NCBI RefSeq assembly: GCF_030551255.1
Contig: NZ_CP130630.1
Coordinates: 1,240,001 to 1,304,000, forward strand
DNA length: 64,000 nt
Source: Streptomyces sp. NL15-2K
GTDB lineage: Bacteria > Actinomycetota > Actinomycetes > Streptomycetales > Streptomycetaceae
Reading direction: 5' to 3'
Positions 1 to 64,000 of this stretch are shown in pieces. Made by a program: the position numbers and the translations under genes. The notes under the pieces were generated by a model that was not told where the DNA came from, searched no databases, and worked only from the letters and a program-made list of their open reading frames with translations. How positions within the stretch are numbered: the stretch's first letter is position 1; every line of letters starts with the position of its first letter.

Positions 1-8894
<8,894 letters not shown>

Positions 8895-9016
8895 GGGCCG
8901 TCCTCCCGGGAGGATGAATGCTGGCGGCTGAACCATTCGGGAATTCAGTGGCTGCCCGCATCCTCGCCAGGGGTCGTACGGACGTCAACACGCTTCCGGG
9001 GCACCCCTGTTCCGCC

Positions 9017-9045
9017 GTTCAACCGTGCCGTCGCCGCGGTTGAAC
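9017..9045. promoter_or_regulatory. Inverted repeat in the divergent promoter of the lipopeptide cluster
   Basis: The 245-base gap between the synthetase and the P450 gene must hold both divergent promoters. It contains GTTCAACCG and CGGTTGAAC as perfect 9-bp arms separated by 11 bases. The spacing suits a dimeric regulator bound on one face of the helix. No regulator gene lies in the window, so the partner is unknown. Confidence 0.4.
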
Positions 9046-9139
9046 AGGCCACTGGCGGGTGAATTCACGAACGCTTTCACCTTCTCGCAACCACCGGTAC
9101 TGTCGGCGCGAGATGGACTCGACCGGGGGTGGATTTCTG

Positions 9140-10495
9140 GTGACGAGCCGAACCGCCGGTGAAAGCGGAACCGCCGGTGAAATAGCGAAGACGGTTCCGC
9201 CGGACCGTCCCGCGCTGCCCGCGGAGATCGCGGAGCTGACCGATCCCGGTAATCGGGAGGACCCTTATCCGTCCCTGGACAAGCTGCGCGAGCGTTCCCC
9301 CTACAAGCCGTTCGACGGGCTCGTGGTGGTGGGCCGGCACGCGCAGGTCTCGGCGCTGCTGCGCGATCCCTCGATGAGCGCGGCCCGGGACCGGGCGACG
9401 CTGTCGCCGACCCCGCGCGGGCCGCGCACCCGGAACTTCCTGCATCTCGACCCGCCCGAGCACACCCGCTACCGGCGGCTGGTGGCGGGCGCGTTCGCCC
9501 GCCGGAAGGTGGCGGGCCTGGAGCCGCGTATCCGCCGGATCACGGCGGACCTGATCCGGGACGGCGCTCAGAGCGGGACCCTTGAGGTCGTCGACGGGCT
9601 CGCGTATCCGCTGCCACTGCGGGTCATCTGCGAGCTGCTGGGCGTCCCGTTCGAGGACCGGCAGCTGCTCCAGGACTGGTCGGCGAGCCTTTCCGAGGCG
9701 CTGGACCCGCCGCTCGGCCCGCCGCCCGCGCCGACGACCACCACGCGGGCGGCGCGGGCGCGGGCCGGATTCGTCGCGTACTTCCGGAAGTTGATCGAGA
9801 AGCGCCGCGGCACGCCCCGGGACGATCTCGTCTCGCACCTGCTCCAGGTCGAGGAGGAGGGGGAGCGGCTCGACGACCACGACATCCTGGCGACCTGCGT
9901 GCTGCTGCTGAACGCGGGCCACGAGACGACGGTCAACCTGATCGGCAACGCGGTGCTCGCCCTGCTGCGCCACCCCGAGCAGCTGAGCCGGCTGCGCGCG
10001 GACCCCACGCTGGCCGAAGCCGCCGTCGAGGAGGTCCTGCGCTACGACGCTCCCGTCCAGATGACCACCCGGGTCGCGACCCGGGCCGGCTCGATCGGTA
10101 CGGCCGAGGTCCGGCCGGGGGACATGGTGCTGCTCCTGCTGGGGGCCGCCAACCGGGACCCCGACGTGTATCCCGACCCGGGCCGGTTCGACATCGGCCG
10201 CTCGCCCGCGGCGCCCCATCTGTCGTTCTCGGCGGGGCCGCACTTCTGTCTCGGCGCGGGGCTGGCCCGGCTCGAAGTGGCCATCGCGCTCGAACTGTTC
10301 GCGACGCTCCTGGTCCGGCCCCGGCTGCGGCCCGGCGACCTCACGTACAAGCGCAACCTGAACCTGCGGGGGCCGGCTCGTCTCCTGGTCGGCGTCGACG
10401 TCGACGCCGACTCCGACTCCGACTCCGACGCCGTCCGCCCCGTACGAGTGTCCGGCTCGCCGCCCGCCGCCGAAGGACGATCACATGGCTCATGA
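9140..10495 (+). CDS. Cytochrome P450 of the lipopeptide cluster
   Basis: This is a soluble bacterial class I P450, a haem monooxygenase. It has the I-helix oxygen motif AGHETT, the ExxR-type EEVLRY and the haem loop FSAGPHFCLG with the cysteine ligand. GTG 9140 is chosen because GGGGGTGGA sits just upstream; ATG 9113 is in frame but lacks a ribosome site. The C-terminus ends in an Asp/Ser repeat (DADSDSDSD), encoded by a hexanucleotide repeat, that is not part of the fold. The stop overlaps the next gene by 11 bases, so the two are probably translated together. The likely role is hydroxylation of an amino-acid or acyl precursor, or of the finished peptide; the substrate cannot be read from the sequence. 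Confidence 0.92.
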   Translation: MTSRTAGESGTAGEIAKTVPPDRPALPAEIAELTDPGNREDPYPSLDKLRERSPYKPFDGLVVVGRHAQVSALLRDPSMSAARDRATLSPTPRGPRTRNFLHLDPPEHTRYRRLVAGAFARRKVAGLEPRIRRITADLIRDGAQSGTLEVVDGLAYPLPLRVICELLGVPFEDRQLLQDWSASLSEALDPPLGPPPAPTTTTRAARARAGFVAYFRKLIEKRRGTPRDDLVSHLLQVEEEGERLDDHDILATCVLLLNAGHETTVNLIGNAVLALLRHPEQLSRLRADPTLAEAAVEEVLRYDAPVQMTTRVATRAGSIGTAEVRPGDMVLLLLGAANRDPDVYPDPGRFDIGRSPAAPHLSFSAGPHFCLGAGLARLEVAIALELFATLLVRPRLRPGDLTYKRNLNLRGPARLLVGVDVDADSDSDSDAVRPVRVSGSPPAAEGRSHGS

Positions 10496-12212
10496 CCTGA
10501 CCGACGCCCCGGATCTGGTGACGCTGTTCCGCGAGCACGTGGCGGCCCGGCCCGACGCCGAGGCCGTCGCGTTCCTCGCCGATCCCTCCGACCTCGCCGG
10601 CGGGCTGGTGCGCTGGTCGTACGCCCGGCTCGACCGGGAGGCCCGTATCCGCGCGGCCTGGCTGCGCGAACATCTGCCGCCGGGCTCGCGGGTGCTGCTG
10701 CTGCATCCCAGCGGGCTGGAGTTCGTCGCGGCCTTCGTGGGCTGCCTGTACGCCGGGATGATCGCCGTGCCGGCCCCGCTGCCGGGCGGTCAGCGGCATC
10801 AGCGCAAGCGGCTCGCCGCCATCGCGCACGACGCCGGTACGGGCGCCGTACTGACCACGGCGACGGACCTCGCGGAGGTCCGGGAGTGGGCGGCGGAACT
10901 GCCGGACGCCACGATTCCGGTCGTCGCCGGGGACCTGCTCGGAGCCGGCGACCCGGAGAACTGGCGGCCGCTGCCGATGGACCGTTCGACGACGGCCGTA
11001 CTGCAGTACACCTCAGGTTCGACCGGCGATCCCAAGGGCGTGGTACTCCAGCACGACCACATCCTCGTCAACACCGCCGCCGCCACGTCCGCCCTCGCCT
11101 TCGGCGGCCGCGTGGGCGGCTGGCTGCCGCACTTCCACGACATGGGGCTCTTCACCCAGATCGTGTGGCCGCTGCTGCTGGGCGGAAGCACCGTGCTGAT
11201 GGCGCCGGCCGCGTTCGTCAGACGGCCGATCCGGTGGCTGCGGATGATCGACGCCTACGGTGTCGGCTGCTCCTTCGCGCCCAACTTCGCGTTCGAACTG
11301 TGCACGCGGAGGGTCGGCGACGAGGACCTGGCGGGCCTCGACCTGTCCCGCTGGCACCTGGCCGGCTGCGGCTCGGAGCCCATCAACCCGCGTGCCCTCA
11401 GGGCGTTTTCGGACAAGTTCGCCGCCGCCGGGTTCCGCCCGGAGGCGGTGACCGCCTGCTACGGCATGGCGGAGACCACCGTCTACATCTCCGGGCACGC
11501 CGACGCCCCGCTGACGACCCGCCGGGTGGACCTCGACGCGCTGGCGCGGGGCGAGTTCACGCCCGCCGTCGAGGGCCGCGTCTCCCGCGAGATCGTCGCC
11601 TGCGGCCGTCCGCAGGACGCGTACGACGTCCGCATCGTCGACCCGGAGACCGGGCAGGAGCTGCCGGACGGGCGGATGGGCGAAATCTGGCTGCGCGGCC
11701 GGAGCATCTCTCCCGGCTACTGGCAGCGGGACGACAGCGCGGCGGTGTTCGACGCGGTCACCTCGTCCGGCGACGGCGGCTATCTGCGCACCGGTGACCT
11801 CGGCGTGTTCTACGACGGCGAGGTGTATGTGCACGGACGCCTGAAGGACCTGATCATCGTGCACGGCAGGAACGTTTATCCCCAGGACATCGAGCACGAG
11901 CTGCGCGCGCAGCACCCCGAACTGGGGAGGACGGGCGTCGTGTTCGCCGGGCCGGGCACCGTCCCCGGCGACGACGGGTCCGCCGTCGTCGTCACGCACG
12001 AGGTGGCCGGCGTGCCGGACGACCGGCTGCCCGCCCTCGCCGCCGAGATCCGGCACACGGTGGGGCGCGAGTTCGGCATCAGCGTCGCCACCGTCGCCCT
12101 GGTGAAGCCGGGCACCGTCCTGCGGACCACGAGCGGCAAGATCCGCCGCTCGGCGATGCGGGACCTCTTCCACGAGGGCCGCCTGGCCTCCCTCCACCAA
12201 GACCCGCGTTAG
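10485..12212 (+). CDS. Fatty acyl-AMP ligase (FAAL) for lipopeptide initiation
   Basis: This 575-residue ANL-superfamily enzyme activates a fatty acid as acyl-AMP and should pass it to the carrier protein encoded next. The AMP-binding loop YTSGSTGDPKG is at about 169-179. A FAAL-type LPHFHDMGL segment is followed by the acceptor region ACYGMAETT and the hinge segment RTGDLG. The length and the lack of a CoA-ligase signature favour FAAL over acyl-CoA ligase. It overlaps the P450 stop and is followed after 10 bases by the carrier protein gene. The fatty acid chain length is not deducible. Confidence 0.92.
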   Translation: MAHDLTDAPDLVTLFREHVAARPDAEAVAFLADPSDLAGGLVRWSYARLDREARIRAAWLREHLPPGSRVLLLHPSGLEFVAAFVGCLYAGMIAVPAPLPGGQRHQRKRLAAIAHDAGTGAVLTTATDLAEVREWAAELPDATIPVVAGDLLGAGDPENWRPLPMDRSTTAVLQYTSGSTGDPKGVVLQHDHILVNTAAATSALAFGGRVGGWLPHFHDMGLFTQIVWPLLLGGSTVLMAPAAFVRRPIRWLRMIDAYGVGCSFAPNFAFELCTRRVGDEDLAGLDLSRWHLAGCGSEPINPRALRAFSDKFAAAGFRPEAVTACYGMAETTVYISGHADAPLTTRRVDLDALARGEFTPAVEGRVSREIVACGRPQDAYDVRIVDPETGQELPDGRMGEIWLRGRSISPGYWQRDDSAAVFDAVTSSGDGGYLRTGDLGVFYDGEVYVHGRLKDLIIVHGRNVYPQDIEHELRAQHPELGRTGVVFAGPGTVPGDDGSAVVVTHEVAGVPDDRLPALAAEIRHTVGREFGISVATVALVKPGTVLRTTSGKIRRSAMRDLFHEGRLASLHQDPR

Positions 12213-12222
12213 GGGACGTCCC

Positions 12223-12534
12223 ATGTACGACACCACCACGAACGACATCACCACCACGGACGACATACGGACCGAACTCCAGGACTGGCTCTGCGCCTAC
12301 CTGGCCGAGGAACTGCGGCTCCCGGAAGGGTCGATCGACCCGGAACAGCCCATGTCCGCCTACGGCCTGGACTCGGTCAGAGCCATCACGCTGATCACCG
12401 AGGCCGAGGAACTCACCGGCTGCGAACTCGACCCCAACGCGCTGTGGGAGTTCCCCACGGTGGTGTCCTTCGCGGGACTGCTGGCCGAGCACGTGACCGC
12501 CGCCGTCACGTCCGGCCCTCCCCTCGCGAAGTGA
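12223..12534 (+). CDS. Free acyl carrier protein partnered with the FAAL
   Basis: This 103-residue carrier protein has the phosphopantetheine site YGLDSVRAI, with the attachment serine in GLDS, followed by helix III LWEFPTV. The first 15 residues are a Thr/Asp-rich leader. It is the last gene before a strong terminator hairpin and lies 10 bases after the acyl ligase gene, so it should receive the activated fatty acid and present it to condensation domain 1 of the divergent synthetase. Confidence 0.9.
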   Translation: MYDTTTNDITTTDDIRTELQDWLCAYLAEELRLPEGSIDPEQPMSAYGLDSVRAITLITEAEELTGCELDPNALWEFPTVVSFAGLLAEHVTAAVTSGPPLAK

Positions 12535-12555
12535 GCGCGGGCGCCATGTGAACGG

Positions 12556-12599
12556 GGGCGCCAAGTGAACGCGGTGCCCACCGCGTTCACTTGGCGCCC
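12556..12599. terminator. Long perfect hairpin after the acyl carrier protein gene
   Basis: Two perfect 21-bp arms (12556-12576 and 12579-12599) are separated by two bases. It lies 22 bases after the stop codon and so probably ends the P450-FAAL-ACP transcript. A partial copy of the left arm (GGCGCCATGTGAACG) lies just before it as a direct repeat. Confidence 0.8.
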
Positions 12600-12672
12600 G
12601 CACGAGTGGTCGCCGCCCACACGCCGGTCCGCACGCGCGACGCGGGGGCCGGCGTGTGGTGATCATGCGCGG

Positions 12673-12852
12673 GTGAATCCTGTGAACTCGCCCGGCCGGC
12701 GCCGGTCCCGTACCACCGCCGTCGCCGGGCTCAGCGCCCTGGCCCTGCTGCCGACCGTGTGCGCGCTGGCTCGACGCCATCCGGCACCACCCCGGACTGC
12801 TTCGGAGCTTCTCCAGCACCGGCTTCCATTCCAGTGCTGTGGCGAGCCCTGA
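12673..12852 (+). pseudogene. Orphan signal-peptide remnant of a secreted protein
   Basis: A 59-codon frame begins at GTG 12673. It encodes a basic N-terminus (PGRRRSRTT) followed by a hydrophobic stretch (AVAGLSALALLPTV), which is a typical Sec signal peptide, but then only about 30 residues of unrelated sequence before the stop. It looks like the 5' end of a secreted-protein gene whose body has been lost. It could also be chance. Confidence 0.3.
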
Positions 12853-12960
12853 CGGCCTCAAGAGTCCGATGGTGGCAAGGAGTAGGAGGCCGTCCACCGA
12901 GAGGGCCCGCAACCCACACGTCGAGATCCACTGCGCGTCGGCCGCAGCACAACTGCTCAG
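12770..12960 (-). pseudogene. DUF2637-like membrane protein fragment
   Basis: On the minus strand, one frame reads a short stretch including LRALSVDGLLLLATIGLLRP. This resembles the LSVDGL...LL signature of DUF2637 proteins found on actinomycete integrative elements. The fragment lacks the start and most transmembrane segments. It suggests debris of a mobile element between the lipopeptide cluster and the next gene. The assignment is from memory of the family only. Confidence 0.35.
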
Positions 12961-12976
12961 GTCAGCAGGGGGCAGG

Positions 12977-14371
12977 TCAGGCCCAGGATGCCACTGGCGT
13001 GAACGAACTGTCCTGGCGGAAGAGATCCGTCCCGTTCGTCCGCTCCACCCTCAACTGGTAGCTGTAGTGGCGCAGGTAGTACCCGGGGTAGTTGTACGAC
13101 TCGAACCGCAACGAGCCGCTCGTCGTGCCGGTGCGGGCGATGAATGTCGCGTCCTTGGCGAACGTCGTCGTGCCGTCGTTCGCGTCGAACCGGGCGCGGA
13201 AGTCCCAGTGGCGCAGGTAGTTGCCGGCGGCGTCCCGGAAGGAGTAGCCGTTCGAGTCCGCGAGGCCGGGTACGACCGTGAAGGTGGAGGCCCGCTTCTC
13301 GGCGGTGGTGCTGGAGCCACTCACCACGGGGAGGTTGAGCAGGGAGGACTGCGACTGCCAGTAGCGGGTGGGGAAGTTGGCCGACTGGAGGGAACGGGTG
13401 ACGTTCTTCGCGAGGTTCGGGCCGCCCGACACCGTCTCCTTGATCACCGTGAAGTGGCGTGCCGTGCCCGAGACGGCGGGCAGTGCCGTCGGCGCCGACC
13501 AGGTCGCGAAGGTGTCGTAGCTGTCGCTGTAGTAGTAGGTGCCGTCGCCGTAGCCGTCGAAGAAGATCCGCCAGGCGCCGTTGTCGAGCTGCACCAGCGC
13601 CGGGCCCTCGCGGTAGCTGCCCCAGCCCGCCCAGTTGCCCGTCCTGCTGATGGTGTAGGGGCCGGTGAGCCTGGAGGCCGTCGCGTACTCGATGTACTTC
13701 GTCGTCTCGTTCTTGGTGAAGGCGTGGTAGGTCGAGCCGATCCTCACGATGTACGTGTCGATGTGGTTGGCGCCGATGCCGGACAGAGCGACCGGTGAAC
13801 TCCACGCTGTGAGCGCCGAGTTGGTGGCCTTCAGCAGGTATGGCGTGAAGATCCACTCGTCGTTCGTCGTCGAGCAGGACACGATGACGTTCACGCTGCC
13901 GTCGCTGTCGACGAACCACTCCGGCGCCCACGCCCGGGACAGGTTGGCGATCGGGACCGTGTAGTCGTACAGGAAGGTCCAGTTGACCCGGTCGGTGCTG
14001 CGGGAGAAGCCGATCGTGGTGCTCGGGTCCTGCCAGGTGTGGGTGGTGTAGGTGATGTAGTAGTAGCCGTTCGTGTGCTTGAGGATGCTGGCGTCGCGGA
14101 TGCGGTTGCTGGGCGGGGTGTAGGCCGACGACCTGACGAGCCGGAAGTCGGTGGCGTCGTCGGACTGGTAGACGTTCACGGTGCCGTCGTTGCTGTTGAG
14201 GAACGGCACGATGGTGTAGCGGGTGGCGGAGCCGCTCGGCGGGGCGGCAGCGAGGGCCGTGCCGAGCAGGCCGGGCATCTCGCCCAGCAGGACGGCCGAG
14301 GCCGGCAGGGCGGCCAGCCCGCGCAGCAGGGTGCGGCGGGACGGTGGCGGTGTGGGGGGTCTGGTGGTCAC
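12977..14371 (-). CDS. Secreted GH43-like protein with C-terminal AbfB (CBM42-like) domain
   Basis: This 464-residue protein starts at GTG 14371 behind GAGGGAG. The N-terminus SRRTLLRGLAAL with a following hydrophobic segment is a twin-arginine-type export signal. The body has repeated blade-like motifs (IRDASILKHTNGYYYITYTT, FSRSTDRVNW, YREGPALVQ) typical of five-bladed propeller glycosidases related to GH43. The last 130 residues carry AbfB motifs (NFPTRYW, YSFRDAAGNYLRHWDFR, YPGYYLRHY) that bind arabinofuranose side chains. The expected role is arabinan or arabinoxylan breakdown outside the cell. A longer in-frame start would read through the tandem repeats as IEPHG units and is rejected for lack of a ribosome site. 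Confidence 0.85.
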   Translation of the reverse strand: MTTRPPTPPPSRRTLLRGLAALPASAVLLGEMPGLLGTALAAAPPSGSATRYTIVPFLNSNDGTVNVYQSDDATDFRLVRSSAYTPPSNRIRDASILKHTNGYYYITYTTHTWQDPSTTIGFSRSTDRVNWTFLYDYTVPIANLSRAWAPEWFVDSDGSVNVIVSCSTTNDEWIFTPYLLKATNSALTAWSSPVALSGIGANHIDTYIVRIGSTYHAFTKNETTKYIEYATASRLTGPYTISRTGNWAGWGSYREGPALVQLDNGAWRIFFDGYGDGTYYYSDSYDTFATWSAPTALPAVSGTARHFTVIKETVSGGPNLAKNVTRSLQSANFPTRYWQSQSSLLNLPVVSGSSTTAEKRASTFTVVPGLADSNGYSFRDAAGNYLRHWDFRARFDANDGTTTFAKDATFIARTGTTSGSLRFESYNYPGYYLRHYSYQLRVERTNGTDLFRQDSSFTPVASWA

Positions 14372-14390
14372 GGGCGGCTCTCCCTCGGAG

Positions 14391-14527
14391 TCATGCGGTG
14401 CGATCTCATACGGCTCGATCTCATGCCGCTCGATGTCATGCGGCTCGATGCCATGCGGCTCGATGCCATGCGGCTCGATACGCATACGGCTCGATACGCA
14501 TACGGCTCGTGTTCATGCGGCTCAATG
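14391..14527. repeat. 15-bp tandem repeat array (about nine units) upstream of the GH43-like gene
   Basis: Nine imperfect units of 15-16 bases with the core CATGCGGCTCGATG follow each other without gaps, starting 20 bases upstream of the GH43-like start codon. The central units are nearly identical, as in a recently expanded array. It lies between the palindromic operator and the start codon, so it would be part of the mRNA leader. Confidence 0.85.
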
Positions 14528-14543
14528 TTCGAAATTCCGAACA
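14526..14543. promoter_or_regulatory. 18-bp palindromic operator upstream of the GH43-like gene
   Basis: TGTTCGAAATTCCGAACA is an 18-bp palindrome with one mismatched pair, followed by a half-site AGGTTCGGAA. This form is common for sugar-responsive LacI- or GntR-type repressors. No regulator gene is adjacent. The remaining gap to 14742 holds the divergent amidase promoter and nothing else recognisable. Confidence 0.5.
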
Positions 14544-14742
14544 AGGTTCGGAAAGCCGGTCAGAAGGTAGAGCTGGGCCAGAAGTGCGTCAATGGTTTGA
14601 GCGGGACCTTGTGGGCCCTGCGGGAAGGCTGTGGCGGCCGGCCAAGTCCGCTGCCGGAGCTCCTTTCCCGCCAGGGTCGTTCCACCGGGCCCTCCCGGAC
14701 GTTACCGTTCGGTAGACAAAGTGCTTTCCGGAGGTGGACCGC

Positions 14743-16170
14743 ATGACGCCAGACCGTTCCGAAGGCCTCACGGAGTCCGCCCGCGCCCTGGCCGACGGGG
14801 AGCTGACCTCCCAGGCGCTCGTGGAGCGAGCCCTGGCCCGGATCGAGGCCACGCAAGGCTCCCTGAACGCCTTCCGGATCGTACGGTCCGAGGCGGCGCT
14901 CGCCGAGGCGAAGGCGGCGGACGAGGAACTGGCCGCCGGGGTGCGCAAGCCGCTCCTCGGCGTGCCGGTGGCCGTCAAGGACGACATGGACGTGGCGGGC
15001 GAGCCGACCGCGTTCGGCTGTCAGGGTGAGTTTCCGCCGGTCGCCGCGGACGGCGAGGCGGTACGGCGGCTGCGCGCGGCCGGGGCCGTGATCATCGGCA
15101 AGACCAACACCTGCGAGTTCGGGCAGTGGCCCTTCACCGAGGGGCCGGCCTTCGGCGCGACCCGCAATCCGTGGAGCCCCGAGCACACCCCGGGCGGCTC
15201 GTCCGGCGGTTCGGCCGCCGCGGTCGCCGCCGGTCTCGTGCCCGCCGCGCTCGGCTCCGACGGCGCCGGGTCGGTGCGGATCCCGGCCTCCTGGACCCAT
15301 CTGATCGGCATCAAGCCGCAGCGCGGCCGGATCTCCACCTGGCCGCGCGGCGAGTCCTTCCACGGCATCACGGTCAACGGCACCCTCGCCCGCACGGTCG
15401 CCGACGCGGCCCTGCTCCTGGACGCGGCGAGCGGCAACCACGACCTCGACCCGCACCGGCCGCCGGCCGTGGGCGCCGCGGAGGCGGTGGGCCGCGACCC
15501 CGGCCGGCTGCGCATCGCCCTCGCCCTGAAGCCGCCGTTCACCGCCGTGCCCGCCCGACTCCAGCCGGAGGTACAGGCGCAGGTCGTCCGACTCGCCGAG
15601 AAACTCGGCGACTTGGGGCATACGGTCGTCGAGGCCGATCCGCCGTACGGCCAGATCGGGCTGACCTTCGTGCCGCGCGCCACCGCCGGGATCGCCGAGC
15701 GGGTCCGCGAGACGCCCTTCCCCGCGCTCCTCGACCGCCGCACTCGCGGGGCCGCCCGGCTGGGCGAGCTGCTCGGCGGCGCCCCGCTGCGGGTGGCCCG
15801 GCGTGCCGAGACGGTCCTGCAGCGCCGTATCGGAGCGTTCTTCGAGACGTACGACGTGATCCTCGCGCCGACGACGGCCGCTCCCCCGCCGCGCATCGGC
15901 GCGCTGCTGAACCTCAACGGCTTCGCCACCGACCGCGCGATGATCGCCGCCTGCCCCTACGCCTGGCCGTGGAACGTCCTGGGCTGGCCCGGCGTCAACG
16001 TCCCCGCCGGATTCGTCACCGGCCAACTGCCGGTCGGCGCCCAGCTCCTCGGGCCGGCGAACAGCGAGCCGCTGCTCGTCTCCCTGGCCGCCCAGCTGGA
16101 GGCGGAGCTGCGCTGGCACGAGGCATGGCCGCCGCCGCGGCAGGTCGCCTCGGATACCCCCGCCGCATAA
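14743..16170 (+). CDS. Amidase signature family hydrolase
   Basis: This is a 475-residue amidase-signature enzyme. It has the catalytic lysine in VAVKDDMDV, the glycine/serine-rich GGSSGGSAAAVAAG and the nucleophile region DGAGSVRIPASW that gives the Ser-cisSer-Lys triad. ATG 14743 follows GGAGGTGG at good spacing. It probably hydrolyses a small amide; the substrate is not indicated. In this type the second serine segment normally reads GGSIR, whereas here it is AGSVRIP. It is not linked in an operon to the following small gene. Confidence 0.88.
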   Translation: MTPDRSEGLTESARALADGELTSQALVERALARIEATQGSLNAFRIVRSEAALAEAKAADEELAAGVRKPLLGVPVAVKDDMDVAGEPTAFGCQGEFPPVAADGEAVRRLRAAGAVIIGKTNTCEFGQWPFTEGPAFGATRNPWSPEHTPGGSSGGSAAAVAAGLVPAALGSDGAGSVRIPASWTHLIGIKPQRGRISTWPRGESFHGITVNGTLARTVADAALLLDAASGNHDLDPHRPPAVGAAEAVGRDPGRLRIALALKPPFTAVPARLQPEVQAQVVRLAEKLGDLGHTVVEADPPYGQIGLTFVPRATAGIAERVRETPFPALLDRRTRGAARLGELLGGAPLRVARRAETVLQRRIGAFFETYDVILAPTTAAPPPRIGALLNLNGFATDRAMIAACPYAWPWNVLGWPGVNVPAGFVTGQLPVGAQLLGPANSEPLLVSLAAQLEAELRWHEAWPPPRQVASDTPAA

Positions 16171-16209
16171 GGGCGTTCGGACCAGGCGTTCGGCCCGTAC
16201 CCTGTGACC

Positions 16210-16428
16210 ATGGACGACGCGTCGATGGTCGGGCTCATGGGGCGGGTCACCGGGACGGTCGGGCCCGGCCTGGTCGGCGAGGTGATCGTCCGCGTGCGCG
16301 GCGGCGCCGAGCACTTCCTCGCCTACCCCGCCTCCGGTACGGACCGCATCGAGCGGGGCACGGTGGTGATGGTCGTGGAGTACCTGCCGCCCAGAACGGT
16401 CTACGTCCAGGCGGCGTACGACAGTTGA
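16210..16428 (+). CDS. Small NfeD-like OB-fold protein
   Basis: This 72-residue protein reads as a compact beta-barrel: GLMGRVTGTVGPGLVGEVIV, then EHFLAYPASG and RGTVVMVVEYLPPRTVYV. That pattern matches the soluble C-terminal domain of NfeD proteins, which usually pair with SPFH/flotillin proteins. The flotillin-like gene begins 140 bases downstream on the same strand, which supports the call. It has no membrane segments of its own. ATG 16210 is preferred over GTG 16204, though neither has a strong ribosome site. Confidence 0.65.
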   Translation: MDDASMVGLMGRVTGTVGPGLVGEVIVRVRGGAEHFLAYPASGTDRIERGTVVMVVEYLPPRTVYVQAAYDS

Positions 16429-16567
16429 GCCTGCTGCGCCGCAGGTGAGAACTGTTTGTGTCAAGCTTTCGACAAGGTTCGGCCCGCGTCTGTACCCGGG
16501 CGTCACGCAGGCGCACACTCCCTTCGTTCGGTGCCGAGAGGGCACCATGCAAAGGGGGCGTATGCCG

Positions 16568-18049
16568 ATGGTTGTCGGCGTCGTTGCGGGAGCGGCGTTT
16601 GTCGCCGTTCTCGTCGTGATCGGTCTGTTCAAGATGATGTGGCGGGTCGCCGAGCCCAACGAGGCACTCATCATCTCCGGTTCCAAGCACCGGACGGAGG
16701 GCCTCGAGGAAGGGATGGGGTTCCGCATCGTCACCGGGCGCGGCACGCTGGTGCTGCCCGGTGTGCAGGCGGTGCGCAAGCTCTCGCTCGATCTGAACGA
16801 GACCGAACTGCACGTGGACTGCGTGACCCACCAGGGCATTCCGCTCAAGGTGCGGGGGGTGGTCATCTTCAAGGTGGGCGACGACTTCGTGTCGATCGCC
16901 AACGCGGGCCGGCGTTTCCTCGACCAGCAGAAGCTGATGTCGGAGCGGGTGCACAACGTCTTCGCCGGTCATCTGCGGTCCATCGTGGGCGGGTTGACGG
17001 TCGAGGACATGATCCGCGACCGGGAGAAGCTCACCGGGCAGACCCGGGCGGCCTGCGGCACGGAGATGGAGAAGCTCGGTCTGATCGTGGACTCGTTGCA
17101 GATCCACGAGATCGAGGATCCCACCGGGTACATCCAGAACCTGGCGATGCCGCACGCGGCGGCGGTCCAGCGGGACGCGCGGATCGCGCAGGCGGAGGCG
17201 AACCGGCTGGCCACCGAGGCCGAGCAGCAGTCGTTCGCCCGGATGGCGGAGGCGACGCGGGACAGCGAGATCCTCCAGGCCGGCTACCAGGCCGAGCGCG
17301 ACAATGCGGGGGCCAAGGCCCGGCAGGCGGGTCCGCTGGCGGATGCCGCCGCGCGCCAGGAGGTCGTCGTCCAGGAGACGCGCGTCGCCGAACTGGAAGC
17401 CAAACGGCGTGAGCAGCAGCTCCAGGCGGACGTCCGCAAGCCCGCGGACGCCCAGGCCTACGAGAAGCGCACCCTGGCCGAGGCCGAGCGCGACGCGCGG
17501 ATCTCGGCGGCCGAGGCCAAGGCGAAGGAGACGGAGCTGGCGGCCGCGGCCGAGGCGACCCGGGTCAAGACGGCCGCGGGCGCCGAGGCCGAGGCGACCA
17601 AGGCCCGGGGTACGGCCATGGCGGCGGCGACCCGGGCCACCGGTGAGGCCGAGGCCGCCGCGGCCCAGGCCAGGGGTCTCGCGGAGGCCGAGGCGACCAA
17701 GGCTCAGGGCCTGGCGGAGGCGGAGGCCATCAAGGCACGGGCCGCCGCCCTCGCCGAGAACCAGGAGGCCGTCGTCGCCCAGCAACTCGCCGAGAACTGG
17801 CCGGAGATCGTGAAGGCGGGCGCGTCCGCGTTCGGCAGCGTCGACAACATGGTGGTGCTCAACGGCGCCGACGGCATGGCGGAGATGCTCGCCAAGGCGC
17901 TCACCATGGGCGGTACGGGGCTGGGTCTGGCCCGTCAGCTGCTCGCGTCGATGAACCAGAACGGGCAGGCGGCGAACGGGACTTCGCAGCTGAACGGGCT
18001 CGTGACGCCGTCCGCGCAGAAGGTTCCGGTGGAGCAGGACGAGGGGTGA
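16568..18049 (+). CDS. Flotillin-like SPFH domain membrane-scaffold protein
   Basis: Start ATG 16568 is nine bases after AAAGGGGG. A single N-terminal membrane segment (VVGVVAGAAFVAVLVVIGLF) is followed by an SPFH domain (about 30-210) and then a long Ala/Glu-rich coiled coil with flotillin-type AEA repeats (for example AEAEATKA, LAEAEAIKARA) to about 410. The C-terminus contains NMVVLNGADGMAE, close to the conserved flotillin tail. Flotillins organise lipid microdomains and influence membrane protein assembly. With the preceding NfeD-like gene it forms the usual pair. Confidence 0.9.
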   Translation: MVVGVVAGAAFVAVLVVIGLFKMMWRVAEPNEALIISGSKHRTEGLEEGMGFRIVTGRGTLVLPGVQAVRKLSLDLNETELHVDCVTHQGIPLKVRGVVIFKVGDDFVSIANAGRRFLDQQKLMSERVHNVFAGHLRSIVGGLTVEDMIRDREKLTGQTRAACGTEMEKLGLIVDSLQIHEIEDPTGYIQNLAMPHAAAVQRDARIAQAEANRLATEAEQQSFARMAEATRDSEILQAGYQAERDNAGAKARQAGPLADAAARQEVVVQETRVAELEAKRREQQLQADVRKPADAQAYEKRTLAEAERDARISAAEAKAKETELAAAAEATRVKTAAGAEAEATKARGTAMAAATRATGEAEAAAAQARGLAEAEATKAQGLAEAEAIKARAAALAENQEAVVAQQLAENWPEIVKAGASAFGSVDNMVVLNGADGMAEMLAKALTMGGTGLGLARQLLASMNQNGQAANGTSQLNGLVTPSAQKVPVEQDEG

Positions 18050-18092
18050 GGCGGGCAGACGTCCGGGGGCCGCGGGCTCTAACGTTGCGCGC

Positions 18093-18548
18093 GTGACTGC
18101 GTTTACCGAAGAGACCGATGAGAATGTCCCCGGCCGGTCCGGCCCTTCCGCCACCACCGAGGCCGACCCCCGCGAGGTGGGCCGGGTGCGCACGGAGTAC
18201 TCGCCCGCGCACGACGGGGACCCGGATCCCGGCGAGATCGTCTGGACCTGGGTCCCCTTCGAGGAGAACGACGGCCGGGGCAAGGACCGCCCCGTGCTCG
18301 TCGTCGCCCGGGAGGCCGGCGGCACCGTTCTCGCCGTTCAGCTGTCGAGCAAGCGGCACGACGGCGACCGGGAGTGGGTGCCGATCGGGAACGGGCCCTG
18401 GGACCGGACAGGGCGGGACTCGTGGGTCGACGTGGACCGGGTGCTGCGGCTGCACGAGGCCGGCATGCGCCGGGAGGCGTGCGCACTGGACCGGATGCGG
18501 TTCAACCTGGTCCGGCACCGGCTGCGGGAGCGCTACGGCTGGAGCTGA
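18093..18548 (+). CDS. PemK/MazF-like family protein
   Basis: This 151-residue protein starts at GTG 18093. After a charged 40-residue leader it reads GEIVWTWVPFEEND, KDRPVLVVAREAG and VLAVQLSSKRHDGD, which is the SH3-like beta-barrel order of PemK/MazF endoribonuclease toxins. No antitoxin gene is adjacent, and in Streptomyces such solitary PemK-like genes are common and not proven toxins. It converges with the PARG-like gene, and its last codons are part of a 17-bp repeat. Confidence 0.65.
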   Translation: MTAFTEETDENVPGRSGPSATTEADPREVGRVRTEYSPAHDGDPDPGEIVWTWVPFEENDGRGKDRPVLVVAREAGGTVLAVQLSSKRHDGDREWVPIGNGPWDRTGRDSWVDVDRVLRLHEAGMRREACALDRMRFNLVRHRLRERYGWS

Positions 18549-18582
18549 CGAGGCCCGAGCGCCGTTACGGCTGGAGCTGACG
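18534..18582. repeat. 17-bp direct repeat between convergent gene ends
   Basis: TACGGCTGGAGCTGACG occurs at 18534-18550, ending the PemK-like gene, and again at 18566-18582, ending the opposite-strand gene. The two copies are 32 bases apart and encode the C-terminus of each protein in opposite directions. It looks like a local duplication. Confidence 0.7.
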
Positions 18583-19389
18583 CTCCGGAAACGCCCGTTC
18601 GAACGCTCCCCGCACCCCATGGCCCGTCGTACGGTCCAGGATCCCGAACACCACCTGCTCGAAGGCCCCGGCGAACCGGCCGCCGGGGCCGAGCAGTGCC
18701 CGGAAGGCGTCGGCCACCTGCGCCGGATCGTTCTGGAACACCCCGCAGCCCCACGCGCCCAGCACCAGCCGCCGGTAACCGTGGGCGACGGCCGTCTCCA
18801 GCACGCGCTCCGCCCGTACCGCCAGGGCCCGCGGCAGCTCGGCCGCCCGCTCCGGCGCCGTACGCCGCACCACTCCCGCGTTCGGGGCGGCCGCGGTCAG
18901 GAATCCGGCGGTGTACGGCTCGTCCAGCAGCCGGCCGCGGTCGTCGCGGAAGACGGGCACGGCCGGCGCGTGGATGACACGGTCCGTGTAGAACGGGTCG
19001 CGGTGGGCGCGGTGGTGGTCGTAGAACTCGCGGACCCCGGTCAGGCACGCGTACAGCGCGGAGGCCCGGCACAGAGCCTCTTCCTGGGCCTGGGCGCCGT
19101 TGAGGTACCCGCCGCCCGGGTTGCGGGCCGAGGCGAAGTTCAGGACGGCCACCGGTCCGGCGATCCGACGGGCCGCTTCCAGGCTGCTCTCGCCCGTGAC
19201 CTCGACCGACGTGTCCACGGGAGCGAACGGCGGTACCTCCACCGGCCCCGGCCCGTACATCCGCGTGCCGTCCCGCGCCGCCTCGACCGCGGCGGCCACG
19301 GACACCTCGCGGCCGTCCGGCGCGCGGTAGGACCCCGCCGCCACGATCTGCTCGGTCTGCTGTGCGATGCCACGCAGGCGCGCGCTCAT
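18565..19389 (-). CDS. PARG-like macrodomain protein (TIGR02452 family)
   Basis: This 274-residue protein starts at ATG 19389 behind GGGGGTGG. It contains VLNFASARNPGGGYLNGAQ followed by AQEEALCR. This GGG-x(6-8)-QEE signature belongs to bacterial-type poly(ADP-ribose) glycohydrolases and the TIGR02452 group. A later segment LVLGAWGCGVFQNDP is the usual macrodomain ligand-binding loop. The likely role is removing ADP-ribose from proteins or DNA. It is divergent from the ergothioneine operon and convergent with a PemK-like gene. Confidence 0.85.
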   Translation of the reverse strand: MSARLRGIAQQTEQIVAAGSYRAPDGREVSVAAAVEAARDGTRMYGPGPVEVPPFAPVDTSVEVTGESSLEAARRIAGPVAVLNFASARNPGGGYLNGAQAQEEALCRASALYACLTGVREFYDHHRAHRDPFYTDRVIHAPAVPVFRDDRGRLLDEPYTAGFLTAAAPNAGVVRRTAPERAAELPRALAVRAERVLETAVAHGYRRLVLGAWGCGVFQNDPAQVADAFRALLGPGGRFAGAFEQVVFGILDRTTGHGVRGAFERAFPERQLQP

Positions 19390-19616
19390 GGCGCCACCCC
19401 CGTGGGCGCCACGACCGCGCGGCGCGCGGCCTCCCCCGTCGTGCTCATGAACGCATCGTGAGTGATTCTGGTCATGTGGTGCAACACAGTTTCCCGGGCA
19501 CCCGACGTCCGGAAAACACCTCGAGAACACCCAGGAAACGGAGATCACCGGCCCCGATCACGACGATGTGCCCCCTTGTGCGGATGAGCAGAAGGGTTTT
19601 GGGTGGGACGAGTTGT

Positions 19617-19647
19617 GCCGGTCCGGCCCACCGGATCCCGGACCGGC
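19617..19647 (+). promoter_or_regulatory. Hairpin in the egtA leader
   Basis: Perfect 10-bp arms GCCGGTCCGG and CCGGACCGGC are separated by 11 bases, ending 30 bases before the egtA start. It could be an operator or an mRNA leader structure. The rest of the 288-base gap (19390-19677) should contain the divergent promoters; nothing else stands out. Confidence 0.4.
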
Positions 19648-19677
19648 GGCATGGTGGAATCTCAGGAGGATCCCTAC

Positions 19678-21015
19678 ATGTCCGATTCAGTAAGTGGCTG
19701 TACGGCGCCCCGTACCGCCATCAGTGAAGCCGAGGTGGAGGCCCTGGTACGGGGCATCTGCTTCAAGACCGGCCCGCCCCGCAAACTCGGGGTCGAGGTG
19801 GAATGGCTCGTCCACGAGCTGCGCGCGCCGCGGCTCCCCGTGACACCCGAACGACTCGAAGCGGCCTACGCCGCACTGCGGACCGTGCCTCTGAGGTCGG
19901 CGCTCACCGTCGAACCCGGCGGCCAGCTGGAGCTCAGCTCGCCTCCCGCCGCCTCCCTGATGGAGTGCATCGGTACCGTATCCGCCGATCTTGACGCCGT
20001 CCGTACGGCTCTGGCCAAGGACGATCTCGGTCTCGTCGGCATCGGCCACGAACCCTGGCACCCGCCCCGCCGGTTCCTGCGCGAACCGCGCTACGACGCC
20101 ATGGAGGCGTGCCTCGACCGCACCGGCCCGGCCGGCCGCGCCATGATGTGCGCCTCGGCCTCGGTGCAGGTGTGCCTGGATGCCGGCCATGAGGAGCCGG
20201 GCCCGCTCGGGCTCGGACGGCGCTGGCGGCTGGCGCACCAGCTGGGCGCGGTCCTGGTGGCCGCGTTCGCCAACTCCCCGCTGGCCGACTCCGAGCCCAC
20301 CGGCTGGCTCTCCACCCGGCAGCTGCTGTGGATGGAGATCGGCGCCGGCCGCGCGGGCGCTCCGCCACCGGACGCGGACCCGCGCGAGGCCTGGGCCCGG
20401 CACGTCCTGGACGCCCCGGTGATGTGCGTTCGGCGGGACGGCGGCCCGTGGGACGTACCCGAGGGCCTGACGTTCCGGGAATGGACCAGATCGCGCGCCC
20501 CCAGGCCTCCCACCAGGGAGGATCTCGACTACCACGTCACGACCCTCTTCCCGCCGGTGAGACCGCGCGGCCATCTGGAACTGCGCATGATCGACGCCCA
20601 GCCCGGCGAGGACGGGTGGATCGTGCCGCTCGCGGTCACGACGGCCCTCTTCGACGACCCCGAGGCGGCCGAGACCGCCTACCGGGCCGTGAAGCCCCTC
20701 GCCGAGCGGGCCCTGTCGCTGCCCGCCCCGCACAACCCGCTGTGGCTCGACGCGGCCCGCCACGGCCTGCGCGACCCCGAGCTGCACGAGGCGGCCGTCG
20801 CCTGTTTCGCGGCGGCCCTGGAGGCCCTGCCCCGGCTCGGCGCCACCACCGAGGTCACGGACGCCGTCACGGCGTACCACGACCGCTATGTCGTCCGCGG
20901 CCGCTGCCCCGCCGACGACCTGCTCGACAGCCTGCGCGGCACGGGCCTCCCCCCGTCTCGGCCTCGCTCGACCGGGGGAACCCCCACCGCCCACGGGAAG
21001 GACATCCGCACATGA
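19678..21015 (+). CDS. egtA: EgtA, glutamate-cysteine ligase of ergothioneine synthesis
   Basis: EgtA makes gamma-glutamylcysteine from glutamate and cysteine with ATP. Start ATG 19678 follows a strong AGGAGG. The protein has the GCS2-type order: KLGVEVEWLVHEL, TVEPGGQLELSSPP, MCASASVQVCLD, HLELRMIDAQPGEDG. It opens the egtABCD operon and overlaps egtB by ATGA. The last 20 codons coincide with a G/C-rich element (about 20944-20995) resembling a dispersed Streptomyces repeat, so the C-terminus is probably not conserved. Confidence 0.95.
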   Translation: MSDSVSGCTAPRTAISEAEVEALVRGICFKTGPPRKLGVEVEWLVHELRAPRLPVTPERLEAAYAALRTVPLRSALTVEPGGQLELSSPPAASLMECIGTVSADLDAVRTALAKDDLGLVGIGHEPWHPPRRFLREPRYDAMEACLDRTGPAGRAMMCASASVQVCLDAGHEEPGPLGLGRRWRLAHQLGAVLVAAFANSPLADSEPTGWLSTRQLLWMEIGAGRAGAPPPDADPREAWARHVLDAPVMCVRRDGGPWDVPEGLTFREWTRSRAPRPPTREDLDYHVTTLFPPVRPRGHLELRMIDAQPGEDGWIVPLAVTTALFDDPEAAETAYRAVKPLAERALSLPAPHNPLWLDAARHGLRDPELHEAAVACFAAALEALPRLGATTEVTDAVTAYHDRYVVRGRCPADDLLDSLRGTGLPPSRPRSTGGTPTAHGKDIRT

Positions 21016-22355
21016 CCGAGCCCGCCCTCGACACCGGTCCCCCCGTCGACACCACCGACGCCGAAGCGCTCCGCGACCGGGCGCTGACCACCCTGACCAC
21101 CGCCCGGGAGCGCACCACACTGCTGACAAGCTGCGTGGAGGAGCCCGACCTGACCGCCCAGCACTCCCCGCTGATGTCGCCGCTGGTGTGGGACCTCGCG
21201 CACATCGGCAACCAGGAGGAGCAGTGGCTGCTGCGGGCCGTCGCCGGCCAGGAGGCGATACGGCCCGAGATCGACAGCCTGTACGACGCCTTCGAGCACC
21301 CCCGCTCCGAGCGGCCCACCCTGCCCCTGCTGCCGCCCGCGGAGGCCCGCCTGTACGCGGCCGACGTACGCGGCCGGGTGATGGACGTGCTGGAACGCGC
21401 CGCCTTCCACGGGACGCGGCTCACGGAGGCGGGCTTCGCCTTCGGGATGATCGCGCAGCACGAACAGCAGCACGACGAGACGATGCTGATCACCCATCAG
21501 CTCCGCAAGGGCCCTCAGGCCCTGACCGCCCCCGACCCGGAGCCGGCGCCGCTGTTCACCGGCCCGGCCGAAGTCCTGGTCCCCGGCGGCCCGTTCACGA
21601 TGGGCACCTCGAGCGAGCCATGGGCGCTGGACAACGAACGCCCGGCGCACCGGCGCGAGGTGCCGCCGTTCTACATCGACACGACGCCGGTGACGAACGG
21701 CGCCTACCAGGCGTTCATCGAGGACGGCGGCTACGACGACGAGCGCTGGTGGACGGCGGCGGGCTGGGCCCACATCCGGCAGCACTCCATCCAGGCCCCG
21801 CTGTACTGGCGCCGCGACGGCAAGCAGTGGCTGCGGCGCCGCTTCGGCGTCACCGAGGTCGTGCCGCCGGACGAGCCGGTGCTGCACGTGTGCTGGTACG
21901 AGGCCGACGCCTACGCCCGCTGGGCCGGGCGGCGGCTGCCCACGGAGGCCGAGTGGGAGAAGGCCGCACGGTACGACCCCGCCGGCGACCGCTCGACGCG
22001 CTACCCGTGGGGCGACGCGGACCCGGCGCCCGAGCACGCCAACCTGGGTCAGCGGCACCTGCGTCCGGCCCCCGCGGGCAGCTACCCGAAGGGCGAATCC
22101 CCGCTAGGCGTACGGCAGCTGATCGGCGACGTGTGGGAGTGGACGGCGAGCGACTTCCTGCCGTACCCGGGGTTCCAGGCGTTCCCGTACAAGGAGTACT
22201 CGGAGGTGTTCTTCGGCTCCGACCACAAGGTGCTGCGCGGCGGTGCGTTCGCCGTGGACGCGGTGGCCTGCCGGGGCACGTTCCGCAACTGGGACTATCC
22301 GATCCGGCGGCAGATCTTCTCAGGGTTCCGCACGGCCCGCTCGGGAGCCGTCTGA
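21012..22355 (+). CDS. egtB: EgtB, hercynine oxygenase (iron sulfoxide synthase)
   Basis: EgtB couples hercynine with gamma-glutamylcysteine using oxygen and non-haem iron. The N-terminal DinB-like domain has [17 protein letters not shown] and the iron-ligand motif [12 protein letters not shown]. The C-terminal formylglycine-generating-enzyme-like domain runs from [11 protein letters not shown] to [20 protein letters not shown]. At 447 residues it is full length. It overlaps egtA and egtC by ATGA-type junctions. Confidence 0.96.
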
Positions 22356-23146
22356 TGTGCCGTCACCTGGCCTACCTGGGCCCGGCGGAGGCACTCGGCC
22401 GGATCCTGATCGAGCCGCCGCACAGTCTGTACCGCCAGTCGTGGGCGCCGCGGCGGCAGCGGTACGGGACGGTCAACGCCGACGGTTTCGGGGTGGGTTG
22501 GTACGCCGATGGGGATCCGGTTCCGGCGCGGTACCGCCGGGCCGGGCCCATCTGGGCGGACCAGTCGCTCGCCGATCTTGCCCGCGTCGTCCGTTCCAGG
22601 GCCGTGCTGGCCGCCGTACGGGACGCGACCCTGGCGGGCGCCGACGCGGAGGCCGCGGCGGCGCCGTACGCGGCGGGCACCTGGCTGTTCAGCCACAACG
22701 GCGCCGTCGCGGGCTGGCCGGACTCCCTCGCCCCCCTCACCCCGACGCTGCCCGCCGCCGACCTGCTGTCGCTGGAGGCACGCAACGACTCGGCGCTCGT
22801 ATGGGCCCTGGTGCTCGCCCGACTGCGCGGCGGCGACGACGAGGGCCAGGCGCTGGCCGATTCGGTCCTGGAGGTCGCCGCGGCGGCCCCGGGCTCGCGG
22901 CTCAACCTGCTGCTGACCAACGGCGAGACCATCACCGCGACCGCCTGGGGCGACACGCTCTGGTACCTCTCGGAGCCCGGCCGCCGCACGGTCGTGGCCT
23001 CCGAGCCCTACGACGACGACCCGCACTGGCAAGAGGTCCCCGACCGGACGCTGCTCGCGGCGAGCCGCACGGACGTGCTGCTCACTCCGCTCAAGGAACC
23101 GAGCACCGCCTCGGCCACCGCACCACCGAAGGAGCCCCGTACGTGA
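22355..23146 (+). CDS. egtC: EgtC, class II glutamine amidohydrolase of ergothioneine synthesis
   Basis: EgtC removes the gamma-glutamyl group from hercynyl-gamma-glutamylcysteine sulfoxide. Met1 is followed by the nucleophile Cys2 (MCRHLAYLG), then [10 protein letters not shown] and [10 protein letters not shown], the class II amidotransferase motifs. At 263 residues it has the normal length. It overlaps egtB by one base of the stop and egtD by GTGA. Confidence 0.95.
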
Positions 23147-24030
23147 GCCCGTTCCTTCTCACCCGCACCCTGCCCGAGGACGCCACGGAGGCCGCCCGGC
23201 GCGCCGACGTCCACCAGGGCCTGACCCACACCCCCAAGACGCTGCCGCCGAAGTGGTTCTACGACGCCCACGGCAGCGAGCTGTTCGAGCAGATCACCGA
23301 GCTGCCCGAGTACTACCCGACCCGCGCCGAACGGGAGATCCTCGTCGCCCGCAACGACGAGATCGCCGCGGCGACCCGTGCCCGCACCCTCGTCGAGCTG
23401 GGCTCGGGCTCCTCGGAGAAGACGCGCCACCTCATCGACGCCCTCACCGACCTGCACACCTACGTCCCCGTCGACGTCAGCGAGAGCGCGCTCACCCAGG
23501 CCGGGCAGGCGCTGGCCGCCGAGCGACCGGGTCTCGAGGTGCACGCCCTCATCGCCGACTTCACCGCACAGCTCACGCTGCCGGACACGCCCGGGCCCCG
23601 GCTGCTGGCGTTCCTCGGCGGCACGATCGGCAACCTGCTGCCCGTGGAGCGCGCGGCGTTCCTCGCCTCCCTGCGCGCGCTGCTCTCCCCCGGCGACGCC
23701 CTGCTGCTCGGCACCGATCTGGTCAAGGACGAGAACGTGCTGGTCAGGGCGTACGACGATGCGGCCGGAGTGACGGCCGCGCTATGTGGGTCGTTCATCC
23801 TGTCCGTTGTCCGCACCGCAAGGCCCACTCACGTGCCCAAGCCCAGGCAGAGAAGCCGGATCGGTAACGGAAGAACTCGGCCTGCGCCCCGGTCCCGTCG
23901 GTCATCCCGGGCGCCCAGCGGCCCGGTGACGGGGAGGGTGCCCGCTGCTGCCGGCGTTGCACGCTCGACAAGGAAACTGCGACCCCGGCAATCCGCCGAT
24001 GTGGCGTCGACCGAAGAGAGGCACGCATGA
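23143..24030 (+). pseudogene. egtD: EgtD, native copy, 3'-truncated (histidine N-alpha-methyltransferase)
   Basis: The first 210 codons are a normal Egt[21 protein letters not shown], the SAM-binding [50 protein letters not shown]. After about 23774 the similarity stops. The frame continues for about 85 Arg/Pro-rich codons with no family resemblance and ends at an ATGA overlap with a second EgtD gene. The lost part contains the substrate-binding Glu and Ser of the C-terminal domain (family knowledge), so this copy should be inactive. It is still the fourth gene of the egt operon by position. Confidence 0.85.
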
Positions 24031-25007
24031 CCGACAACCGGGCCTATGGCTACACCGACACTCTCGAGGCCGAGCACTACGCCAAGGCACTGCGCGCTGA
24101 CATCAGTGACGGGCTGACCCGCACCCCGAAGTCCACGGCGCCCACGTGGTTCTACGACGCCCGGGGCAGCGAGCTGTTTGAGGAGATCACCCAGCTTCCG
24201 GAATACCCCTTGTGGCGGGCGGAGCTGGGGCTGCTCCAACTCCATGCACAGGACATCGCTGTGCGGACCGGAGCCCGCAGCCTCGTCGAGCTCGGGTCCG
24301 GGAGCTCAACGAAGTCCAAGCTGATCATCGAGGCACTGGATCCGATCGGGTTGCACTACGTCCCTGTCGACGTCAGCGCGGACGCCCTCCATCAGGCCAG
24401 CGCCCAACTCGTCCAGGACTACCCGGGGATCCGTCTGCACGCCCTCCGCGCCGACTTCACGGCTTCCCTCGTCCTACCGCCGCTGCCCGAGGACGGCCCG
24501 CGCCTCATCGCCTTCCTCGGCAGCACGCTGGGGAATTTCCGACGCCCTGCCCGTGGACCGTTCCTCCGCGGGCTCCGAGACGCCCTCCGCCCCGAAGACT
24601 TCCTTCTCATCGGCGCTGACCTGGTCAAAACCGAGCACGAAATGATCGCCGCCTACGATGATGCTCAAGGCGTCACGGCTGAGTTCGACAAACATCTGTT
24701 GCACGTCTTGAACCGCGAGGTGAACGCCGACTTCGACCCGGATGCCTTCGACCACGTATCGGTGTGGAACGGCACGGAAAGCCACATCGAAATGAGGCTG
24801 CGCAGCCGGGCCGAACAGCTCGTCAAAATTCGAGACCTTGACCTGGCAGTGCACTTCGCACGCGGAGAAGAATGGATCACCGAGCGGAGCGCGAAATTCA
24901 CCCAGGACGGACTCCAGGAAGAAATGACTGAAGCGGGTCTCCGTACGAATCAGCTCTGGGCCGACACCAACGCCGGCTTTGCACTCATTCTCGCCACCGC
25001 TTGCTGA
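24027..25007 (+). CDS. egtD: Second, full-length EgtD-type histidine methyltransferase
   Basis: This 326-residue SAM-dependent methyltransferase makes hercynine from histidine. It has [63 protein letters not shown] and, unlike the upstream copy, a complete C-terminal domain with [16 protein letters not shown] and ITERSAKF (the E-x-S expected for substrate binding). It begins at ATG 24027 behind GAGAGG and overlaps the truncated copy by ATGA. Its sequence differs clearly from the native copy and its codons are less GC-biased, so it was probably acquired horizontally and now replaces it. A related methyltransferase with another substrate is possible. Confidence 0.85.
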
Positions 25008-25040
25008 ACAAGGCGGTGCACGATTCTCGATGAGTCCAGA

Positions 25041-25074
25041 TCGCTGCTCTGCTGACAGGACAGCAGAGCAGCGA
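25041..25074 (+). terminator. Hairpin terminator after the second egtD
   Basis: Perfect 14-bp arms (25041-25054 and 25061-25074) enclose the 6-base loop ACAGGA, 34 bases after the stop codon. It should end the egt transcript. Confidence 0.8.
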
Positions 25075-25761
25075 CGGCGGGTAAACGGGGCGTGCTCGCG
25101 ACCCCGACTTCAACGGTCACCCCCCCCCCCGGGCAGGATCCTGCCAGTCGGTGGCTGATGATCGACGCATGGCGCAGTGTCTCACCGCCAACTACGCACG
25201 AGCGCGGCAACCCGTTGTTCGAAATCACCTTGGAACACGGCGCCAGGGGATCACCCATATGGGGATTCCCGAGACAACGGAGCAGGCCTCCGGATGATCC
25301 TTAAATCGGATCCGGTCCTTGCCCGGCCCCTGGTTTACGGCGGGGGCTTCTCTGTGCGTAATTGCCGCACGAAAGGTGTTGCCCATGCCTGCGCTCTTCT
25401 CTGACGGCAGTGAACCACCCCAGCCTCCAACCTTGTCTCCGTCGGAAGTTGCTTTCCGGGCCACTGACGGCCGCACGCACATCTTTAGGGTGGCCGAAAA
25501 TGCCGCGCCCTCGGAGTCTGCCATGATTTCGGAGGTGGGCTGGGCAGCCGCAGCGGCGAAGGTACCGGGGGCGCAGACGTCTGCTGCGCGTCCAGCTGGT
25601 CAGGGCGTCTTCGATGTCGCCGAGGACCAGGTGGTCGGTGCCGGCGCCGCGGTGGTCATCTGGCGGGTGCTGCCGCGCCGCCGCCGGAGCTGCCGAGTAA
25701 GCGCCTTTGCGTCAGACTGCCAAGAGGGGAAGTACATCGTCTCCGGGCAGGAGTGGGCCCC
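25075..25761. other. Non-coding stretch with C11 homopolymer and BamHI-centred palindrome
   Basis: No convincing gene is seen here. The stretch has a run of eleven C at 25120-25130, directly followed by the perfect 14-bp palindrome GGCAGGATCCTGCC (25132-25145). A frame starting at ATG 25386 behind GAAAGGTG runs into the next gene but resembles nothing known. The composition is less GC-rich than the surrounding genes. Confidence 0.4.
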
Positions 25762-27426
25762 ATGTCACTCGACCTCAGCCATGGTTTCTTCGGGGAAGTC
25801 CAGTTCAACACGCAGACAGTGCGACAGGTCTTCGCCGCCAACTTCCTAGAGCGTGCCGGGACGGTGCGGATGTCGTTCCCGGGTAGGGAACTGTCGATGT
25901 GGTTCGACCAGCCTGGGGTTGCATTGGTCAAGCATCCGGACCCGGCGGTGGCCCGGGTCGAGGTTACGCTGGGGCTGTTCGCCCGGCTCTCGGACCGGAG
26001 CGACGAGGCCCGGGCGCTCTTCACCGCCCGCGGGACCATCAAGGACCGGAAGCTGCTTGTCGGCACGGAAACCCGCGCTTGCCCGTCGGTGGACTTCAAG
26101 GACGCGGCACCCGCCGACATCGTGCAGACCTTCACCACCAACAGCGAGTACGACGACCCCGTGGCCACCGCGGTCAGGAAGGTGCTTCAGGAGTCGCCGT
26201 TCGCCCTCGGCCCCCTGGCCGACGCAAGCGGCAAGCGGTTCTACCGGACCTATTTCGACGTCCCGAATCATCCGCAAGGCATGCTGGTGATGTTCATCGC
26301 GGCCTTCGGCGAGCCGCCGACTCCCCCCACGGTCACCGAGCGGCGCTTCTCCTCCGACGCGATGCTGCTCGTGCCTGACGATCTTGTGAAACCGGCCATC
26401 GACAAGGGGCTGGCGCAGGCTGGGCTCGCCACCCTGCCAGCCCAGCTCAACCCCGATGTGAAGGTGAACTCCCTTCAAGTCTCCCTCCAAAACGGGCACA
26501 TTCGCATCGAGGGATCCGGCACCAATACGACCGAAGTCCTCAGCATCCCGATCGAGACCGACTTCACCTTCAAGGCCTTCGTCCAGCCCCTGGTCAACGC
26601 CGACGGCACCGTCGGTATCCACGTGATCTCCACCCAGCAGGACCTCGTCGGCGCGGGCAGTGCATTCGCCGACTTCATCTCCGCGGGAGCGCTGACTCGG
26701 CTGATGGAGAGGCTTCTCCCGGAGGCGATCAGCGGACTGTCGCTGGGATCAATCTCGGGCCTCGACTTCTTCGCCTCCAACACGCCCCGCAGGGACGATT
26801 CGGCACCCGCCACCCCGGGGTCACTGCCCATCATCTTCGCCAACGGGATGGGCATCCGCTTCGACGTACACGTGTCGATGCCGAACGATATCAAGCCGCC
26901 GTACATCAGGGGCCACGTCGACAGCAAGCAGTTCCACGTCAAGGGATGCCAGTTCGGGGACCTCATCACCTTCGCGCATCTGCGCAAGTTTCCCTCCACG
27001 ACCGCTGCCCTCGCGGCGGGTTTCGACGGATGCGCCGTGTGCCAGCCCGAATTCCACGTCCCGGAGTTCGGCGACCTTTCGATCGTCGTGGAACACCCGG
27101 AGGGAGTTCAGCCGGGGCTCCCCGTGACTGTACGCGCCACCTACGCCGGCGACCTCGTGCGCTTCGGCGTCACCCTTGTTCCCGCGGCAGAGGAGGACGT
27201 CAGTGCGGAGACCATCATGAGCAACGGCGTCCCCACCCACTTCCTTACCTTCGACCACCTGGTCCCGGCCGACTGGACGGTGTTGGCGACGGCCGGCACC
27301 TGGTCGGTGGAAACGGCTGTGCGTGTCGGCACTCGGGTCCTCGCACCGGACGGCTCGGTGGAGGGCAAGGGGACGCAGCTTAGGGCGACGGTGGGCAAGC
27401 CGGGGCTTGTACAGGTCATCGAGTGA
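25762..27426 (+). CDS. Unknown 554-residue protein, possible lipid-binding (TULIP-like) body with C-terminal zinc knuckle
   Basis: ATG 25762 follows AGGAG. The first 390 residues alternate amphipathic strands and long helices, with two repeated halves (around 1-200 and 205-370). The second half begins LVKPAIDKGLAQAGLATLPA and later has FADFISAGALTRLMERLLPE. This layout recalls tubular lipid-binding (TULIP) proteins but is not proof. At about 395-440 it has FHVKGC, then KFPSTTAALAAGFDGCAVC and QPEF. That H-x3-C...C-x2-C-P arrangement resembles the Ada-type metal-binding knuckle. It has no signal peptide or membrane segment. It sits between a transferred egtD and a recombinase remnant, so it is probably cargo of a mobile island. 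The function is unknown. Confidence 0.6.
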   Translation: MSLDLSHGFFGEVQFNTQTVRQVFAANFLERAGTVRMSFPGRELSMWFDQPGVALVKHPDPAVARVEVTLGLFARLSDRSDEARALFTARGTIKDRKLLVGTETRACPSVDFKDAAPADIVQTFTTNSEYDDPVATAVRKVLQESPFALGPLADASGKRFYRTYFDVPNHPQGMLVMFIAAFGEPPTPPTVTERRFSSDAMLLVPDDLVKPAIDKGLAQAGLATLPAQLNPDVKVNSLQVSLQNGHIRIEGSGTNTTEVLSIPIETDFTFKAFVQPLVNADGTVGIHVISTQQDLVGAGSAFADFISAGALTRLMERLLPEAISGLSLGSISGLDFFASNTPRRDDSAPATPGSLPIIFANGMGIRFDVHVSMPNDIKPPYIRGHVDSKQFHVKGCQFGDLITFAHLRKFPSTTAALAAGFDGCAVCQPEFHVPEFGDLSIVVEHPEGVQPGLPVTVRATYAGDLVRFGVTLVPAAEEDVSAETIMSNGVPTHFLTFDHLVPADWTVLATAGTWSVETAVRVGTRVLAPDGSVEGKGTQLRATVGKPGLVQVIE

Positions 27427-27472
27427 GCCACGGCCGCAGCCTCCTCCCGGCGGGCCCTAAGAGCGGGGAATA

Positions 27473-28528
27473 GTGCACGGTCGAAATACCCCCCTCCCGC
27501 CAGTAATCAAGCACTTGGAACGGGGTTGCCTGCAACGATGGTGCGACGAGGATGGCGAACCCTTCAGGTACAAACTGACCAGCCAGGCTTTCAAGGGAGA
27601 GAGCACCCCCCTCGGGATCCAGGCGACTTGGGTCGTCAACGCGACGGTGGCCCGAGCCGTCGACTACTGGAGCGGCTGGTGCCCGAGCCCCAGCGCCTTC
27701 TCTTCGCGTCGCCTCCCGTACCGAAGCGCGCCCGGGGCGAGGAAGTGGACCAGGACACGACACCCCGCCCCAAGCAATCGCCCACCACGGTCAACGACAT
27801 CAACGCATTCTCTGCCTGGGTCAATGACTACTGCGCCGAGCGTCGGCGAAGCGGTGGAATTCCCACAGTCGACGGGCGCCCATGGAGGTTCACCACTCGT
27901 CAGTTCAGGCGAACACTGGCCTGGTCCATCGCCCGACAGCCAGGCGGGTCGATCGCAGGCGCCATTCAGTACCGCCACCACAGCGTCCAGATGTTCGAGG
28001 GCTACGCCGGCACGTCATCCTCCGGATTCCGCCAAGAAGTGGAAGCCGAACAGGCATTCACCCGCAGCGAACAACTCTGCGATCTCGTCCTCGATGCCAC
28101 CCCCGGGCGGCTCTCCGGAGCCGCAGGCGAGGAAGCCGAAGCACGACTGAAAGCCATCGCGGGCGATGCGCAGTTTCCCCAAGCGCCTCCGGCGCCACAT
28201 CACACGGCACGACCCACATGTCTACCCCGGAGAATTCGTGACCTGCGTCTACAACCCCGACCGGGCGCTGTGCCGCCGCGCCGAAACTTACGGCCCGTCG
28301 CTCCAGCACTGCCAACCCCTCGCCTGCCGAAACGTCGCCCTCACCACCAGCAACATCGACGCCTTCCGCCGCTGGCTGCTCCAAATGGAAGAACGCCTTG
28401 ACGACCCCACGATAGCCCCGTACCTCCGAGGCCGGCTCGCACAACGACGGGACGAAGTCGCACAGTTCCTCGCTGACAACGACATCCCCAAGGAGGCCAA
28501 CGGTGGCGCGGCCAACGATCACGGATGA
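27473..28528 (+). pseudogene. Tyrosine recombinase/integrase, 5'-truncated and frameshifted
   Basis: Three consecutive segments in two frames together resemble the C-terminal half of an actinomycete site-specific integrase. Frame 2 to about 27662 holds FKGESTPLGIQATWVV; frame 1 to about 28175 holds WRFTTRQFRRTLAWSIARQP and QYRHHSVQMFEGYAG, with the catalytic Arg, His and Tyr region; frame 2 again to 28528 holds the tail VYPGEFVTCVYNPDRALC and LACRNVALTTSNIDAFRRW. The N-terminal catalytic part is missing. Two compensating indels are needed, so it should be inactive unless they are sequencing errors. Confidence 0.75.
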
Positions 28529-28907
28529 CGAAGTCCGTACTGCTATGCACATCGTCCTGCGCGAGGCAGCCGACGCCGACCGGCATGCGACCATCACCGC
28601 CGTCGAGCGACGCCTCGGCGTCGCCCACCCGACCTTTTACCGCAACTTCCCGCACCTGATCACCTGGTTCAAGCAACAACAGGCCGCCAGCCAACTAACC
28701 CCAGAAGAACCAGCCGTCCCTAACAGCAGACTCTCAACAGATAAGATCGCGGACCTCCGCCGGGAGAACAGGAATCTTCGAGCCACCGTGAAGGTGTACG
28801 CAGAAGCTCTCCGGCAACTCACTCTCGATTACGCAGAGTTGGAAACAAGATTGGAGCACAGAGCGGGAGTGATCAACCTGGCCCCCCGACGACGCGAGCA
28901 CAACTGA
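28503..28907 (+). CDS. Small HTH/coiled-coil accessory protein of the integrase module
   Basis: This 134-residue protein starts at GTG 28503 directly behind AAGGAGG and overlaps the end of the integrase remnant. The first half has a TetR-like helix-turn-helix shape (ITAVERRLGVAHPTFYRNFP); the second half is a coiled coil (IADLRRENRNLRATVKVYAE). Such proteins commonly follow this type of integrase and probably help recombination or regulate it. The frame is intact even though the integrase is broken. Confidence 0.6.
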   Translation: MARPTITDDEVRTAMHIVLREAADADRHATITAVERRLGVAHPTFYRNFPHLITWFKQQQAASQLTPEEPAVPNSRLSTDKIADLRRENRNLRATVKVYAEALRQLTLDYAELETRLEHRAGVINLAPRRREHN

Positions 28908-28974
28908 CAGCCCTATGCGAGTCTGCGTGGAGCGGTTGCGGCACTTGACAGGCCTGATGCTGACAACGGGAATG

Positions 28975-28994
28975 GAGGTCGCCCGGGCGACCTC
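28975..28994. repeat. Perfect 20-bp palindrome in the 28908-29389 gap
   Basis: GAGGTCGCCCGGGCGACCTC is a perfect 20-bp inverted repeat 70 bases after the integrase accessory gene. It could be a terminator stem without loop, an operator or a recombination site. The remaining 400 bases up to the stress-protein gene hold no supported gene. Confidence 0.5.
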
Positions 28995-29389
28995 GAAGGC
29001 AATTGCCACCCTCCTCGGCCGTCACCGAGGGCGCTCAACCAATACAGGGCTGTCAGGGCTGCGGCACCATCGCCCTCACGGAAGGATGTCGGTGGACAGC
29101 CGCACGTAAGGTTGCGCTGCCGGGCGCACTCCGCCACAGAAGGCACCCCGATCGGCCGATGGCGTCCCAGGACGCCTGAGAAACCCGACGGGTCGCAGCG
29201 GCACACGCCGAAAGTCCCGTCTGAGAGGCCCACTCAGCCCGAGCAGCTCTCTCAGGCCGTCCAAGCCATCCTGTTGGGTCACGTTCCCGAAGGAAGGTCT
29301 GCGCCCTGAGGGTGGTTACAGGGGTCCGTACAGGCGTTGGCAATTCGCCGGCTACCAGGCAGTGGGCCTCAGCGCAGCCGTCACGGTTC

Positions 29390-30255
29390 CTACGCCCGTT
29401 GGGGCACCACGGCGACCGGACACGCGGCGTGATGCAGCACCGTGTGGGCGACCCGGCCGAGTTGCAGTCCGAAGTGGCCCGGGCGGCGTCGCGCCCCACG
29501 ACGAGCAGATCCGCACCGTGGGACGCGTCCAGGAGCACCTTCCGTGCGGAGTCTTCGGCCGTGCGCTTGTGCAGCTCCATGCCCGCCGGCGCTTCGCGAA
29601 GCGCGGCTTCCAATCCCTCTGCCGCACGCTGCTCGTGCCCATGCGCCGGTTCCCCCGCGAGCTGCGGGTGGTCGGTGGTCTCGTGCGCCGCACGCCGCCA
29701 GGCGCGTATGGCTTCCAGTGCGGTACCGCGTCGCTCCGCCTCCTCCAAGGCGAAGCGGACGGCATTCGCGCTTGCAGCCTCCTCGCCGACGCCCAGAACA
29801 ACGCGACAGTGCAATCCGTCCCCGTGGTCGCCGCTGACCACGATCACCGGGCAGTCGGCCCGGCCGGCCACGGTGAGGCTCACGGAACCGAGCAGCAGTT
29901 CGGCGACGTCGCCGCGACCGCGGGATCCCACGATCAGCACGGTGGCGTTGCGTGCCTCACGTACCAGAACAGTCGTCGGCCCGTCCGGCATCACCTGGGT
30001 GGAGACCTTGACGTCGGGGGCCCGCTTCCGAGCGCGCTTGGCTGCGGCCGCCACAAAGACGCCACTGAGAATCTGTTCCGTCCTCTCCCCTTCAACGGGG
30101 AAGACAGCACGCTCGTACCGTTCCCTCAGGGAGGCGTACACCACCCGTAGCGGCAGCCCGCGCAGCGCGGCCTCGTCCGCTGCCCAGTCCACAGCGCGCA
30201 GGCTCGGCTCGGAGCCGTCCACACCCACGATCACGGGGAGCCCCAGCGTTCTCAC
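29390..30255 (-). pseudogene. Universal stress protein (two UspA domains) with a one-base frameshift
   Basis: This is a tandem UspA protein, close to the intact one at 58517-59401: VIVGVDGSEPSLRAVDWAAD opens domain 1, and LIVGSRGRGDVAELLLGSVS is its ATP-binding loop. In domain 2 the frame is correct up to DASHGADLLVVG. One G missing from the run at 29494-29497 then throws it off. In the neighbouring frame the expected end follows (GHFGLQLGRVAHTVLHH, CPVAVVPQ) to a stop at 29390. If real, the last 38 residues are replaced by a long foreign tail. GTG 30255 overlaps the stop of a 51-residue upstream gene. Confidence 0.8.
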
Positions 30256-30407
30256 CGCCCGGCGACGAGGGAGAGGACAAGCGGAACCACGATGGAGGGG
30301 GGCTCCCCGAGCGCCCGGACCTCCGCTTCCTTCATGATCTCCAGAAGTTCGTCCAGTCGCGGCTCAAGCAGGAGTTTTTCCTGCTGACCGCGCCGTTCTC
30401 CGTTCAT
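30252..30407 (-). CDS. Small 51-residue protein translationally coupled to the USP gene
   Basis: ATG 30407 has GGAGG five bases upstream. The product is charged and helical at first (QQEKLLLEPRLDELLEIMKE) and ends in a short hydrophobic segment (SIVVPLVLSLVAGR). Its TGA overlaps the GTG of the stress-protein gene, so the two are probably coupled. I do not recognise a family. The 373 bases upstream (30408-30780) show no other gene. Confidence 0.6.
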   Translation of the reverse strand: MNGERRGQQEKLLLEPRLDELLEIMKEAEVRALGEPPSIVVPLVLSLVAGR

Positions 30408-30779
30408 CGCTGCCTCCGACCGGCTCGGGCGGTGGGAAAAGCCTCCAGGTCCCCCGCGGGCTACCTCAGGGCACTGACGGCCTCCCTCCATCCGGATGGA
30501 GCGGATTACGCGTCCGCAGCTTGGACCGAACGCCCCCGCACCAGGAGCCAGGCGGCCCAGGCCGTGGATTGCGGCCCGGGGCGGACTCATCCTCGCCCAA
30601 CGCGATATCGGGTCGACGCCGACAGAGCTGCGACCTGTTTCGTGGCCAGACCGCAGGTGGCTCACGCGAGACCCCCCTTTCTTGGTGCCGGGCCCCATCC
30701 GCGTGGTCACCGGCCTCGTCACGGTGATGCCACTTCCGCACGGACCACTGCGACGGGGCAACGGGCCTGCCGCAGCACC

Positions 30780-31493
30780 GTTCGGCCGGTCCTCGGCGCC
30801 GTGGACCGGCTCAACGAACGGTATCCGCAGGTCTCTTTGAGCGCCGAGCAGGTCTCCCGGCCCGCGGCCGACGCTCTGGTCGAGGCGGGCGACGAGGCGG
30901 AGCTGCTGGTCCTGGGCAGTCGGGCGTTCAGCGGCTTCGGCGACTTCATGGCCGGTTCCGTGGCGCTGGTGACGGTTGCCCGTGTGGCGCGTCCCGTCGT
31001 CCTGGTACGGGCCGACCAGCCGGTCGATGACGAGCACGGGCCGGACGCACGGGGCCGACCGTCGGCACACACCCCGTACCGCGACATCGTGGTCGGTGTG
31101 GACCCGACACATCCGTGCCAAGAACTGCTCGCGTTCGCGTTCTAGAGCGCGACCCTGCGTGCCGCTCCGCTACGAGTGGTGCACGCGTGGCGCCTACCGT
31201 ACGTACCCAGTGCTCTGGAGGCCAAGGCTCGCAAGGACGTCGGAGGGGCCGCCGAACGGGCCCTGGCCGCCGTTCTGGCGCCGTGGCGGGAGAAATATCC
31301 CGCGGTGGAGATCCTCGAGCTGGTCGAGGAGGGGCGTCCCGCGCAGCGACTGCTGGACGCCACGAGAGATGCCGGCCTGCTGGCCGTGGGCCGCAGGATC
31401 CGCCCGTCCAGGCTCGGCACGCACACCGGGCCTGTCACGCACGCCGTGATGCACCACGTCCGTTGCCCGGTCGCGGTCGTGCCGCACGAGTGA
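30780..31493 (+). pseudogene. Universal stress protein, 5'-truncated with internal amber codon
   Basis: From about 30780 the plus strand reads the second part of UspA domain 1 (LVLGSRAFSGFGDFMAGSV, VARPVVLVRAD) and all of domain 2 (DIVVGVDPTHPCQELLAFAF ... GTHTGPVTHAVMHHVRC, PVAVVPHE). The first about 70 codons are missing. A TAG at 31143-31145 interrupts domain 2 where intact homologues have Glu. Just before the homology starts, the opposite strand reads a USP-like tail (ARCPVAVVRAE), suggesting an inversion or fusion of two stress-protein genes. Confidence 0.75.
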
Positions 31494-31686
31494 GTCCCGG
31501 TCGGGTGGAGCCCGGGGGTAAACCGTCCTGCTGTGGAGTCAGGTGAGCCGGACGGTGGCGAGCAAGCCCGTGTCCTGGGGACGCGGCAGCAGGCGTACGA
31601 CGTGACCTGCCGAACCAACCCTCTCGAAGTCCGGCTCTCCTGCCGGCCTGGCCCTTGAGCCTCGTTCACCCTCCAGAGGGGACCTA

Positions 31687-33405
31687 TCACGGCTCGTCCG
31701 TCACCGGCACCCGCCACACCAGAACGGTTCCGCCGCCGGCCGGGCTGTCGAACTCCAGCTCTCCACCCAGTTGCTGTGCTCGTTCGGCCATGTTGCGCAG
31801 GCCGCTGCGGCGGCCCTCCGGCGGTATCCCCACACCGTTGTCGGAGACCGTCAGCCGCACTTCGCGGCCGTCGGTCTCCAGCGCCACGTCGGCGTGGTCG
31901 GCACGGGCGTGCCGGGCGATGTTGGTCAGCGCCTCTGACAGGACCGCCTCCACCTGGTCGGCGATCCGGCTGGGGATCTTGGTGTCTACCAGGCCTTCCA
32001 TCCGCACGCTGGGGGCGAAGCCGAGCACCGGAGCGGCTTCGCCGACGGCCCGCACCACGCGGGCGCGCAGACCTGATCCGGCGGCCCCGTCGCGCGACCG
32101 CAGCCCGAAGATGGTCGACCTGATGATCTTGATGGTCTCATCGAGGTCGTCGACCGCTCGGGTCACGCGGTCGGCAGCCTGCGGATGCTCGATGAAGCGG
32201 CCCGCGCTCTGCAGCGTCATTCCCGTGGCGAACAAGCGCTGGATCGCCAGGTCGTGCAGGTCCCGGGCGATCCGGTCGCGGTCCTGGAGCATGGCGATGT
32301 GCTCGGCGTCGCGCCGACGTTCCGCCAGCTCCATCGCGATCGCGGCCTGGGAGGCGAAAGCCTGCAGCGGTTCGGTCTCCTTCTGCGTATACGCCGGTCG
32401 GCCCGCCTCACGCACCAGCAGGACGACACCCCGCACGCTTGCGGCCGTTCCGATGGGAACAGCCACGGCCGCCCCGAGACCGGTGAAGCGCGGGGCAGTG
32501 TCGGACACCCGCTCATCGTGGTTGACGTCCGAGCTCGTGACCGGGGAAGCGGTGGAGAAGGCACGGCCGATCAGGCTGCCACTCACGGGCAGCACCAGGC
32601 CGCGGTGTTCCTCCGCGCCCTGCCCGACTGCCAGTTCCACCGTGAGCGAGTCGGTGTCCTCCATGGGCATCGCGACCACGGCCAGGGCGGCATCGGTGAT
32701 CTCCCTGGCCCGCTCGGCGATCAGTCCGAGCGCCTCCGCGCGCTCGCTGCCGGACATCAGGCTGTGGGTGACCTCCGCGTTCGCCTGCAGCCAGCGCTCG
32801 CGAAGCCGGGACTCCTCGTACAAGCGGGCGTTGTCGATGGCGACGCCGGCGGCCACGGCCAGAGTGGACAGGACGGACTCGTCCTCCTCGTCGAACTGCG
32901 CTCCGCCCCGCTTCTCGGTCAGGTACAGATTGCCGAAGACCTGGTTCCGCACCCGGATCGGGACGCCGACGAAGGTGTTCATCGGCGGGTGGTGGGCTGG
33001 GAAGCCGTACGAGGCGGCATGCTCGGAGAGCTTCGTCAGCCGCAGCGGCTCCGGGTGCCGGATCAGCTCTCCCAGGATGCCGTGGCCCTCCGGATAGTTG
33101 CCGATCTCCGCGATCTGGTCCTCGGTGACCCCCACGGTGAGGAAGGCGGACAGCCGCTTGCCGTCCGGTCCGATCACGCCGAGGGCGGCGTACTGCGCGT
33201 CGACCAGCACGGCCGCCGCCTGCACGATGCTGTACAGCGCCTGCTCGAGGTCCAGCTCCCGGCCGACCGAGAGCACGGCTTCCAACAGGCTGTGCACCCG
33301 GTCCCTGGTGCCGCGCGCGGCGTCGATGCGCGCCTGCAGCTCTTCCAGCAGCTCGTCCAGCTTCAGCTGCGGCAGCCGTACGCGGGCCTCCTCAGGGCTT
33401 CCCAC
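31687..33405 (-). CDS. osdK: GAF-domain sensor histidine kinase, DevS/OsdK type
   Basis: This 572-residue cytoplasmic kinase has two GAF domains (about 55-200 and 215-365), a HisKA_3 dimerisation helix with the phosphorylated H384 in RDLHDLAIQRLF, and a HATPase domain with EALTNIARHA, DNGVGI and GLRNMAERA. DevS-type GAF domains bind haem and sense oxygen, NO or redox. It lies 240 bases downstream of the response regulator on the same strand, with a GAPDH tail between them. The symbol follows the S. coelicolor OsdR-OsdK pair by analogy, not by proven orthology. Confidence 0.88.
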   Translation of the reverse strand: MGSPEEARVRLPQLKLDELLEELQARIDAARGTRDRVHSLLEAVLSVGRELDLEQALYSIVQAAAVLVDAQYAALGVIGPDGKRLSAFLTVGVTEDQIAEIGNYPEGHGILGELIRHPEPLRLTKLSEHAASYGFPAHHPPMNTFVGVPIRVRNQVFGNLYLTEKRGGAQFDEEDESVLSTLAVAAGVAIDNARLYEESRLRERWLQANAEVTHSLMSGSERAEALGLIAERAREITDAALAVVAMPMEDTDSLTVELAVGQGAEEHRGLVLPVSGSLIGRAFSTASPVTSSDVNHDERVSDTAPRFTGLGAAVAVPIGTAASVRGVVLLVREAGRPAYTQKETEPLQAFASQAAIAMELAERRRDAEHIAMLQDRDRIARDLHDLAIQRLFATGMTLQSAGRFIEHPQAADRVTRAVDDLDETIKIIRSTIFGLRSRDGAAGSGLRARVVRAVGEAAPVLGFAPSVRMEGLVDTKIPSRIADQVEAVLSEALTNIARHARADHADVALETDGREVRLTVSDNGVGIPPEGRRSGLRNMAERAQQLGGELEFDSPAGGGTVLVWRVPVTDEP

Positions 33406-33504
33406 CGATGCTCCTCACGTCCCCTCGGCCGCCGACGGCCGACCGTTCCGGTCACGTGCCACGGTAACGGTCCGAGAGTTGTGAGGGTACGGAATCGGCC
33501 CTGG

Positions 33505-33636
33505 TCATCCCGTAGGAAGACTGGCTTCCCCGGTCAGCCCGGCCGCCACGTACTCGGTGAGGCCGAGCAGGCGGTAGCCGCACTCGTTGTCGTACGAGCC
33601 GAAGACCTGCATGCCACGGTTCCCCACCGCGGTCAT
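33505..33636 (-). pseudogene. GAPDH C-terminal remnant
   Basis: A 43-codon frame between the kinase and regulator genes reads MQVFGSYDNECGYRLLGLTE and then YVAAGL. Intact glyceraldehyde-3-phosphate dehydrogenases end with a YDNEWGYS...LTEYV motif, so this is a GAPDH tail with the conserved Trp changed to Cys. The catalytic domain is gone. Confidence 0.7.
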
Positions 33637-33648
33637 TGACGAGGGGCT

Positions 33649-34341
33649 TCAGCGTCCTTCGCTCTTGAGCCTGTCCTGTGCCTGGGTGGCGATCACCGCG
33701 GCCTGGATGCGGCGCTCCACTCCGAGCTTGGCGAGGAGACGGGAGATGTGGTTCTTGACGGTCTTCTCGGCGAGGTAGAGCCGCTGGCCGATCTGGCGGT
33801 TGGTCAGGCCCTCGCCGATGAGAGCGAGGATCTCCCGCTCACGCTCGGTCAGACCCGGCAGCGCGTCCGGCTCGGGGTCCTTGGTCTGGTCGCCGCGCAG
33901 CCGGGCCATCACCTTGGCCGTGGCACTCGGATCGAGCAGGGACTGGCCCTTGGCCACCGTGCGGACCGCCGAGACCAGGTCCGAGCCCTGGATCTGCTTG
34001 AGGACGTATCCCGACGCCCCGGCCATGATCGAGTCCAGCAGGGCCTCCTCGTCGTCGAACGAGGTCAGCATCAGACAGGCCAGCTCCGGCATGCGCGAGC
34101 GCAGCTCCCGGCACACGCTCACACCATCGCCGTCGGGCAGCCGGACGTCGAGCACCGCCACGTCGGGGCGCAGGGCGGGGACCCGCACGAGGGCCTGCTC
34201 GACCGTGCCGGCCTCGCCGACCACGGTGATGTCCGGCTCGTCGTCCAGCAGGTCGTGGACGCCTCGGCGTACCACCTCGTGATCGTCCAGCAGGAAGACC
34301 CGGATCGGGTCGCCGGTACCGGGCCGCTCACTGTCCGCCAT
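33649..34341 (-). CDS. osdR: NarL-family response regulator, DevR/OsdR type
   Basis: This 230-residue regulator has a receiver domain ([17 protein letters not shown]; phosphoacceptor D65 in VLDVRLPDG; switch Thr in LMLTSFDDE; conserved Lys in YVLKQ). Its LuxR/NarL helix-turn-helix reads [36 protein letters not shown]. The [15 protein letters not shown] and TVKNH features fit the DosR/DevR group that controls hypoxia and dormancy genes. Its promoter region is shared with PPDK and contains three GGCCG-type palindromes, which suggests autoregulation. The symbol is by analogy with S. coelicolor OsdR. Confidence 0.88.
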
Positions 34342-34423
34342 CGGATGCTCCTTGTCAGGTGATGCGTCGTGGGCCGCCCTCCGGACGAGACCGCGGCTCC
34401 TACCGGAGATCTTTCTCGTTTCC

Positions 34424-34453
34424 GGGCCGAACGGCCAGGGCCGGTCGGCCCTG
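34424..34453. promoter_or_regulatory. Pair of GGGCCGnnCGGCCC boxes between osdR and PPDK
   Basis: An imperfect box GGGCCGAACGGCCA (34424-34437) abuts a perfect 18-bp palindrome CAGGGCCGGTCGGCCCTG (34436-34453). They lie 95-112 bases upstream of the osdR start and 187 or more bases upstream of PPDK. Similar boxes recur upstream of other stress genes in this window. Confidence 0.6.
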
Positions 34454-34523
34454 TTTCACCCCCGGCTCCTTCCCCGTACGGCTGCCCGCTCGCCGCACGG
34501 ACGAAAACCGGCCCCGTCGCCGA

Positions 34524-34537
34524 GGGCCGACCGGCCC
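34524..34537. promoter_or_regulatory. Perfect GGGCCGnnCGGCCC box upstream of PPDK
   Basis: GGGCCGACCGGCCC, with perfect 6-bp arms and a 2-base centre, lies 102 bases upstream of the PPDK start codon. It is the second perfect copy in this divergent promoter region. Confidence 0.6.
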
Positions 34538-34639
34538 ACCGGACGGGACGGCCGGCACCTGCCCTGCCGTAGGCATCCGCAGCAGGCTGGAAGCCAAAGG
34601 GCAGAAGAGCCGTGGCACGAGGCCGAGGAGCACTGGGTC

Positions 34640-37329
34640 ATGGTTCGTTACGTGTACGGCTTCACCGAGGGTGGCCGCCACATGGCGGACCTGCTTGGCG
34701 GCAAGGGCGCGAACCTGGCCGAGATGACCCGGCTGGGCCTGCCGGTGCCCCCGGGGTTCATCGTCACCACCGAGGCCTGCCGGGCTTTCCTGGCCACCGG
34801 CGCCGAACCCGAGGGGATGTCCCGGGAGATCTCCCGGCATCTGTCGGCCCTGGAGGCCGCCGCGGGGCGGCTGCTCGGGCAGCCGGACGACCCGCTGCTG
34901 CTGTCGGTGCGCTCCGGGGCGCGCTTCTCTATGCCCGGCATGATGGAGACGGTCCTCGACATCGGCCTGAACGACGACTCCGTCCTCGGCCTGGCCAAGA
35001 CTTCGGGCAGCGAGCGCTTCGCCTGGGACTCCTACCGCCGACTGGTCCAGATGTTCGGCAGCACGGTGATGGGCGTCGACTCGTCTCTGTTCGAGCAGGC
35101 CATCACCCTGCTCAAGGAGGTGCGCGGTGTCGCGGACGACGTACACCTGGATGCCACCGACCTTGCCCAGCTCGTGGAGAGGTACAAGGGCCTGATCGAG
35201 TACGAGACCGGTGAGCACTTCCCGCAGTCCCCCGCCGAGCAGCTGCGCCGGGCCGTCCTCGCCGTCTTCCAGTCCTGGAACGGTGAACGGGCCCGCCTGT
35301 ACCGGCGGCGCGAGCACATACCGGACGACCTCGGCACCGCGGCGTGCAGCGCATGGTGTTCGGCAACCTCGGCGCCGATTCCGGCAGCGGGGTCGCCTTC
35401 ACCCGTGACCCGGCCACCGGGCGGCCCTGTCTGTACGGCGACTACCTGGTCGACGCCCAGGGGGAGGACGTGGTCGCGGGCATCCGCAACACGGTGCCGC
35501 TGACCGACCTGGAGCGGCTGGACCCCGCCTCCTATCTGGAGCTGCGGGCACACATGGAGACCCTGGAGCACCACTACCGGGACCTGTGCGACATCGAGTT
35601 CGCCATCGAGCGCGGGCGTCTGTGGATGCTGCAGACCCGCGTCGGCAAGCGCACCGCCGAGGCCGCCTTCGCCATCGCCGCCGAGCTGGCCGACGAGGGG
35701 CTCATCTCGGTGGACGAGGCCCTGGCCCGGGTGAGCGGGGATGGGCTGGCCCGGCTGATGTTCCCCCGGTTCGACACCTCTGCCGTCGGCGAACCGCTGG
35801 CGCATGGCATTCCGGCTTCGCCTGGTGCCGCCGTTGGAGCGGTGGTGTTCGACTCGGCCGAGGCGGTACGGCGTGCAGCCGCCGGCGAGAAGGTCGTCCT
35901 CGTGCGGCAGGAGACCACCCCGGACGATCTGCCCGGCATGGTCGCCGCCGAGGCCGTGCTCACCAGCCGGGGCGGCAAGACCAGCCACGCGGCCGTCGTC
36001 GCCCGCGGCATGGGCAAGGTCTGCGTGTGCGGCGCCGAGCAGATCACCGTCGACCCACGGGAACGCCGCTTCACCGTGGGCGGCACCACCGTGCGGGAGG
36101 GCGAAGTCGTCTCGGTGGACGGTTCGGCGGGCACCGTGTATCTGGGTGCCGCTCCGCTGGTCGACTCCGCGGTCATGCGCTACCTGGAGACGGGTGCGCA
36201 CGGCGAGCGTTCCGCCCCACTGGTCGACGCGGTGGCGAGGGCCCTGCGACGGGCCGACGACGTACGGCGGCTGGAGGTGCGGGCCAACGCCGACACGCCC
36301 GAGGATGCCGCCCGGGCCCGCCGGTTCGGCGCGCAGGGCGTCGGGCTGTGCCGCACCGAGCACATGTTCCTCGGCGAGCGCCGCAAGCTGGTCGAGGAGA
36401 TGATCCTGGCCCGCGACGACATCGAGCGCGCCCGTGCCCTGGAGGCGCTGCTGCCCCTGCAGCGGCAGGACTTCATCGGCATTCTGGAGGCGATGGACGG
36501 CCTTCCGGTCACCATCCGGCTCCTGGACCCGCCGCTGCACGAGTTCCTGCCCGACCGCACCGAGCTCGCCGTCCGGGTCGCCACCGCCAGCGCCCGGGGA
36601 GAACTGCCGGAGCCGCACGACGTCGAACTGCTGGACGCGGTCAACCGGATGCATGAGGAGAACCCGATGCTCGGCCTGCGCGGCGTGCGCCTGGGCCTGG
36701 TGGTGCCGGGACTGGTCGCCATGCAGGTGCGGGCCGTGGCCGAAGCGGTCGTGGAACGCGTCCGGGCCGGCGGCGACCCGCAGGCGGAGATCATGGTGCC
36801 GCTGGTCGACACGGTCGAGGAGCTCCGCCTGGCACGCGAGGAGGTGGACGCGGTGCTCGCCGAGGTCGGCAAGGCCACCGGCGTCCCCGTCCGGTGCGCG
36901 GTCGGCACGATGATCGAACTGCCCCGGGCGGCGCTGACCGCGGGCCGCATCGCCGAGGAGGCGGAGTTCTTCTCCTTCGGCACCAACGACCTCACCCAGA
37001 CCGTCTGGGGCTTCTCCCGCGACGACGTGGAGGCGGCGTTCTTCTCCGCCTACCTCGACAAGGGCATCTTCGCCACTTCCCCGTTCGAGACGATCGACCG
37101 CGACGGCGTCGGCCGTCTGGTCGAGATCGCGGTCGCCGAGGGCCGGGCCGCGCGTCCGGACCTGAAGATCGGGGTCTGCGGCGAGCACGGCGGCGACCCC
37201 GAATCCGTGCACTTCTTCCACGCAGCCGGCCTGGACTACGTCTCCTGCTCGCCGTTCCGCGTCCCCGTCGCCCGTCTGGAGGCCGGACGAGCCGCGCTGG
37301 AGGGCGCTGGGGACAGCGACAGCAGGTGA
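34640..37329 (+). pseudogene. ppdK: Pyruvate, phosphate dikinase with a 4-nt deletion
   Basis: PPDK interconverts pyruvate and phosphoenolpyruvate with ATP or pyrophosphate. The N-terminal ATP-grasp part starts at ATG 34640 (VYGFTEGGRHMADLLGGKGA) and runs in frame to HIPDDLGTA at about 35338. Four bases are then missing relative to the family's NVQRMVFGN, and the rest continues in another frame from about 35344 to 37329. That part has the phosphohistidine loop GGKTSHAAVVARGMGK and the PEP-binding barrel with GLCRTEHMF, FGTNDLTQTVWG and GVCGEHGG. Both halves look otherwise intact. Unless the sequence is wrong, a full enzyme is not made. OsdR/DosR-type boxes lie upstream. Confidence 0.85.
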
Positions 37330-37386
37330 AGGGGCGGCCCGCCACCCCGCGTCCCATCGGGTCAACGATCACAAGGAATACGGAAC

Positions 37387-37824
37387 ATGACCGACGAAGA
37401 CACCCGCGTCCGGAACGCCCCGAACGCGGTCCGGGTGCGGGCCACGGGGGACGTGGACGACAGGGCACTCGCCTACCTGAGGGAGAAGATCGCCGCCGCC
37501 CTTCACCGGCCGGGGCTGCCGGCCGTCAGCGGCGAGGTCCGACTGGAGCGGGCCGCCGCTCACCACGTCGAACTGCCATGGTCCTGCGGGGCGGAGATCC
37601 GGGTTGGAGCCGACCTGATGGTCGTGCACGCCCGCGAGGCGAGCGCGCGCGAAGTCGCCGACCGGTCGGAGGACCGGCTGCGCAGCCGGGTCGAGCGGAC
37701 CCTGCACCGCACGGACGCGGCCCGCAGGTCGGCGCCGCCGCCGCGGCGGGGCGGCCGGCCCATCGGGCAGCCGTCCCAGGGCTCTGCGGCCCGTGTGGCG
37801 GACAGCGATGAAGCGACGGGCTGA
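37387..37824 (+). CDS. HPF/RaiA-like ribosome hibernation protein, N-terminal domain only
   Basis: This 145-residue protein follows PPDK by 57 bases behind AAGGAAT. Residues 14-105 fit the S30AE fold of hibernation factors: VRVRATGDVDDRALAYLREK, SGEVRLERAAAHHVELPW, then DRSEDRLRSRVERTLHRTDA. Long-form actinobacterial homologues have a second dimerisation domain; here only a basic Arg/Pro-rich tail of about 35 residues follows, so it is shortened. Dormancy-linked HPF proteins silence ribosomes by forming 100S dimers, which the missing domain would provide, so its activity may be altered. Moderately sure. Confidence 0.6.
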   Translation: MTDEDTRVRNAPNAVRVRATGDVDDRALAYLREKIAAALHRPGLPAVSGEVRLERAAAHHVELPWSCGAEIRVGADLMVVHAREASAREVADRSEDRLRSRVERTLHRTDAARRSAPPPRRGGRPIGQPSQGSAARVADSDEATG

Positions 37825-37890
37825 GCGAAGGATCCAGTGGGGTGCCAGGGCAGGCGATGCCCTCGCACCCCACCCGCGAGGAGCAGAGCC

Positions 37891-37950
37891 GTGACATCCC
37901 GCGCCGTCGGCGAAGTCATGACCAGCGAGGTCCTCCGCCGCCAAGCATGA
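37891..37950 (+). pseudogene. Start fragment of a CBS-domain gene
   Basis: GTG 37891 behind GAGGAG opens a 19-codon frame, TSRAVGEVMTSEVLRRQA. This resembles the first residues of the CBS-domain proteins in this locus (VSDVMSETV at 56486). It stops immediately, so only the 5' end survives. Its stop overlaps the next remnant by ATGA. Confidence 0.5.
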
Positions 37951-38100
37951 CCGTCGCAGTGTTCACCGCCTCGGTCATGGGTTTACTCGCCGTCCAGCTC
38001 GCCGCTGTCCACCCCGCTCCCGCGCACACGTCGTGTACATCGGGTTCTCTAGACCGTGGGGCTGATCGCCCTGGGGACAGCAATCCTGGCAGCGGCGTGA
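37947..38100 (+). pseudogene. Remnant of a small membrane protein
   Basis: ATG 37947 opens a hydrophobic segment (AVFTASVMGLLAVQLAAV). In another frame the same stretch ends with TVGLIALGTAILAAA and a stop at 38098-38100. The two membrane segments probably belonged to one small protein that has been frameshifted. Between 37825 and 38155 nothing else is coding. Confidence 0.35.
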
Positions 38101-38103
38101 AAC

Positions 38104-38143
38104 GGCCCGGGTCACCGCCGCCGTCGCGGCGGTGACCCGGGCC
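38104..38143. terminator. Strong bidirectional terminator hairpin
   Basis: Perfect 18-bp arms (38104-38121 and 38126-38143) enclose a 4-base loop, 12 bases before the 3' end of the phosphoketolase gene. It can serve both convergent transcripts. Confidence 0.8.
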
Positions 38144-38155
38144 GGGGCGGGCCGT

Positions 38156-40540
38156 TCAGCCGTCCCAGGTCCAGTCGGCGACCTCGGGGAGGTCGGTGCC
38201 GTGTTCGCGGATCCAGGCATGGTGGCGCAGCCGGGTGTCCTCCATCCGCTGCCGTACGGCAGCGGCACGTACCGCCAGACCGGGCACGCGGTCGATGACG
38301 TCCATGACCAGCCGGTAGCGGTCCAGGTCGTTGCGGACCACCATGTCGAACGGCGTGGTGGTCGTACCGATCTCCTTGTAGCCGCGCACGTGCAGGTGGG
38401 CGTGGCCGGCCCGGCGGTAGGCCAGGCGGTGGATGAGCCACGGGTAACCGTGGTAGGCGAAGATCACCGGCTTGTCGGTGGTGAACAGGGCGTCATGCTG
38501 CGCGTCGGGCATGCCATGCGGGTGCTCCTCGGCGGGCAGCAGCCTCGCCAGGTCGACGACGTTGACGACTCGCACGGCCAGCTCCGGCAGGTCGCGGCGC
38601 AGCAGCTGGGCGGCGGCCAGGACCTCCTGGGTCGGGACGTCGCCCGCAGCGGCCAGCACCACGTCCGGCTCCCGGTCGCCGTCCTCGTTGCTCGCCCAGT
38701 CCCAGATGCCGGCGCCGCGGGCGCAGTGCACCTTGGCCTGTTCCATGGACAGCCAGTCGAAGCAGGGCTGCTTGCCGGCCACGATGACGTTGACGTAGTC
38801 CCGGCTGCGCAGGGCGTGGTCGGCCACGGACAGCAGGGTGTTGGCGTCCGGCGGCAGATAGACCCGGACCACTTCCGGGCTCTTGTTGAGGACGTGGTCG
38901 ACGAAACCGGGGTCCTGGTGGGAGAAGCCGTTGTGGTCCTGGCGCCACACGTGCGAGGTCAGCAGGTAGTTGAGGGAGGCGATCGGGGCGCGCCAGGGCA
39001 GGCGCCGCGTGGTGCGCAGCCACTTGATGTGCTGGTTGGCCATCGAGTCGACGATGTGCACGAACGCCTCGTAGCAGGAGAACAGCCCGTGCCGGCCGGT
39101 CAGCAGGTAGCCCTCCAGCCAGCCCTGGCAGGTGTGTTCGGACAGGATCTCCATCACCCGGCCATGGGCGTCGAGGTGTTCGTCGACCTGGAGCCTCTGG
39201 GCCTGCCATGCCTTGCCGCTGGCCTTGTAGACGGCCTGGAGCCGGTTGGAGGCGGTCTCGTCGGGGCCGACGAGCCGGAAGTCGCGCCGGTCCGCGGTGC
39301 CCCGCATGACGTCCTCCAGCAGGTCGCCGAGGACACGGGTGGGCTCGTGCAGGGTGGCACCCGGCTTGTCGATCTCGACCGCGTACTTCTCCAGCGGCGG
39401 CAGGGGCAGTTCCCGCAGCAGCAGACCGCCGTTGGCGTTCGGGGTCGCGCCCAGGCGCCGGGTGCCCTCAGGGACGCAGGCCAGCACCTGCTCGCGCGGA
39501 CGGCCGTCCTCGTCGAACAGTTCCTCGGGCCGGTACGAGCGCAGCCAGTTCTCGAGTTGGCGCAGGTGGTCGGGGTTGTCCCGGACGGCGGACAGCGGCA
39601 CCTGATGGGAACGCCAGGTGCCCTCCACCGGCACCCCGTCGACCTCGGCCGGCCCGGTCCAGCCCTTCGGGGTGCGCAGCACGACCAGCGGCCAGCGCGG
39701 GCGCTCGGTCGCGCCGTCCTCCCGCGCGGCGCGCTGGAACTCGGCGATCCGGTCCAGAGCGCTGTCCATAGCCTCGGCCATGGCGCGGTGCACGGCCATC
39801 GGGTCGTCGCCGGTGACGTGGATCGGGTCGTGGCCGTAGCCGCGCAGCAGCTCGTCGAGTTCGCCTTCCGGCAGCCGGGCCAGCACCGTCGGGTTGGCGA
39901 TCTTGTAGCCGTTCAGGTGCAGGATCGGCAGGACGGCACCGTCGTGGACGGGGTCGAGGAACTTGTTGGAGTGCCAGGACGCGGCCAGCGGCCCGGTCTC
40001 CGCCTCGCCGTCACCGATGACGCAGGCGACCACCAGGTCCGGGCTGTCGAGGGCGGCTCCGTAGGCGTGCGAGAGGGCGTAGCCCAGTTCGCCGCCCTCG
40101 TGGATGGAGCCGGGCGTCTCGGGCGCCACATGGCTAGGCACGCCGCCGGGGAAGGAAAACTGCCGGAACAGCCGGGCCATGCCGTCGGCGTCCCGGGTGA
40201 TGTCCGGGTAGGTCTCGCTGTACGAGCCTTCCAGCCACGAGTTGGCGAGCACGGCGGGCCCACCGTGGCCAGGGCCCCAGATGCACAGGGCGTCCAGGTC
40301 ACGGGCCTGGATGACACGGTTGAGATGCGTGTGCACCAGGTTCAGGCCCGGGGAGGTGCCCCAGTGCCCGAGCAGCCGCGGTTTGACGTGCTCCGCGCGC
40401 AGCGGCTCGGTCAGCAGGGGATTGGCCATCAGGTAGATCTGGCCGACGGCCAGGTAGTTCGCGGCGCGCCAGTGGGCGTCCAGCGCCCTCAGTTCCTCCT
40501 CGGTGAGCCGGGCGGACGCCTGCTGCGTGTCGACGGACAT
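38156..40540 (-). CDS. Phosphoketolase (xylulose-5-phosphate/fructose-6-phosphate)
   Basis: This 794-residue thiamine-diphosphate enzyme splits xylulose-5-P or fructose-6-P to acetyl phosphate plus a sugar phosphate, giving acetate and ATP without respiration. ATG 40540 follows GGAAGGG. Family segments are present in order: [66 protein letters not shown], the ThDP-binding [20 protein letters not shown], and [20 protein letters not shown]. The length is normal. A GGGCCG-type box lies about 88 bases upstream. With PPDK, PFL and carbamate kinase it supplies substrate-level ATP. Confidence 0.95.
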
Positions 40541-40627
40541 GGGAGATCCCTTCCGGGTCAGGGTGTCGATCGGAGGTACAAGCCGGTCCGTGCCTTCCAC
40601 CATCGGTGACCGGCCGGGTACCCGACA

Positions 40628-40641
40628 GGGCCGACCGGGCC
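40628..40641. promoter_or_regulatory. GGGCCG-type box upstream of phosphoketolase
   Basis: GGGCCGACCGGGCC matches the locus consensus GGGCCGnnCGGCCC except at one position. It lies 88 bases upstream of the phosphoketolase start, at a spacing similar to the other boxes. Confidence 0.45.
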
Positions 40642-40661
40642 ACCCTTGGTGCCTGGGAGCG

Positions 40662-41102
40662 TCAGGGCGTGAGATCCACTCCGTAAAGCGTGCGTCCGCC
40701 GACGAGTTCCCGCCCGGTGACCAGCTCGGATTCGATGCGGACGAAGATCTGCCGGGGCGAGGGCGCCCAGGAGCGGGGGCCGTTCCGTACCAGTCGCTCG
40801 TGTTCGACGGGGTCGGTCACCACCGTGGCTGGGCCGGTCACGACCACGCTCCAGCCCGAGTGGGAGGCCGCATCGACCTCGTCGGCCTCGAAGGCGACCA
40901 CCGTGCCGTCGACGGCGCGGGCCAGTTCCGAGGTGGCGGAGGTACACAGCACCACGGCGTCGTCGCCGTCCAGACAGAAGTTGACCGGCAGGACGGCGGG
41001 CAGGGCCTGGCGCGTGTGCACGATCCGTCCGACCGGCACCTTCGCGAGCAGACGCAGGCACTCCTGCCGTCCGAGTTCGCGGAAACCGTCGTTGCGGTAC
41101 AT
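40662..41102 (-). CDS. PNPOx-like flavin/F420-binding protein
   Basis: This 146-residue protein has the split-barrel fold of pyridoxamine-phosphate-oxidase-like proteins: [40 protein letters not shown], then [16 protein letters not shown]. Such single-domain proteins are common in DosR-type regulons and bind FMN or F420, but are not true PNP oxidases. The start is ATG 41102. It is followed 121 bases later by the phosphoketolase start on the same strand. Confidence 0.8.
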
Positions 41103-41178
41103 GCCCAGTCCGTCTTTCGTCCGATGCCGTGATGGTGCGGTACGAGTCCATCCTCCGCCGGGCGGGGGACGGCAGTGA

Positions 41179-41213
41179 GGGCCAGTTGGTCCCTCCTCGG
41201 CCGGAGACCGGCC
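41179..41213. promoter_or_regulatory. Two palindromes upstream of the PNPOx gene
   Basis: GGGCCAGTTGGTCC (41179-41192) is a weaker version of the locus box. GGCCGGAGACCGGCC (41199-41213) is a 15-bp palindrome with 6-bp arms and a 3-base centre. They lie 77-111 bases upstream of ATG 41102. Confidence 0.4.
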
Positions 41214-41216
41214 CTG

Positions 41217-41905
41217 TCACACGGTGATCCGGCGCCCGGTGACGGCATCGGCCTCGATACGGATCCACAGGTCGCGTCGTCCTCCGGCCCAGGGCGCGCT
41301 GTACACCCGTTCCGCGAGTCGGCGCGCCTCGTCCGGGTCGGTCACGTCGTGGGCCCGTCCGCGCACCAGCAGAAGGCGACCCGGTGGCCGGACGCCTGGG
41401 CGGGGGTGGTGCCGGCGGCTGTCCGGAAAACGATCGCCCCGTCGACGACACCGGAGTTGACCGGCACGACGAGCGGCCCGGAGGGTGTGGTCACTGCCAG
41501 CCTGCCCACCCCGTGCGTACCGAGCAGATCCCAGCACTCCCGCTCGGTCAGCTCGGTGAACTCCACACTGCGAGCCGCCCGCCCGCGGCCGGGAGGCAGG
41601 TCGGCATGGCCGCCGGCGAGTTCCTGGGCGGTCGTGCCCAGGACACCGGCCAGCCTGAGCAGGGCACCCCGGTCCGGTGCGGCGGCAGGATGCTGCTCCA
41701 GGTACCGGAGGTAGCTGGGCGCCATGCCCGTCCGCTGTGCCGTCTCCCGCCGGGTGAGTCCCAGCTCGGTGCTCCGGCCCGCGATGCGTCGCCCGAGATC
41801 ACCGCGCGGCGATCCTTCGACCGCGTCATCCTTGATGCCGGGATCCGGGGCATCTCCGCGGTCGGACTGCCCGGGGCCGTGGAACGTGTGGGCCTTCATG
41901 ACCAT
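41217..41905 (-). pseudogene. XRE-PNPOx fusion protein with internal deletion
   Basis: From ATG 41905 the frame encodes an XRE-type helix-turn-helix (LGRRIAGRSTELGLTRRETA, YLRYLEQHP) followed by a PNPOx domain (ECWDLLGTHGVGRLAVTTPS, LVVPVNSGVVDGAIVFRTAA). After GHRVAF about a dozen codons are missing compared with the intact paralogue at 44390-45220 and the frame shifts. It stops at 41342, while the remaining end (LVRGRAHDVTDPDEARRLAE ... TGRRITV) reads on in another frame to 41217. The product would lack the flavin-site C-terminus. Confidence 0.75.
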
Positions 41906-42456
41906 CGTCGCCTTTCTCGAACGCCCGGCCGCTCAGGACCCCTCTGTCGTCCCGAGTGCCGTCGAGCCCGGAGCGGTTCCGGGGTTCCCCGATTCCAGCG
42001 TCTCTTCCGTCCACCGACCACGGCTTCATGTCCCCTCCTCAGAGCGGTCAGGCGCAGACAGGGCTCCGAGGGCCGAGGCGGCAGAGATGTGCGCGCGCGT
42101 CGAGGGCGGTTACCTTGCCGGGTCACGAGGACGGGGGGGAGGTCGGCTTCCGCGCTCCCTGGCAGATCGCGAGCCATCGTCCCCACCGCCCTTCCGCCCG
42201 GCCCCTTTGAGAACCCCTTGTGAATACCGTCGCCCCGCCCGGGCCTCACCGCGACACACGCTTGGGCCCTCAGAGTGCCGCCGCCCGGGTTGCGCCAGGC
42301 CGGTTTGCGACGATCGTGGAGTCATGCGGTCGGCAGGAAGACACCGCTGGGTCCCACCCCCGCCGCCATGGCTTTCACATCGGCCGCCTACTGAGACATC
42401 CGTGACCGGACAGGAGCCCCGGCTCCCTCCGAGGTGGCGGAGAGGGGACGGCCATC
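41906..42456. other. 551-base gap upstream of the cyclic-nucleotide-binding gene
   Basis: No supported gene is seen. A minus-strand frame (41826-42029, 67 codons, starting MKPWSVDGRDAGIG) has an excellent GAGGAGGGG ribosome site but overlaps the XRE-PNPOx start and matches no family. It could be a leader peptide. No locus-type palindrome was found here. Confidence 0.35.
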
Positions 42457-42915
42457 ATGGTTGCGCGGACCGGCGTTTTCGGCGCCATGACCAACGAGCA
42501 TCGCGAGCAGCTCATGTCACTCGCTCGTGAGACGTCGTTCGCGGCAGGCGAGCGCATCTTCAACGAGGGCGGCAAGGCCGACCGCTTCTGGATCATCGGC
42601 ACGGGCATGGTCGCTCTCGACCTTCATGTGCCCGGCCGACGCGCAGCGGTCATCGAGACCCTGGGCGCCGGAAGACTCCTGGGCTGGTCCTGGCTCGTCC
42701 CTCCCCATCACTGGCACCTGGGGGCCGAGGCCACCAGCTCGGTGCGTGCCTCCGAGTTCGACGCGGCGGCGGTTCGTGAGCTGTGCGCGAAGAACCCGGG
42801 GCTGGATCACGAACTGTGTACCTATGTCGTCGGCGTACTCGCGCGCCGGCTCAGGTCCGCCCGGGTGCGACTGCTCCACCTCTACGCGCCCTACGGTGCG
42901 GGCGAGGTCCCCTGA
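42457..42915 (+). CDS. Cyclic nucleotide-binding domain protein without DNA-binding domain
   Basis: This 152-residue protein is a single Crp-like cNMP-binding barrel: FAAGERIFNEGGKADRFWII, VPGRRAAVIETLGAGRLLGW, SSVRASEFDAAAVREL. There is no C-terminal helix-turn-helix. ATG 42457 follows AGGGG. It is a close paralogue of the gene at 55981, and both are followed by a CBS-BON gene, so the pair has been duplicated as a unit. Confidence 0.85.
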   Translation: MVARTGVFGAMTNEHREQLMSLARETSFAAGERIFNEGGKADRFWIIGTGMVALDLHVPGRRAAVIETLGAGRLLGWSWLVPPHHWHLGAEATSSVRASEFDAAAVRELCAKNPGLDHELCTYVVGVLARRLRSARVRLLHLYAPYGAGEVP

Positions 42916-42939
42916 CCAGGCGAGACGAGGTGCCTTGAA

Positions 42940-43149
42940 GTGCCGCAGACCCCGCACGTCGGGAGCGATGTGATGACTCAGACGGTCGTGGCCGTGGGAC
43001 GTAACGCGCCCTTCAAGGAGATCGTCCGGACCTGGAGCAGTGGAAGGTCAGTGCCATGCCGGTCCTGGAGGGTGAAGGGCGAGTCATCGGCGTGCTCTCC
43101 GAGGCCGATCTGCTGCCAAAGGAGGAGTTCCGTGACGGCGACCCCAATA
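42940..43149 (+). pseudogene. 5' part of a CBS-BON protein gene, frameshifted and cut
   Basis: GTG 42940 starts PHVGSDVMTQTVVAVGRNAP and FKEIVRT, matching the intact CBS-BON protein at 56486. One base is then missing at about 43031 (ACC-TGG for ACC-ATGG) and the match continues in the next frame as MPVLEGEGRVIGVLSEADLL and PKEEFRDGDPN, ending at about 43149. The rest of the gene resumes 700 bases downstream, after the hsp20 gene. Confidence 0.75.
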
Positions 43150-43189
43150 TCGTGAGCGCGCAGCCTCCGGAGGACGCGGTCAGGTACAG

Positions 43190-43204
43190 GCCCCGCTGCG
43201 GGGC
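43190..43204. terminator. Short hairpin after hsp20
   Basis: GCCCCG-CTG-CGGGGC lies just beyond the hsp20 stop codon on the minus strand and may end its transcript. The stem is only 6 bp. Confidence 0.4.
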
Positions 43205-43215
43205 GGGAGCGGGGC

Positions 43216-43626
43216 TCAGGCGTGCGGCGGCGGGATGGCCGTGGCGTCCGCCGTCGCCTCCGGTACCGGGACCGTGATGGTCAGAACACCGTCCCTGTAC
43301 TCCGCCGTCGCTGCGTCGTGCTGCGCCCCGGTCGGCAGTCGTTCGAAGTGGCCGTAGCGGACGTGGGCGGGGTGCCTCTTCGTGGTCTCACGATGCTCGG
43401 CGCGCAGCGTCAGGACACCGTTTGCGACGGTGATCTCGATGTCCTTGTCGGGGTCCATTCCCGGCAGCTCCGCCCGCAGCTCGTACGTCCCTTCCGTCAG
43501 GCGCTCTTCGACGTGGATACCCTGCGTTGCCGGAGCTGTGTTCAGTGCGGGGAATCCTGCCTCGTCCCAGTCAGGCAGATCGGGCACTGGGGGCGATCCG
43601 GGGATCCGCTTGATCATGCTGCTCAT
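43216..43626 (-). CDS. Hsp20/alpha-crystallin small heat shock protein
   Basis: This 136-residue ATP-independent chaperone has the alpha-crystallin core from IHVEERLTEGTYELRAELPG through DIEITVANGVLTLRAEHRE to FERLPTGAQHDAATAEYRDG and VLTITVPV. ATG 43626 has GAGGAG upstream. The gene is inserted, in reverse direction, between the two halves of a CBS-BON gene. DosR-type regulons normally include an Hsp20 (alpha-crystallin HspX in mycobacteria), so it fits the locus. Confidence 0.92.
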   Translation of the reverse strand: MSSMIKRIPGSPPVPDLPDWDEAGFPALNTAPATQGIHVEERLTEGTYELRAELPGMDPDKDIEITVANGVLTLRAEHRETTKRHPAHVRYGHFERLPTGAQHDAATAEYRDGVLTITVPVPEATADATAIPPPHA

Positions 43627-43798
43627 CTCTCGCTCCTCTTTCATCCCCCTTTCAGCATCATCCACCTGAACCTGTTCGGAGTCGCCTTGTGATTGCGGCG
43701 GCGCATGCCTGCAGCTCGGGCTGCGCTCGGCTGCCCCGTCGTGAGTCTCGCCGATGCCCTTGAGGGCTGACTGAACCTGCCAAGCAAAGGCCGCAGAG

Positions 43799-44293
43799 GT
43801 GAGTTGGCTGCATCATGACGCCCCACCGGGTCTCTTCGAGCAACGCGGGCGTCTGTCCGATGTCGCCAAGGCGGGGGCTGTGACGGCCGAGGAGCTCATG
43901 ACCACCCCCGCGATCATGGTCCATCCTGATGTCACCTTGGCCCAGACGGCCAGGATCATGGCGGTCAGGCACGTGAAGCGTCTGCCCGTGGTCGACGACA
44001 TCGGCATGCTCCAGGGCATCGTCAGCCGTGCCGATCTGTTGAAGGTCTTCCTGCGGTCGGACCAGGACATCGAGGAGGAGGTGCGCCGCACGGTAGTGTC
44101 CTACCTCTTCCCGGCCTTCAGCCACGCCATCCACGTGAACGTGCACGAGGGAGTCGTCACCCTCCGTGGACACCTTTGCGATACTTCGCTCATCTCCGTT
44201 GCTGTGCGCCTCGTACGGTCCGTCGTCGTGGAGGTCGAACCCCACCTCACCGGCGAGTCCACCCCTCCGACCGGACCGGGGCACGCGCGGTGA
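43799..44293 (+). pseudogene. 3' part of the split CBS-BON protein gene
   Basis: From about 43847 (RLSDVAKAGAVTAEELMTTP) this frame aligns with residue 73 onward of the intact CBS-BON protein at 56486: second CBS motif (ARIMAVRHVKRLPVVDD, GIVSRADLLKVFLRSD) and a BON domain (HVNVHEGVVTLRGHLCDTSL). The first CBS domain is on the other side of the hsp20 gene. A GTG at 43799 could still start a 164-residue protein with one CBS plus BON, so expression is possible. Confidence 0.7.
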
Positions 44294-44389
44294 AGGTTGG
44301 GCAGTGCGGGCCCGCGACGGAGGCGGCAGGCAGAGGACCGGCATCGGCGTGCGTCACTGCGCGGTTTCGGGGTCGAGCACAGTCCTGAA

Positions 44390-45220
44390 TCACTGCTCGA
44401 CCGAAGTAATGCGGCGCCCCGTGATGCGCGTGGGCTGGATCGACACCCACATGTCGCGTTCTCCTCCTGGCCACGGCGTGGTGTGGGCGCGATCGACCAG
44501 CCTCTGCACCGCGTCGGGCTCGGCGACCACTCGCGCGAGCCCGACGACGAGCACGCTCCATCCCTGGCTCATGGCCTCTTCCACATGGTCGACATCAAAA
44601 GCGACCTGCGAATCCACGGCCGCCGCTGGGAGGGAGTCCGGTGCGGTCCGGAACACGATCTCATCGCCGATGACGTCGTAGTTCACCGGAACCACTGCCG
44701 GGCCGTCGGGTGTCGACACCGCGACGCGTCCCATACGGTGCGTGGCGAGCCGGGCGCGACATTCGTCGGAGCCCAGATCCCCCAGCTGAGGACGCAGGAG
44801 TGCCTGGCCCTGGCCGGGCGGCAGATCGATGCCGCCCCCACGCAGTGCGGTGACGCTGGTTCCCAGCGCGGCAGCCAAGCTGATGAGAGTCGCCATGGTC
44901 GTATCGGCCGGCTGTTCTTCGAGGTACGCGAGGTACTCCGGCGCCATTCCGGCGCGCCGGGCCGTCTCTGCCCGGGTCAGTCCCTGGCGTGTGCGTGCGG
45001 CAGCTACGCGCCGGCCGATGTCACCCGGATTGGGCCGCCTGCCAAATGAGGGCCCGCCCGGCTCGGCGTGCCTCGGCTCGTCAGACTCGTCCGTGCTCGG
45101 CTGCGCAGGCTCAGGGGCTCTTCCACGACCATGCTCGGTGTGGCGGATGTGTGCGTCGGGCCCGGGAAAGACGAGGGTCACCTCCTCCGTGTCGGACCAG
45201 GTTCTGCTGCCGCACGTCAT
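44390..45220 (-). CDS. XRE-family HTH fused to PNPOx-like domain
   Basis: This 276-residue protein has a disordered N-terminus, an XRE helix-turn-helix (about 68-125: IGRRVAAARTRQGLTRAETA, EYLAYLEEQP) and a C-terminal PNPOx split barrel (ECRARLATHRMGRVAVSTPD, AVVPVNYDVIGDEIVFRTAP, GWSVLVVGLARVVAEPDAVQ, TGRRIT). It may be a flavin- or F420-sensing regulator. It is the intact paralogue of the deleted gene at 41217. The start is uncertain: ATG 45220 overlaps an antisense AdhE remnant, and GTG 45178 is the alternative. Confidence 0.8.
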   Translation of the reverse strand: MTCGSRTWSDTEEVTLVFPGPDAHIRHTEHGRGRAPEPAQPSTDESDEPRHAEPGGPSFGRRPNPGDIGRRVAAARTRQGLTRAETARRAGMAPEYLAYLEEQPADTTMATLISLAAALGTSVTALRGGGIDLPPGQGQALLRPQLGDLGSDECRARLATHRMGRVAVSTPDGPAVVPVNYDVIGDEIVFRTAPDSLPAAAVDSQVAFDVDHVEEAMSQGWSVLVVGLARVVAEPDAVQRLVDRAHTTPWPGGERDMWVSIQPTRITGRRITSVEQ

Positions 45221-45581
45221 CCGCTACAACGGCACCGTCCCGACGAAGCTGACGGGTTGGCCAAGATACGAGAACTACCGGGCCCCCGAACGCTTCCAGG
45301 ACATCGCCCGCACCCTCGGCCTGCCCGCCGCCACGCCGACCGAGGGGGTGGAGTCGCTCGCCCGCGCGGTGGAGAGCCTCCGGGACGCGGTGGGCATCGA
45401 GCCGTCGTTCCAGGCCCTTGGCGTCAACGAGCGCACCTTCCTCGACGCGCTTCCCGAGCAGGCGCTCAACGCCTACGAGGACCAGTGCGCGCCCGCCAAC
45501 CCACGGATGCCGATGCTCGACGACATGCAGGAGATCATGCGAGCTGCCTACTTCGGGCCACTCGGCTCGCCTGGTGAGTGA
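45192..45581 (+). pseudogene. AdhE (acetaldehyde/alcohol dehydrogenase) C-terminal remnant
   Basis: About 125 codons ending at 45581 read LLPHVIRYNGTVPTKLTGWP, ERFQDIARTLGLPA, GVNERTFLDALPEQALNAYE and APANPRMPMLDDMQEIM. This is the tail of the iron-dependent alcohol dehydrogenase half of AdhE. The aldehyde dehydrogenase half and the iron site are missing. AdhE normally works with pyruvate formate-lyase to make ethanol, so its loss changes how the PFL pathway could be balanced. Confidence 0.75.
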
Positions 45582-45622
45582 GCCCCATTTCCAGAGCTGC
45601 ACGCCACTGTCGGATATCTGAA

Positions 45623-45638
45623 TTGCAAAATTTCGCAA
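45623..45638. promoter_or_regulatory. ArsR-type operator
   Basis: TTGCAAAATTTCGCAA is a 16-bp near-perfect palindrome and is unusually AT-rich for this genome. It lies about 110 bases upstream of the ArsR-family gene and is probably its own binding site. Confidence 0.55.
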
Positions 45639-45747
45639 GTACATAGATGCTGGGGCCACTGTGTCCGCTCCGCCGGTAGCCGTGGGCGCAGCGCCGTCGT
45701 GTTCACCCGATCGGGGCGGGTGGGTGAGTAAGGGAAGCCGAGGGGTC

Positions 45748-46089
45748 GTGTCCGTTCCGCTGTACCAGGCCAAGGCCGAGTTCTTCCGGATGCTGGGGCA
45801 TCCCGTCCGGATAAGGGTGCTGGAACTGCTGCAGGACGGTCCGAAGCCGGTGCGGAACCTTCTGGCGGAGATCGAGGTGGAGCCGTCCGGCCTGTCCCAG
45901 CAGCTGGCGGTGCTGCGCCGCTCCGGAATCGTGACCTCGCAGCGGGAGGGCTCGACGGTCGTCTACGCACTGGCCGGCGGAGATGTCGCCGACCTGATGC
46001 GGGCCGCGCGCCGGATCCTGACCGAGATGCTCGCGGGCCGGAACGAGCTGCTGGCCGAGCTGCGGGAAGCCGAGGTCGCCCCGCGATGA
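45748..46089 (+). CDS. ArsR-family winged-helix regulator
   Basis: This protein of about 113 residues has the ArsR fold: LYQAKAEFFRMLGHPVRIRV, PSGLSQQLAVLRRSGIVTSQ, REGSTVVYALAGG. It has no CxC metal site. It is followed with an ATGA overlap by a SulP transporter, an arrangement in which the regulator controls the transporter. GTG 45748 matches the length of the related regulator at 49660. GTG 45724 is also possible. Confidence 0.82.
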   Translation: MSVPLYQAKAEFFRMLGHPVRIRVLELLQDGPKPVRNLLAEIEVEPSGLSQQLAVLRRSGIVTSQREGSTVVYALAGGDVADLMRAARRILTEMLAGRNELLAELREAEVAPR

Positions 46090-47822
46090 CCTCGGGCATC
46101 AGCCGGGCCCTGTCCCGGATCAGCGCACTCCTGCCCGGCCGCGCGGATCTGGCGGAGATGCGCCGCGACCCGCGCCGGGATCTGCTCGCGGGCCTGACCG
46201 TGGCGATCGTGGCGCTGCCCCTCGCGCTCGGCTTCGGCGTCTCTTCCGGTCTGGGCGCAGAGGCCGGACTGGCGACCGCCGTGGTCGCCGGCGCCCTGGC
46301 CGCGCTGTTCGGCGGGTCCAATCTCCAGGTGTCCGGGCCCACCGGGGCCATGACCGTGGTGCTGGTTCCGATCGTCGGCGAGTACGGTCCGACCGGCGTG
46401 CTGACCGTCGGCCTGATGGCCGGCGTCATGCTCGTGGCGCTGGCCGCCCTGCGCGCCGGCAAGTACATGCAGTACGTGCCCGCGCCCGTGGTGGAGGGCT
46501 TCACGCTGGGCATCGCCTGCGTGATCGGACTGCAGCAGGTCCCGAACGCGCTCGGCGTGCCCAGGCCCGAGGGCGACCGCGTGCTGGTGGTGACCTGGCG
46601 GGCCGTCGAGGAATTCGCCAAGGACCCGAACTGGACGGCGGTCGGTTTCGCGGTCGCGGTGGCCGCGGTCATGCTGGTGGGCGCCCGCTGGCGGCCGGCC
46701 CTCCCGTTCTCCATCCTCGCGGTCGTCGCGGCCACGGTCGTGGCCCAGGTAGCGGGCCTGGACGCGGCGCAGCCGATCGGTGACCTTCCGTCCGGGCTGC
46801 CCGCGCCCACGCTCGGCTTCCTTGACATCGGTGCGCTCGGCACCCTGCTCGCCCCGGCCGTGGCCGTGGCAGCGCTCGCGGCCCTGGAGTCCCTGCTGTC
46901 CGCCTCGGTGGCGGACGGCATGACCGTGGGGCAGAAGCACGACCCTGATCGCGAGCTGTTCGGTCAGGGGCTGGCCAATATCGCGGCCCCGCTGTTCGGC
47001 GGGGTGCCCGCGACCGGTGCGATCGCCCGGACCGCGGTCAACGTCCGTACGGGCGCCGGCTCCCGGCTGGCCGCCCTGACTCATGCCGCGATCCTCGCCG
47101 TGATCGTCTTCGCCGCGGCGCCCATGGTCTCCAAGATCCCGCTCGCCGCCCTCGCCGGCGTGCTGCTGGCCACCGCGGTCCGCATGGTCGAGGTCGGCTC
47201 GCTCAGGGCGATGGCCAAGGCCACCCGCTCGGATGCGCTGATCCTCGTCCTCACCGCGGTCGCGACCCTGGCCCTGGACCTCGTGTACGCGGTGATCATC
47301 GGCCTGATCGTCGCGGGTGCCCTCGCCCTGCGCGCCGTGGCCAAGCAGGCCCGCTTCGACCAGGTCCCGCTCGATCGCGGCGACCACAGCGCCGAGGAAC
47401 ACGCCCTGCTCGCCGAGCACATCGTCGCCTACCGCATCGACGGGCCGCTGTTCTTCGCCGCCGCGCACCGCTTTCTGCTGGAGCTGACCGAGGTGGCCGA
47501 CGTACGGGTCGTCATCCTGCGCATGTCGCGAGTGTCGACCATGGACGCCACCGGCGCCCTCGTCCTCAAGGACGCCGTCGAGAAGCTGCGGAGGCGCGGC
47601 ATCCTCGTCCTGGCCTCCGGTATCCGCTCCAGCCAGCGCCAGGTCCTCGACTCCGTCGGCACCCTCGACCTGCTGTCCCATGAGGGCAAGGATCACGCCA
47701 CCACGCCCGAGGCGATCCGCGCAGCCCGCGGTCACCTGGAGACGGCCGGGGTCGTGCCCGCGATTCCCGTCCAGATGAGTGGACCGAAGCCCACCGAGAT
47801 CGGCGAGGAGGCGGTCCGATGA
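46086..47822 (+). CDS. SulP-family anion transporter with STAS domain
   Basis: This 578-residue membrane protein has about 10-12 hydrophobic segments. It starts with DLLAGLTVAIVALPLALGFG and contains NLQVSGPTGAMTVVL (the SLC26/SulP signature) and GGVPATGAIARTAVNVRTGA. A C-terminal STAS domain follows from about 455 (RIDGPLFFAAAHRF, VVILRMSRVSTMDATGALVL). Substrates in this family are sulfate, bicarbonate or C4-acids. It overlaps both neighbours by ATGA, in a cassette with PNPOx, anti-sigma and STAS genes. Confidence 0.92.
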   Translation: MTSGISRALSRISALLPGRADLAEMRRDPRRDLLAGLTVAIVALPLALGFGVSSGLGAEAGLATAVVAGALAALFGGSNLQVSGPTGAMTVVLVPIVGEYGPTGVLTVGLMAGVMLVALAALRAGKYMQYVPAPVVEGFTLGIACVIGLQQVPNALGVPRPEGDRVLVVTWRAVEEFAKDPNWTAVGFAVAVAAVMLVGARWRPALPFSILAVVAATVVAQVAGLDAAQPIGDLPSGLPAPTLGFLDIGALGTLLAPAVAVAALAALESLLSASVADGMTVGQKHDPDRELFGQGLANIAAPLFGGVPATGAIARTAVNVRTGAGSRLAALTHAAILAVIVFAAAPMVSKIPLAALAGVLLATAVRMVEVGSLRAMAKATRSDALILVLTAVATLALDLVYAVIIGLIVAGALALRAVAKQARFDQVPLDRGDHSAEEHALLAEHIVAYRIDGPLFFAAAHRFLLELTEVADVRVVILRMSRVSTMDATGALVLKDAVEKLRRRGILVLASGIRSSQRQVLDSVGTLDLLSHEGKDHATTPEAIRAARGHLETAGVVPAIPVQMSGPKPTEIGEEAVR

Positions 47823-48229
47823 GCACGACGCCCGCAGCCTTGCGCATGATCGAGGTCTCCGGCGCGGAGGCGCTGTGGCTGCTGGAAGGGTCGGCGCTGG
47901 GCCGGTTGGTGCTTGTGCAGCGGGAGCAGGCCGTCGTGCGGCCCGCCCGGCATGTGTGGCGGTACGGCAGGCTGATCGTCCGAACCCCGGTGCAGGCCGT
48001 CGCGGTCCCGGCGACGGTGACCTATCACGTGGACGAGGTCCGCGCCGCGACCGGCACCGGCTGGACGGTCACCGCGGCCGGGTCCGCCGAGGTGATCACC
48101 GACGCGGACGAGGCGGCGCACCATCGCCGCACGCCGGCCGGTTGGACGCACGGCCCGCACGACACCGTATTGAGCATCCGGCCACAGACCGTCAGCGGGT
48201 TCCGTCTCGCCCAGGGCACGGAGCGATGA
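47819..48229 (+). CDS. PNPOx-like protein in the SulP cassette
   Basis: This 136-residue split-barrel protein reads SGAEALWLLEGSALGRLVLV, ARHVWRYGRLIVRTP, GTGWTVTAAGSAEVITDADE and SIRPQTVSGFRLA. It is shorter in the PNPOx core than the copy at 40662, with two conserved strands altered (VVRPARH for LPVNF), so flavin binding may be lost. It overlaps the SulP stop and the next start by four bases each. Confidence 0.75.
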   Translation: MSTTPAALRMIEVSGAEALWLLEGSALGRLVLVQREQAVVRPARHVWRYGRLIVRTPVQAVAVPATVTYHVDEVRAATGTGWTVTAAGSAEVITDADEAAHHRRTPAGWTHGPHDTVLSIRPQTVSGFRLAQGTER

Positions 48230-48663
48230 TGTCCACGCAGCCCACGCAATTGGCAGCGCTGCCTTACCGGCACGTGCTTACTCTGCCCGCCGAGCCGTCC
48301 GCTGTCCGCCTCGCCCGCGAGACCGCCGAACAGGCGCTGGTCGAGTGGGGTGTTGGCCTGCGCCATCCCACGGTGGACCCGGCGCTGCTGATCCTCGGCG
48401 AGTTGGTCACCAACAGCGTCCGGCACGCCGCCGTCCGCTCCCCGCAGGTCACCGTCATATACGCGGCAGGCAGGGACTGCCTCGCCTTCGCCGTCCACGA
48501 CCGCCATCCGTACCAGCCGCGGCTGTACGCGTCGGCCGGCGGAACGGGAGCCGGCGGTCTCGGGACCGTCATGGAGCTCACCCTCGGCCTAGGTGGAACT
48601 GCCGTCGTCCGGGCCGACGCCGACGGCGGTGGTAAGAGCATCTGGATCACCCTGCCCCTGTGA
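48226..48663 (+). CDS. RsbW-like ATP-binding (anti-sigma factor type) protein
   Basis: This 145-residue single-domain HATPase_c protein has LILGELVTNSVRHA (N box), VHDRHPYQPRLY (G1), GTGAGGLGTVMELTLG and KSIWITLPL. Streptomyces have many such anti-sigma kinases. The gene directly after it encodes a STAS protein, the usual antagonist, so the two probably form a partner switch. Confidence 0.82.
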   Translation: MMSTQPTQLAALPYRHVLTLPAEPSAVRLARETAEQALVEWGVGLRHPTVDPALLILGELVTNSVRHAAVRSPQVTVIYAAGRDCLAFAVHDRHPYQPRLYASAGGTGAGGLGTVMELTLGLGGTAVVRADADGGGKSIWITLPL

Positions 48664-48692
48664 CGGGCAGCTCGGGCAAGGAGTTCACTGTC

Positions 48693-49088
48693 ATGACCAT
48701 CGAGTGGCGTTACACCATCGAGCGTGGCTTCGGCGTCCTCTCCGTCGCCGGATACCTCGGCCCGGAGGCCGTGCGCCGCTTCAGCGGGGCAGTCGGCTGG
48801 GTCGTCGCGCGCGGCAGCGGACCGGTCATCGTCGACCTGACCGAGCTGCGCGGCTGGTCGGCCGAGGGCCAACTGGCCATCACCGAGGCCGCCCGCCACC
48901 TGGCCAGCAGCGGTCGGCGGCTGGAACTCGCAGCGATCCCCGCCGACGGCCCCCTGGTGCCGGCAGGCAACTGCCCGGACATCCCGGTCCACAGCGACCT
49001 GGTGGCAGCCCTCGCCGCCCACACCCGGCCTGTGTCAGCCGCCGAGGAGCCGCAGCAGGCATGGCGTACCGACGGCTGGCCTTCCTGA
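48693..49088 (+). CDS. STAS-domain protein (anti-anti-sigma type)
   Basis: This 131-residue protein starts at ATG 48693 behind AAGGAG. The STAS fold is visible in GFGVLSVAGYLGPEAVRRFS, GPVIVDLTELRGWSAEGQLA and AARHLASSGRRLELAA. The position of the usual phosphorylatable serine is WSAEG. It is the likely partner of the RsbW-like kinase 30 bases upstream. Confidence 0.75.
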   Translation: MTIEWRYTIERGFGVLSVAGYLGPEAVRRFSGAVGWVVARGSGPVIVDLTELRGWSAEGQLAITEAARHLASSGRRLELAAIPADGPLVPAGNCPDIPVHSDLVAALAAHTRPVSAAEEPQQAWRTDGWPS

Positions 49089-49127
49089 CGGACGTATCGA
49101 GCAACCCACGACTGAAAGACATCTGTG

Positions 49128-49478
49128 ATGAGTGAAACCCTTCCTCCTTGCCCCGAGTGTTCCGGTGAGTACACGTACGTGATGGGCGCGCTGCTGGTCT
49201 GCCCGGAGTGCGGGCACGAGTGGTCGCCAGGTGTGGAACCGGCGAGCGACACCGAAGGCAAGGTGGTCAAGGACGCGGTCGGCAATGTCCTGGCCGACGG
49301 CGACACCGTGACGGTGATCAAGAGCCTGAAGGTCAAGGGCAGCCCGACCGGAATCAAGGCGGGCACCAAGGTCCGCAGCATTCGCCTCGTCGACGGGGTG
49401 GACGGCCACGACATCGACTGCAAGGTCGACGGGTTCGGCGCGATGCAGCTGAAGTCCAGGGTGGTCAAGAAGGTCTGA
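49128..49478 (+). CDS. PhnA/YjdM-family zinc-ribbon protein
   Basis: This 116-residue protein has an N-terminal CPEC...CPEC zinc ribbon (PPCPECSGEYTYVMGALLVC) and a C-terminal SH3-like PhnA domain (VKDAVGNVLADGDTVTVIKS, LKVKG, GTKVRSIRLVDG). Despite the name, a role in phosphonate use is not established for the family. Confidence 0.9.
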   Translation: MSETLPPCPECSGEYTYVMGALLVCPECGHEWSPGVEPASDTEGKVVKDAVGNVLADGDTVTVIKSLKVKGSPTGIKAGTKVRSIRLVDGVDGHDIDCKVDGFGAMQLKSRVVKKV

Positions 49479-49659
49479 CCGGCTCAGCGGGGGTCTGTCT
49501 CCCGTTCGGCGCGAGTCACCACCGTGCCGAAGGCAGTCCGAGTTCGGCCGTCCCGGAGCCGCGCGCGAGGATGGTCCGCATGTTGCTGACGAGGTGGACG
49601 CGATGCTCCGGGGTCCGGCCGACGGGGCCGCGCTGTTGTGCCCGGGAGGGGACGGCACT

Positions 49660-50010
49660 ATGAGTACGCCGCTGTACCAACTGAAGGCCGAGTTCTTCAA
49701 GACGCTCGGGCACCCGGCCCGCATCCGCGTGCTGGAGCTGCTGAGCGAGCGGGAGCACGCGGTCGCGGAGATGCTGCCCGAGGTCGGCATCGAGCCGGCG
49801 CATCTGTCCCAGCAACTGGCCGTGCTGCGCCGAGCCAACCTGGTCGTGAACCGCAAGGAGGGCTCGCACGTGTACTACTCCCTCACCAGCCCGCACGTCG
49901 CCGAGCTGCTCCGGGTCGCCCGCACCATCCTGTCCGGCGTCCTGGCCGGGCAGGCCGAGCTGCTGGCCGACTTGGAGGCCGCGCAGGGGGAGGCGAAACC
50001 GCCGTCATAG
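49660..50010 (+). CDS. ArsR-family winged-helix regulator (second copy)
   Basis: This 116-residue protein starts at ATG 49660 behind GGGAGGGG. LYQLKAEFFKTLGHPARIRV and PAHLSQQLAVLRRANLVVNR are close to the ArsR protein at 45748, so the two are paralogues about 4 kb apart. It has no cysteine-based metal site. No transporter follows; it is convergent with pflA. Confidence 0.82.
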   Translation: MSTPLYQLKAEFFKTLGHPARIRVLELLSEREHAVAEMLPEVGIEPAHLSQQLAVLRRANLVVNRKEGSHVYYSLTSPHVAELLRVARTILSGVLAGQAELLADLEAAQGEAKPPS

Positions 50011-50048
50011 CGAGAGCTCTCCGCCGCGTGCTGAGCACGGGCACACCA

Positions 50049-50795
50049 TCACAGTGCCCGCAGGCCGTGCTCCCGGAACTGCTCGCGGACGCGCTCCGTC
50101 AGGTCCGGATCGGGGGTCGGGGTGTCGCGCAGCGGGAAGGGGATGCCGAGCGCGTCGTACTTGTGGGCGCCGAGCTTGTGGAACGGCAGAACGTCCACGC
50201 GGTCGACGTTGCCGAGTCCGGCGAGGAACGCGCCGAGGCTGTCGACGGCTGCCGGGTCGTCGGTCCAGCCGGGCACGAGGACGTAGCGGATCCACATCGG
50301 GACGCCGATCCGGTCCAGGCGGGTGGCGAAGTTGAGGGTCGGGGAGAGTTCGCCTCCGGTCAACTTCCGGTAGATGCGGACATCGAAGGACTTGATGTCC
50401 AGCAGGACCAGGTCGGTGTCGGCGAGAAGCTCGTCGGTGGCGCGGGCGCCGAGGAAGCCGGAGGTGTCGAGGGCGGTGTGCAGGCCGGCCTCCTTGCAGC
50501 GGCGCAGCACCTCGCCGGTGAAGGCGGACTGGAGCAGCGGCTCGCCGCCCGTGATGGTCACCCCGCCACCGGCCGTGGTGAGGAAGGCCCGGTACTCGTC
50601 GATCTCGGTCATGACCTCGTCCACCGTGGCCTGCTTGCCGTCGCGCATGTGCCAGGTGTCCGGGTTGGCGCAGTACAGGCAGCGCAGCGGGCAGCCGCTG
50701 ACGAAGAGGACGAACCGGGTCCCGGGACCGTCCACTCCCGTGGACAGGTCCCAGGAGTGGATCCGGCCCGTCACCGGTTCGGTCGTGGTGTTCAC
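50049..50795 (-). CDS. pflA: Pyruvate formate-lyase activating enzyme (radical SAM)
   Basis: This 248-residue enzyme installs the glycyl radical on PFL. The [4Fe-4S] cysteines are C35, C39 and C42 in [11 protein letters not shown]. The SAM-binding GGG motif is [17 protein letters not shown] 50795 overlaps the pflB stop as GTGA, so the two are translated together. Confidence 0.95.
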
Positions 50796-53050
50796 AGCGA
50801 TCCGTGGAAGGTGCGGCTGATCACGTCAAGCTGCTGCTCGCGGGTCAGGCGGACGAAGTTGACGGCGTATCCGGAAACCCTGATCGTCAGCTCCGGGTGC
50901 TTCTGCGGGTGTTCCATGGCGTCCTCCAGGGTCGCCCGGTCCAGGACGTTGACGTTCATGTGGAAGCCGCCCGAGGCCATGTAGGCGTCGAGGATGCCGA
51001 CCAGGTGGCCCGGCCGCTCGTCCGGGTTGTGCCCCAGTCCCTCGGGGGTGATCGTCGTGGTCAGCGAGATGCCGTCCCGGGCCTCCTCGTACGGCAGTTT
51101 CGCCACCGAGAGGGCGGAGGCGGCCACGCCGTGGCGGTCGCGGCCGTTCATCGGGTTGGCGCCGGGCGCGAAGGGCTCCCCGGCACGGCGGCCGTCGGGG
51201 GTGTTGCCGGTGTGCTTGCCGTACACCACGTTGGAGGTGATGGTCAGCACCGACTGGGTGTGCTCGGCATTGCGGTAGGTGGGGTGGCGGCGAACCTTGG
51301 TCATGAAGGACTTCAAGAGGTCGACGGCGATGGAGTCGACCCGGTCGTCGTTGTTGCCGTACGCCGGGAACTCCCCCTCGGTCCCGTAGTCGACGGCCAG
51401 CCCGTTCCCGTCCCGGATCACCTTCACGCGGGCGTGCTTGACGGCGGAGAGGCTGTCGGCGGCCACCGACAGGCCGGCGATCCCGCAGGCCATGTAGCGG
51501 TACACCGGGTGGTTGTGCAACGCCATCTCGATGCGCTCGTAGGCGTACTTGTCGTGCATGTAGTGGATGACGTTGAGCGTGTTGACGTACGTGGCCGCCA
51601 GCCAGTCCAGCATGCGGTCGTACGCGGCCGACAGCTCCCCGTACTCCAGGTACTCGCCGGTCAGGGCGGGCGCCTCGGGCGCGATCTGTTCGCCGGTCAT
51701 CTCGTCCCGGCCGCCGTTGATCGCGTACAGCAGCGCCTTGGCGAGGTTGACGCGGGCGCCGAAGAACTGCATCTGCCGGCCCACCGTCATCGCGGAGACG
51801 CAGCAGGCGATCGCGGTGTCGTCGCCGGTGCGCGGGCGCAGCAGGTCGTCGGACTCGTACTGCACGGCGCTGGTGTCGATCGACACGCGGGCGCAGAACT
51901 CCTTGAACCCGGACGGCAGTTGGGGTGACCACAGCACGGTCAGGTTGGGCTCCGGGGCCGGGCCGAGGTTGTACAGCGTCTGCAGGAAGCGGAAGGAGGT
52001 TCGGGTGACCAGTGTGCGCCCGTCGCCGCCGATGCCGCCGATGGACTCCGTCACCCAGGTCGGGTCGCCGGAGAACAGCGCGTCGTACTCCGGGGTGCGC
52101 AGGAACCGTACGATCCGCAGCTTGATCACGAAGTCGTCGATCAGCTCCTGGGCGCGCGTCTCGTCGAGGGTGCCCTCGTCCAGGTCGCGCTGGAGGTAGA
52201 CGTCCAGGAAGGTGGAGGTGCGGCCGAGCGACATCGCGGCGCCGTTCTGCTCCTTCACGGCGGCCAGGAAGCCGAGGTAGAGCCACTGCACGGCCTCGTG
52301 GGCGGTGGCGGCGGGGCGGGAGACGTCGCAGCCGTACCAGGCCGCCATCTCCGCCAGTTCACCCAGCGCCCGTATCTGCTCGGCCAGTTCCTCGCGGTCG
52401 CGGATGACGTCCGGGCTGGAGAGCCGCGCGTCCAGCACAGCACGCTCGGCCTGCTTGGACTCGATCAGCCGGTCGGTGCCGTACAGCGCGACGCGCCGGT
52501 AGTCGCCGATGATCCGGCCACGGCCGTACGCGTCGGGCAAGCCGGTGATGATGCCCGCCTTGCGGGCGGCGCGCATCTCAGGGGTGTAGGCGTCGAAGAC
52601 GCCGTCGTTGTGGGTCTTGCGGTAGGTGCCGAAGACGCGTGTCACGAAGGGGTCGGCCTTGTAGCCGTACGCCTCCAGACTGTTCTCGACCATCCGCAGC
52701 CCGCCGTTGGGCATGATGGCCCGCCGCAGCGGGGCATCGGTCTGCAGGCCCACGATCAGCTCCCGGTCGCGGTCGATGAAGCCCGGCCGGTGCGAGGTGA
52801 TGGTGGACGGAGTGCCCGGGTCTACGTCGAAGATCCCCTTGAGCCGCTCGTCGGGGAAGTGCGCGCTGACCTTGCGCCAGACCGTGAGGGTGCGCTCGGT
52901 CGGACCGGCCAGGAACGCCGAGTCGCCCTCGTACGGCGTGTAGTTGGCCTGGATGAAGTCGCGTACGTCGATGCGGTCGCGCCAGCGTGTCCCGGCGAAG
53001 CCTCGCCATGCCTCGGCCCTTCGGCTGCCAACTGTCACCGTCGTGGTCAT
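50792..53050 (-). CDS. pflB: Pyruvate formate-lyase (formate acetyltransferase)
   Basis: This 752-residue glycyl radical enzyme converts pyruvate and CoA to acetyl-CoA and formate. The catalytic pair C416-C417 lies in AIACCVSAM, and the radical glycine is G727 in RVSGYAV. The start is taken at ATG 53050 ([19 protein letters not shown]); 14 extra in-frame codons upstream lack support. PFL is destroyed by oxygen, so it can act only under strict hypoxia. A perfect GGGCCGnnCGGCCC box lies 122 bases upstream. Confidence 0.96.
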
Positions 53051-53171
53051 CGCCGGATGTCCTCTCCCTGGTCGCATTCGTTCGTTTCTCACTGCCGATA
53101 CTTGTCTTCCGCCGTGCTTGCGGGCAGTGCCGGACAGGCCTGTGAACGGTGCCGTCCGTCCCCGGGCCGTA

Positions 53172-53185
53172 GGGCCGTTCGGCCC
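53172..53185. promoter_or_regulatory. Perfect GGGCCGnnCGGCCC box upstream of pflB
   Basis: GGGCCGTTCGGCCC has perfect 6-bp arms and lies between the carbamate kinase stop and the pflB start, 122 bases from the latter. It is identical to the box upstream of the flavohaemoglobin gene. Confidence 0.6.
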
Positions 53186-53206
53186 ACCGGCCCGCCCTGA
53201 CGGACC

Positions 53207-54130
53207 TCAGCCGAGGGACAGCTCGGGGCGGACCAGCGTCCCCGACCTGCCGTGGAGGATCTCGTACGCCGCGTCCAGGCAACCGATCGCGGCCAGGCCT
53301 CCGGTACGTTCCACGAACCGGGCCGCGGCCTCCGTCTTGGGGCCCATCGAGCCGTCGGGGAAGTCGCCGCGGCGCAGGGCGTCCGGGGTGGCGTCCAGGA
53401 CGGGGTGCTGGTGAGGGGTGCCGTAGTCGGTGTAGACGTTCGGCACGTCGGTGAGGATGAGCAGGAAGTCGGCCTTGAGTTCCTCGGCGAGCAGGGCCGC
53501 GGTGAGGTCCTTGTCGACGACCGCCTCGACACCGGTCAACGCGCCGGTGTCTGTGTCCGCGGTGACGGGCACGCCTCCGCCGCCGGCGCAGATGACCAGC
53601 GCGCCGCAGGTGAGCAGGTCGTGGATGGTCTCGGTCTCGACGATCCCCTGGGGCGCCGGTGAGGCAACGACCTGGCGCCATCCGGTGGCGTCCTTGGCGA
53701 TGTGCCAGCCGCTCCTTCGAGCCAGGGAGCGGGCGACGTCCCGGGGGTACACCGGGCCGACGCGCTTCGTGGGCCGCGTGAAGGCCGGATCGTCGGCCCG
53801 TACCAGGGTGTGGGTGACCAGTGCGGCGATCTTGCGGCCGGGCAGCGTGTCGTACAGGGCCCGGACCAGCAGCGATCCGATGAGGCCCGCGGTCTGGGCA
53901 CCCAGCAGGTCCAGAGGACAGGGGGCGGTCAGGACCGGGTCGGCCGCGCTCTCCATGGCGAGCAGTCCGATCTGCGGCTCGTTGCCATGGGTGATGACGA
54001 CCTCGTGTTCCAGGGTGAGGCCGGCGACGGCGGTGGCCACCCGGTCGATGTTCGCCTGCTGCACGGCAGCGTCGGGGCGATCACCCCGGCGCAGCAGGGC
54101 GTTGCCGCCGAGGGCTATGACGATACGCAC
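53207..54130 (-). CDS. arcC: Carbamate kinase
   Basis: This 307-residue amino-acid-kinase-fold enzyme makes ATP from carbamoyl phosphate. It reads MRIVIALGGNALLRRGDRPD, VVITHGNEPQIGLLAMES, VICAGGGGVPVTAD, EAVVDKDLTAALLAEEL and GSMGPKTEAAARFVERTGG, all family motifs. GTG 54130 follows GGAGG, located within the tail of an ornithine carbamoyltransferase remnant. In the arginine deiminase pathway these two enzymes are consecutive, so this was once an arc operon. Confidence 0.95.
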   Translation of the reverse strand: MRIVIALGGNALLRRGDRPDAAVQQANIDRVATAVAGLTLEHEVVITHGNEPQIGLLAMESAADPVLTAPCPLDLLGAQTAGLIGSLLVRALYDTLPGRKIAALVTHTLVRADDPAFTRPTKRVGPVYPRDVARSLARRSGWHIAKDATGWRQVVASPAPQGIVETETIHDLLTCGALVICAGGGGVPVTADTDTGALTGVEAVVDKDLTAALLAEELKADFLLILTDVPNVYTDYGTPHQHPVLDATPDALRRGDFPDGSMGPKTEAAARFVERTGGLAAIGCLDAAYEILHGRSGTLVRPELSLG

Positions 54131-54133
54131 GGT

Positions 54134-54217
54134 TCAGTCCTCCAGAGTGCCGACCAGCACGGCTTCGCAGGTGTGCAACCGGTTCTCCGCCTGGTCGAAG
54201 ACGGTGTAGGTGGGCGG
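54134..54217 (-). pseudogene. Ornithine carbamoyltransferase C-terminal remnant
   Basis: About 27 codons directly upstream of arcC read TVFDQAENRLHTCEAVLVGT and LED-stop. This is the invariant C-terminal helix of ornithine carbamoyltransferases (VFDQAENRLHTIKAV). The catalytic domains are absent upstream, where a stress-protein gene ends at 54331. Confidence 0.75.
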
Positions 54218-54330
54218 GGCTCGTTGGCCTCCGGCCCGTCGAAGCGCGGGTGCCGAGCGGTTTCCGGCCGGGCGGGTGCGGTGGTCCTGAGGCGCGGGCA
54301 GGTGCCGAGGGGAACACTTGGAGAGCCGGT

Positions 54331-55239
54331 TCAGGCATGCGGTACGACTGCGACGGGGCAGCCGATGTGATGCAGCGCCGCGTGCGTCACGGGACCGATG
54401 TGGGTGCCGAGGCGGCCGTCCCGTGTACGGCGACCCACGACCACGAGGGAGGCACCGGACGACGCGCGCACCAGTGCGGTGGCCGCCCTGCCTTCGGAGA
54501 CGGACTCGGTCACGGAGACGTCGGGGAACTTCTCGCACCACGGACGCAGCGTCGCGACGACGGCACGTTCCTGTGCCGCGAGAATCTCCGGACCGGATCC
54601 TGTGACCGCGTGAAGGTCGCCGCCGTCGGCCGACGGAACGCTGAAGGCGTGGATCACGTGCAGGCCGGCGCCGTAGCGGTGGGCGGCCTCGAAGGCGAAC
54701 TCGATCAGTTCGTCACAAGGGCGCCGGGTGTCCAGCCCGAGGACGACATCGCGGAACGGGATCTCCGGAATTTCATCCGGCGAGACACCGCCGGATACCG
54801 GAAGGTGCTCGTCGGCGGAAGCCTCGCCCGCGCGGACAAGCACCACAGGGCGCTCGGACCTGGCGACGACCCGCTGGGACACGGAGCCGATGATGAACCC
54901 CGCGACTCCTCTGAGTCCGCGGGAGCCGAGTACCAACAGCTGCGCCTCCTCGGCTGCCGCGAGCAGGGCGGCGACCGCGGAGTCGGGCACCAGCCGGTCG
55001 ACGATCCGCAGCCCGGGGTGCGCGGCACGGACGCTGCCGACTGCTCGGTCCAGGGTCTGCTGGGCCCACTCGCGCTCGCTGAGTTCCGCGGGTACGGACG
55101 AGGCCGGGCGAGGGTGCCACTTCCAGGCCTGCACGAGCCGCAACGAGGCTCCGCGACGCAGGGCTTCCCGGGCCGCCCAGTGCGCGGCCGCGAGACTCTC
55201 GGTGGAACCGTCGACACCTGCGGTGATGTGGCGAAGCAT
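54331..55239 (-). CDS. Universal stress protein, tandem UspA domains
   Basis: This 302-residue protein starts at ATG 55239 behind GGAGGAGG. Domain 1 runs from ITAGVDGSTESLAAAHWAAR to the ATP loop LVLGSRGLRGVAGFIIGSVS. Domain 2 runs from DVVLGLDTRRPCDELIEFAF to VVVGRRTRDGRLGTHIGPVT. Both keep the G-x2-G-x9-G-S/T nucleotide motif. A 202-bp MITE-like element separates it from a box-bearing upstream region. Confidence 0.92.
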   Translation of the reverse strand: MLRHITAGVDGSTESLAAAHWAAREALRRGASLRLVQAWKWHPRPASSVPAELSEREWAQQTLDRAVGSVRAAHPGLRIVDRLVPDSAVAALLAAAEEAQLLVLGSRGLRGVAGFIIGSVSQRVVARSERPVVLVRAGEASADEHLPVSGGVSPDEIPEIPFRDVVLGLDTRRPCDELIEFAFEAAHRYGAGLHVIHAFSVPSADGGDLHAVTGSGPEILAAQERAVVATLRPWCEKFPDVSVTESVSEGRAATALVRASSGASLVVVGRRTRDGRLGTHIGPVTHAALHHIGCPVAVVPHA

Positions 55240-55274
55240 ACTGTCTACCTCCTCCGTCCGAGCCTGCTGGCTCG

Positions 55275-55476
55275 CTAGTGCCGCGACAGGCAACGTTCGC
55301 CCCGTCGCGACGCCCGGCACGCTCCCCCACTGCCCTAAAGGCGTGGGAGGTGCCCCCACTCGCCGCACCGGCCGGAAGCCCAAGTACGTCCAGTACGAGG
55401 GCTTCCGGCCGGCACGCCGAGAGCACGCACCGGACGCCGCTCCTTGAAGGGCGAACGTTGCCTGTCGCGGCACTAG
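55275..55476. mobile_element. MITE-like 202-bp element with perfect 28-bp terminal inverted repeats
   Basis: The ends at 55275-55302 and 55449-55476 are exact reverse complements over 28 bases. Both begin or end with CTAG, which may be the target-site duplication. Inside is a second perfect hairpin with 14-bp arms (55368-55381 and 55399-55412). There is no room for a transposase, so it would be a non-autonomous element mobilised in trans. It sits 36 bases upstream of a USP start codon. Confidence 0.8.
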
Positions 55477-55510
55477 TTCGAGCGTTGTGCAGGAACGGCT
55501 TTGCGCGAAG

Positions 55511-55544
55511 GGGCCGTACAGCCCCTTCGTGGACCTTTCGGCCC
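55511..55544. promoter_or_regulatory. Two GGGCCG-type boxes displaced by the MITE
   Basis: GGGCCGTACAGCCC (55511-55524, one mismatch, within GAAGGGGC/GCCCCTTC arms) and GGACCTTTCGGCCC (55531-55544, perfect right arm). Without the 202-bp element they would lie about 70-100 bases upstream of the USP start, the spacing seen at other genes. Confidence 0.45.
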
Positions 55545-55584
55545 CACTCAGTCCCGCGAGCTACGCCCTGCGGACTTCCGTGGC

Positions 55585-55785
55585 TCAGCGACGCGCCAGG
55601 GCCCTGTCAGGTCGGCGCGACCCTCCGGGCGTCCGCGTGAGCGCCGACCGGCGACGGATGCGGCGCCGCTGCGCCCGTAGCGCCAGCGCGTCGAGCACGG
55701 CGCTGAGCACGAAGGTGACCGCCATGGAACTCACCAGGAGGATGGCGAACAGCCTCCCGAACTCCGGCGTCAGTGACGTACCCAT
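55585..55785 (-). CDS. Small single-span membrane protein
   Basis: This 66-residue protein starts at ATG 55785 behind AAGGGGG. It has one transmembrane helix (LFAILLVSSMAVTFVLSAVL) and a strongly basic tail (RAQRRRIRRRSALTRTP). I do not recognise a family. It is divergent from the cyclic-nucleotide-binding gene and shares its box-bearing promoter region. Confidence 0.55.
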   Translation of the reverse strand: MGTSLTPEFGRLFAILLVSSMAVTFVLSAVLDALALRAQRRRIRRRSALTRTPGGSRRPDRALARR

Positions 55786-55853
55786 GGCGCACACCCCCTT
55801 CCATCGGTTCCTCTGTGGCCTTCATCGAACCGCCGGGCCCGCTCCGGCGCAGG

Positions 55854-55909
55854 GGGCCCATGGGCTCTCATCGGGTACCGGGCGGCCCGGCCATGGGGCC
55901 GGGTGGCCC
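55854..55909. promoter_or_regulatory. Divergent promoter with two GGGCC-type boxes
   Basis: GGGCCCATGGGCTC (55854-55867) is 69 bases upstream of the small membrane protein. GGGCCGGGTGGCCC (55896-55909, one mismatch) is 72 bases upstream of the cyclic-nucleotide-binding gene. Each divergent gene thus has its own candidate box. Confidence 0.45.
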
Positions 55910-55980
55910 ATGGCCCGGTACGGGCGACGGGGACAGGCTGGACGTAGCAGGTACGAACGCCCCTGAGCGGAGGCACGTCA

Positions 55981-56444
55981 TGAACGCTCCCCCCACGGCC
56001 GGCATGCTGCGGGCGCTGCCCGCAGAGCACCGGCACCGGTTGATGCAGTTCGCCCGGGAGGTGTCGTTCCCCCAGGGAACCCGTCTCTTCGAAGAGGGCC
56101 GGCGTGCGGACCGGTTCTGGATCATCCGCACCGGCACCGTTGCCCTCGACATGCACGTGCCCGGGCGCCGCGCGGCCGTCATCGAGACCCTCGGACACAA
56201 CGAACTCGTCGGCTGGTCCTGGCTGTTCGCGCCGCACACCTGGCACCTGGGCGCCGAGGCGACCAGTCCCGTGCGGGCGTACGAGTTCGACGCCACCGCG
56301 ATCCGTTCGCTGTGCCAGGACGATCCCGCACTCGGTCAGAGCGTCGCCCAGTGGGTCGGCGACGTCCTCGCCCACCGCCTGCGCTCGGCCCGCACCCGGC
56401 TGCTGGACCTGTACGCGCCATACGGCAGCGGCAGCCTCCTGTGA
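55981..56444 (+). CDS. Cyclic nucleotide-binding domain protein (second copy)
   Basis: This 154-residue single cNMP-binding barrel starts at ATG 55981 behind GGAGG. VSFPQGTRLFEEGRRADRFW, HVPGRRAAVIETLGHNELVG and SPVRAYEFDATAIRSL closely match the copy at 42457. It has no DNA-binding domain. It is followed 41 bases later by an intact CBS-BON gene, as the other copy is by the split one. Confidence 0.87.
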
Positions 56445-56485
56445 CCGCCCCTGTGAGCCGAAGCAACAGCCACCGAGGAGACATC

Positions 56486-57169
56486 ATGCACGGCACCCCT
56501 CACATCGTGAGCGACGTCATGAGTGAGACCGTCGCCGCCATCGGCCGCAAGGCGGCCTTCAAGGAGATGGTGCGGATGATGCAGGACTGGAAGGTCAGTG
56601 CCCTGCCCGTCTTGGAGGGCGAGGGGCGCGTCGTCGGGGTCGTCTCCGAGGCAGACCTACTGCCCAAGGAGGAGTTCCGCGACAGCGACCCCGACCGGTA
56701 CACCCAGCTGCGGCGCCTGTCCGACCTCGCGAAGGCCGGCGCGGCGACCGCCGAGGAACTGATGACCTCGCCGGCCCTCACGGTCCAGGCGGACGCGACG
56801 CTCGCCCAGGCCGCGCGGACCATGGCACGCGCCAAGGTCAAACGACTGCCGGTCGTCGACGAGTTGGGCGTGCTGCAGGGCATCGTCAGCCGCGCCGACC
56901 TGCTGAAGGTATTCCTGCGCGACGACGACGAGATCGCCGAGGAGGTCCGCCGGGAGGTGGTGTCGTACCTCTTCCCCACTCCGGCGTCGGCCGCACGTGT
57001 GGCGGTACGGGACGGTGTCGTGACGCTCAGCGGCCGCATCCGGGACACGTCCCTGGTGCCCGTGGCCGCACGTCTGATCCGGGCCGTCGAGGGTGTCGTG
57101 AACGTGGACTTCGATCTCTCCGAGCACGGGGGCTCCCCCGAGCCGGCCACCATGACGCACCGCGAGTGA
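56486..57169 (+). CDS. CBS-CBS-BON domain protein
   Basis: This 227-residue protein starts at ATG 56486 behind GAGGAG. It has a CBS pair (VSDVMSETVAAIGRKAAFKE, VLEGEGRVVGVVSEADLLPK; ELMTSPALTVQADATLAQAA, GIVSRADLLKVFL) followed by a BON domain (VAVRDGVVTLSGRIRDTSLV). CBS pairs bind adenine nucleotides and so may sense energy status; BON domains bind membranes or proteins. It is the intact reference for the split gene at 42940-44293. Confidence 0.9.
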   Translation: MHGTPHIVSDVMSETVAAIGRKAAFKEMVRMMQDWKVSALPVLEGEGRVVGVVSEADLLPKEEFRDSDPDRYTQLRRLSDLAKAGAATAEELMTSPALTVQADATLAQAARTMARAKVKRLPVVDELGVLQGIVSRADLLKVFLRDDDEIAEEVRREVVSYLFPTPASAARVAVRDGVVTLSGRIRDTSLVPVAARLIRAVEGVVNVDFDLSEHGGSPEPATMTHRE

Positions 57170-57404
57170 ACGAGCTTCTGCGATCGCCTCCAGAGACAAC
57201 GAGAGCCACGGCGGGAGACCAGCCGAACCCGAGTGGCAGGCGACGCGGGCCTCAGGCAGAACTGAGGCCGACCATCCGCCGGCTCGCGCACCGCCGCCTT
57301 TGCGGTACCGATCGGCGCGGACACCAGCTCCTCGTGACCGTCCGTCCACCACCGACACCTCGGCCCTCGGCATACCACCCGCTGCCCTCATCCGTAGGAC
57401 TTCC

Positions 57405-57545
57405 TGGACCGAATCCCCATGCGCACTCCATGGCCGGCGGGCCGACTGGCTCTGGGCCGGCCAGGCTCTCGGACACGTTCTGCTGATGGCCACCGCACAG
57501 GGCGTACTGGCATCCCTGCTGCACCAGGCATTGGGCTCAATCGGT
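57405..57545 (+). pseudogene. Acg-type nitroreductase C-terminal remnant
   Basis: Within the 518-base gap between CBS-BON and PPK2 one frame reads DWLWAGQALGHVLLMATAQG and VLASLLHQALG. This resembles the C-terminal W-x-x-AGQALQRVLL...G-x-x-S-x-L-x-Q motif of the Acg-family nitroreductases found in DosR regulons. Start and flavin-binding parts are missing. The rest of the gap shows no gene. Confidence 0.5.
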
Positions 57546-57687
57546 GGCCCGCAGTGGGCATGCCGAGTGCGGGAGGTCAAGGATCCGCCCGCCACGGTGC
57601 GCGGGTGCGCGGAGGTCAGTACGGTGCTGTCCTGGCATTCGACCTGGGCGTGGTGGCTCCCTCTGGTCATCGAGCGGTGGAGGCGGC

Positions 57688-58491
57688 ATGGCAGGCAAGA
57701 AGGCGGAGAAGGTGCCGCGCGAGGCGTACGAGAAGGAACTACTGCGCCTGCAGACGGAGTTGGTGAAGCTGCAGGAGTGGGTGCGGGCAGAGGACGCCCG
57801 TCTGGTCGTCGTCTTCGAGGGCCGGGATGCGGCCGGCAAGGGCGGCACGATCAAACGGGTCGCGGAACATCTCAACCCCCGCGTCACCCGGATCGTCGCC
57901 CTGCCCAAGCCGACCGAACGCCAGCGCACCCAGTGGTACTTCCAGCGGTACGTCGAGCATCTGCCGGCGGCCGGGGAGATCGTGCTGTTCGACCGCAGCT
58001 GGTACAACCGCGCCGGAGTCGAGCAGGTGATGGGCTTTTGCACCAAGGAGGAGTACCAGCTCTTCCTGCGCCAGTGCCCGATCTTCGAGCGGATGCTGCT
58101 GGAGGACGGGATTCTGCTGCGCAAGTACTGGTTCTCGGTGAGCGACACCGAGCAGCAGGAGCGCTTCCGGCGCCGGCTCGAGGACCCGCTGCGGCGCTGG
58201 AAGCTGTCCCCGATGGACCTGGAGTCACTCACCCGCTGGGAGGCCTACTCCCGGGCCAAGGACGAGATGATGGTGCACACCGACATCCCGGAGGCACCCT
58301 GGTACGTCGTCGAGAGCGACGACAAGCGCCGGGCCCGGCTGAACATGATCGCCCACCTGCTGGACTCCGTGCCTTTCCAGGAAGTGCCGCCGCCGGTACT
58401 GGAACTGCCGCAGCGGCCGCCGTCGACCGGTTACGAGCGCCCGCCGCGCGATCTGCGGACCTACGTCCCCGATCACGCGGCGAGCCTCTGA
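57688..58491 (+). CDS. ppk2: Polyphosphate kinase 2 family protein
   Basis: This 267-residue kinase starts at ATG 57688 behind GGAGG. Walker A is FEGRDAAGKGGTIKR, then come ALPKPTERQRTQWYFQRYVE, Walker B FDRSWYNRAGVE and WKLSPMDLESLTRWEAYSRA. PPK2 enzymes transfer phosphate between polyphosphate and nucleoside di- or monophosphates, regenerating ATP or GTP. Single-domain length. This suits an energy-limited state. Confidence 0.94.
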   Translation: MAGKKAEKVPREAYEKELLRLQTELVKLQEWVRAEDARLVVVFEGRDAAGKGGTIKRVAEHLNPRVTRIVALPKPTERQRTQWYFQRYVEHLPAAGEIVLFDRSWYNRAGVEQVMGFCTKEEYQLFLRQCPIFERMLLEDGILLRKYWFSVSDTEQQERFRRRLEDPLRRWKLSPMDLESLTRWEAYSRAKDEMMVHTDIPEAPWYVVESDDKRRARLNMIAHLLDSVPFQEVPPPVLELPQRPPSTGYERPPRDLRTYVPDHAASL

Positions 58492-58516
58492 TCGACCTGT
58501 TCAGCCGGTCCCTGTC

Positions 58517-59401
58517 TCAGACCCGTTCCGGCACAACGGCGACCGGGCAGGCGGAGTGGTGCAGGGCCGCGTGGGCAACCCGACCGAGCTGGAGCCCGAG
58601 GTGACCCTCGCGTCGGCGAGCGCCGACGACGAGCAGATCGGCCTCGTGCGAGGCATCCAGGAGCACCCTGCGGGCGGGGCCTTCGACGGTGCGCCGGCGC
58701 ACTTCCACGTCTTCCGGGGCGTCGCGCAGCGCCGCTTCCAGCGTCTTCGCCGCCTGCTCCTCGTACACACGGGTGGGCCCGCCGGACAACAGCGGATGGT
58801 CGGTGGTCTCGTGCGCGGGACGTCGCCAGGCTCGTACGGCCTCCAAGGGCACCCCGCGCCGCCGCGCCGCCTCGAAGGCGAAGCGCAGGGCCGCCGACGG
58901 GTCCGAGTGCTCGCCGACGCCCACGACGACGCATCCGCGGACCGCGGGCGTCACCTGGTTGTCGTGGCTGCCGCGCAGCACGATCACCGGGCAGTGGGCG
59001 TGGGCGGCAACGGTCAGGCTCACCGAACCGAGCAGCAGTTCGGCGATGCCGCTACGGCCGCGGGTGCCCAGGACCAGGGCGCCGGCGTGCCGGCCTTCCC
59101 TCACCAGCGCGTACTCCGGCTCCTCCGGCAGCACGTCGGCCGATACCTTCAGGCCGGGGTGGCGGGCCCGCGCCCGGCGGGTCGCGCCCTCGATGATGTC
59201 GTCGGCCCGCACCTGCTCGGACGGCTTGCCGAGGTCGGCGGCGAGTGCGGCGCCCTCGTACCGCTCCCACAGCGACGCGTACACCACCCGCAGCGGGACC
59301 CCGCGCAGCGCGGCCTCGTCGGCCGCCCAGTCCACGGCCCGCAGGCTGGGCTCGGAGCCGTCCACACCGACGACCAGAGGCAGTTCCCTCATCGTCGTCA
59401 C
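58517..59401 (-). CDS. Universal stress protein, tandem UspA domains (intact paralogue)
   Basis: This 294-residue protein has LVVGVDGSEPSLRAVDWAAD, LVLGTRGRSGIAELLLGSVS, VVVGVGEHSDPSAALRFAFE and LLVVGARRREGHLGLQLGRV. It is the closest relative of the frameshifted gene at 29390 and shows where that frame broke. GTG 59401 overlaps the stop of the alcohol dehydrogenase gene; ATG 59392 is also possible. It is the third gene of a USP-ADH-USP operon. Confidence 0.92.
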   Translation of the reverse strand: MTTMRELPLVVGVDGSEPSLRAVDWAADEAALRGVPLRVVYASLWERYEGAALAADLGKPSEQVRADDIIEGATRRARARHPGLKVSADVLPEEPEYALVREGRHAGALVLGTRGRSGIAELLLGSVSLTVAAHAHCPVIVLRGSHDNQVTPAVRGCVVVGVGEHSDPSAALRFAFEAARRRGVPLEAVRAWRRPAHETTDHPLLSGGPTRVYEEQAAKTLEAALRDAPEDVEVRRRTVEGPARRVLLDASHEADLLVVGARRREGHLGLQLGRVAHAALHHSACPVAVVPERV

Positions 59402-60420
59402 CGCCCGGCGCCGAGGTCGAAGACGATCCGGGCCTTGATGTGGCCCTGCAGGACGTCCTCGATGGACTCGTTGACCGAGGTCAGCGGGCGGGTCTCGTAG
59501 ATCACCCTGGTCCGGCCCGCCTGGTGCAGCTGGAACACCTCGGCGAGGTCCTGCCGCGTGCCGACGATCGACCCGATCACGGACGTGCCGTTGAGGACGG
59601 TGTCGAAGATCGGGACCTGGACCGTGCCGTGCGCCGGCAGCGCCACCATCACCAGCTTGCCGCCGCGCCGCAGCCCGGAGTTGACGGCGGCGAACGCGGA
59701 GTCGTTCACGGCGAGGGCGATGGCCGCGTGCGCGCCGCCGTACCGCTTGAGCACCTCCCCGGGATCGTGCTTGCGGGCGTCGATGACGAGGTCGGCGCCG
59801 AGTTCCGCGGCGAGTTCGAGCTTCTCGTCGGTGATGTCGATCGCCGCGACCTGGGCACCAGCGATCTTCGCGTACTGCACGGCCAGGTGACCGAGCCCGC
59901 CGACGCCGGAGATCGCGACGAGCTGGGTGGGCCGGACTTCGGCAACTTTGAGCGCCTTGTACGTGGTGACGCCGGCGCAGGTCAGCGGGGCGGCGTCGAG
60001 GGCGGTGATGCCCTGGGGCACGACCTGGGCGAAGTCAGCCCAGGCCAGCATCTTCTCGGCGTACCCGCCGTCACAGCCGTACCCGGTGTTGATCTGCTGC
60101 TCGCACAGCGTCTCCCAGCCGGACAGGCAGTGCTCGCACCGCCCGCAGGCCTTGCCCAGCCAGGGCACGGCGACCCGCTGCCCGACGGCGAGATGCGTGA
60201 CGCCCTCTCCGAGCTTGTGCACCAGGCCCACGCCCTCGTGGCCGGGCACGAACGGCGGGTTCGGCTTGACGGGCCAGTCGCCGCGGGCGGCGTGGATGTC
60301 GGTGTGGCACAGCCCGGACGCCTCGACCCGGACGCGGACCTGGCCGGGGCCGGGCTCCGGGTCGGGCCGTTCCTCGATGACCAGGGGCTCGCCGAAGGCT
60401 CGTACGACCGCTGCCTTCAT
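59398..60420 (-). CDS. adhA: Zinc-dependent alcohol dehydrogenase
   Basis: This 340-residue medium-chain dehydrogenase has the catalytic zinc region GLCHTDIHAARGDW and PGHEGVGLV. The structural zinc cysteines are in CGRCEHCLSGWETLC, and the NAD-binding loop is AISGVGGLGHLAVQYAKI. The GLCHTD form is typical of AdhP/AdhA enzymes that reduce acetaldehyde to ethanol. ATG 60420 follows GAGGAG. An 8-bp tandem repeat precedes the ribosome site. It is flanked by USP genes on the same strand and could replace the lost AdhE. Confidence 0.94.
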   Translation of the reverse strand: MKAAVVRAFGEPLVIEERPDPEPGPGQVRVRVEASGLCHTDIHAARGDWPVKPNPPFVPGHEGVGLVHKLGEGVTHLAVGQRVAVPWLGKACGRCEHCLSGWETLCEQQINTGYGCDGGYAEKMLAWADFAQVVPQGITALDAAPLTCAGVTTYKALKVAEVRPTQLVAISGVGGLGHLAVQYAKIAGAQVAAIDITDEKLELAAELGADLVIDARKHDPGEVLKRYGGAHAAIALAVNDSAFAAVNSGLRRGGKLVMVALPAHGTVQVPIFDTVLNGTSVIGSIVGTRQDLAEVFQLHQAGRTRVIYETRPLTSVNESIEDVLQGHIKARIVFDLGAGR

Positions 60421-60436
60421 GATGTCTTCTCCTCGT

Positions 60437-60472
60437 GAGTCGATGAGTCGATGAGTCGATGAGTCGATGAGT
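60437..60472. repeat. 8-bp tandem repeat between USP and alcohol dehydrogenase genes
   Basis: GAGTCGAT is repeated four times exactly with a partial fifth unit. It occupies most of the 62-base gap just before the ribosome site of the alcohol dehydrogenase. Copy-number change would alter the spacing between the two genes. Confidence 0.85.
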
Positions 60473-60482
60473 AGCGGCAGCG

Positions 60483-61388
60483 TCAGTCGTGCGCGATGAC
60501 GGCGACGGGTGCAGTGGAATGGTGCAGGACGGCGTGAGTGACCGGGCCGATGTGGGCGCCGAGCGCGCTGCGGCGGATGCGACGGCCCACGACGACGAGG
60601 GAGGCCTCGCGCGAGGCGTCGACCAGCTGGACGGCGGGGCTGCCCCATCCAGACTCCTCGACCACCTCGACGGCCGGGTACTTCTCCTTCCAGCGGTGCA
60701 GAACCTCGGCCAGCGCGGCCGCCTCTTGCTTGCCCAGCTCGGTGCTGAGCTGGGGGTCGGCTTGCAGGCCGTAGGCGAAGTACGGCGGGGGGTTCCAGGC
60801 GTGGACGACCCGCAGGGGTGTGACCCGACGGGCGGCCTCCTCGAAGGCGAAGGTGATCACCGTGTCGTCGGGGCTTTCGGTGTCGAGGCCGAGCACGACG
60901 GGCCGGAACGGGGTCGCCGCGGACGGGATGCCGGCCGGGTCCATGGCGTGCTCGTCGGCGGCCTGCTCCCCCGCCCGCACAAGGACCACGGGAACCTCGG
61001 TGTGGGCAACGACGTCCTGGCTCACGGAGCCGACCAGGAACCCTCCGAGTCCGCTCAGCCCGCGGGAGCCGAGGACCAGGAGTTCGGCATCCTGGGCCAC
61101 GCGCGTCAGCACCTCGCCGGGACCGCCGTCGACGTGGTCCACGGTCACGTCCAGGCCGGGATGACGCAGGCGGAGTCCCTCGGCGGCCTCGCGCGGGATG
61201 CGCTCGCTCCAGTGCTGCTGGGTCTCGGCACCGAGCAGCGGAGCCTGCGCCATGGGCTGCGGAACGGGCTCCCAGACGTGCACCAGCCGCAGGGGAAAAC
61301 CGCGCAACTTCGCCTCGCGGGCCGCCCACTCGGCAGCGGCACCGCTCTCTGACGAGCCGTCGAGGCCCACGGTGACGGTGCGGGACAT
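60483..61388 (-). CDS. Universal stress protein, tandem UspA domains
   Basis: This 301-residue protein starts at ATG 61388 behind GGAGG. It has VTVGLDGSSESGAAAEWAAR, LVLGSRGLSGLGGFLVGSVS, VVLGLDTESPDDTVITFAFE and VVVGRRIRRSALGAHIGPVT. It heads the USP-ADH-USP operon. A GGGCC-type box lies 84 bases upstream. It is related to the genes at 54331 and 30780. Confidence 0.93.
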   Translation of the reverse strand: MSRTVTVGLDGSSESGAAAEWAAREAKLRGFPLRLVHVWEPVPQPMAQAPLLGAETQQHWSERIPREAAEGLRLRHPGLDVTVDHVDGGPGEVLTRVAQDAELLVLGSRGLSGLGGFLVGSVSQDVVAHTEVPVVLVRAGEQAADEHAMDPAGIPSAATPFRPVVLGLDTESPDDTVITFAFEEAARRVTPLRVVHAWNPPPYFAYGLQADPQLSTELGKQEAAALAEVLHRWKEKYPAVEVVEESGWGSPAVQLVDASREASLVVVGRRIRRSALGAHIGPVTHAVLHHSTAPVAVIAHD

Positions 61389-61471
61389 ACTGTCCACCTC
61401 CTGAATCGGGGTTCTGATCTCAGGATGTGGGCGGGGAGAAAGACCGTGCAGAGGCCGCAGGTCCCGACCGA

Positions 61472-61485
61472 GGGCCAATGGGCCC
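61472..61485. promoter_or_regulatory. GGGCC-type box upstream of the USP-ADH-USP operon
   Basis: GGGCCAATGGGCCC matches the locus box except at the two inner arm bases. It lies 84 bases upstream of the USP start, similar to the other boxes. Confidence 0.4.
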
Positions 61486-61632
61486 CATGGGGTCAGAGGC
61501 TTCCGGCACAGCAGTGCCCGCGATGCCCGCCGGGGGCCGGGCATGGTCGCTGCCCGACGCGTCGAAGGGGAGGGCTGAACCGGGAGACGATGCCCTCGCG
61601 GGCCGTTCGGCATCTCCCGGGCGGCCAGGGCG

Positions 61633-61654
61633 CGAAGGATCCTGAGATCCTTCG
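61633..61654 (+). promoter_or_regulatory. Hairpin just before the SulP ribosome site
   Basis: CGAAGGATC-CTGA-GATCCTTCG, a 9-bp stem with a 4-base loop, ends five bases before the AAAAGGAGG ribosome site of the SulP gene at 61669. It may regulate translation or be a terminator of upstream transcription. Confidence 0.4.
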
Positions 61655-61668
61655 GCAAAAGGAGGATC

Positions 61669-63381
61669 ATGTCCCAGAGCTCTGGCCGCCATGCTCCACC
61701 ATGGCGCCGCATGATGCCCGGACTCGGGACACTGCTCGGCTACCGGCGCTCGTGGCTGAAGGGCGACGTGCTGGCCGGGGTGACCGTCGCCGCGTACCTC
61801 GTCCCGCAGGTGATGGCCTACGCGGGCGTGGCCGGCCTGCCGCCGGTCGCCGGCCTGTGGGCGATCCTGCCCGCCCTCGCCCTGTACGCCCTGCTCGGCA
61901 CTTCCCGCCTCCTCTCGGTCGGCCCGGAGTCCACGACCGCGCTGATGACGGCAACGGTCGTCGGTCCGCTCGCAGCCGGTGATCCGGCCCGGTACGCGAC
62001 GCTGGCGGCCACGCTCGCGATCACGGTCGGTCTCCTCTGCGTGGCGGCATGGGCGATGCGACTCGGCTTCGTCGCCGACCTGCTCTCCCGTCCCGTCCTG
62101 ATCGGCTATCTGACAGGCGTGGCGCTGATCATGATCGTGGACCAGCTACCCAAACTCACCGGCGTCCGCACGACAGGCTCGGCCTTCTTCCCCCAACTGT
62201 GGTCCTTTGCGGGCCACTTGTCGCGGGCCCATCCGGCCACGGTGGTGTTCTCCGCCGTGATGATCGCGGTCCTTTTCACGACGGCGCGCTTCTTTCGCAC
62301 GGTTCCCGGGCCTCTGCTCGCCGTGGTGTTCGGCACCGCGGCCGTGGTGGTCTTCGACCTCGACGACCGGTACGGCCTCAAGGTGATCGGTGACGTCCCG
62401 TCGGGCCTGCCCGGCGCGGCCGTGCCGGACCTCACCGACCTGCCGCACCTGATCCTCCCCGCCCTGGGAGTCGTCCTCGTCGGCTACACCGACTTCGTCC
62501 TCACCGCACGGGCCTTCACGCGGCGTGACGAGGAGGGTCCCGGGCTCGACGCCAACCAGGAGTTCCTGGCCCTGGGCGCGGCCAACCTGGGCGCCGGTGC
62601 GCTGCACGGATTCCCGGTGAGCAGCAGCGCCAGCCGCACCGCGCTCGCCTCCTCCGCCGGCGCCCGCAGCCAGGCGTACTCGCTGATCGCCGGAGCGGTG
62701 GTCCTCGCGGTCCTGCTCTTCCTCAGCCCTCTGCTGACCCGCACCCCTTCGGCCGTCCTCGGGGCGCTCGTGGTGTACGCCGCCGTCCGCATGATCGATC
62801 TGGCGGGCTTCCGGCGACTGGCGTCCTTCCGCCGCCGGGAACTCCTGCTGGCGCTCGGCTGCCTCGCCGGGGTACTGGCCCTGGACATCCTGTACGGGGT
62901 ACTGGTCGCCGTCGGCCTGTCCGTGGCCGAGCTGCTCACCCGGGTGGCCCGCCCGCACGACGCCGTCGAGGGCCTGGTGCCCGGCATGGCCGGCATGCAC
63001 GATGTCGACGACTACCCCCAGGCCAGCACCATCCCGGGCCTCCTGGTCTACCGCTACGACTCCCCTCTCTTCTTCGCCAACGCGGAGAACTTCCGCCGCC
63101 GGGCGCTGGCCGCCGTCGACGAACAGACCAGCCCCGTCCGCTGGTTCGTCCTCAACACCGAGGCCAACGTCGAGGTCGACATCACCGCCTTGGACGCCGT
63201 CGACGAACTCCGCCGCGAACTCACCGAGCGCGGCATCGTCTTCGCCCTCGCCCGCGTCAAGCAGGACCTGCTGGACGACCTGACGGCGTACGGCCTCGCG
63301 GACACCGTCGGCAGCGAGCGGATCTTCCCCACCCTGCCGACGGCCGTGGCCGCGTACCGGAAGTGGTGCCGCGACCAGTAG
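61669..63381 (+). CDS. SulP-family anion transporter with STAS domain (second copy)
   Basis: This 570-residue membrane protein starts at ATG 61669 behind AAAAGGAGG. It has GDVLAGVTVAAYLVPQVMAY, LLSVGPESTTALMTATVVGP, FPVSSSASRTALASSAGARS and a C-terminal STAS domain (YRYDSPLFFANAENFRRRAL, NVEVDITALDAVDELRRELT). It differs clearly from the copy at 46086, so it is a separate subfamily with probably another anion. No regulator is adjacent. Confidence 0.93.
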   Translation: MSQSSGRHAPPWRRMMPGLGTLLGYRRSWLKGDVLAGVTVAAYLVPQVMAYAGVAGLPPVAGLWAILPALALYALLGTSRLLSVGPESTTALMTATVVGPLAAGDPARYATLAATLAITVGLLCVAAWAMRLGFVADLLSRPVLIGYLTGVALIMIVDQLPKLTGVRTTGSAFFPQLWSFAGHLSRAHPATVVFSAVMIAVLFTTARFFRTVPGPLLAVVFGTAAVVVFDLDDRYGLKVIGDVPSGLPGAAVPDLTDLPHLILPALGVVLVGYTDFVLTARAFTRRDEEGPGLDANQEFLALGAANLGAGALHGFPVSSSASRTALASSAGARSQAYSLIAGAVVLAVLLFLSPLLTRTPSAVLGALVVYAAVRMIDLAGFRRLASFRRRELLLALGCLAGVLALDILYGVLVAVGLSVAELLTRVARPHDAVEGLVPGMAGMHDVDDYPQASTIPGLLVYRYDSPLFFANAENFRRRALAAVDEQTSPVRWFVLNTEANVEVDITALDAVDELRRELTERGIVFALARVKQDLLDDLTAYGLADTVGSERIFPTLPTAVAAYRKWCRDQ

Positions 63382-63553
63382 ACCGCCCCGGGAACCAGAC
63401 TCCGCAGCGCGCCGCTCGCGAGGTGCCTGGAGAGGACGCCGCCGTCGGCGATCACCCGGCACAGTGGCGGCGGACAGGGCTGTCGGGCGGTCGCCCGGGC
63501 GCCGTACGGCCCTGTGGCACAGCAGGTGGCGGGGCCGATGTTCCCGAACCATG

Positions 63554-63567
63554 GGGCCGTTCGGCCC
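63554..63567. promoter_or_regulatory. Perfect GGGCCGnnCGGCCC box upstream of the flavohaemoglobin gene
   Basis: GGGCCGTTCGGCCC lies 121 bases upstream of ATG 63688, at nearly the same distance as the identical box upstream of pflB. The surrounding 306-base gap (63382-63687) holds nothing else recognisable. Confidence 0.6.
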
Positions 63568-63687
63568 CTCTTCGCCCCACGCCGCGAAACAGCACCGAAA
63601 CGCGGCCCGGTGCCTGCTACACAGAAGATGCCGCCCGATGCGATGCGGCGCACTTCCCACCTCGTTCCCCCCTGCCTGGGAGGCTTC

Positions 63688-64000
63688 ATGCTGTCCGCAG
63701 AATCCGCCGCCGTGGTCCGTGCCACCCTGCCCGCCGTGGCCGGAGCACTCGACGAGATCACCACACGCTTCTACGGCGCGATGTTCCGCGACCGCCCGGA
63801 ACTGCTCGACGGAATGTTCAACCGCGGCAACCAGGCCAGCGGAGCCCAGCGCCGCGCCCTGGCCGGTTCGATCGCCGGATTCGCGACCGCGCTCCTCGAT
63901 GACCCGGACGCCCGCCCGGACACCCTGCTGGACCGCATCGCGCACAAGCACGCCGCGGTCGGCGTCACCGACGACCAGTACACGATCGTGCACAAGTACC
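63688..64000 (+). CDS. Flavohaemoglobin (NO dioxygenase), 5' part, runs off the right edge
   Basis: The first 104 codons encode a globin domain with the flavohaemoglobin signature: ITTRFYGAMFRDRPELLDGM, FNRGNQASGAQRRALAGSIA and IAHKHAAVGVTDDQYTIVHK, where the histidine in AHKHA is the haem ligand. ATG 63688 follows TGGGAGG. Full-length proteins also have FAD- and NAD-binding domains, expected beyond the window. It converts nitric oxide to nitrate, fitting a hypoxia/NO-responsive locus. Confidence 0.85.
   Translation, partial: MLSAESAAVVRATLPAVAGALDEITTRFYGAMFRDRPELLDGMFNRGNQASGAQRRALAGSIAGFATALLDDPDARPDTLLDRIAHKHAAVGVTDDQYTIVHKY

Follow-up and report, generated by a model that had tools for sequence, protein, structure and literature searches.

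Genes and palindromes in the window

The window, meaning the whole 64,000-nucleotide stretch of Streptomyces sp. NL15-2K that was analyzed, carries an osdR-type response regulator gene (osdR1) adjacent to an osdK-like sensor kinase gene, together with genes for pyruvate phosphate dikinase (PPDK), phosphoketolase, pyruvate formate-lyase (pflB), universal stress proteins (USPs), a cyclic-nucleotide-binding (cNMP) protein, and flavohaemoglobin, and copies of the palindrome GGGCCGNNCGGCCC (Table 1). The PPDK gene is split over two frames that overlap each other, 34640-35503 and 35344-37329, and it is thus frameshift-interrupted as sequenced. The radical SAM protein encoded next to pflB is probably the pyruvate formate-lyase activase.

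Table 1. Genes and predicted OsdR sites in the window, with matrix scores of the sites
Feature	Position	Strand	Basis and remarks
osdK-like sensor kinase	31687..33405	-	GAF, GAF, HisKA_3, HATPase_c; DevS/OsdK-like
osdR1, DevR/OsdR-type response regulator	33649..34341	-	Pfam PF00072 (receiver), PF00196 (LuxR/GerE); OsdR tree position
Predicted OsdR site AGGGCCGGTCGGCCCT	34437..34452	.	Score 20.7; centre 103 upstream of osdR1 ATG
Predicted OsdR site AGGGCCGACCGGCCCA	34523..34538	.	Score 17.3; ends at -102 of PPDK ATG (34640)
Pyruvate phosphate dikinase	34640..37329	+	Pfam, each of two pieces separately
Xylulose-5-P/fructose-6-P phosphoketolase	38156..40540	-	Pfam XFP
Site AGGGCCGACCGGGCCA, doubtful OsdR target	40627..40642	.	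Score 13.6; centre 94 upstream of phosphoketolase ATG (40540)
Radical SAM protein	50049..50795		Pfam PF04055; follows pflB
pflB, pyruvate formate-lyase (glycyl radical enzyme)	50792..53050	-	Pfam PF02901, PF01228
Predicted OsdR site AGGGCCGTTCGGCCCA	53171..53186	.	Score 18.4; centre 128 upstream of pflB ATG (53050)
USP, tandem USP domains	54331..55239	-	Pfam PF00582; start via ribosome-binding site
Predicted OsdR site GGGGCCGTACAGCCCC	55510..55525	.	Score 13.8; between divergent USP (ATG 55239) and cNMP gene (ATG 55980)
Cyclic-nucleotide-binding domain protein	55980..56444	+	Pfam PF00027
USP, tandem USP domains	60483..61388	-	Pfam PF00582; start via ribosome-binding site
Predicted OsdR site AGGGCCAATGGGCCCC	61471..61486	.	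Score 13.1; centre 90 upstream of USP ATG (61388)
Predicted OsdR site GGCGCCGTACGGCCCT	63498..63513	.	Score 14.6; absent from the original prediction
Predicted OsdR site GGGGCCGTTCGGCCCC	63553..63568	.	Score 18.3; centre 127 upstream of flavohaemoglobin ATG (63688)
Flavohaemoglobin (globin + FAD + NAD domains)	63688..64000	+	Pfam; extends beyond the window to 64902

The protein encoded at 33649 had been assigned to the OsdR/DevR type in the original prediction, and the comparison with solved structures supported this. Its closest solved structure was M. tuberculosis DevR (3c3w, E 7.7e-80), to which residues 13-222 of OsdR1 aligned, and K179, K182, and N183, the base-contacting residues of DevR (PMC5861037), were kept. 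The same three residues were kept in 82 of 82 OsdR sequences, including those of the window and of a second island (KTIKN in L076 represents the same residues). The GAF-A domain of the kinase aligned with the GAF-A chains of M. tuberculosis DosT and DevS, and its HHPPM stretch aligned with YHPPM in the GAF-A domain of DevS. Compared with M. tuberculosis DevR/DosR, the motif of NL15-2K, a soil bacterium, is GC-richer, and the target genes are largely different.

USP genes cluster around the osdR genes: 32 of the 43 USP-domain matches in the genome (fragments counted) belonged to these two regions, 11 to the window and 21 to the 100 kb surrounding the second island, and 11 were found elsewhere. 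No nitrate reductase or transport genes were retrieved with Pfam among the scanned ORFs (30 in the window, 39 in island 2, and flavohaemoglobin); that no nitrate-reductase gene turned up in the 30 window ORFs is a possible difference from S. coelicolor OsdKR.

Four perfect copies of GGGCCGNNCGGCCC had been placed at 34438, 34524, 53172, and 63554, and all four positions were exact. Shuffled sequences contained a mean of 0.09 copies (largest, 1), and none of 100 shuffles reached four. The chance expectation of about 0.3 copies per 64 kb was of the right order, as the rate of the genome itself outside the islands (32 perfect copies in about 12.29 Mb) gives 0.17 per window, corresponding to a Poisson P of 3e-5 for four copies. 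The claimed excess over chance therefore stands; as the islands were found via the motif, these window-level P values are post hoc, and the published matrix and the relatives provide the fairer tests. When up to one mismatch was allowed, 12 matches were found in the window against 3.5 expected.

The published OsdR operator and strong sites

The motif is already published, being the core of the OsdR consensus AGGGCCGATCGGCCCT of S. coelicolor; OsdR is the Streptomyces equivalent of the M. tuberculosis dormancy regulator. According to PMC5069765, the consensus was tested by gel shift (EMSA), and OsdR binding was reduced by single substitutions and lost with five. The palindrome, picked out from the bare sequence without prior knowledge, thus matches a real operator in the literature, and its interpretation as the mark of an OsdR/DevR regulon is supported by this identity and by its co-occurrence with the regulator across genomes.

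A scoring matrix was built from 25 OsdR sites in PMC5069765, and strong sites were defined by a score of at least 13. Eight strong sites were found at 33401-64000 (30.6 kb), compared with four in 400 kb of control sequence, and 16-bp palindromes of the AGGGCCGATCGGCCCT type were located upstream of both osdR1 (34437) and PPDK (34523). The near copies listed in the original prediction (34424, 40628, 55511, and 55896) were at the stated positions with one mismatch each, but 34424 and 55896 fell within the background range (scores of 9.5 and 5.4). Among the looser copies, 61472 was retained with two mismatches, whereas 41179 and 55854 lay beyond two mismatches (both with a score of 7.3). The matrix scores ruled out 41179, 55854, and 55896 as operators, placing them in the background, and identified an overlooked one-mismatch copy at 63499 (14.6). 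One-mismatch copies were also present at 2814, 3107, and 37748, which had not been listed.

When the longest ORF starts were used, four of the eight strong sites (34437, 34523, 61471, and 63553) fell within the N-terminal stretch of an ORF; once the starts had been reassigned from ribosome-binding sites, all eight were intergenic (non-coding fraction of 0.30, P 7e-5). The proposed promoter placement was thus retained for the strong sites, except that the site at 40628 lies downstream of PNPOx. The assignment of PNPOx and the cNMP protein as targets depended on sites too weak to count; immediately upstream of the cNMP gene (55980), just the weak site-like sequences at 55854 and 55896 were found. 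The proposed spacing of 70-125 bases between site and start agreed with osdR1, PPDK (109), phosphoketolase, and the USP at 60483, but not with the USP at 54331 (278). The site centre is about 101 bases from an alternative ATG of pflB, and the second site upstream of flavohaemoglobin is 182 bases from its start.

The operator, the adjacency of osdR and osdK, the autoregulatory site, and the USP-rich neighbourhood are common to NL15-2K and S. coelicolor OsdKR (SCO0203/SCO0204) as described by Urem et al. (2016, PMC5069765). For the S. coelicolor PPDK (SCO0208), CGGGCCGACCGGCCCT is listed at -102 in the same source, and AGGGCCGACCGGCCCA ends at -102 here. Unlike S. coelicolor OsdKR, NL15-2K has two islands and a second OsdR.

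The second island and conservation in relatives

The genome-wide scan revealed no global enrichment of the perfect motif (43 copies against 36 of the reversed control) and strong clustering, with four copies in the window and seven in another island at a distance of 8.4 Mb (11 of 43 in total). The originally proposed check for equal density across the genome thus had a mixed outcome. Island 2 has its own PPDK and its own OsdR paralogue (OsdR2, 75% identical to OsdR1), and its core (46.1 kb) contains nine strong sites, one of which (9728231) falls within a gene. The spacers AT, AC, GT, AA, and TT, a grouping picked after inspection of the sites, occurred in 10 of 11 perfect island sites and in 1 of 32 elsewhere. 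The spacers of the two islands look alike. Of 11 inspected perfect copies among the 32 outside the islands, three scored at least 13, and two of these were in likely coding frames.

A tandem-GAF/HisKA_3/HATPase kinase of the DevS/OsdK type is present beside OsdR1, and no full-length OsdK-like kinase was found near OsdR2 among the genome matches to the window kinase (E ≤ 1e-20). The window kinase was the sole full-length match at this threshold, and two others spanned the first GAF only.

Among relatives, a site scoring at least 13 was found within 300 bp upstream of osdR in 67 of 80 loci, compared with 4 of 2000 random windows; one of the 13 loci without such a site was short of upstream DNA. 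The loci of the relatives (1.53 Mb) contained 135 perfect motifs against seven reversed controls. In three classes of 10 genomes each, GGGCCGAHCGGCCC matched 27 times without OsdR (E ≤ 1e-75), 61 times where just the distant core type was present, and 116 times with a close OsdR, and its reversed control matched 65, 53, and 66 times, respectively. These counts support the view that the motif goes along with the regulator across genomes.

Conservation in relatives further suggests that pflB, the island flavohaemoglobin, and a PatA-type acetyltransferase of island 2 are OsdR targets, and these predicted targets are absent from Table 1 of PMC5069765. In one genome (G022), both pflB and patA are preceded by strong sites, and no close OsdR was found in the fragmented assembly. 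Neither a second OsdR island nor these three targets were found among the best-ranked matches of the literature search, which mostly covered journals outside subscription. The phosphoketolase, likewise missing from that table, is doubtful and only a possible target: a site scoring at least 13 was present in 7 of 30 loci (that of NL15-2K included), namely 5 of the 24 with a close OsdR and 2 of the 6 lacking one. As these two were in genomes without OsdR (E ≤ 1e-75), the site is not tied to the regulator, and the phosphoketolase was not upheld as a footprinted OsdR target.

At least two close OsdRs (320 bits or more) were found in 38 of 121 genomes, which rules out duplicate islands as a peculiarity of NL15-2K, and single osdR knock-outs may therefore understate the regulon in such species. 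In 11 of these 38 genomes, full OsdK matches (at least 500 bits) were fewer than OsdRs. A general claim of an orphan OsdR2 clade lacking a kinase, derived from 10-kb flanks, was rejected because OsdK was located 9.5-13.5 kb from a 77-78%-identical OsdR in the genomes G102, G103, and G105 (OsdRs outside the OsdR tree). In the NL15-2K genome, the orphan status of OsdR2 (no full OsdK) holds.

The two islands could be mutually insulated systems, with OsdR1 serving the window and OsdR2 serving the second island, as each has its own OsdR and PPDK and the paralogues fall in distinct parts of the tree; this is unlikely, given that both islands share the operator, that a 16-residue recognition stretch is identical in OsdR1 and OsdR2, and that the genome has a single full OsdK. 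Assignment of the sites to a different NarL/LuxR-type regulator, such as the distant core OsdR-like class (66-70% identity) or another paralogue, is very improbable. At least 49 matches to OsdR1, itself included, were found in the genome at E ≤ 1e-20, but after OsdR1 and OsdR2, the next match was 42% identical with 169 bits against 340 (150 of 203 candidates scored in both cases). The intermediate motif count of the genomes with only the core class and the phosphoketolase site of the two genomes without OsdR favor such a regulator, as does the partnership of OsdK with SCO3818 (Urem et al., PMC5069765); against it, the core class is absent from the NL15-2K genome at E ≤ 1e-75, the site precedes osdR itself in most relatives, and the published OsdR binds such sites (PMC5069765). 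Least probable is the reading of the palindromes as chance by-products of 71% G+C DNA or functionless low-level repeats, which accords with the perfect copies outside the islands, the copies with one or two mismatches scattered through the window, and the genome total near the reversed control, and which is refuted for the strong sites by the shuffles, the two-island clustering, the intergenic placement, the spacer bias, and the conservation in relatives, while being retained for 41179, 55854, 55896, and most scattered copies with CC or GG spacers.

Proposed regulatory model and the PatA-type acetyltransferase

Thus, the palindrome is very probably the operator of the OsdR encoded at 33649-34341, the window being one of two OsdR islands of the 12.4-Mb genome, with signalling assigned by analogy. 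The GAF kinase at 31687-33405 would sense low oxygen, NO, or the redox state, as in S. coelicolor OsdKR and M. tuberculosis DevS/DosT-DevR, and would phosphorylate OsdR. Phosphorylated OsdR would bind the palindromes, most of which precede the start codons by about 90-130 bases, and would activate osdR itself, PPDK, USPs, pyruvate formate-lyase with its activase, and flavohaemoglobin. As no full-length OsdK-like kinase was found near OsdR2, the same OsdK may also serve OsdR2 of island 2. SCO3818 is a precedent for one OsdK with several response regulators (PMC5069765); OsdR2, for its part, sits in an OsdR island and is 75% identical to OsdR1.

The regulon is a known one, with NL15-2K as a new member and an extended list of predicted targets. 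The predicted regulon is widened by pyruvate formate-lyase, flavohaemoglobin, and a protein acetyltransferase. This is relevant to what has been called the 'anaerobic paradox' in streptomycetes, i.e., that they cannot grow without oxygen yet have anaerobic genes (PMC5069765).

The PatA-like protein of island 2 comprises a GNAT domain (PF00583) at 69-169, followed by an acyl-CoA-synthetase-like part (PF13380, PF13607, and PF13549). Rv0998 of M. tuberculosis differs from it in architecture. RVIGLA at residue 99 was the one formal match to an acetyl-CoA loop, and the acetyltransferase activity is putative. The domain order, with the N-terminal GNAT first, is common to SlPatA of S. lividans, and the Gly-Pro-Ser collagen-like run described for SlPatA in PMC4053389 was not found in the island-2 protein. 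As described in PMC5861037, Rv0998 is stimulated by cAMP and acetylates K182 of DosR, and the acetyl-mimic K182Q binds almost no DNA. By analogy, OsdR might drive the PatA-type GNAT, and the enzyme might in turn acetylate the K182 equivalent of OsdR, ending the hypoxic response; we regard this off-switch as improbable. If true, one OsdK and one PatA brake could serve both OsdR islands here.

Fixed linkage of patA and osdR was ruled out, as patA was found in 5 of 80 osdR loci within the fetched flanks; four of these five had an upstream site scoring at least 14, and the fifth ends at the locus edge. An operator scoring at least 13 preceded patA in 22 of 30 genomes, NL15-2K included, compared with 1 of 210 control promoters.

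A known operator in the window

The palindrome GGGCCGNNCGGCCC occurs in four perfect copies in the window (at 34438, 34524, 53172, and 63554), as claimed in the original prediction, and dinucleotide shuffles of the window gave a mean of 0.09 copies and reached four in 0 of 100. Allowing one mismatch yielded 12 matches versus 3.5 expected, and allowing two yielded 66 versus 46.5, showing that the looser pattern quickly loses information. The predicted near copies (34424, 40628, 55511, and 55896) each differ by one mismatch; two of the looser copies (41179 and 55854) were found to lie outside two mismatches, and a good copy at 63498-63513 had been overlooked.

The four-copy finding is real and was read correctly, and the palindrome is the already known operator of a known regulator rather than a new one. 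The 16-nt OsdR consensus AGGGCCGATCGGCCCT was reported to be derived from regions upstream of osdR orthologues in 12 species and used to scan S. coelicolor; OsdR binding was confirmed by EMSA, and was weakened or lost at mutated sites (Urem et al. 2016, PMC5069765). A symmetric matrix was built from the 25 distinct sites in Table 1 of that paper, which are from another species, and run on the NL15-2K genome. Strong sites (score of at least 13) numbered eight in window 33401-64000, zero in the rest of the window, and nine in the 46.1 kb that form the core of a second island (island 2), compared with four in twenty 20-kb control stretches of the genome (400 kb). With longest-ORF starts, four of the eight window sites fell inside the N-terminal stretch of an ORF; with starts revised by ribosome-binding site, all eight were intergenic (non-coding fraction 0.30) and eight of nine in the island 2 core were outside genes, the one at 9728231 still being within a V-ATPase subunit gene. 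As the revision was a simple script, individual distances may move by some codons.

The base-contacting residues reported for DevR/DosR (K179, K182, and N183; PMC5861037) have conserved equivalents in 82 of 82 OsdR sequences. The OsdK/DevS-like kinase, which contains two GAF domains, is encoded downstream of osdR1 on the same strand, and its first GAF aligns with the GAF-A chains of DosT and DevS; haem binding is putative. The gene for pyruvate phosphate dikinase (PPDK) is divergent from osdR1, and the last base of its OsdR site is at -102 relative to the ATG, the position also listed for the SCO0208 site in the S. coelicolor OsdKR system (PMC5069765). Being spread over two frames, the window PPDK is frameshifted as sequenced, whereas the island 2 frame is uninterrupted. 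Elsewhere, two ArsR-type regulators (52% identical) enclose a SulP transporter, a PNPOx-like gene, and a PhnA-type gene, forming a small stress-like cluster located between OsdR sites.

Coordinates of features in the window and in island 2 (contig C1 of the NL15-2K genome)
Feature	Position	Remark
Giant ORF	window, to 8936 (-)	at window start
USP	window 30777-31484 (+)	internal stop
OsdR1, receiver-LuxR protein	window 33649-34341 (-)	best solved relative DevR, 3c3w, E 7.7e-80
PPDK	window 34640-37329	split over two frames, overlap 35344-35503
cNMP-domain protein	window 42457-42915	shortened, 152 aa
CBS-BON protein	window 43799-44293	shortened, 164 aa
ArsR-type regulator	window 45661-46089	
ArsR-type regulator	window 49594-50010	
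V/A-type ATPase subunits D, catalytic, I	C1 9722056-9728592 (L018)	inside island 2; one strong site-like sequence within coding region
GAF-SpoIIE phosphatase-type protein	C1 9731063-9732388 (L019:1063-2388)	

Two islands in one genome

The genome scan covered 12.4 Mb in three contigs. The perfect motif was found in 43 copies versus 36 of the reversed control, and is thus without global enrichment; it is clustered, with four copies in the window and seven within 9,699,776-9,742,474 of the same contig. The spacer was AT, AC/GT, or AA/TT in 10 of the 11 island copies versus 1 of the 32 copies outside the islands (P 6e-8 by Fisher test, for a grouping picked after the sites were seen). Eleven of the 32 non-island copies were inspected, and three scored at least 13, two of them in likely coding frames.

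Island 2 encodes OsdR2 (75% identical to OsdR1), PPDK, Hsp20, universal stress proteins (USPs), CBS-BON proteins, an alcohol dehydrogenase, and a PatA-type protein, with strong sites preceding several of these genes. The window and 100 kb around island 2 hold 32 of the 43 USP-domain matches of the genome. The window copy is the only full OsdK in the genome (E<=1e-20), the two other matches being to its first GAF alone; a second partner regulator, SCO3818, is reported for OsdK of S. coelicolor (PMC5069765).

The window island shows signs of decay: its USP is interrupted, and its cNMP-domain and CBS-BON copies are shorter than their island 2 relatives (82% and 87%), which measure 212 and 225 aa. 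The GAF-SpoIIE gene of island 2 lies directly downstream of a CBS-BON gene that has a perfect OsdR site; the GAF of its product is 47% identical to the first GAF of OsdK, and the protein is a possible sensor phosphatase of the OsdR regulon.

OsdR and its operator among relatives

The comparison covered 80 named osdR relatives, ranked best among 585 stretches. A site of at least 13 was found within 300 bp upstream of osdR in 67 of them, versus 4 of 2000 random 330-bp windows, and the 80 loci contained 135 perfect motifs versus 7 reversed controls. Among the 13 relatives lacking such a site, one (locus L051) offers just 22 upstream bases. OsdR2 was placed in a 22-member clade (support 100/99), separate from OsdR1, in a tree of 82 OsdRs whose bootstrap is not yet settled. 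OsdR was matched at E<=1e-75 in 110 of 121 genomes of the genus; matches of at least 320 bits numbered one or more in 82 and two or more in 38. Thirty of the 121 genomes were chosen from the table of OsdR matches for counts of GGGCCGAHCGGCCC, which gave 116 matches versus 66 of the reversed control in ten genomes with close OsdRs, 61 versus 53 in ten whose sole type was the distant core one, and 27 versus 65 in ten of the 11 without OsdR at E<=1e-75.

OsdR relatives are also present in 14 Streptomyces plasmid records, and plasmids are a plausible route for additional OsdR copies. The Streptomyces plasmids are large (e.g., 927 kb and 841 kb); Rhodococcus plasmids carry relatives of ~65% identity. 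A third OsdR-like class (~66-70% identity) occurs in many genomes and is the sole class in, e.g., G013, G029, and G088, where a kinase ~45% identical to OsdK accompanies it. This class had no match in the NL15-2K genome at E<=1e-75 and, as a guess, may be the SCO3818 counterpart.

Candidate targets and proposed circuit

The 300 bp upstream of each homologue of four genes, NL15-2K included, were scanned with the published-site matrix; as related species are non-independent samples, the tallies are counts and not clean probabilities. Sites of at least 13 were observed for the PatA-like gene in 22 of 30 (best 30 of 35 matching genomes), for pflB, encoding pyruvate formate-lyase, in 13 of 30 (at least 10 in 22 of 30; best 30 of 45), and for phosphoketolase in 7 of 30 (best 30 of 106). 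Within the best 30 of 90 genomes for flavohaemoglobin, the close class (at least 72% identity) had such a site in 15 of 22, and the distant class, an internal control, in 0 of 8. Control promoters from the NL15-2K control stretches gave 1 of 210.

Among the seven phosphoketolase loci with a site, L169 and L166 belong to genomes (G018 and G106) that have no OsdR match at E<=1e-75; the site thus does not follow the regulator, and the two sites are either relics or read by another regulator. Phosphoketolase was demoted to a doubtful OsdR target, with the main reading as probable as before. G022 has pflB and PatA sites, yet lacks a close OsdR in its 240-contig assembly. In S. coelicolor, NsrR reportedly controls flavohaemoglobin (PMC4766573). 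A second flavohaemoglobin elsewhere in the NL15-2K genome is 56% identical to the island gene, which looks like a separate OsdR-linked class.

By analogy with DevS/DosT, OsdK most likely senses oxygen, NO, or redox state; it would most likely phosphorylate OsdR1 and probably OsdR2 as well, and the phosphorylated regulators would activate both islands. We infer all of these steps, namely signal, phosphotransfer, activation, and cross-island action. The boldest reading, in which the PatA-like protein is an acetylation off-switch of OsdR and OsdR acetylation is predicted, draws on operator conservation, PatA domain architecture, and a conserved lysine, and we consider it improbable. The analysis adds the twin-island arrangement, how common it is across the genus, and a few further candidate targets that can be tested.

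The giant ORF at the window start has a giant neighbour upstream of the window. The two (3227 and at least 3843 aa) are 47% identical to each other, resemble an AMP-binding enzyme, and are probably a non-ribosomal peptide synthetase.
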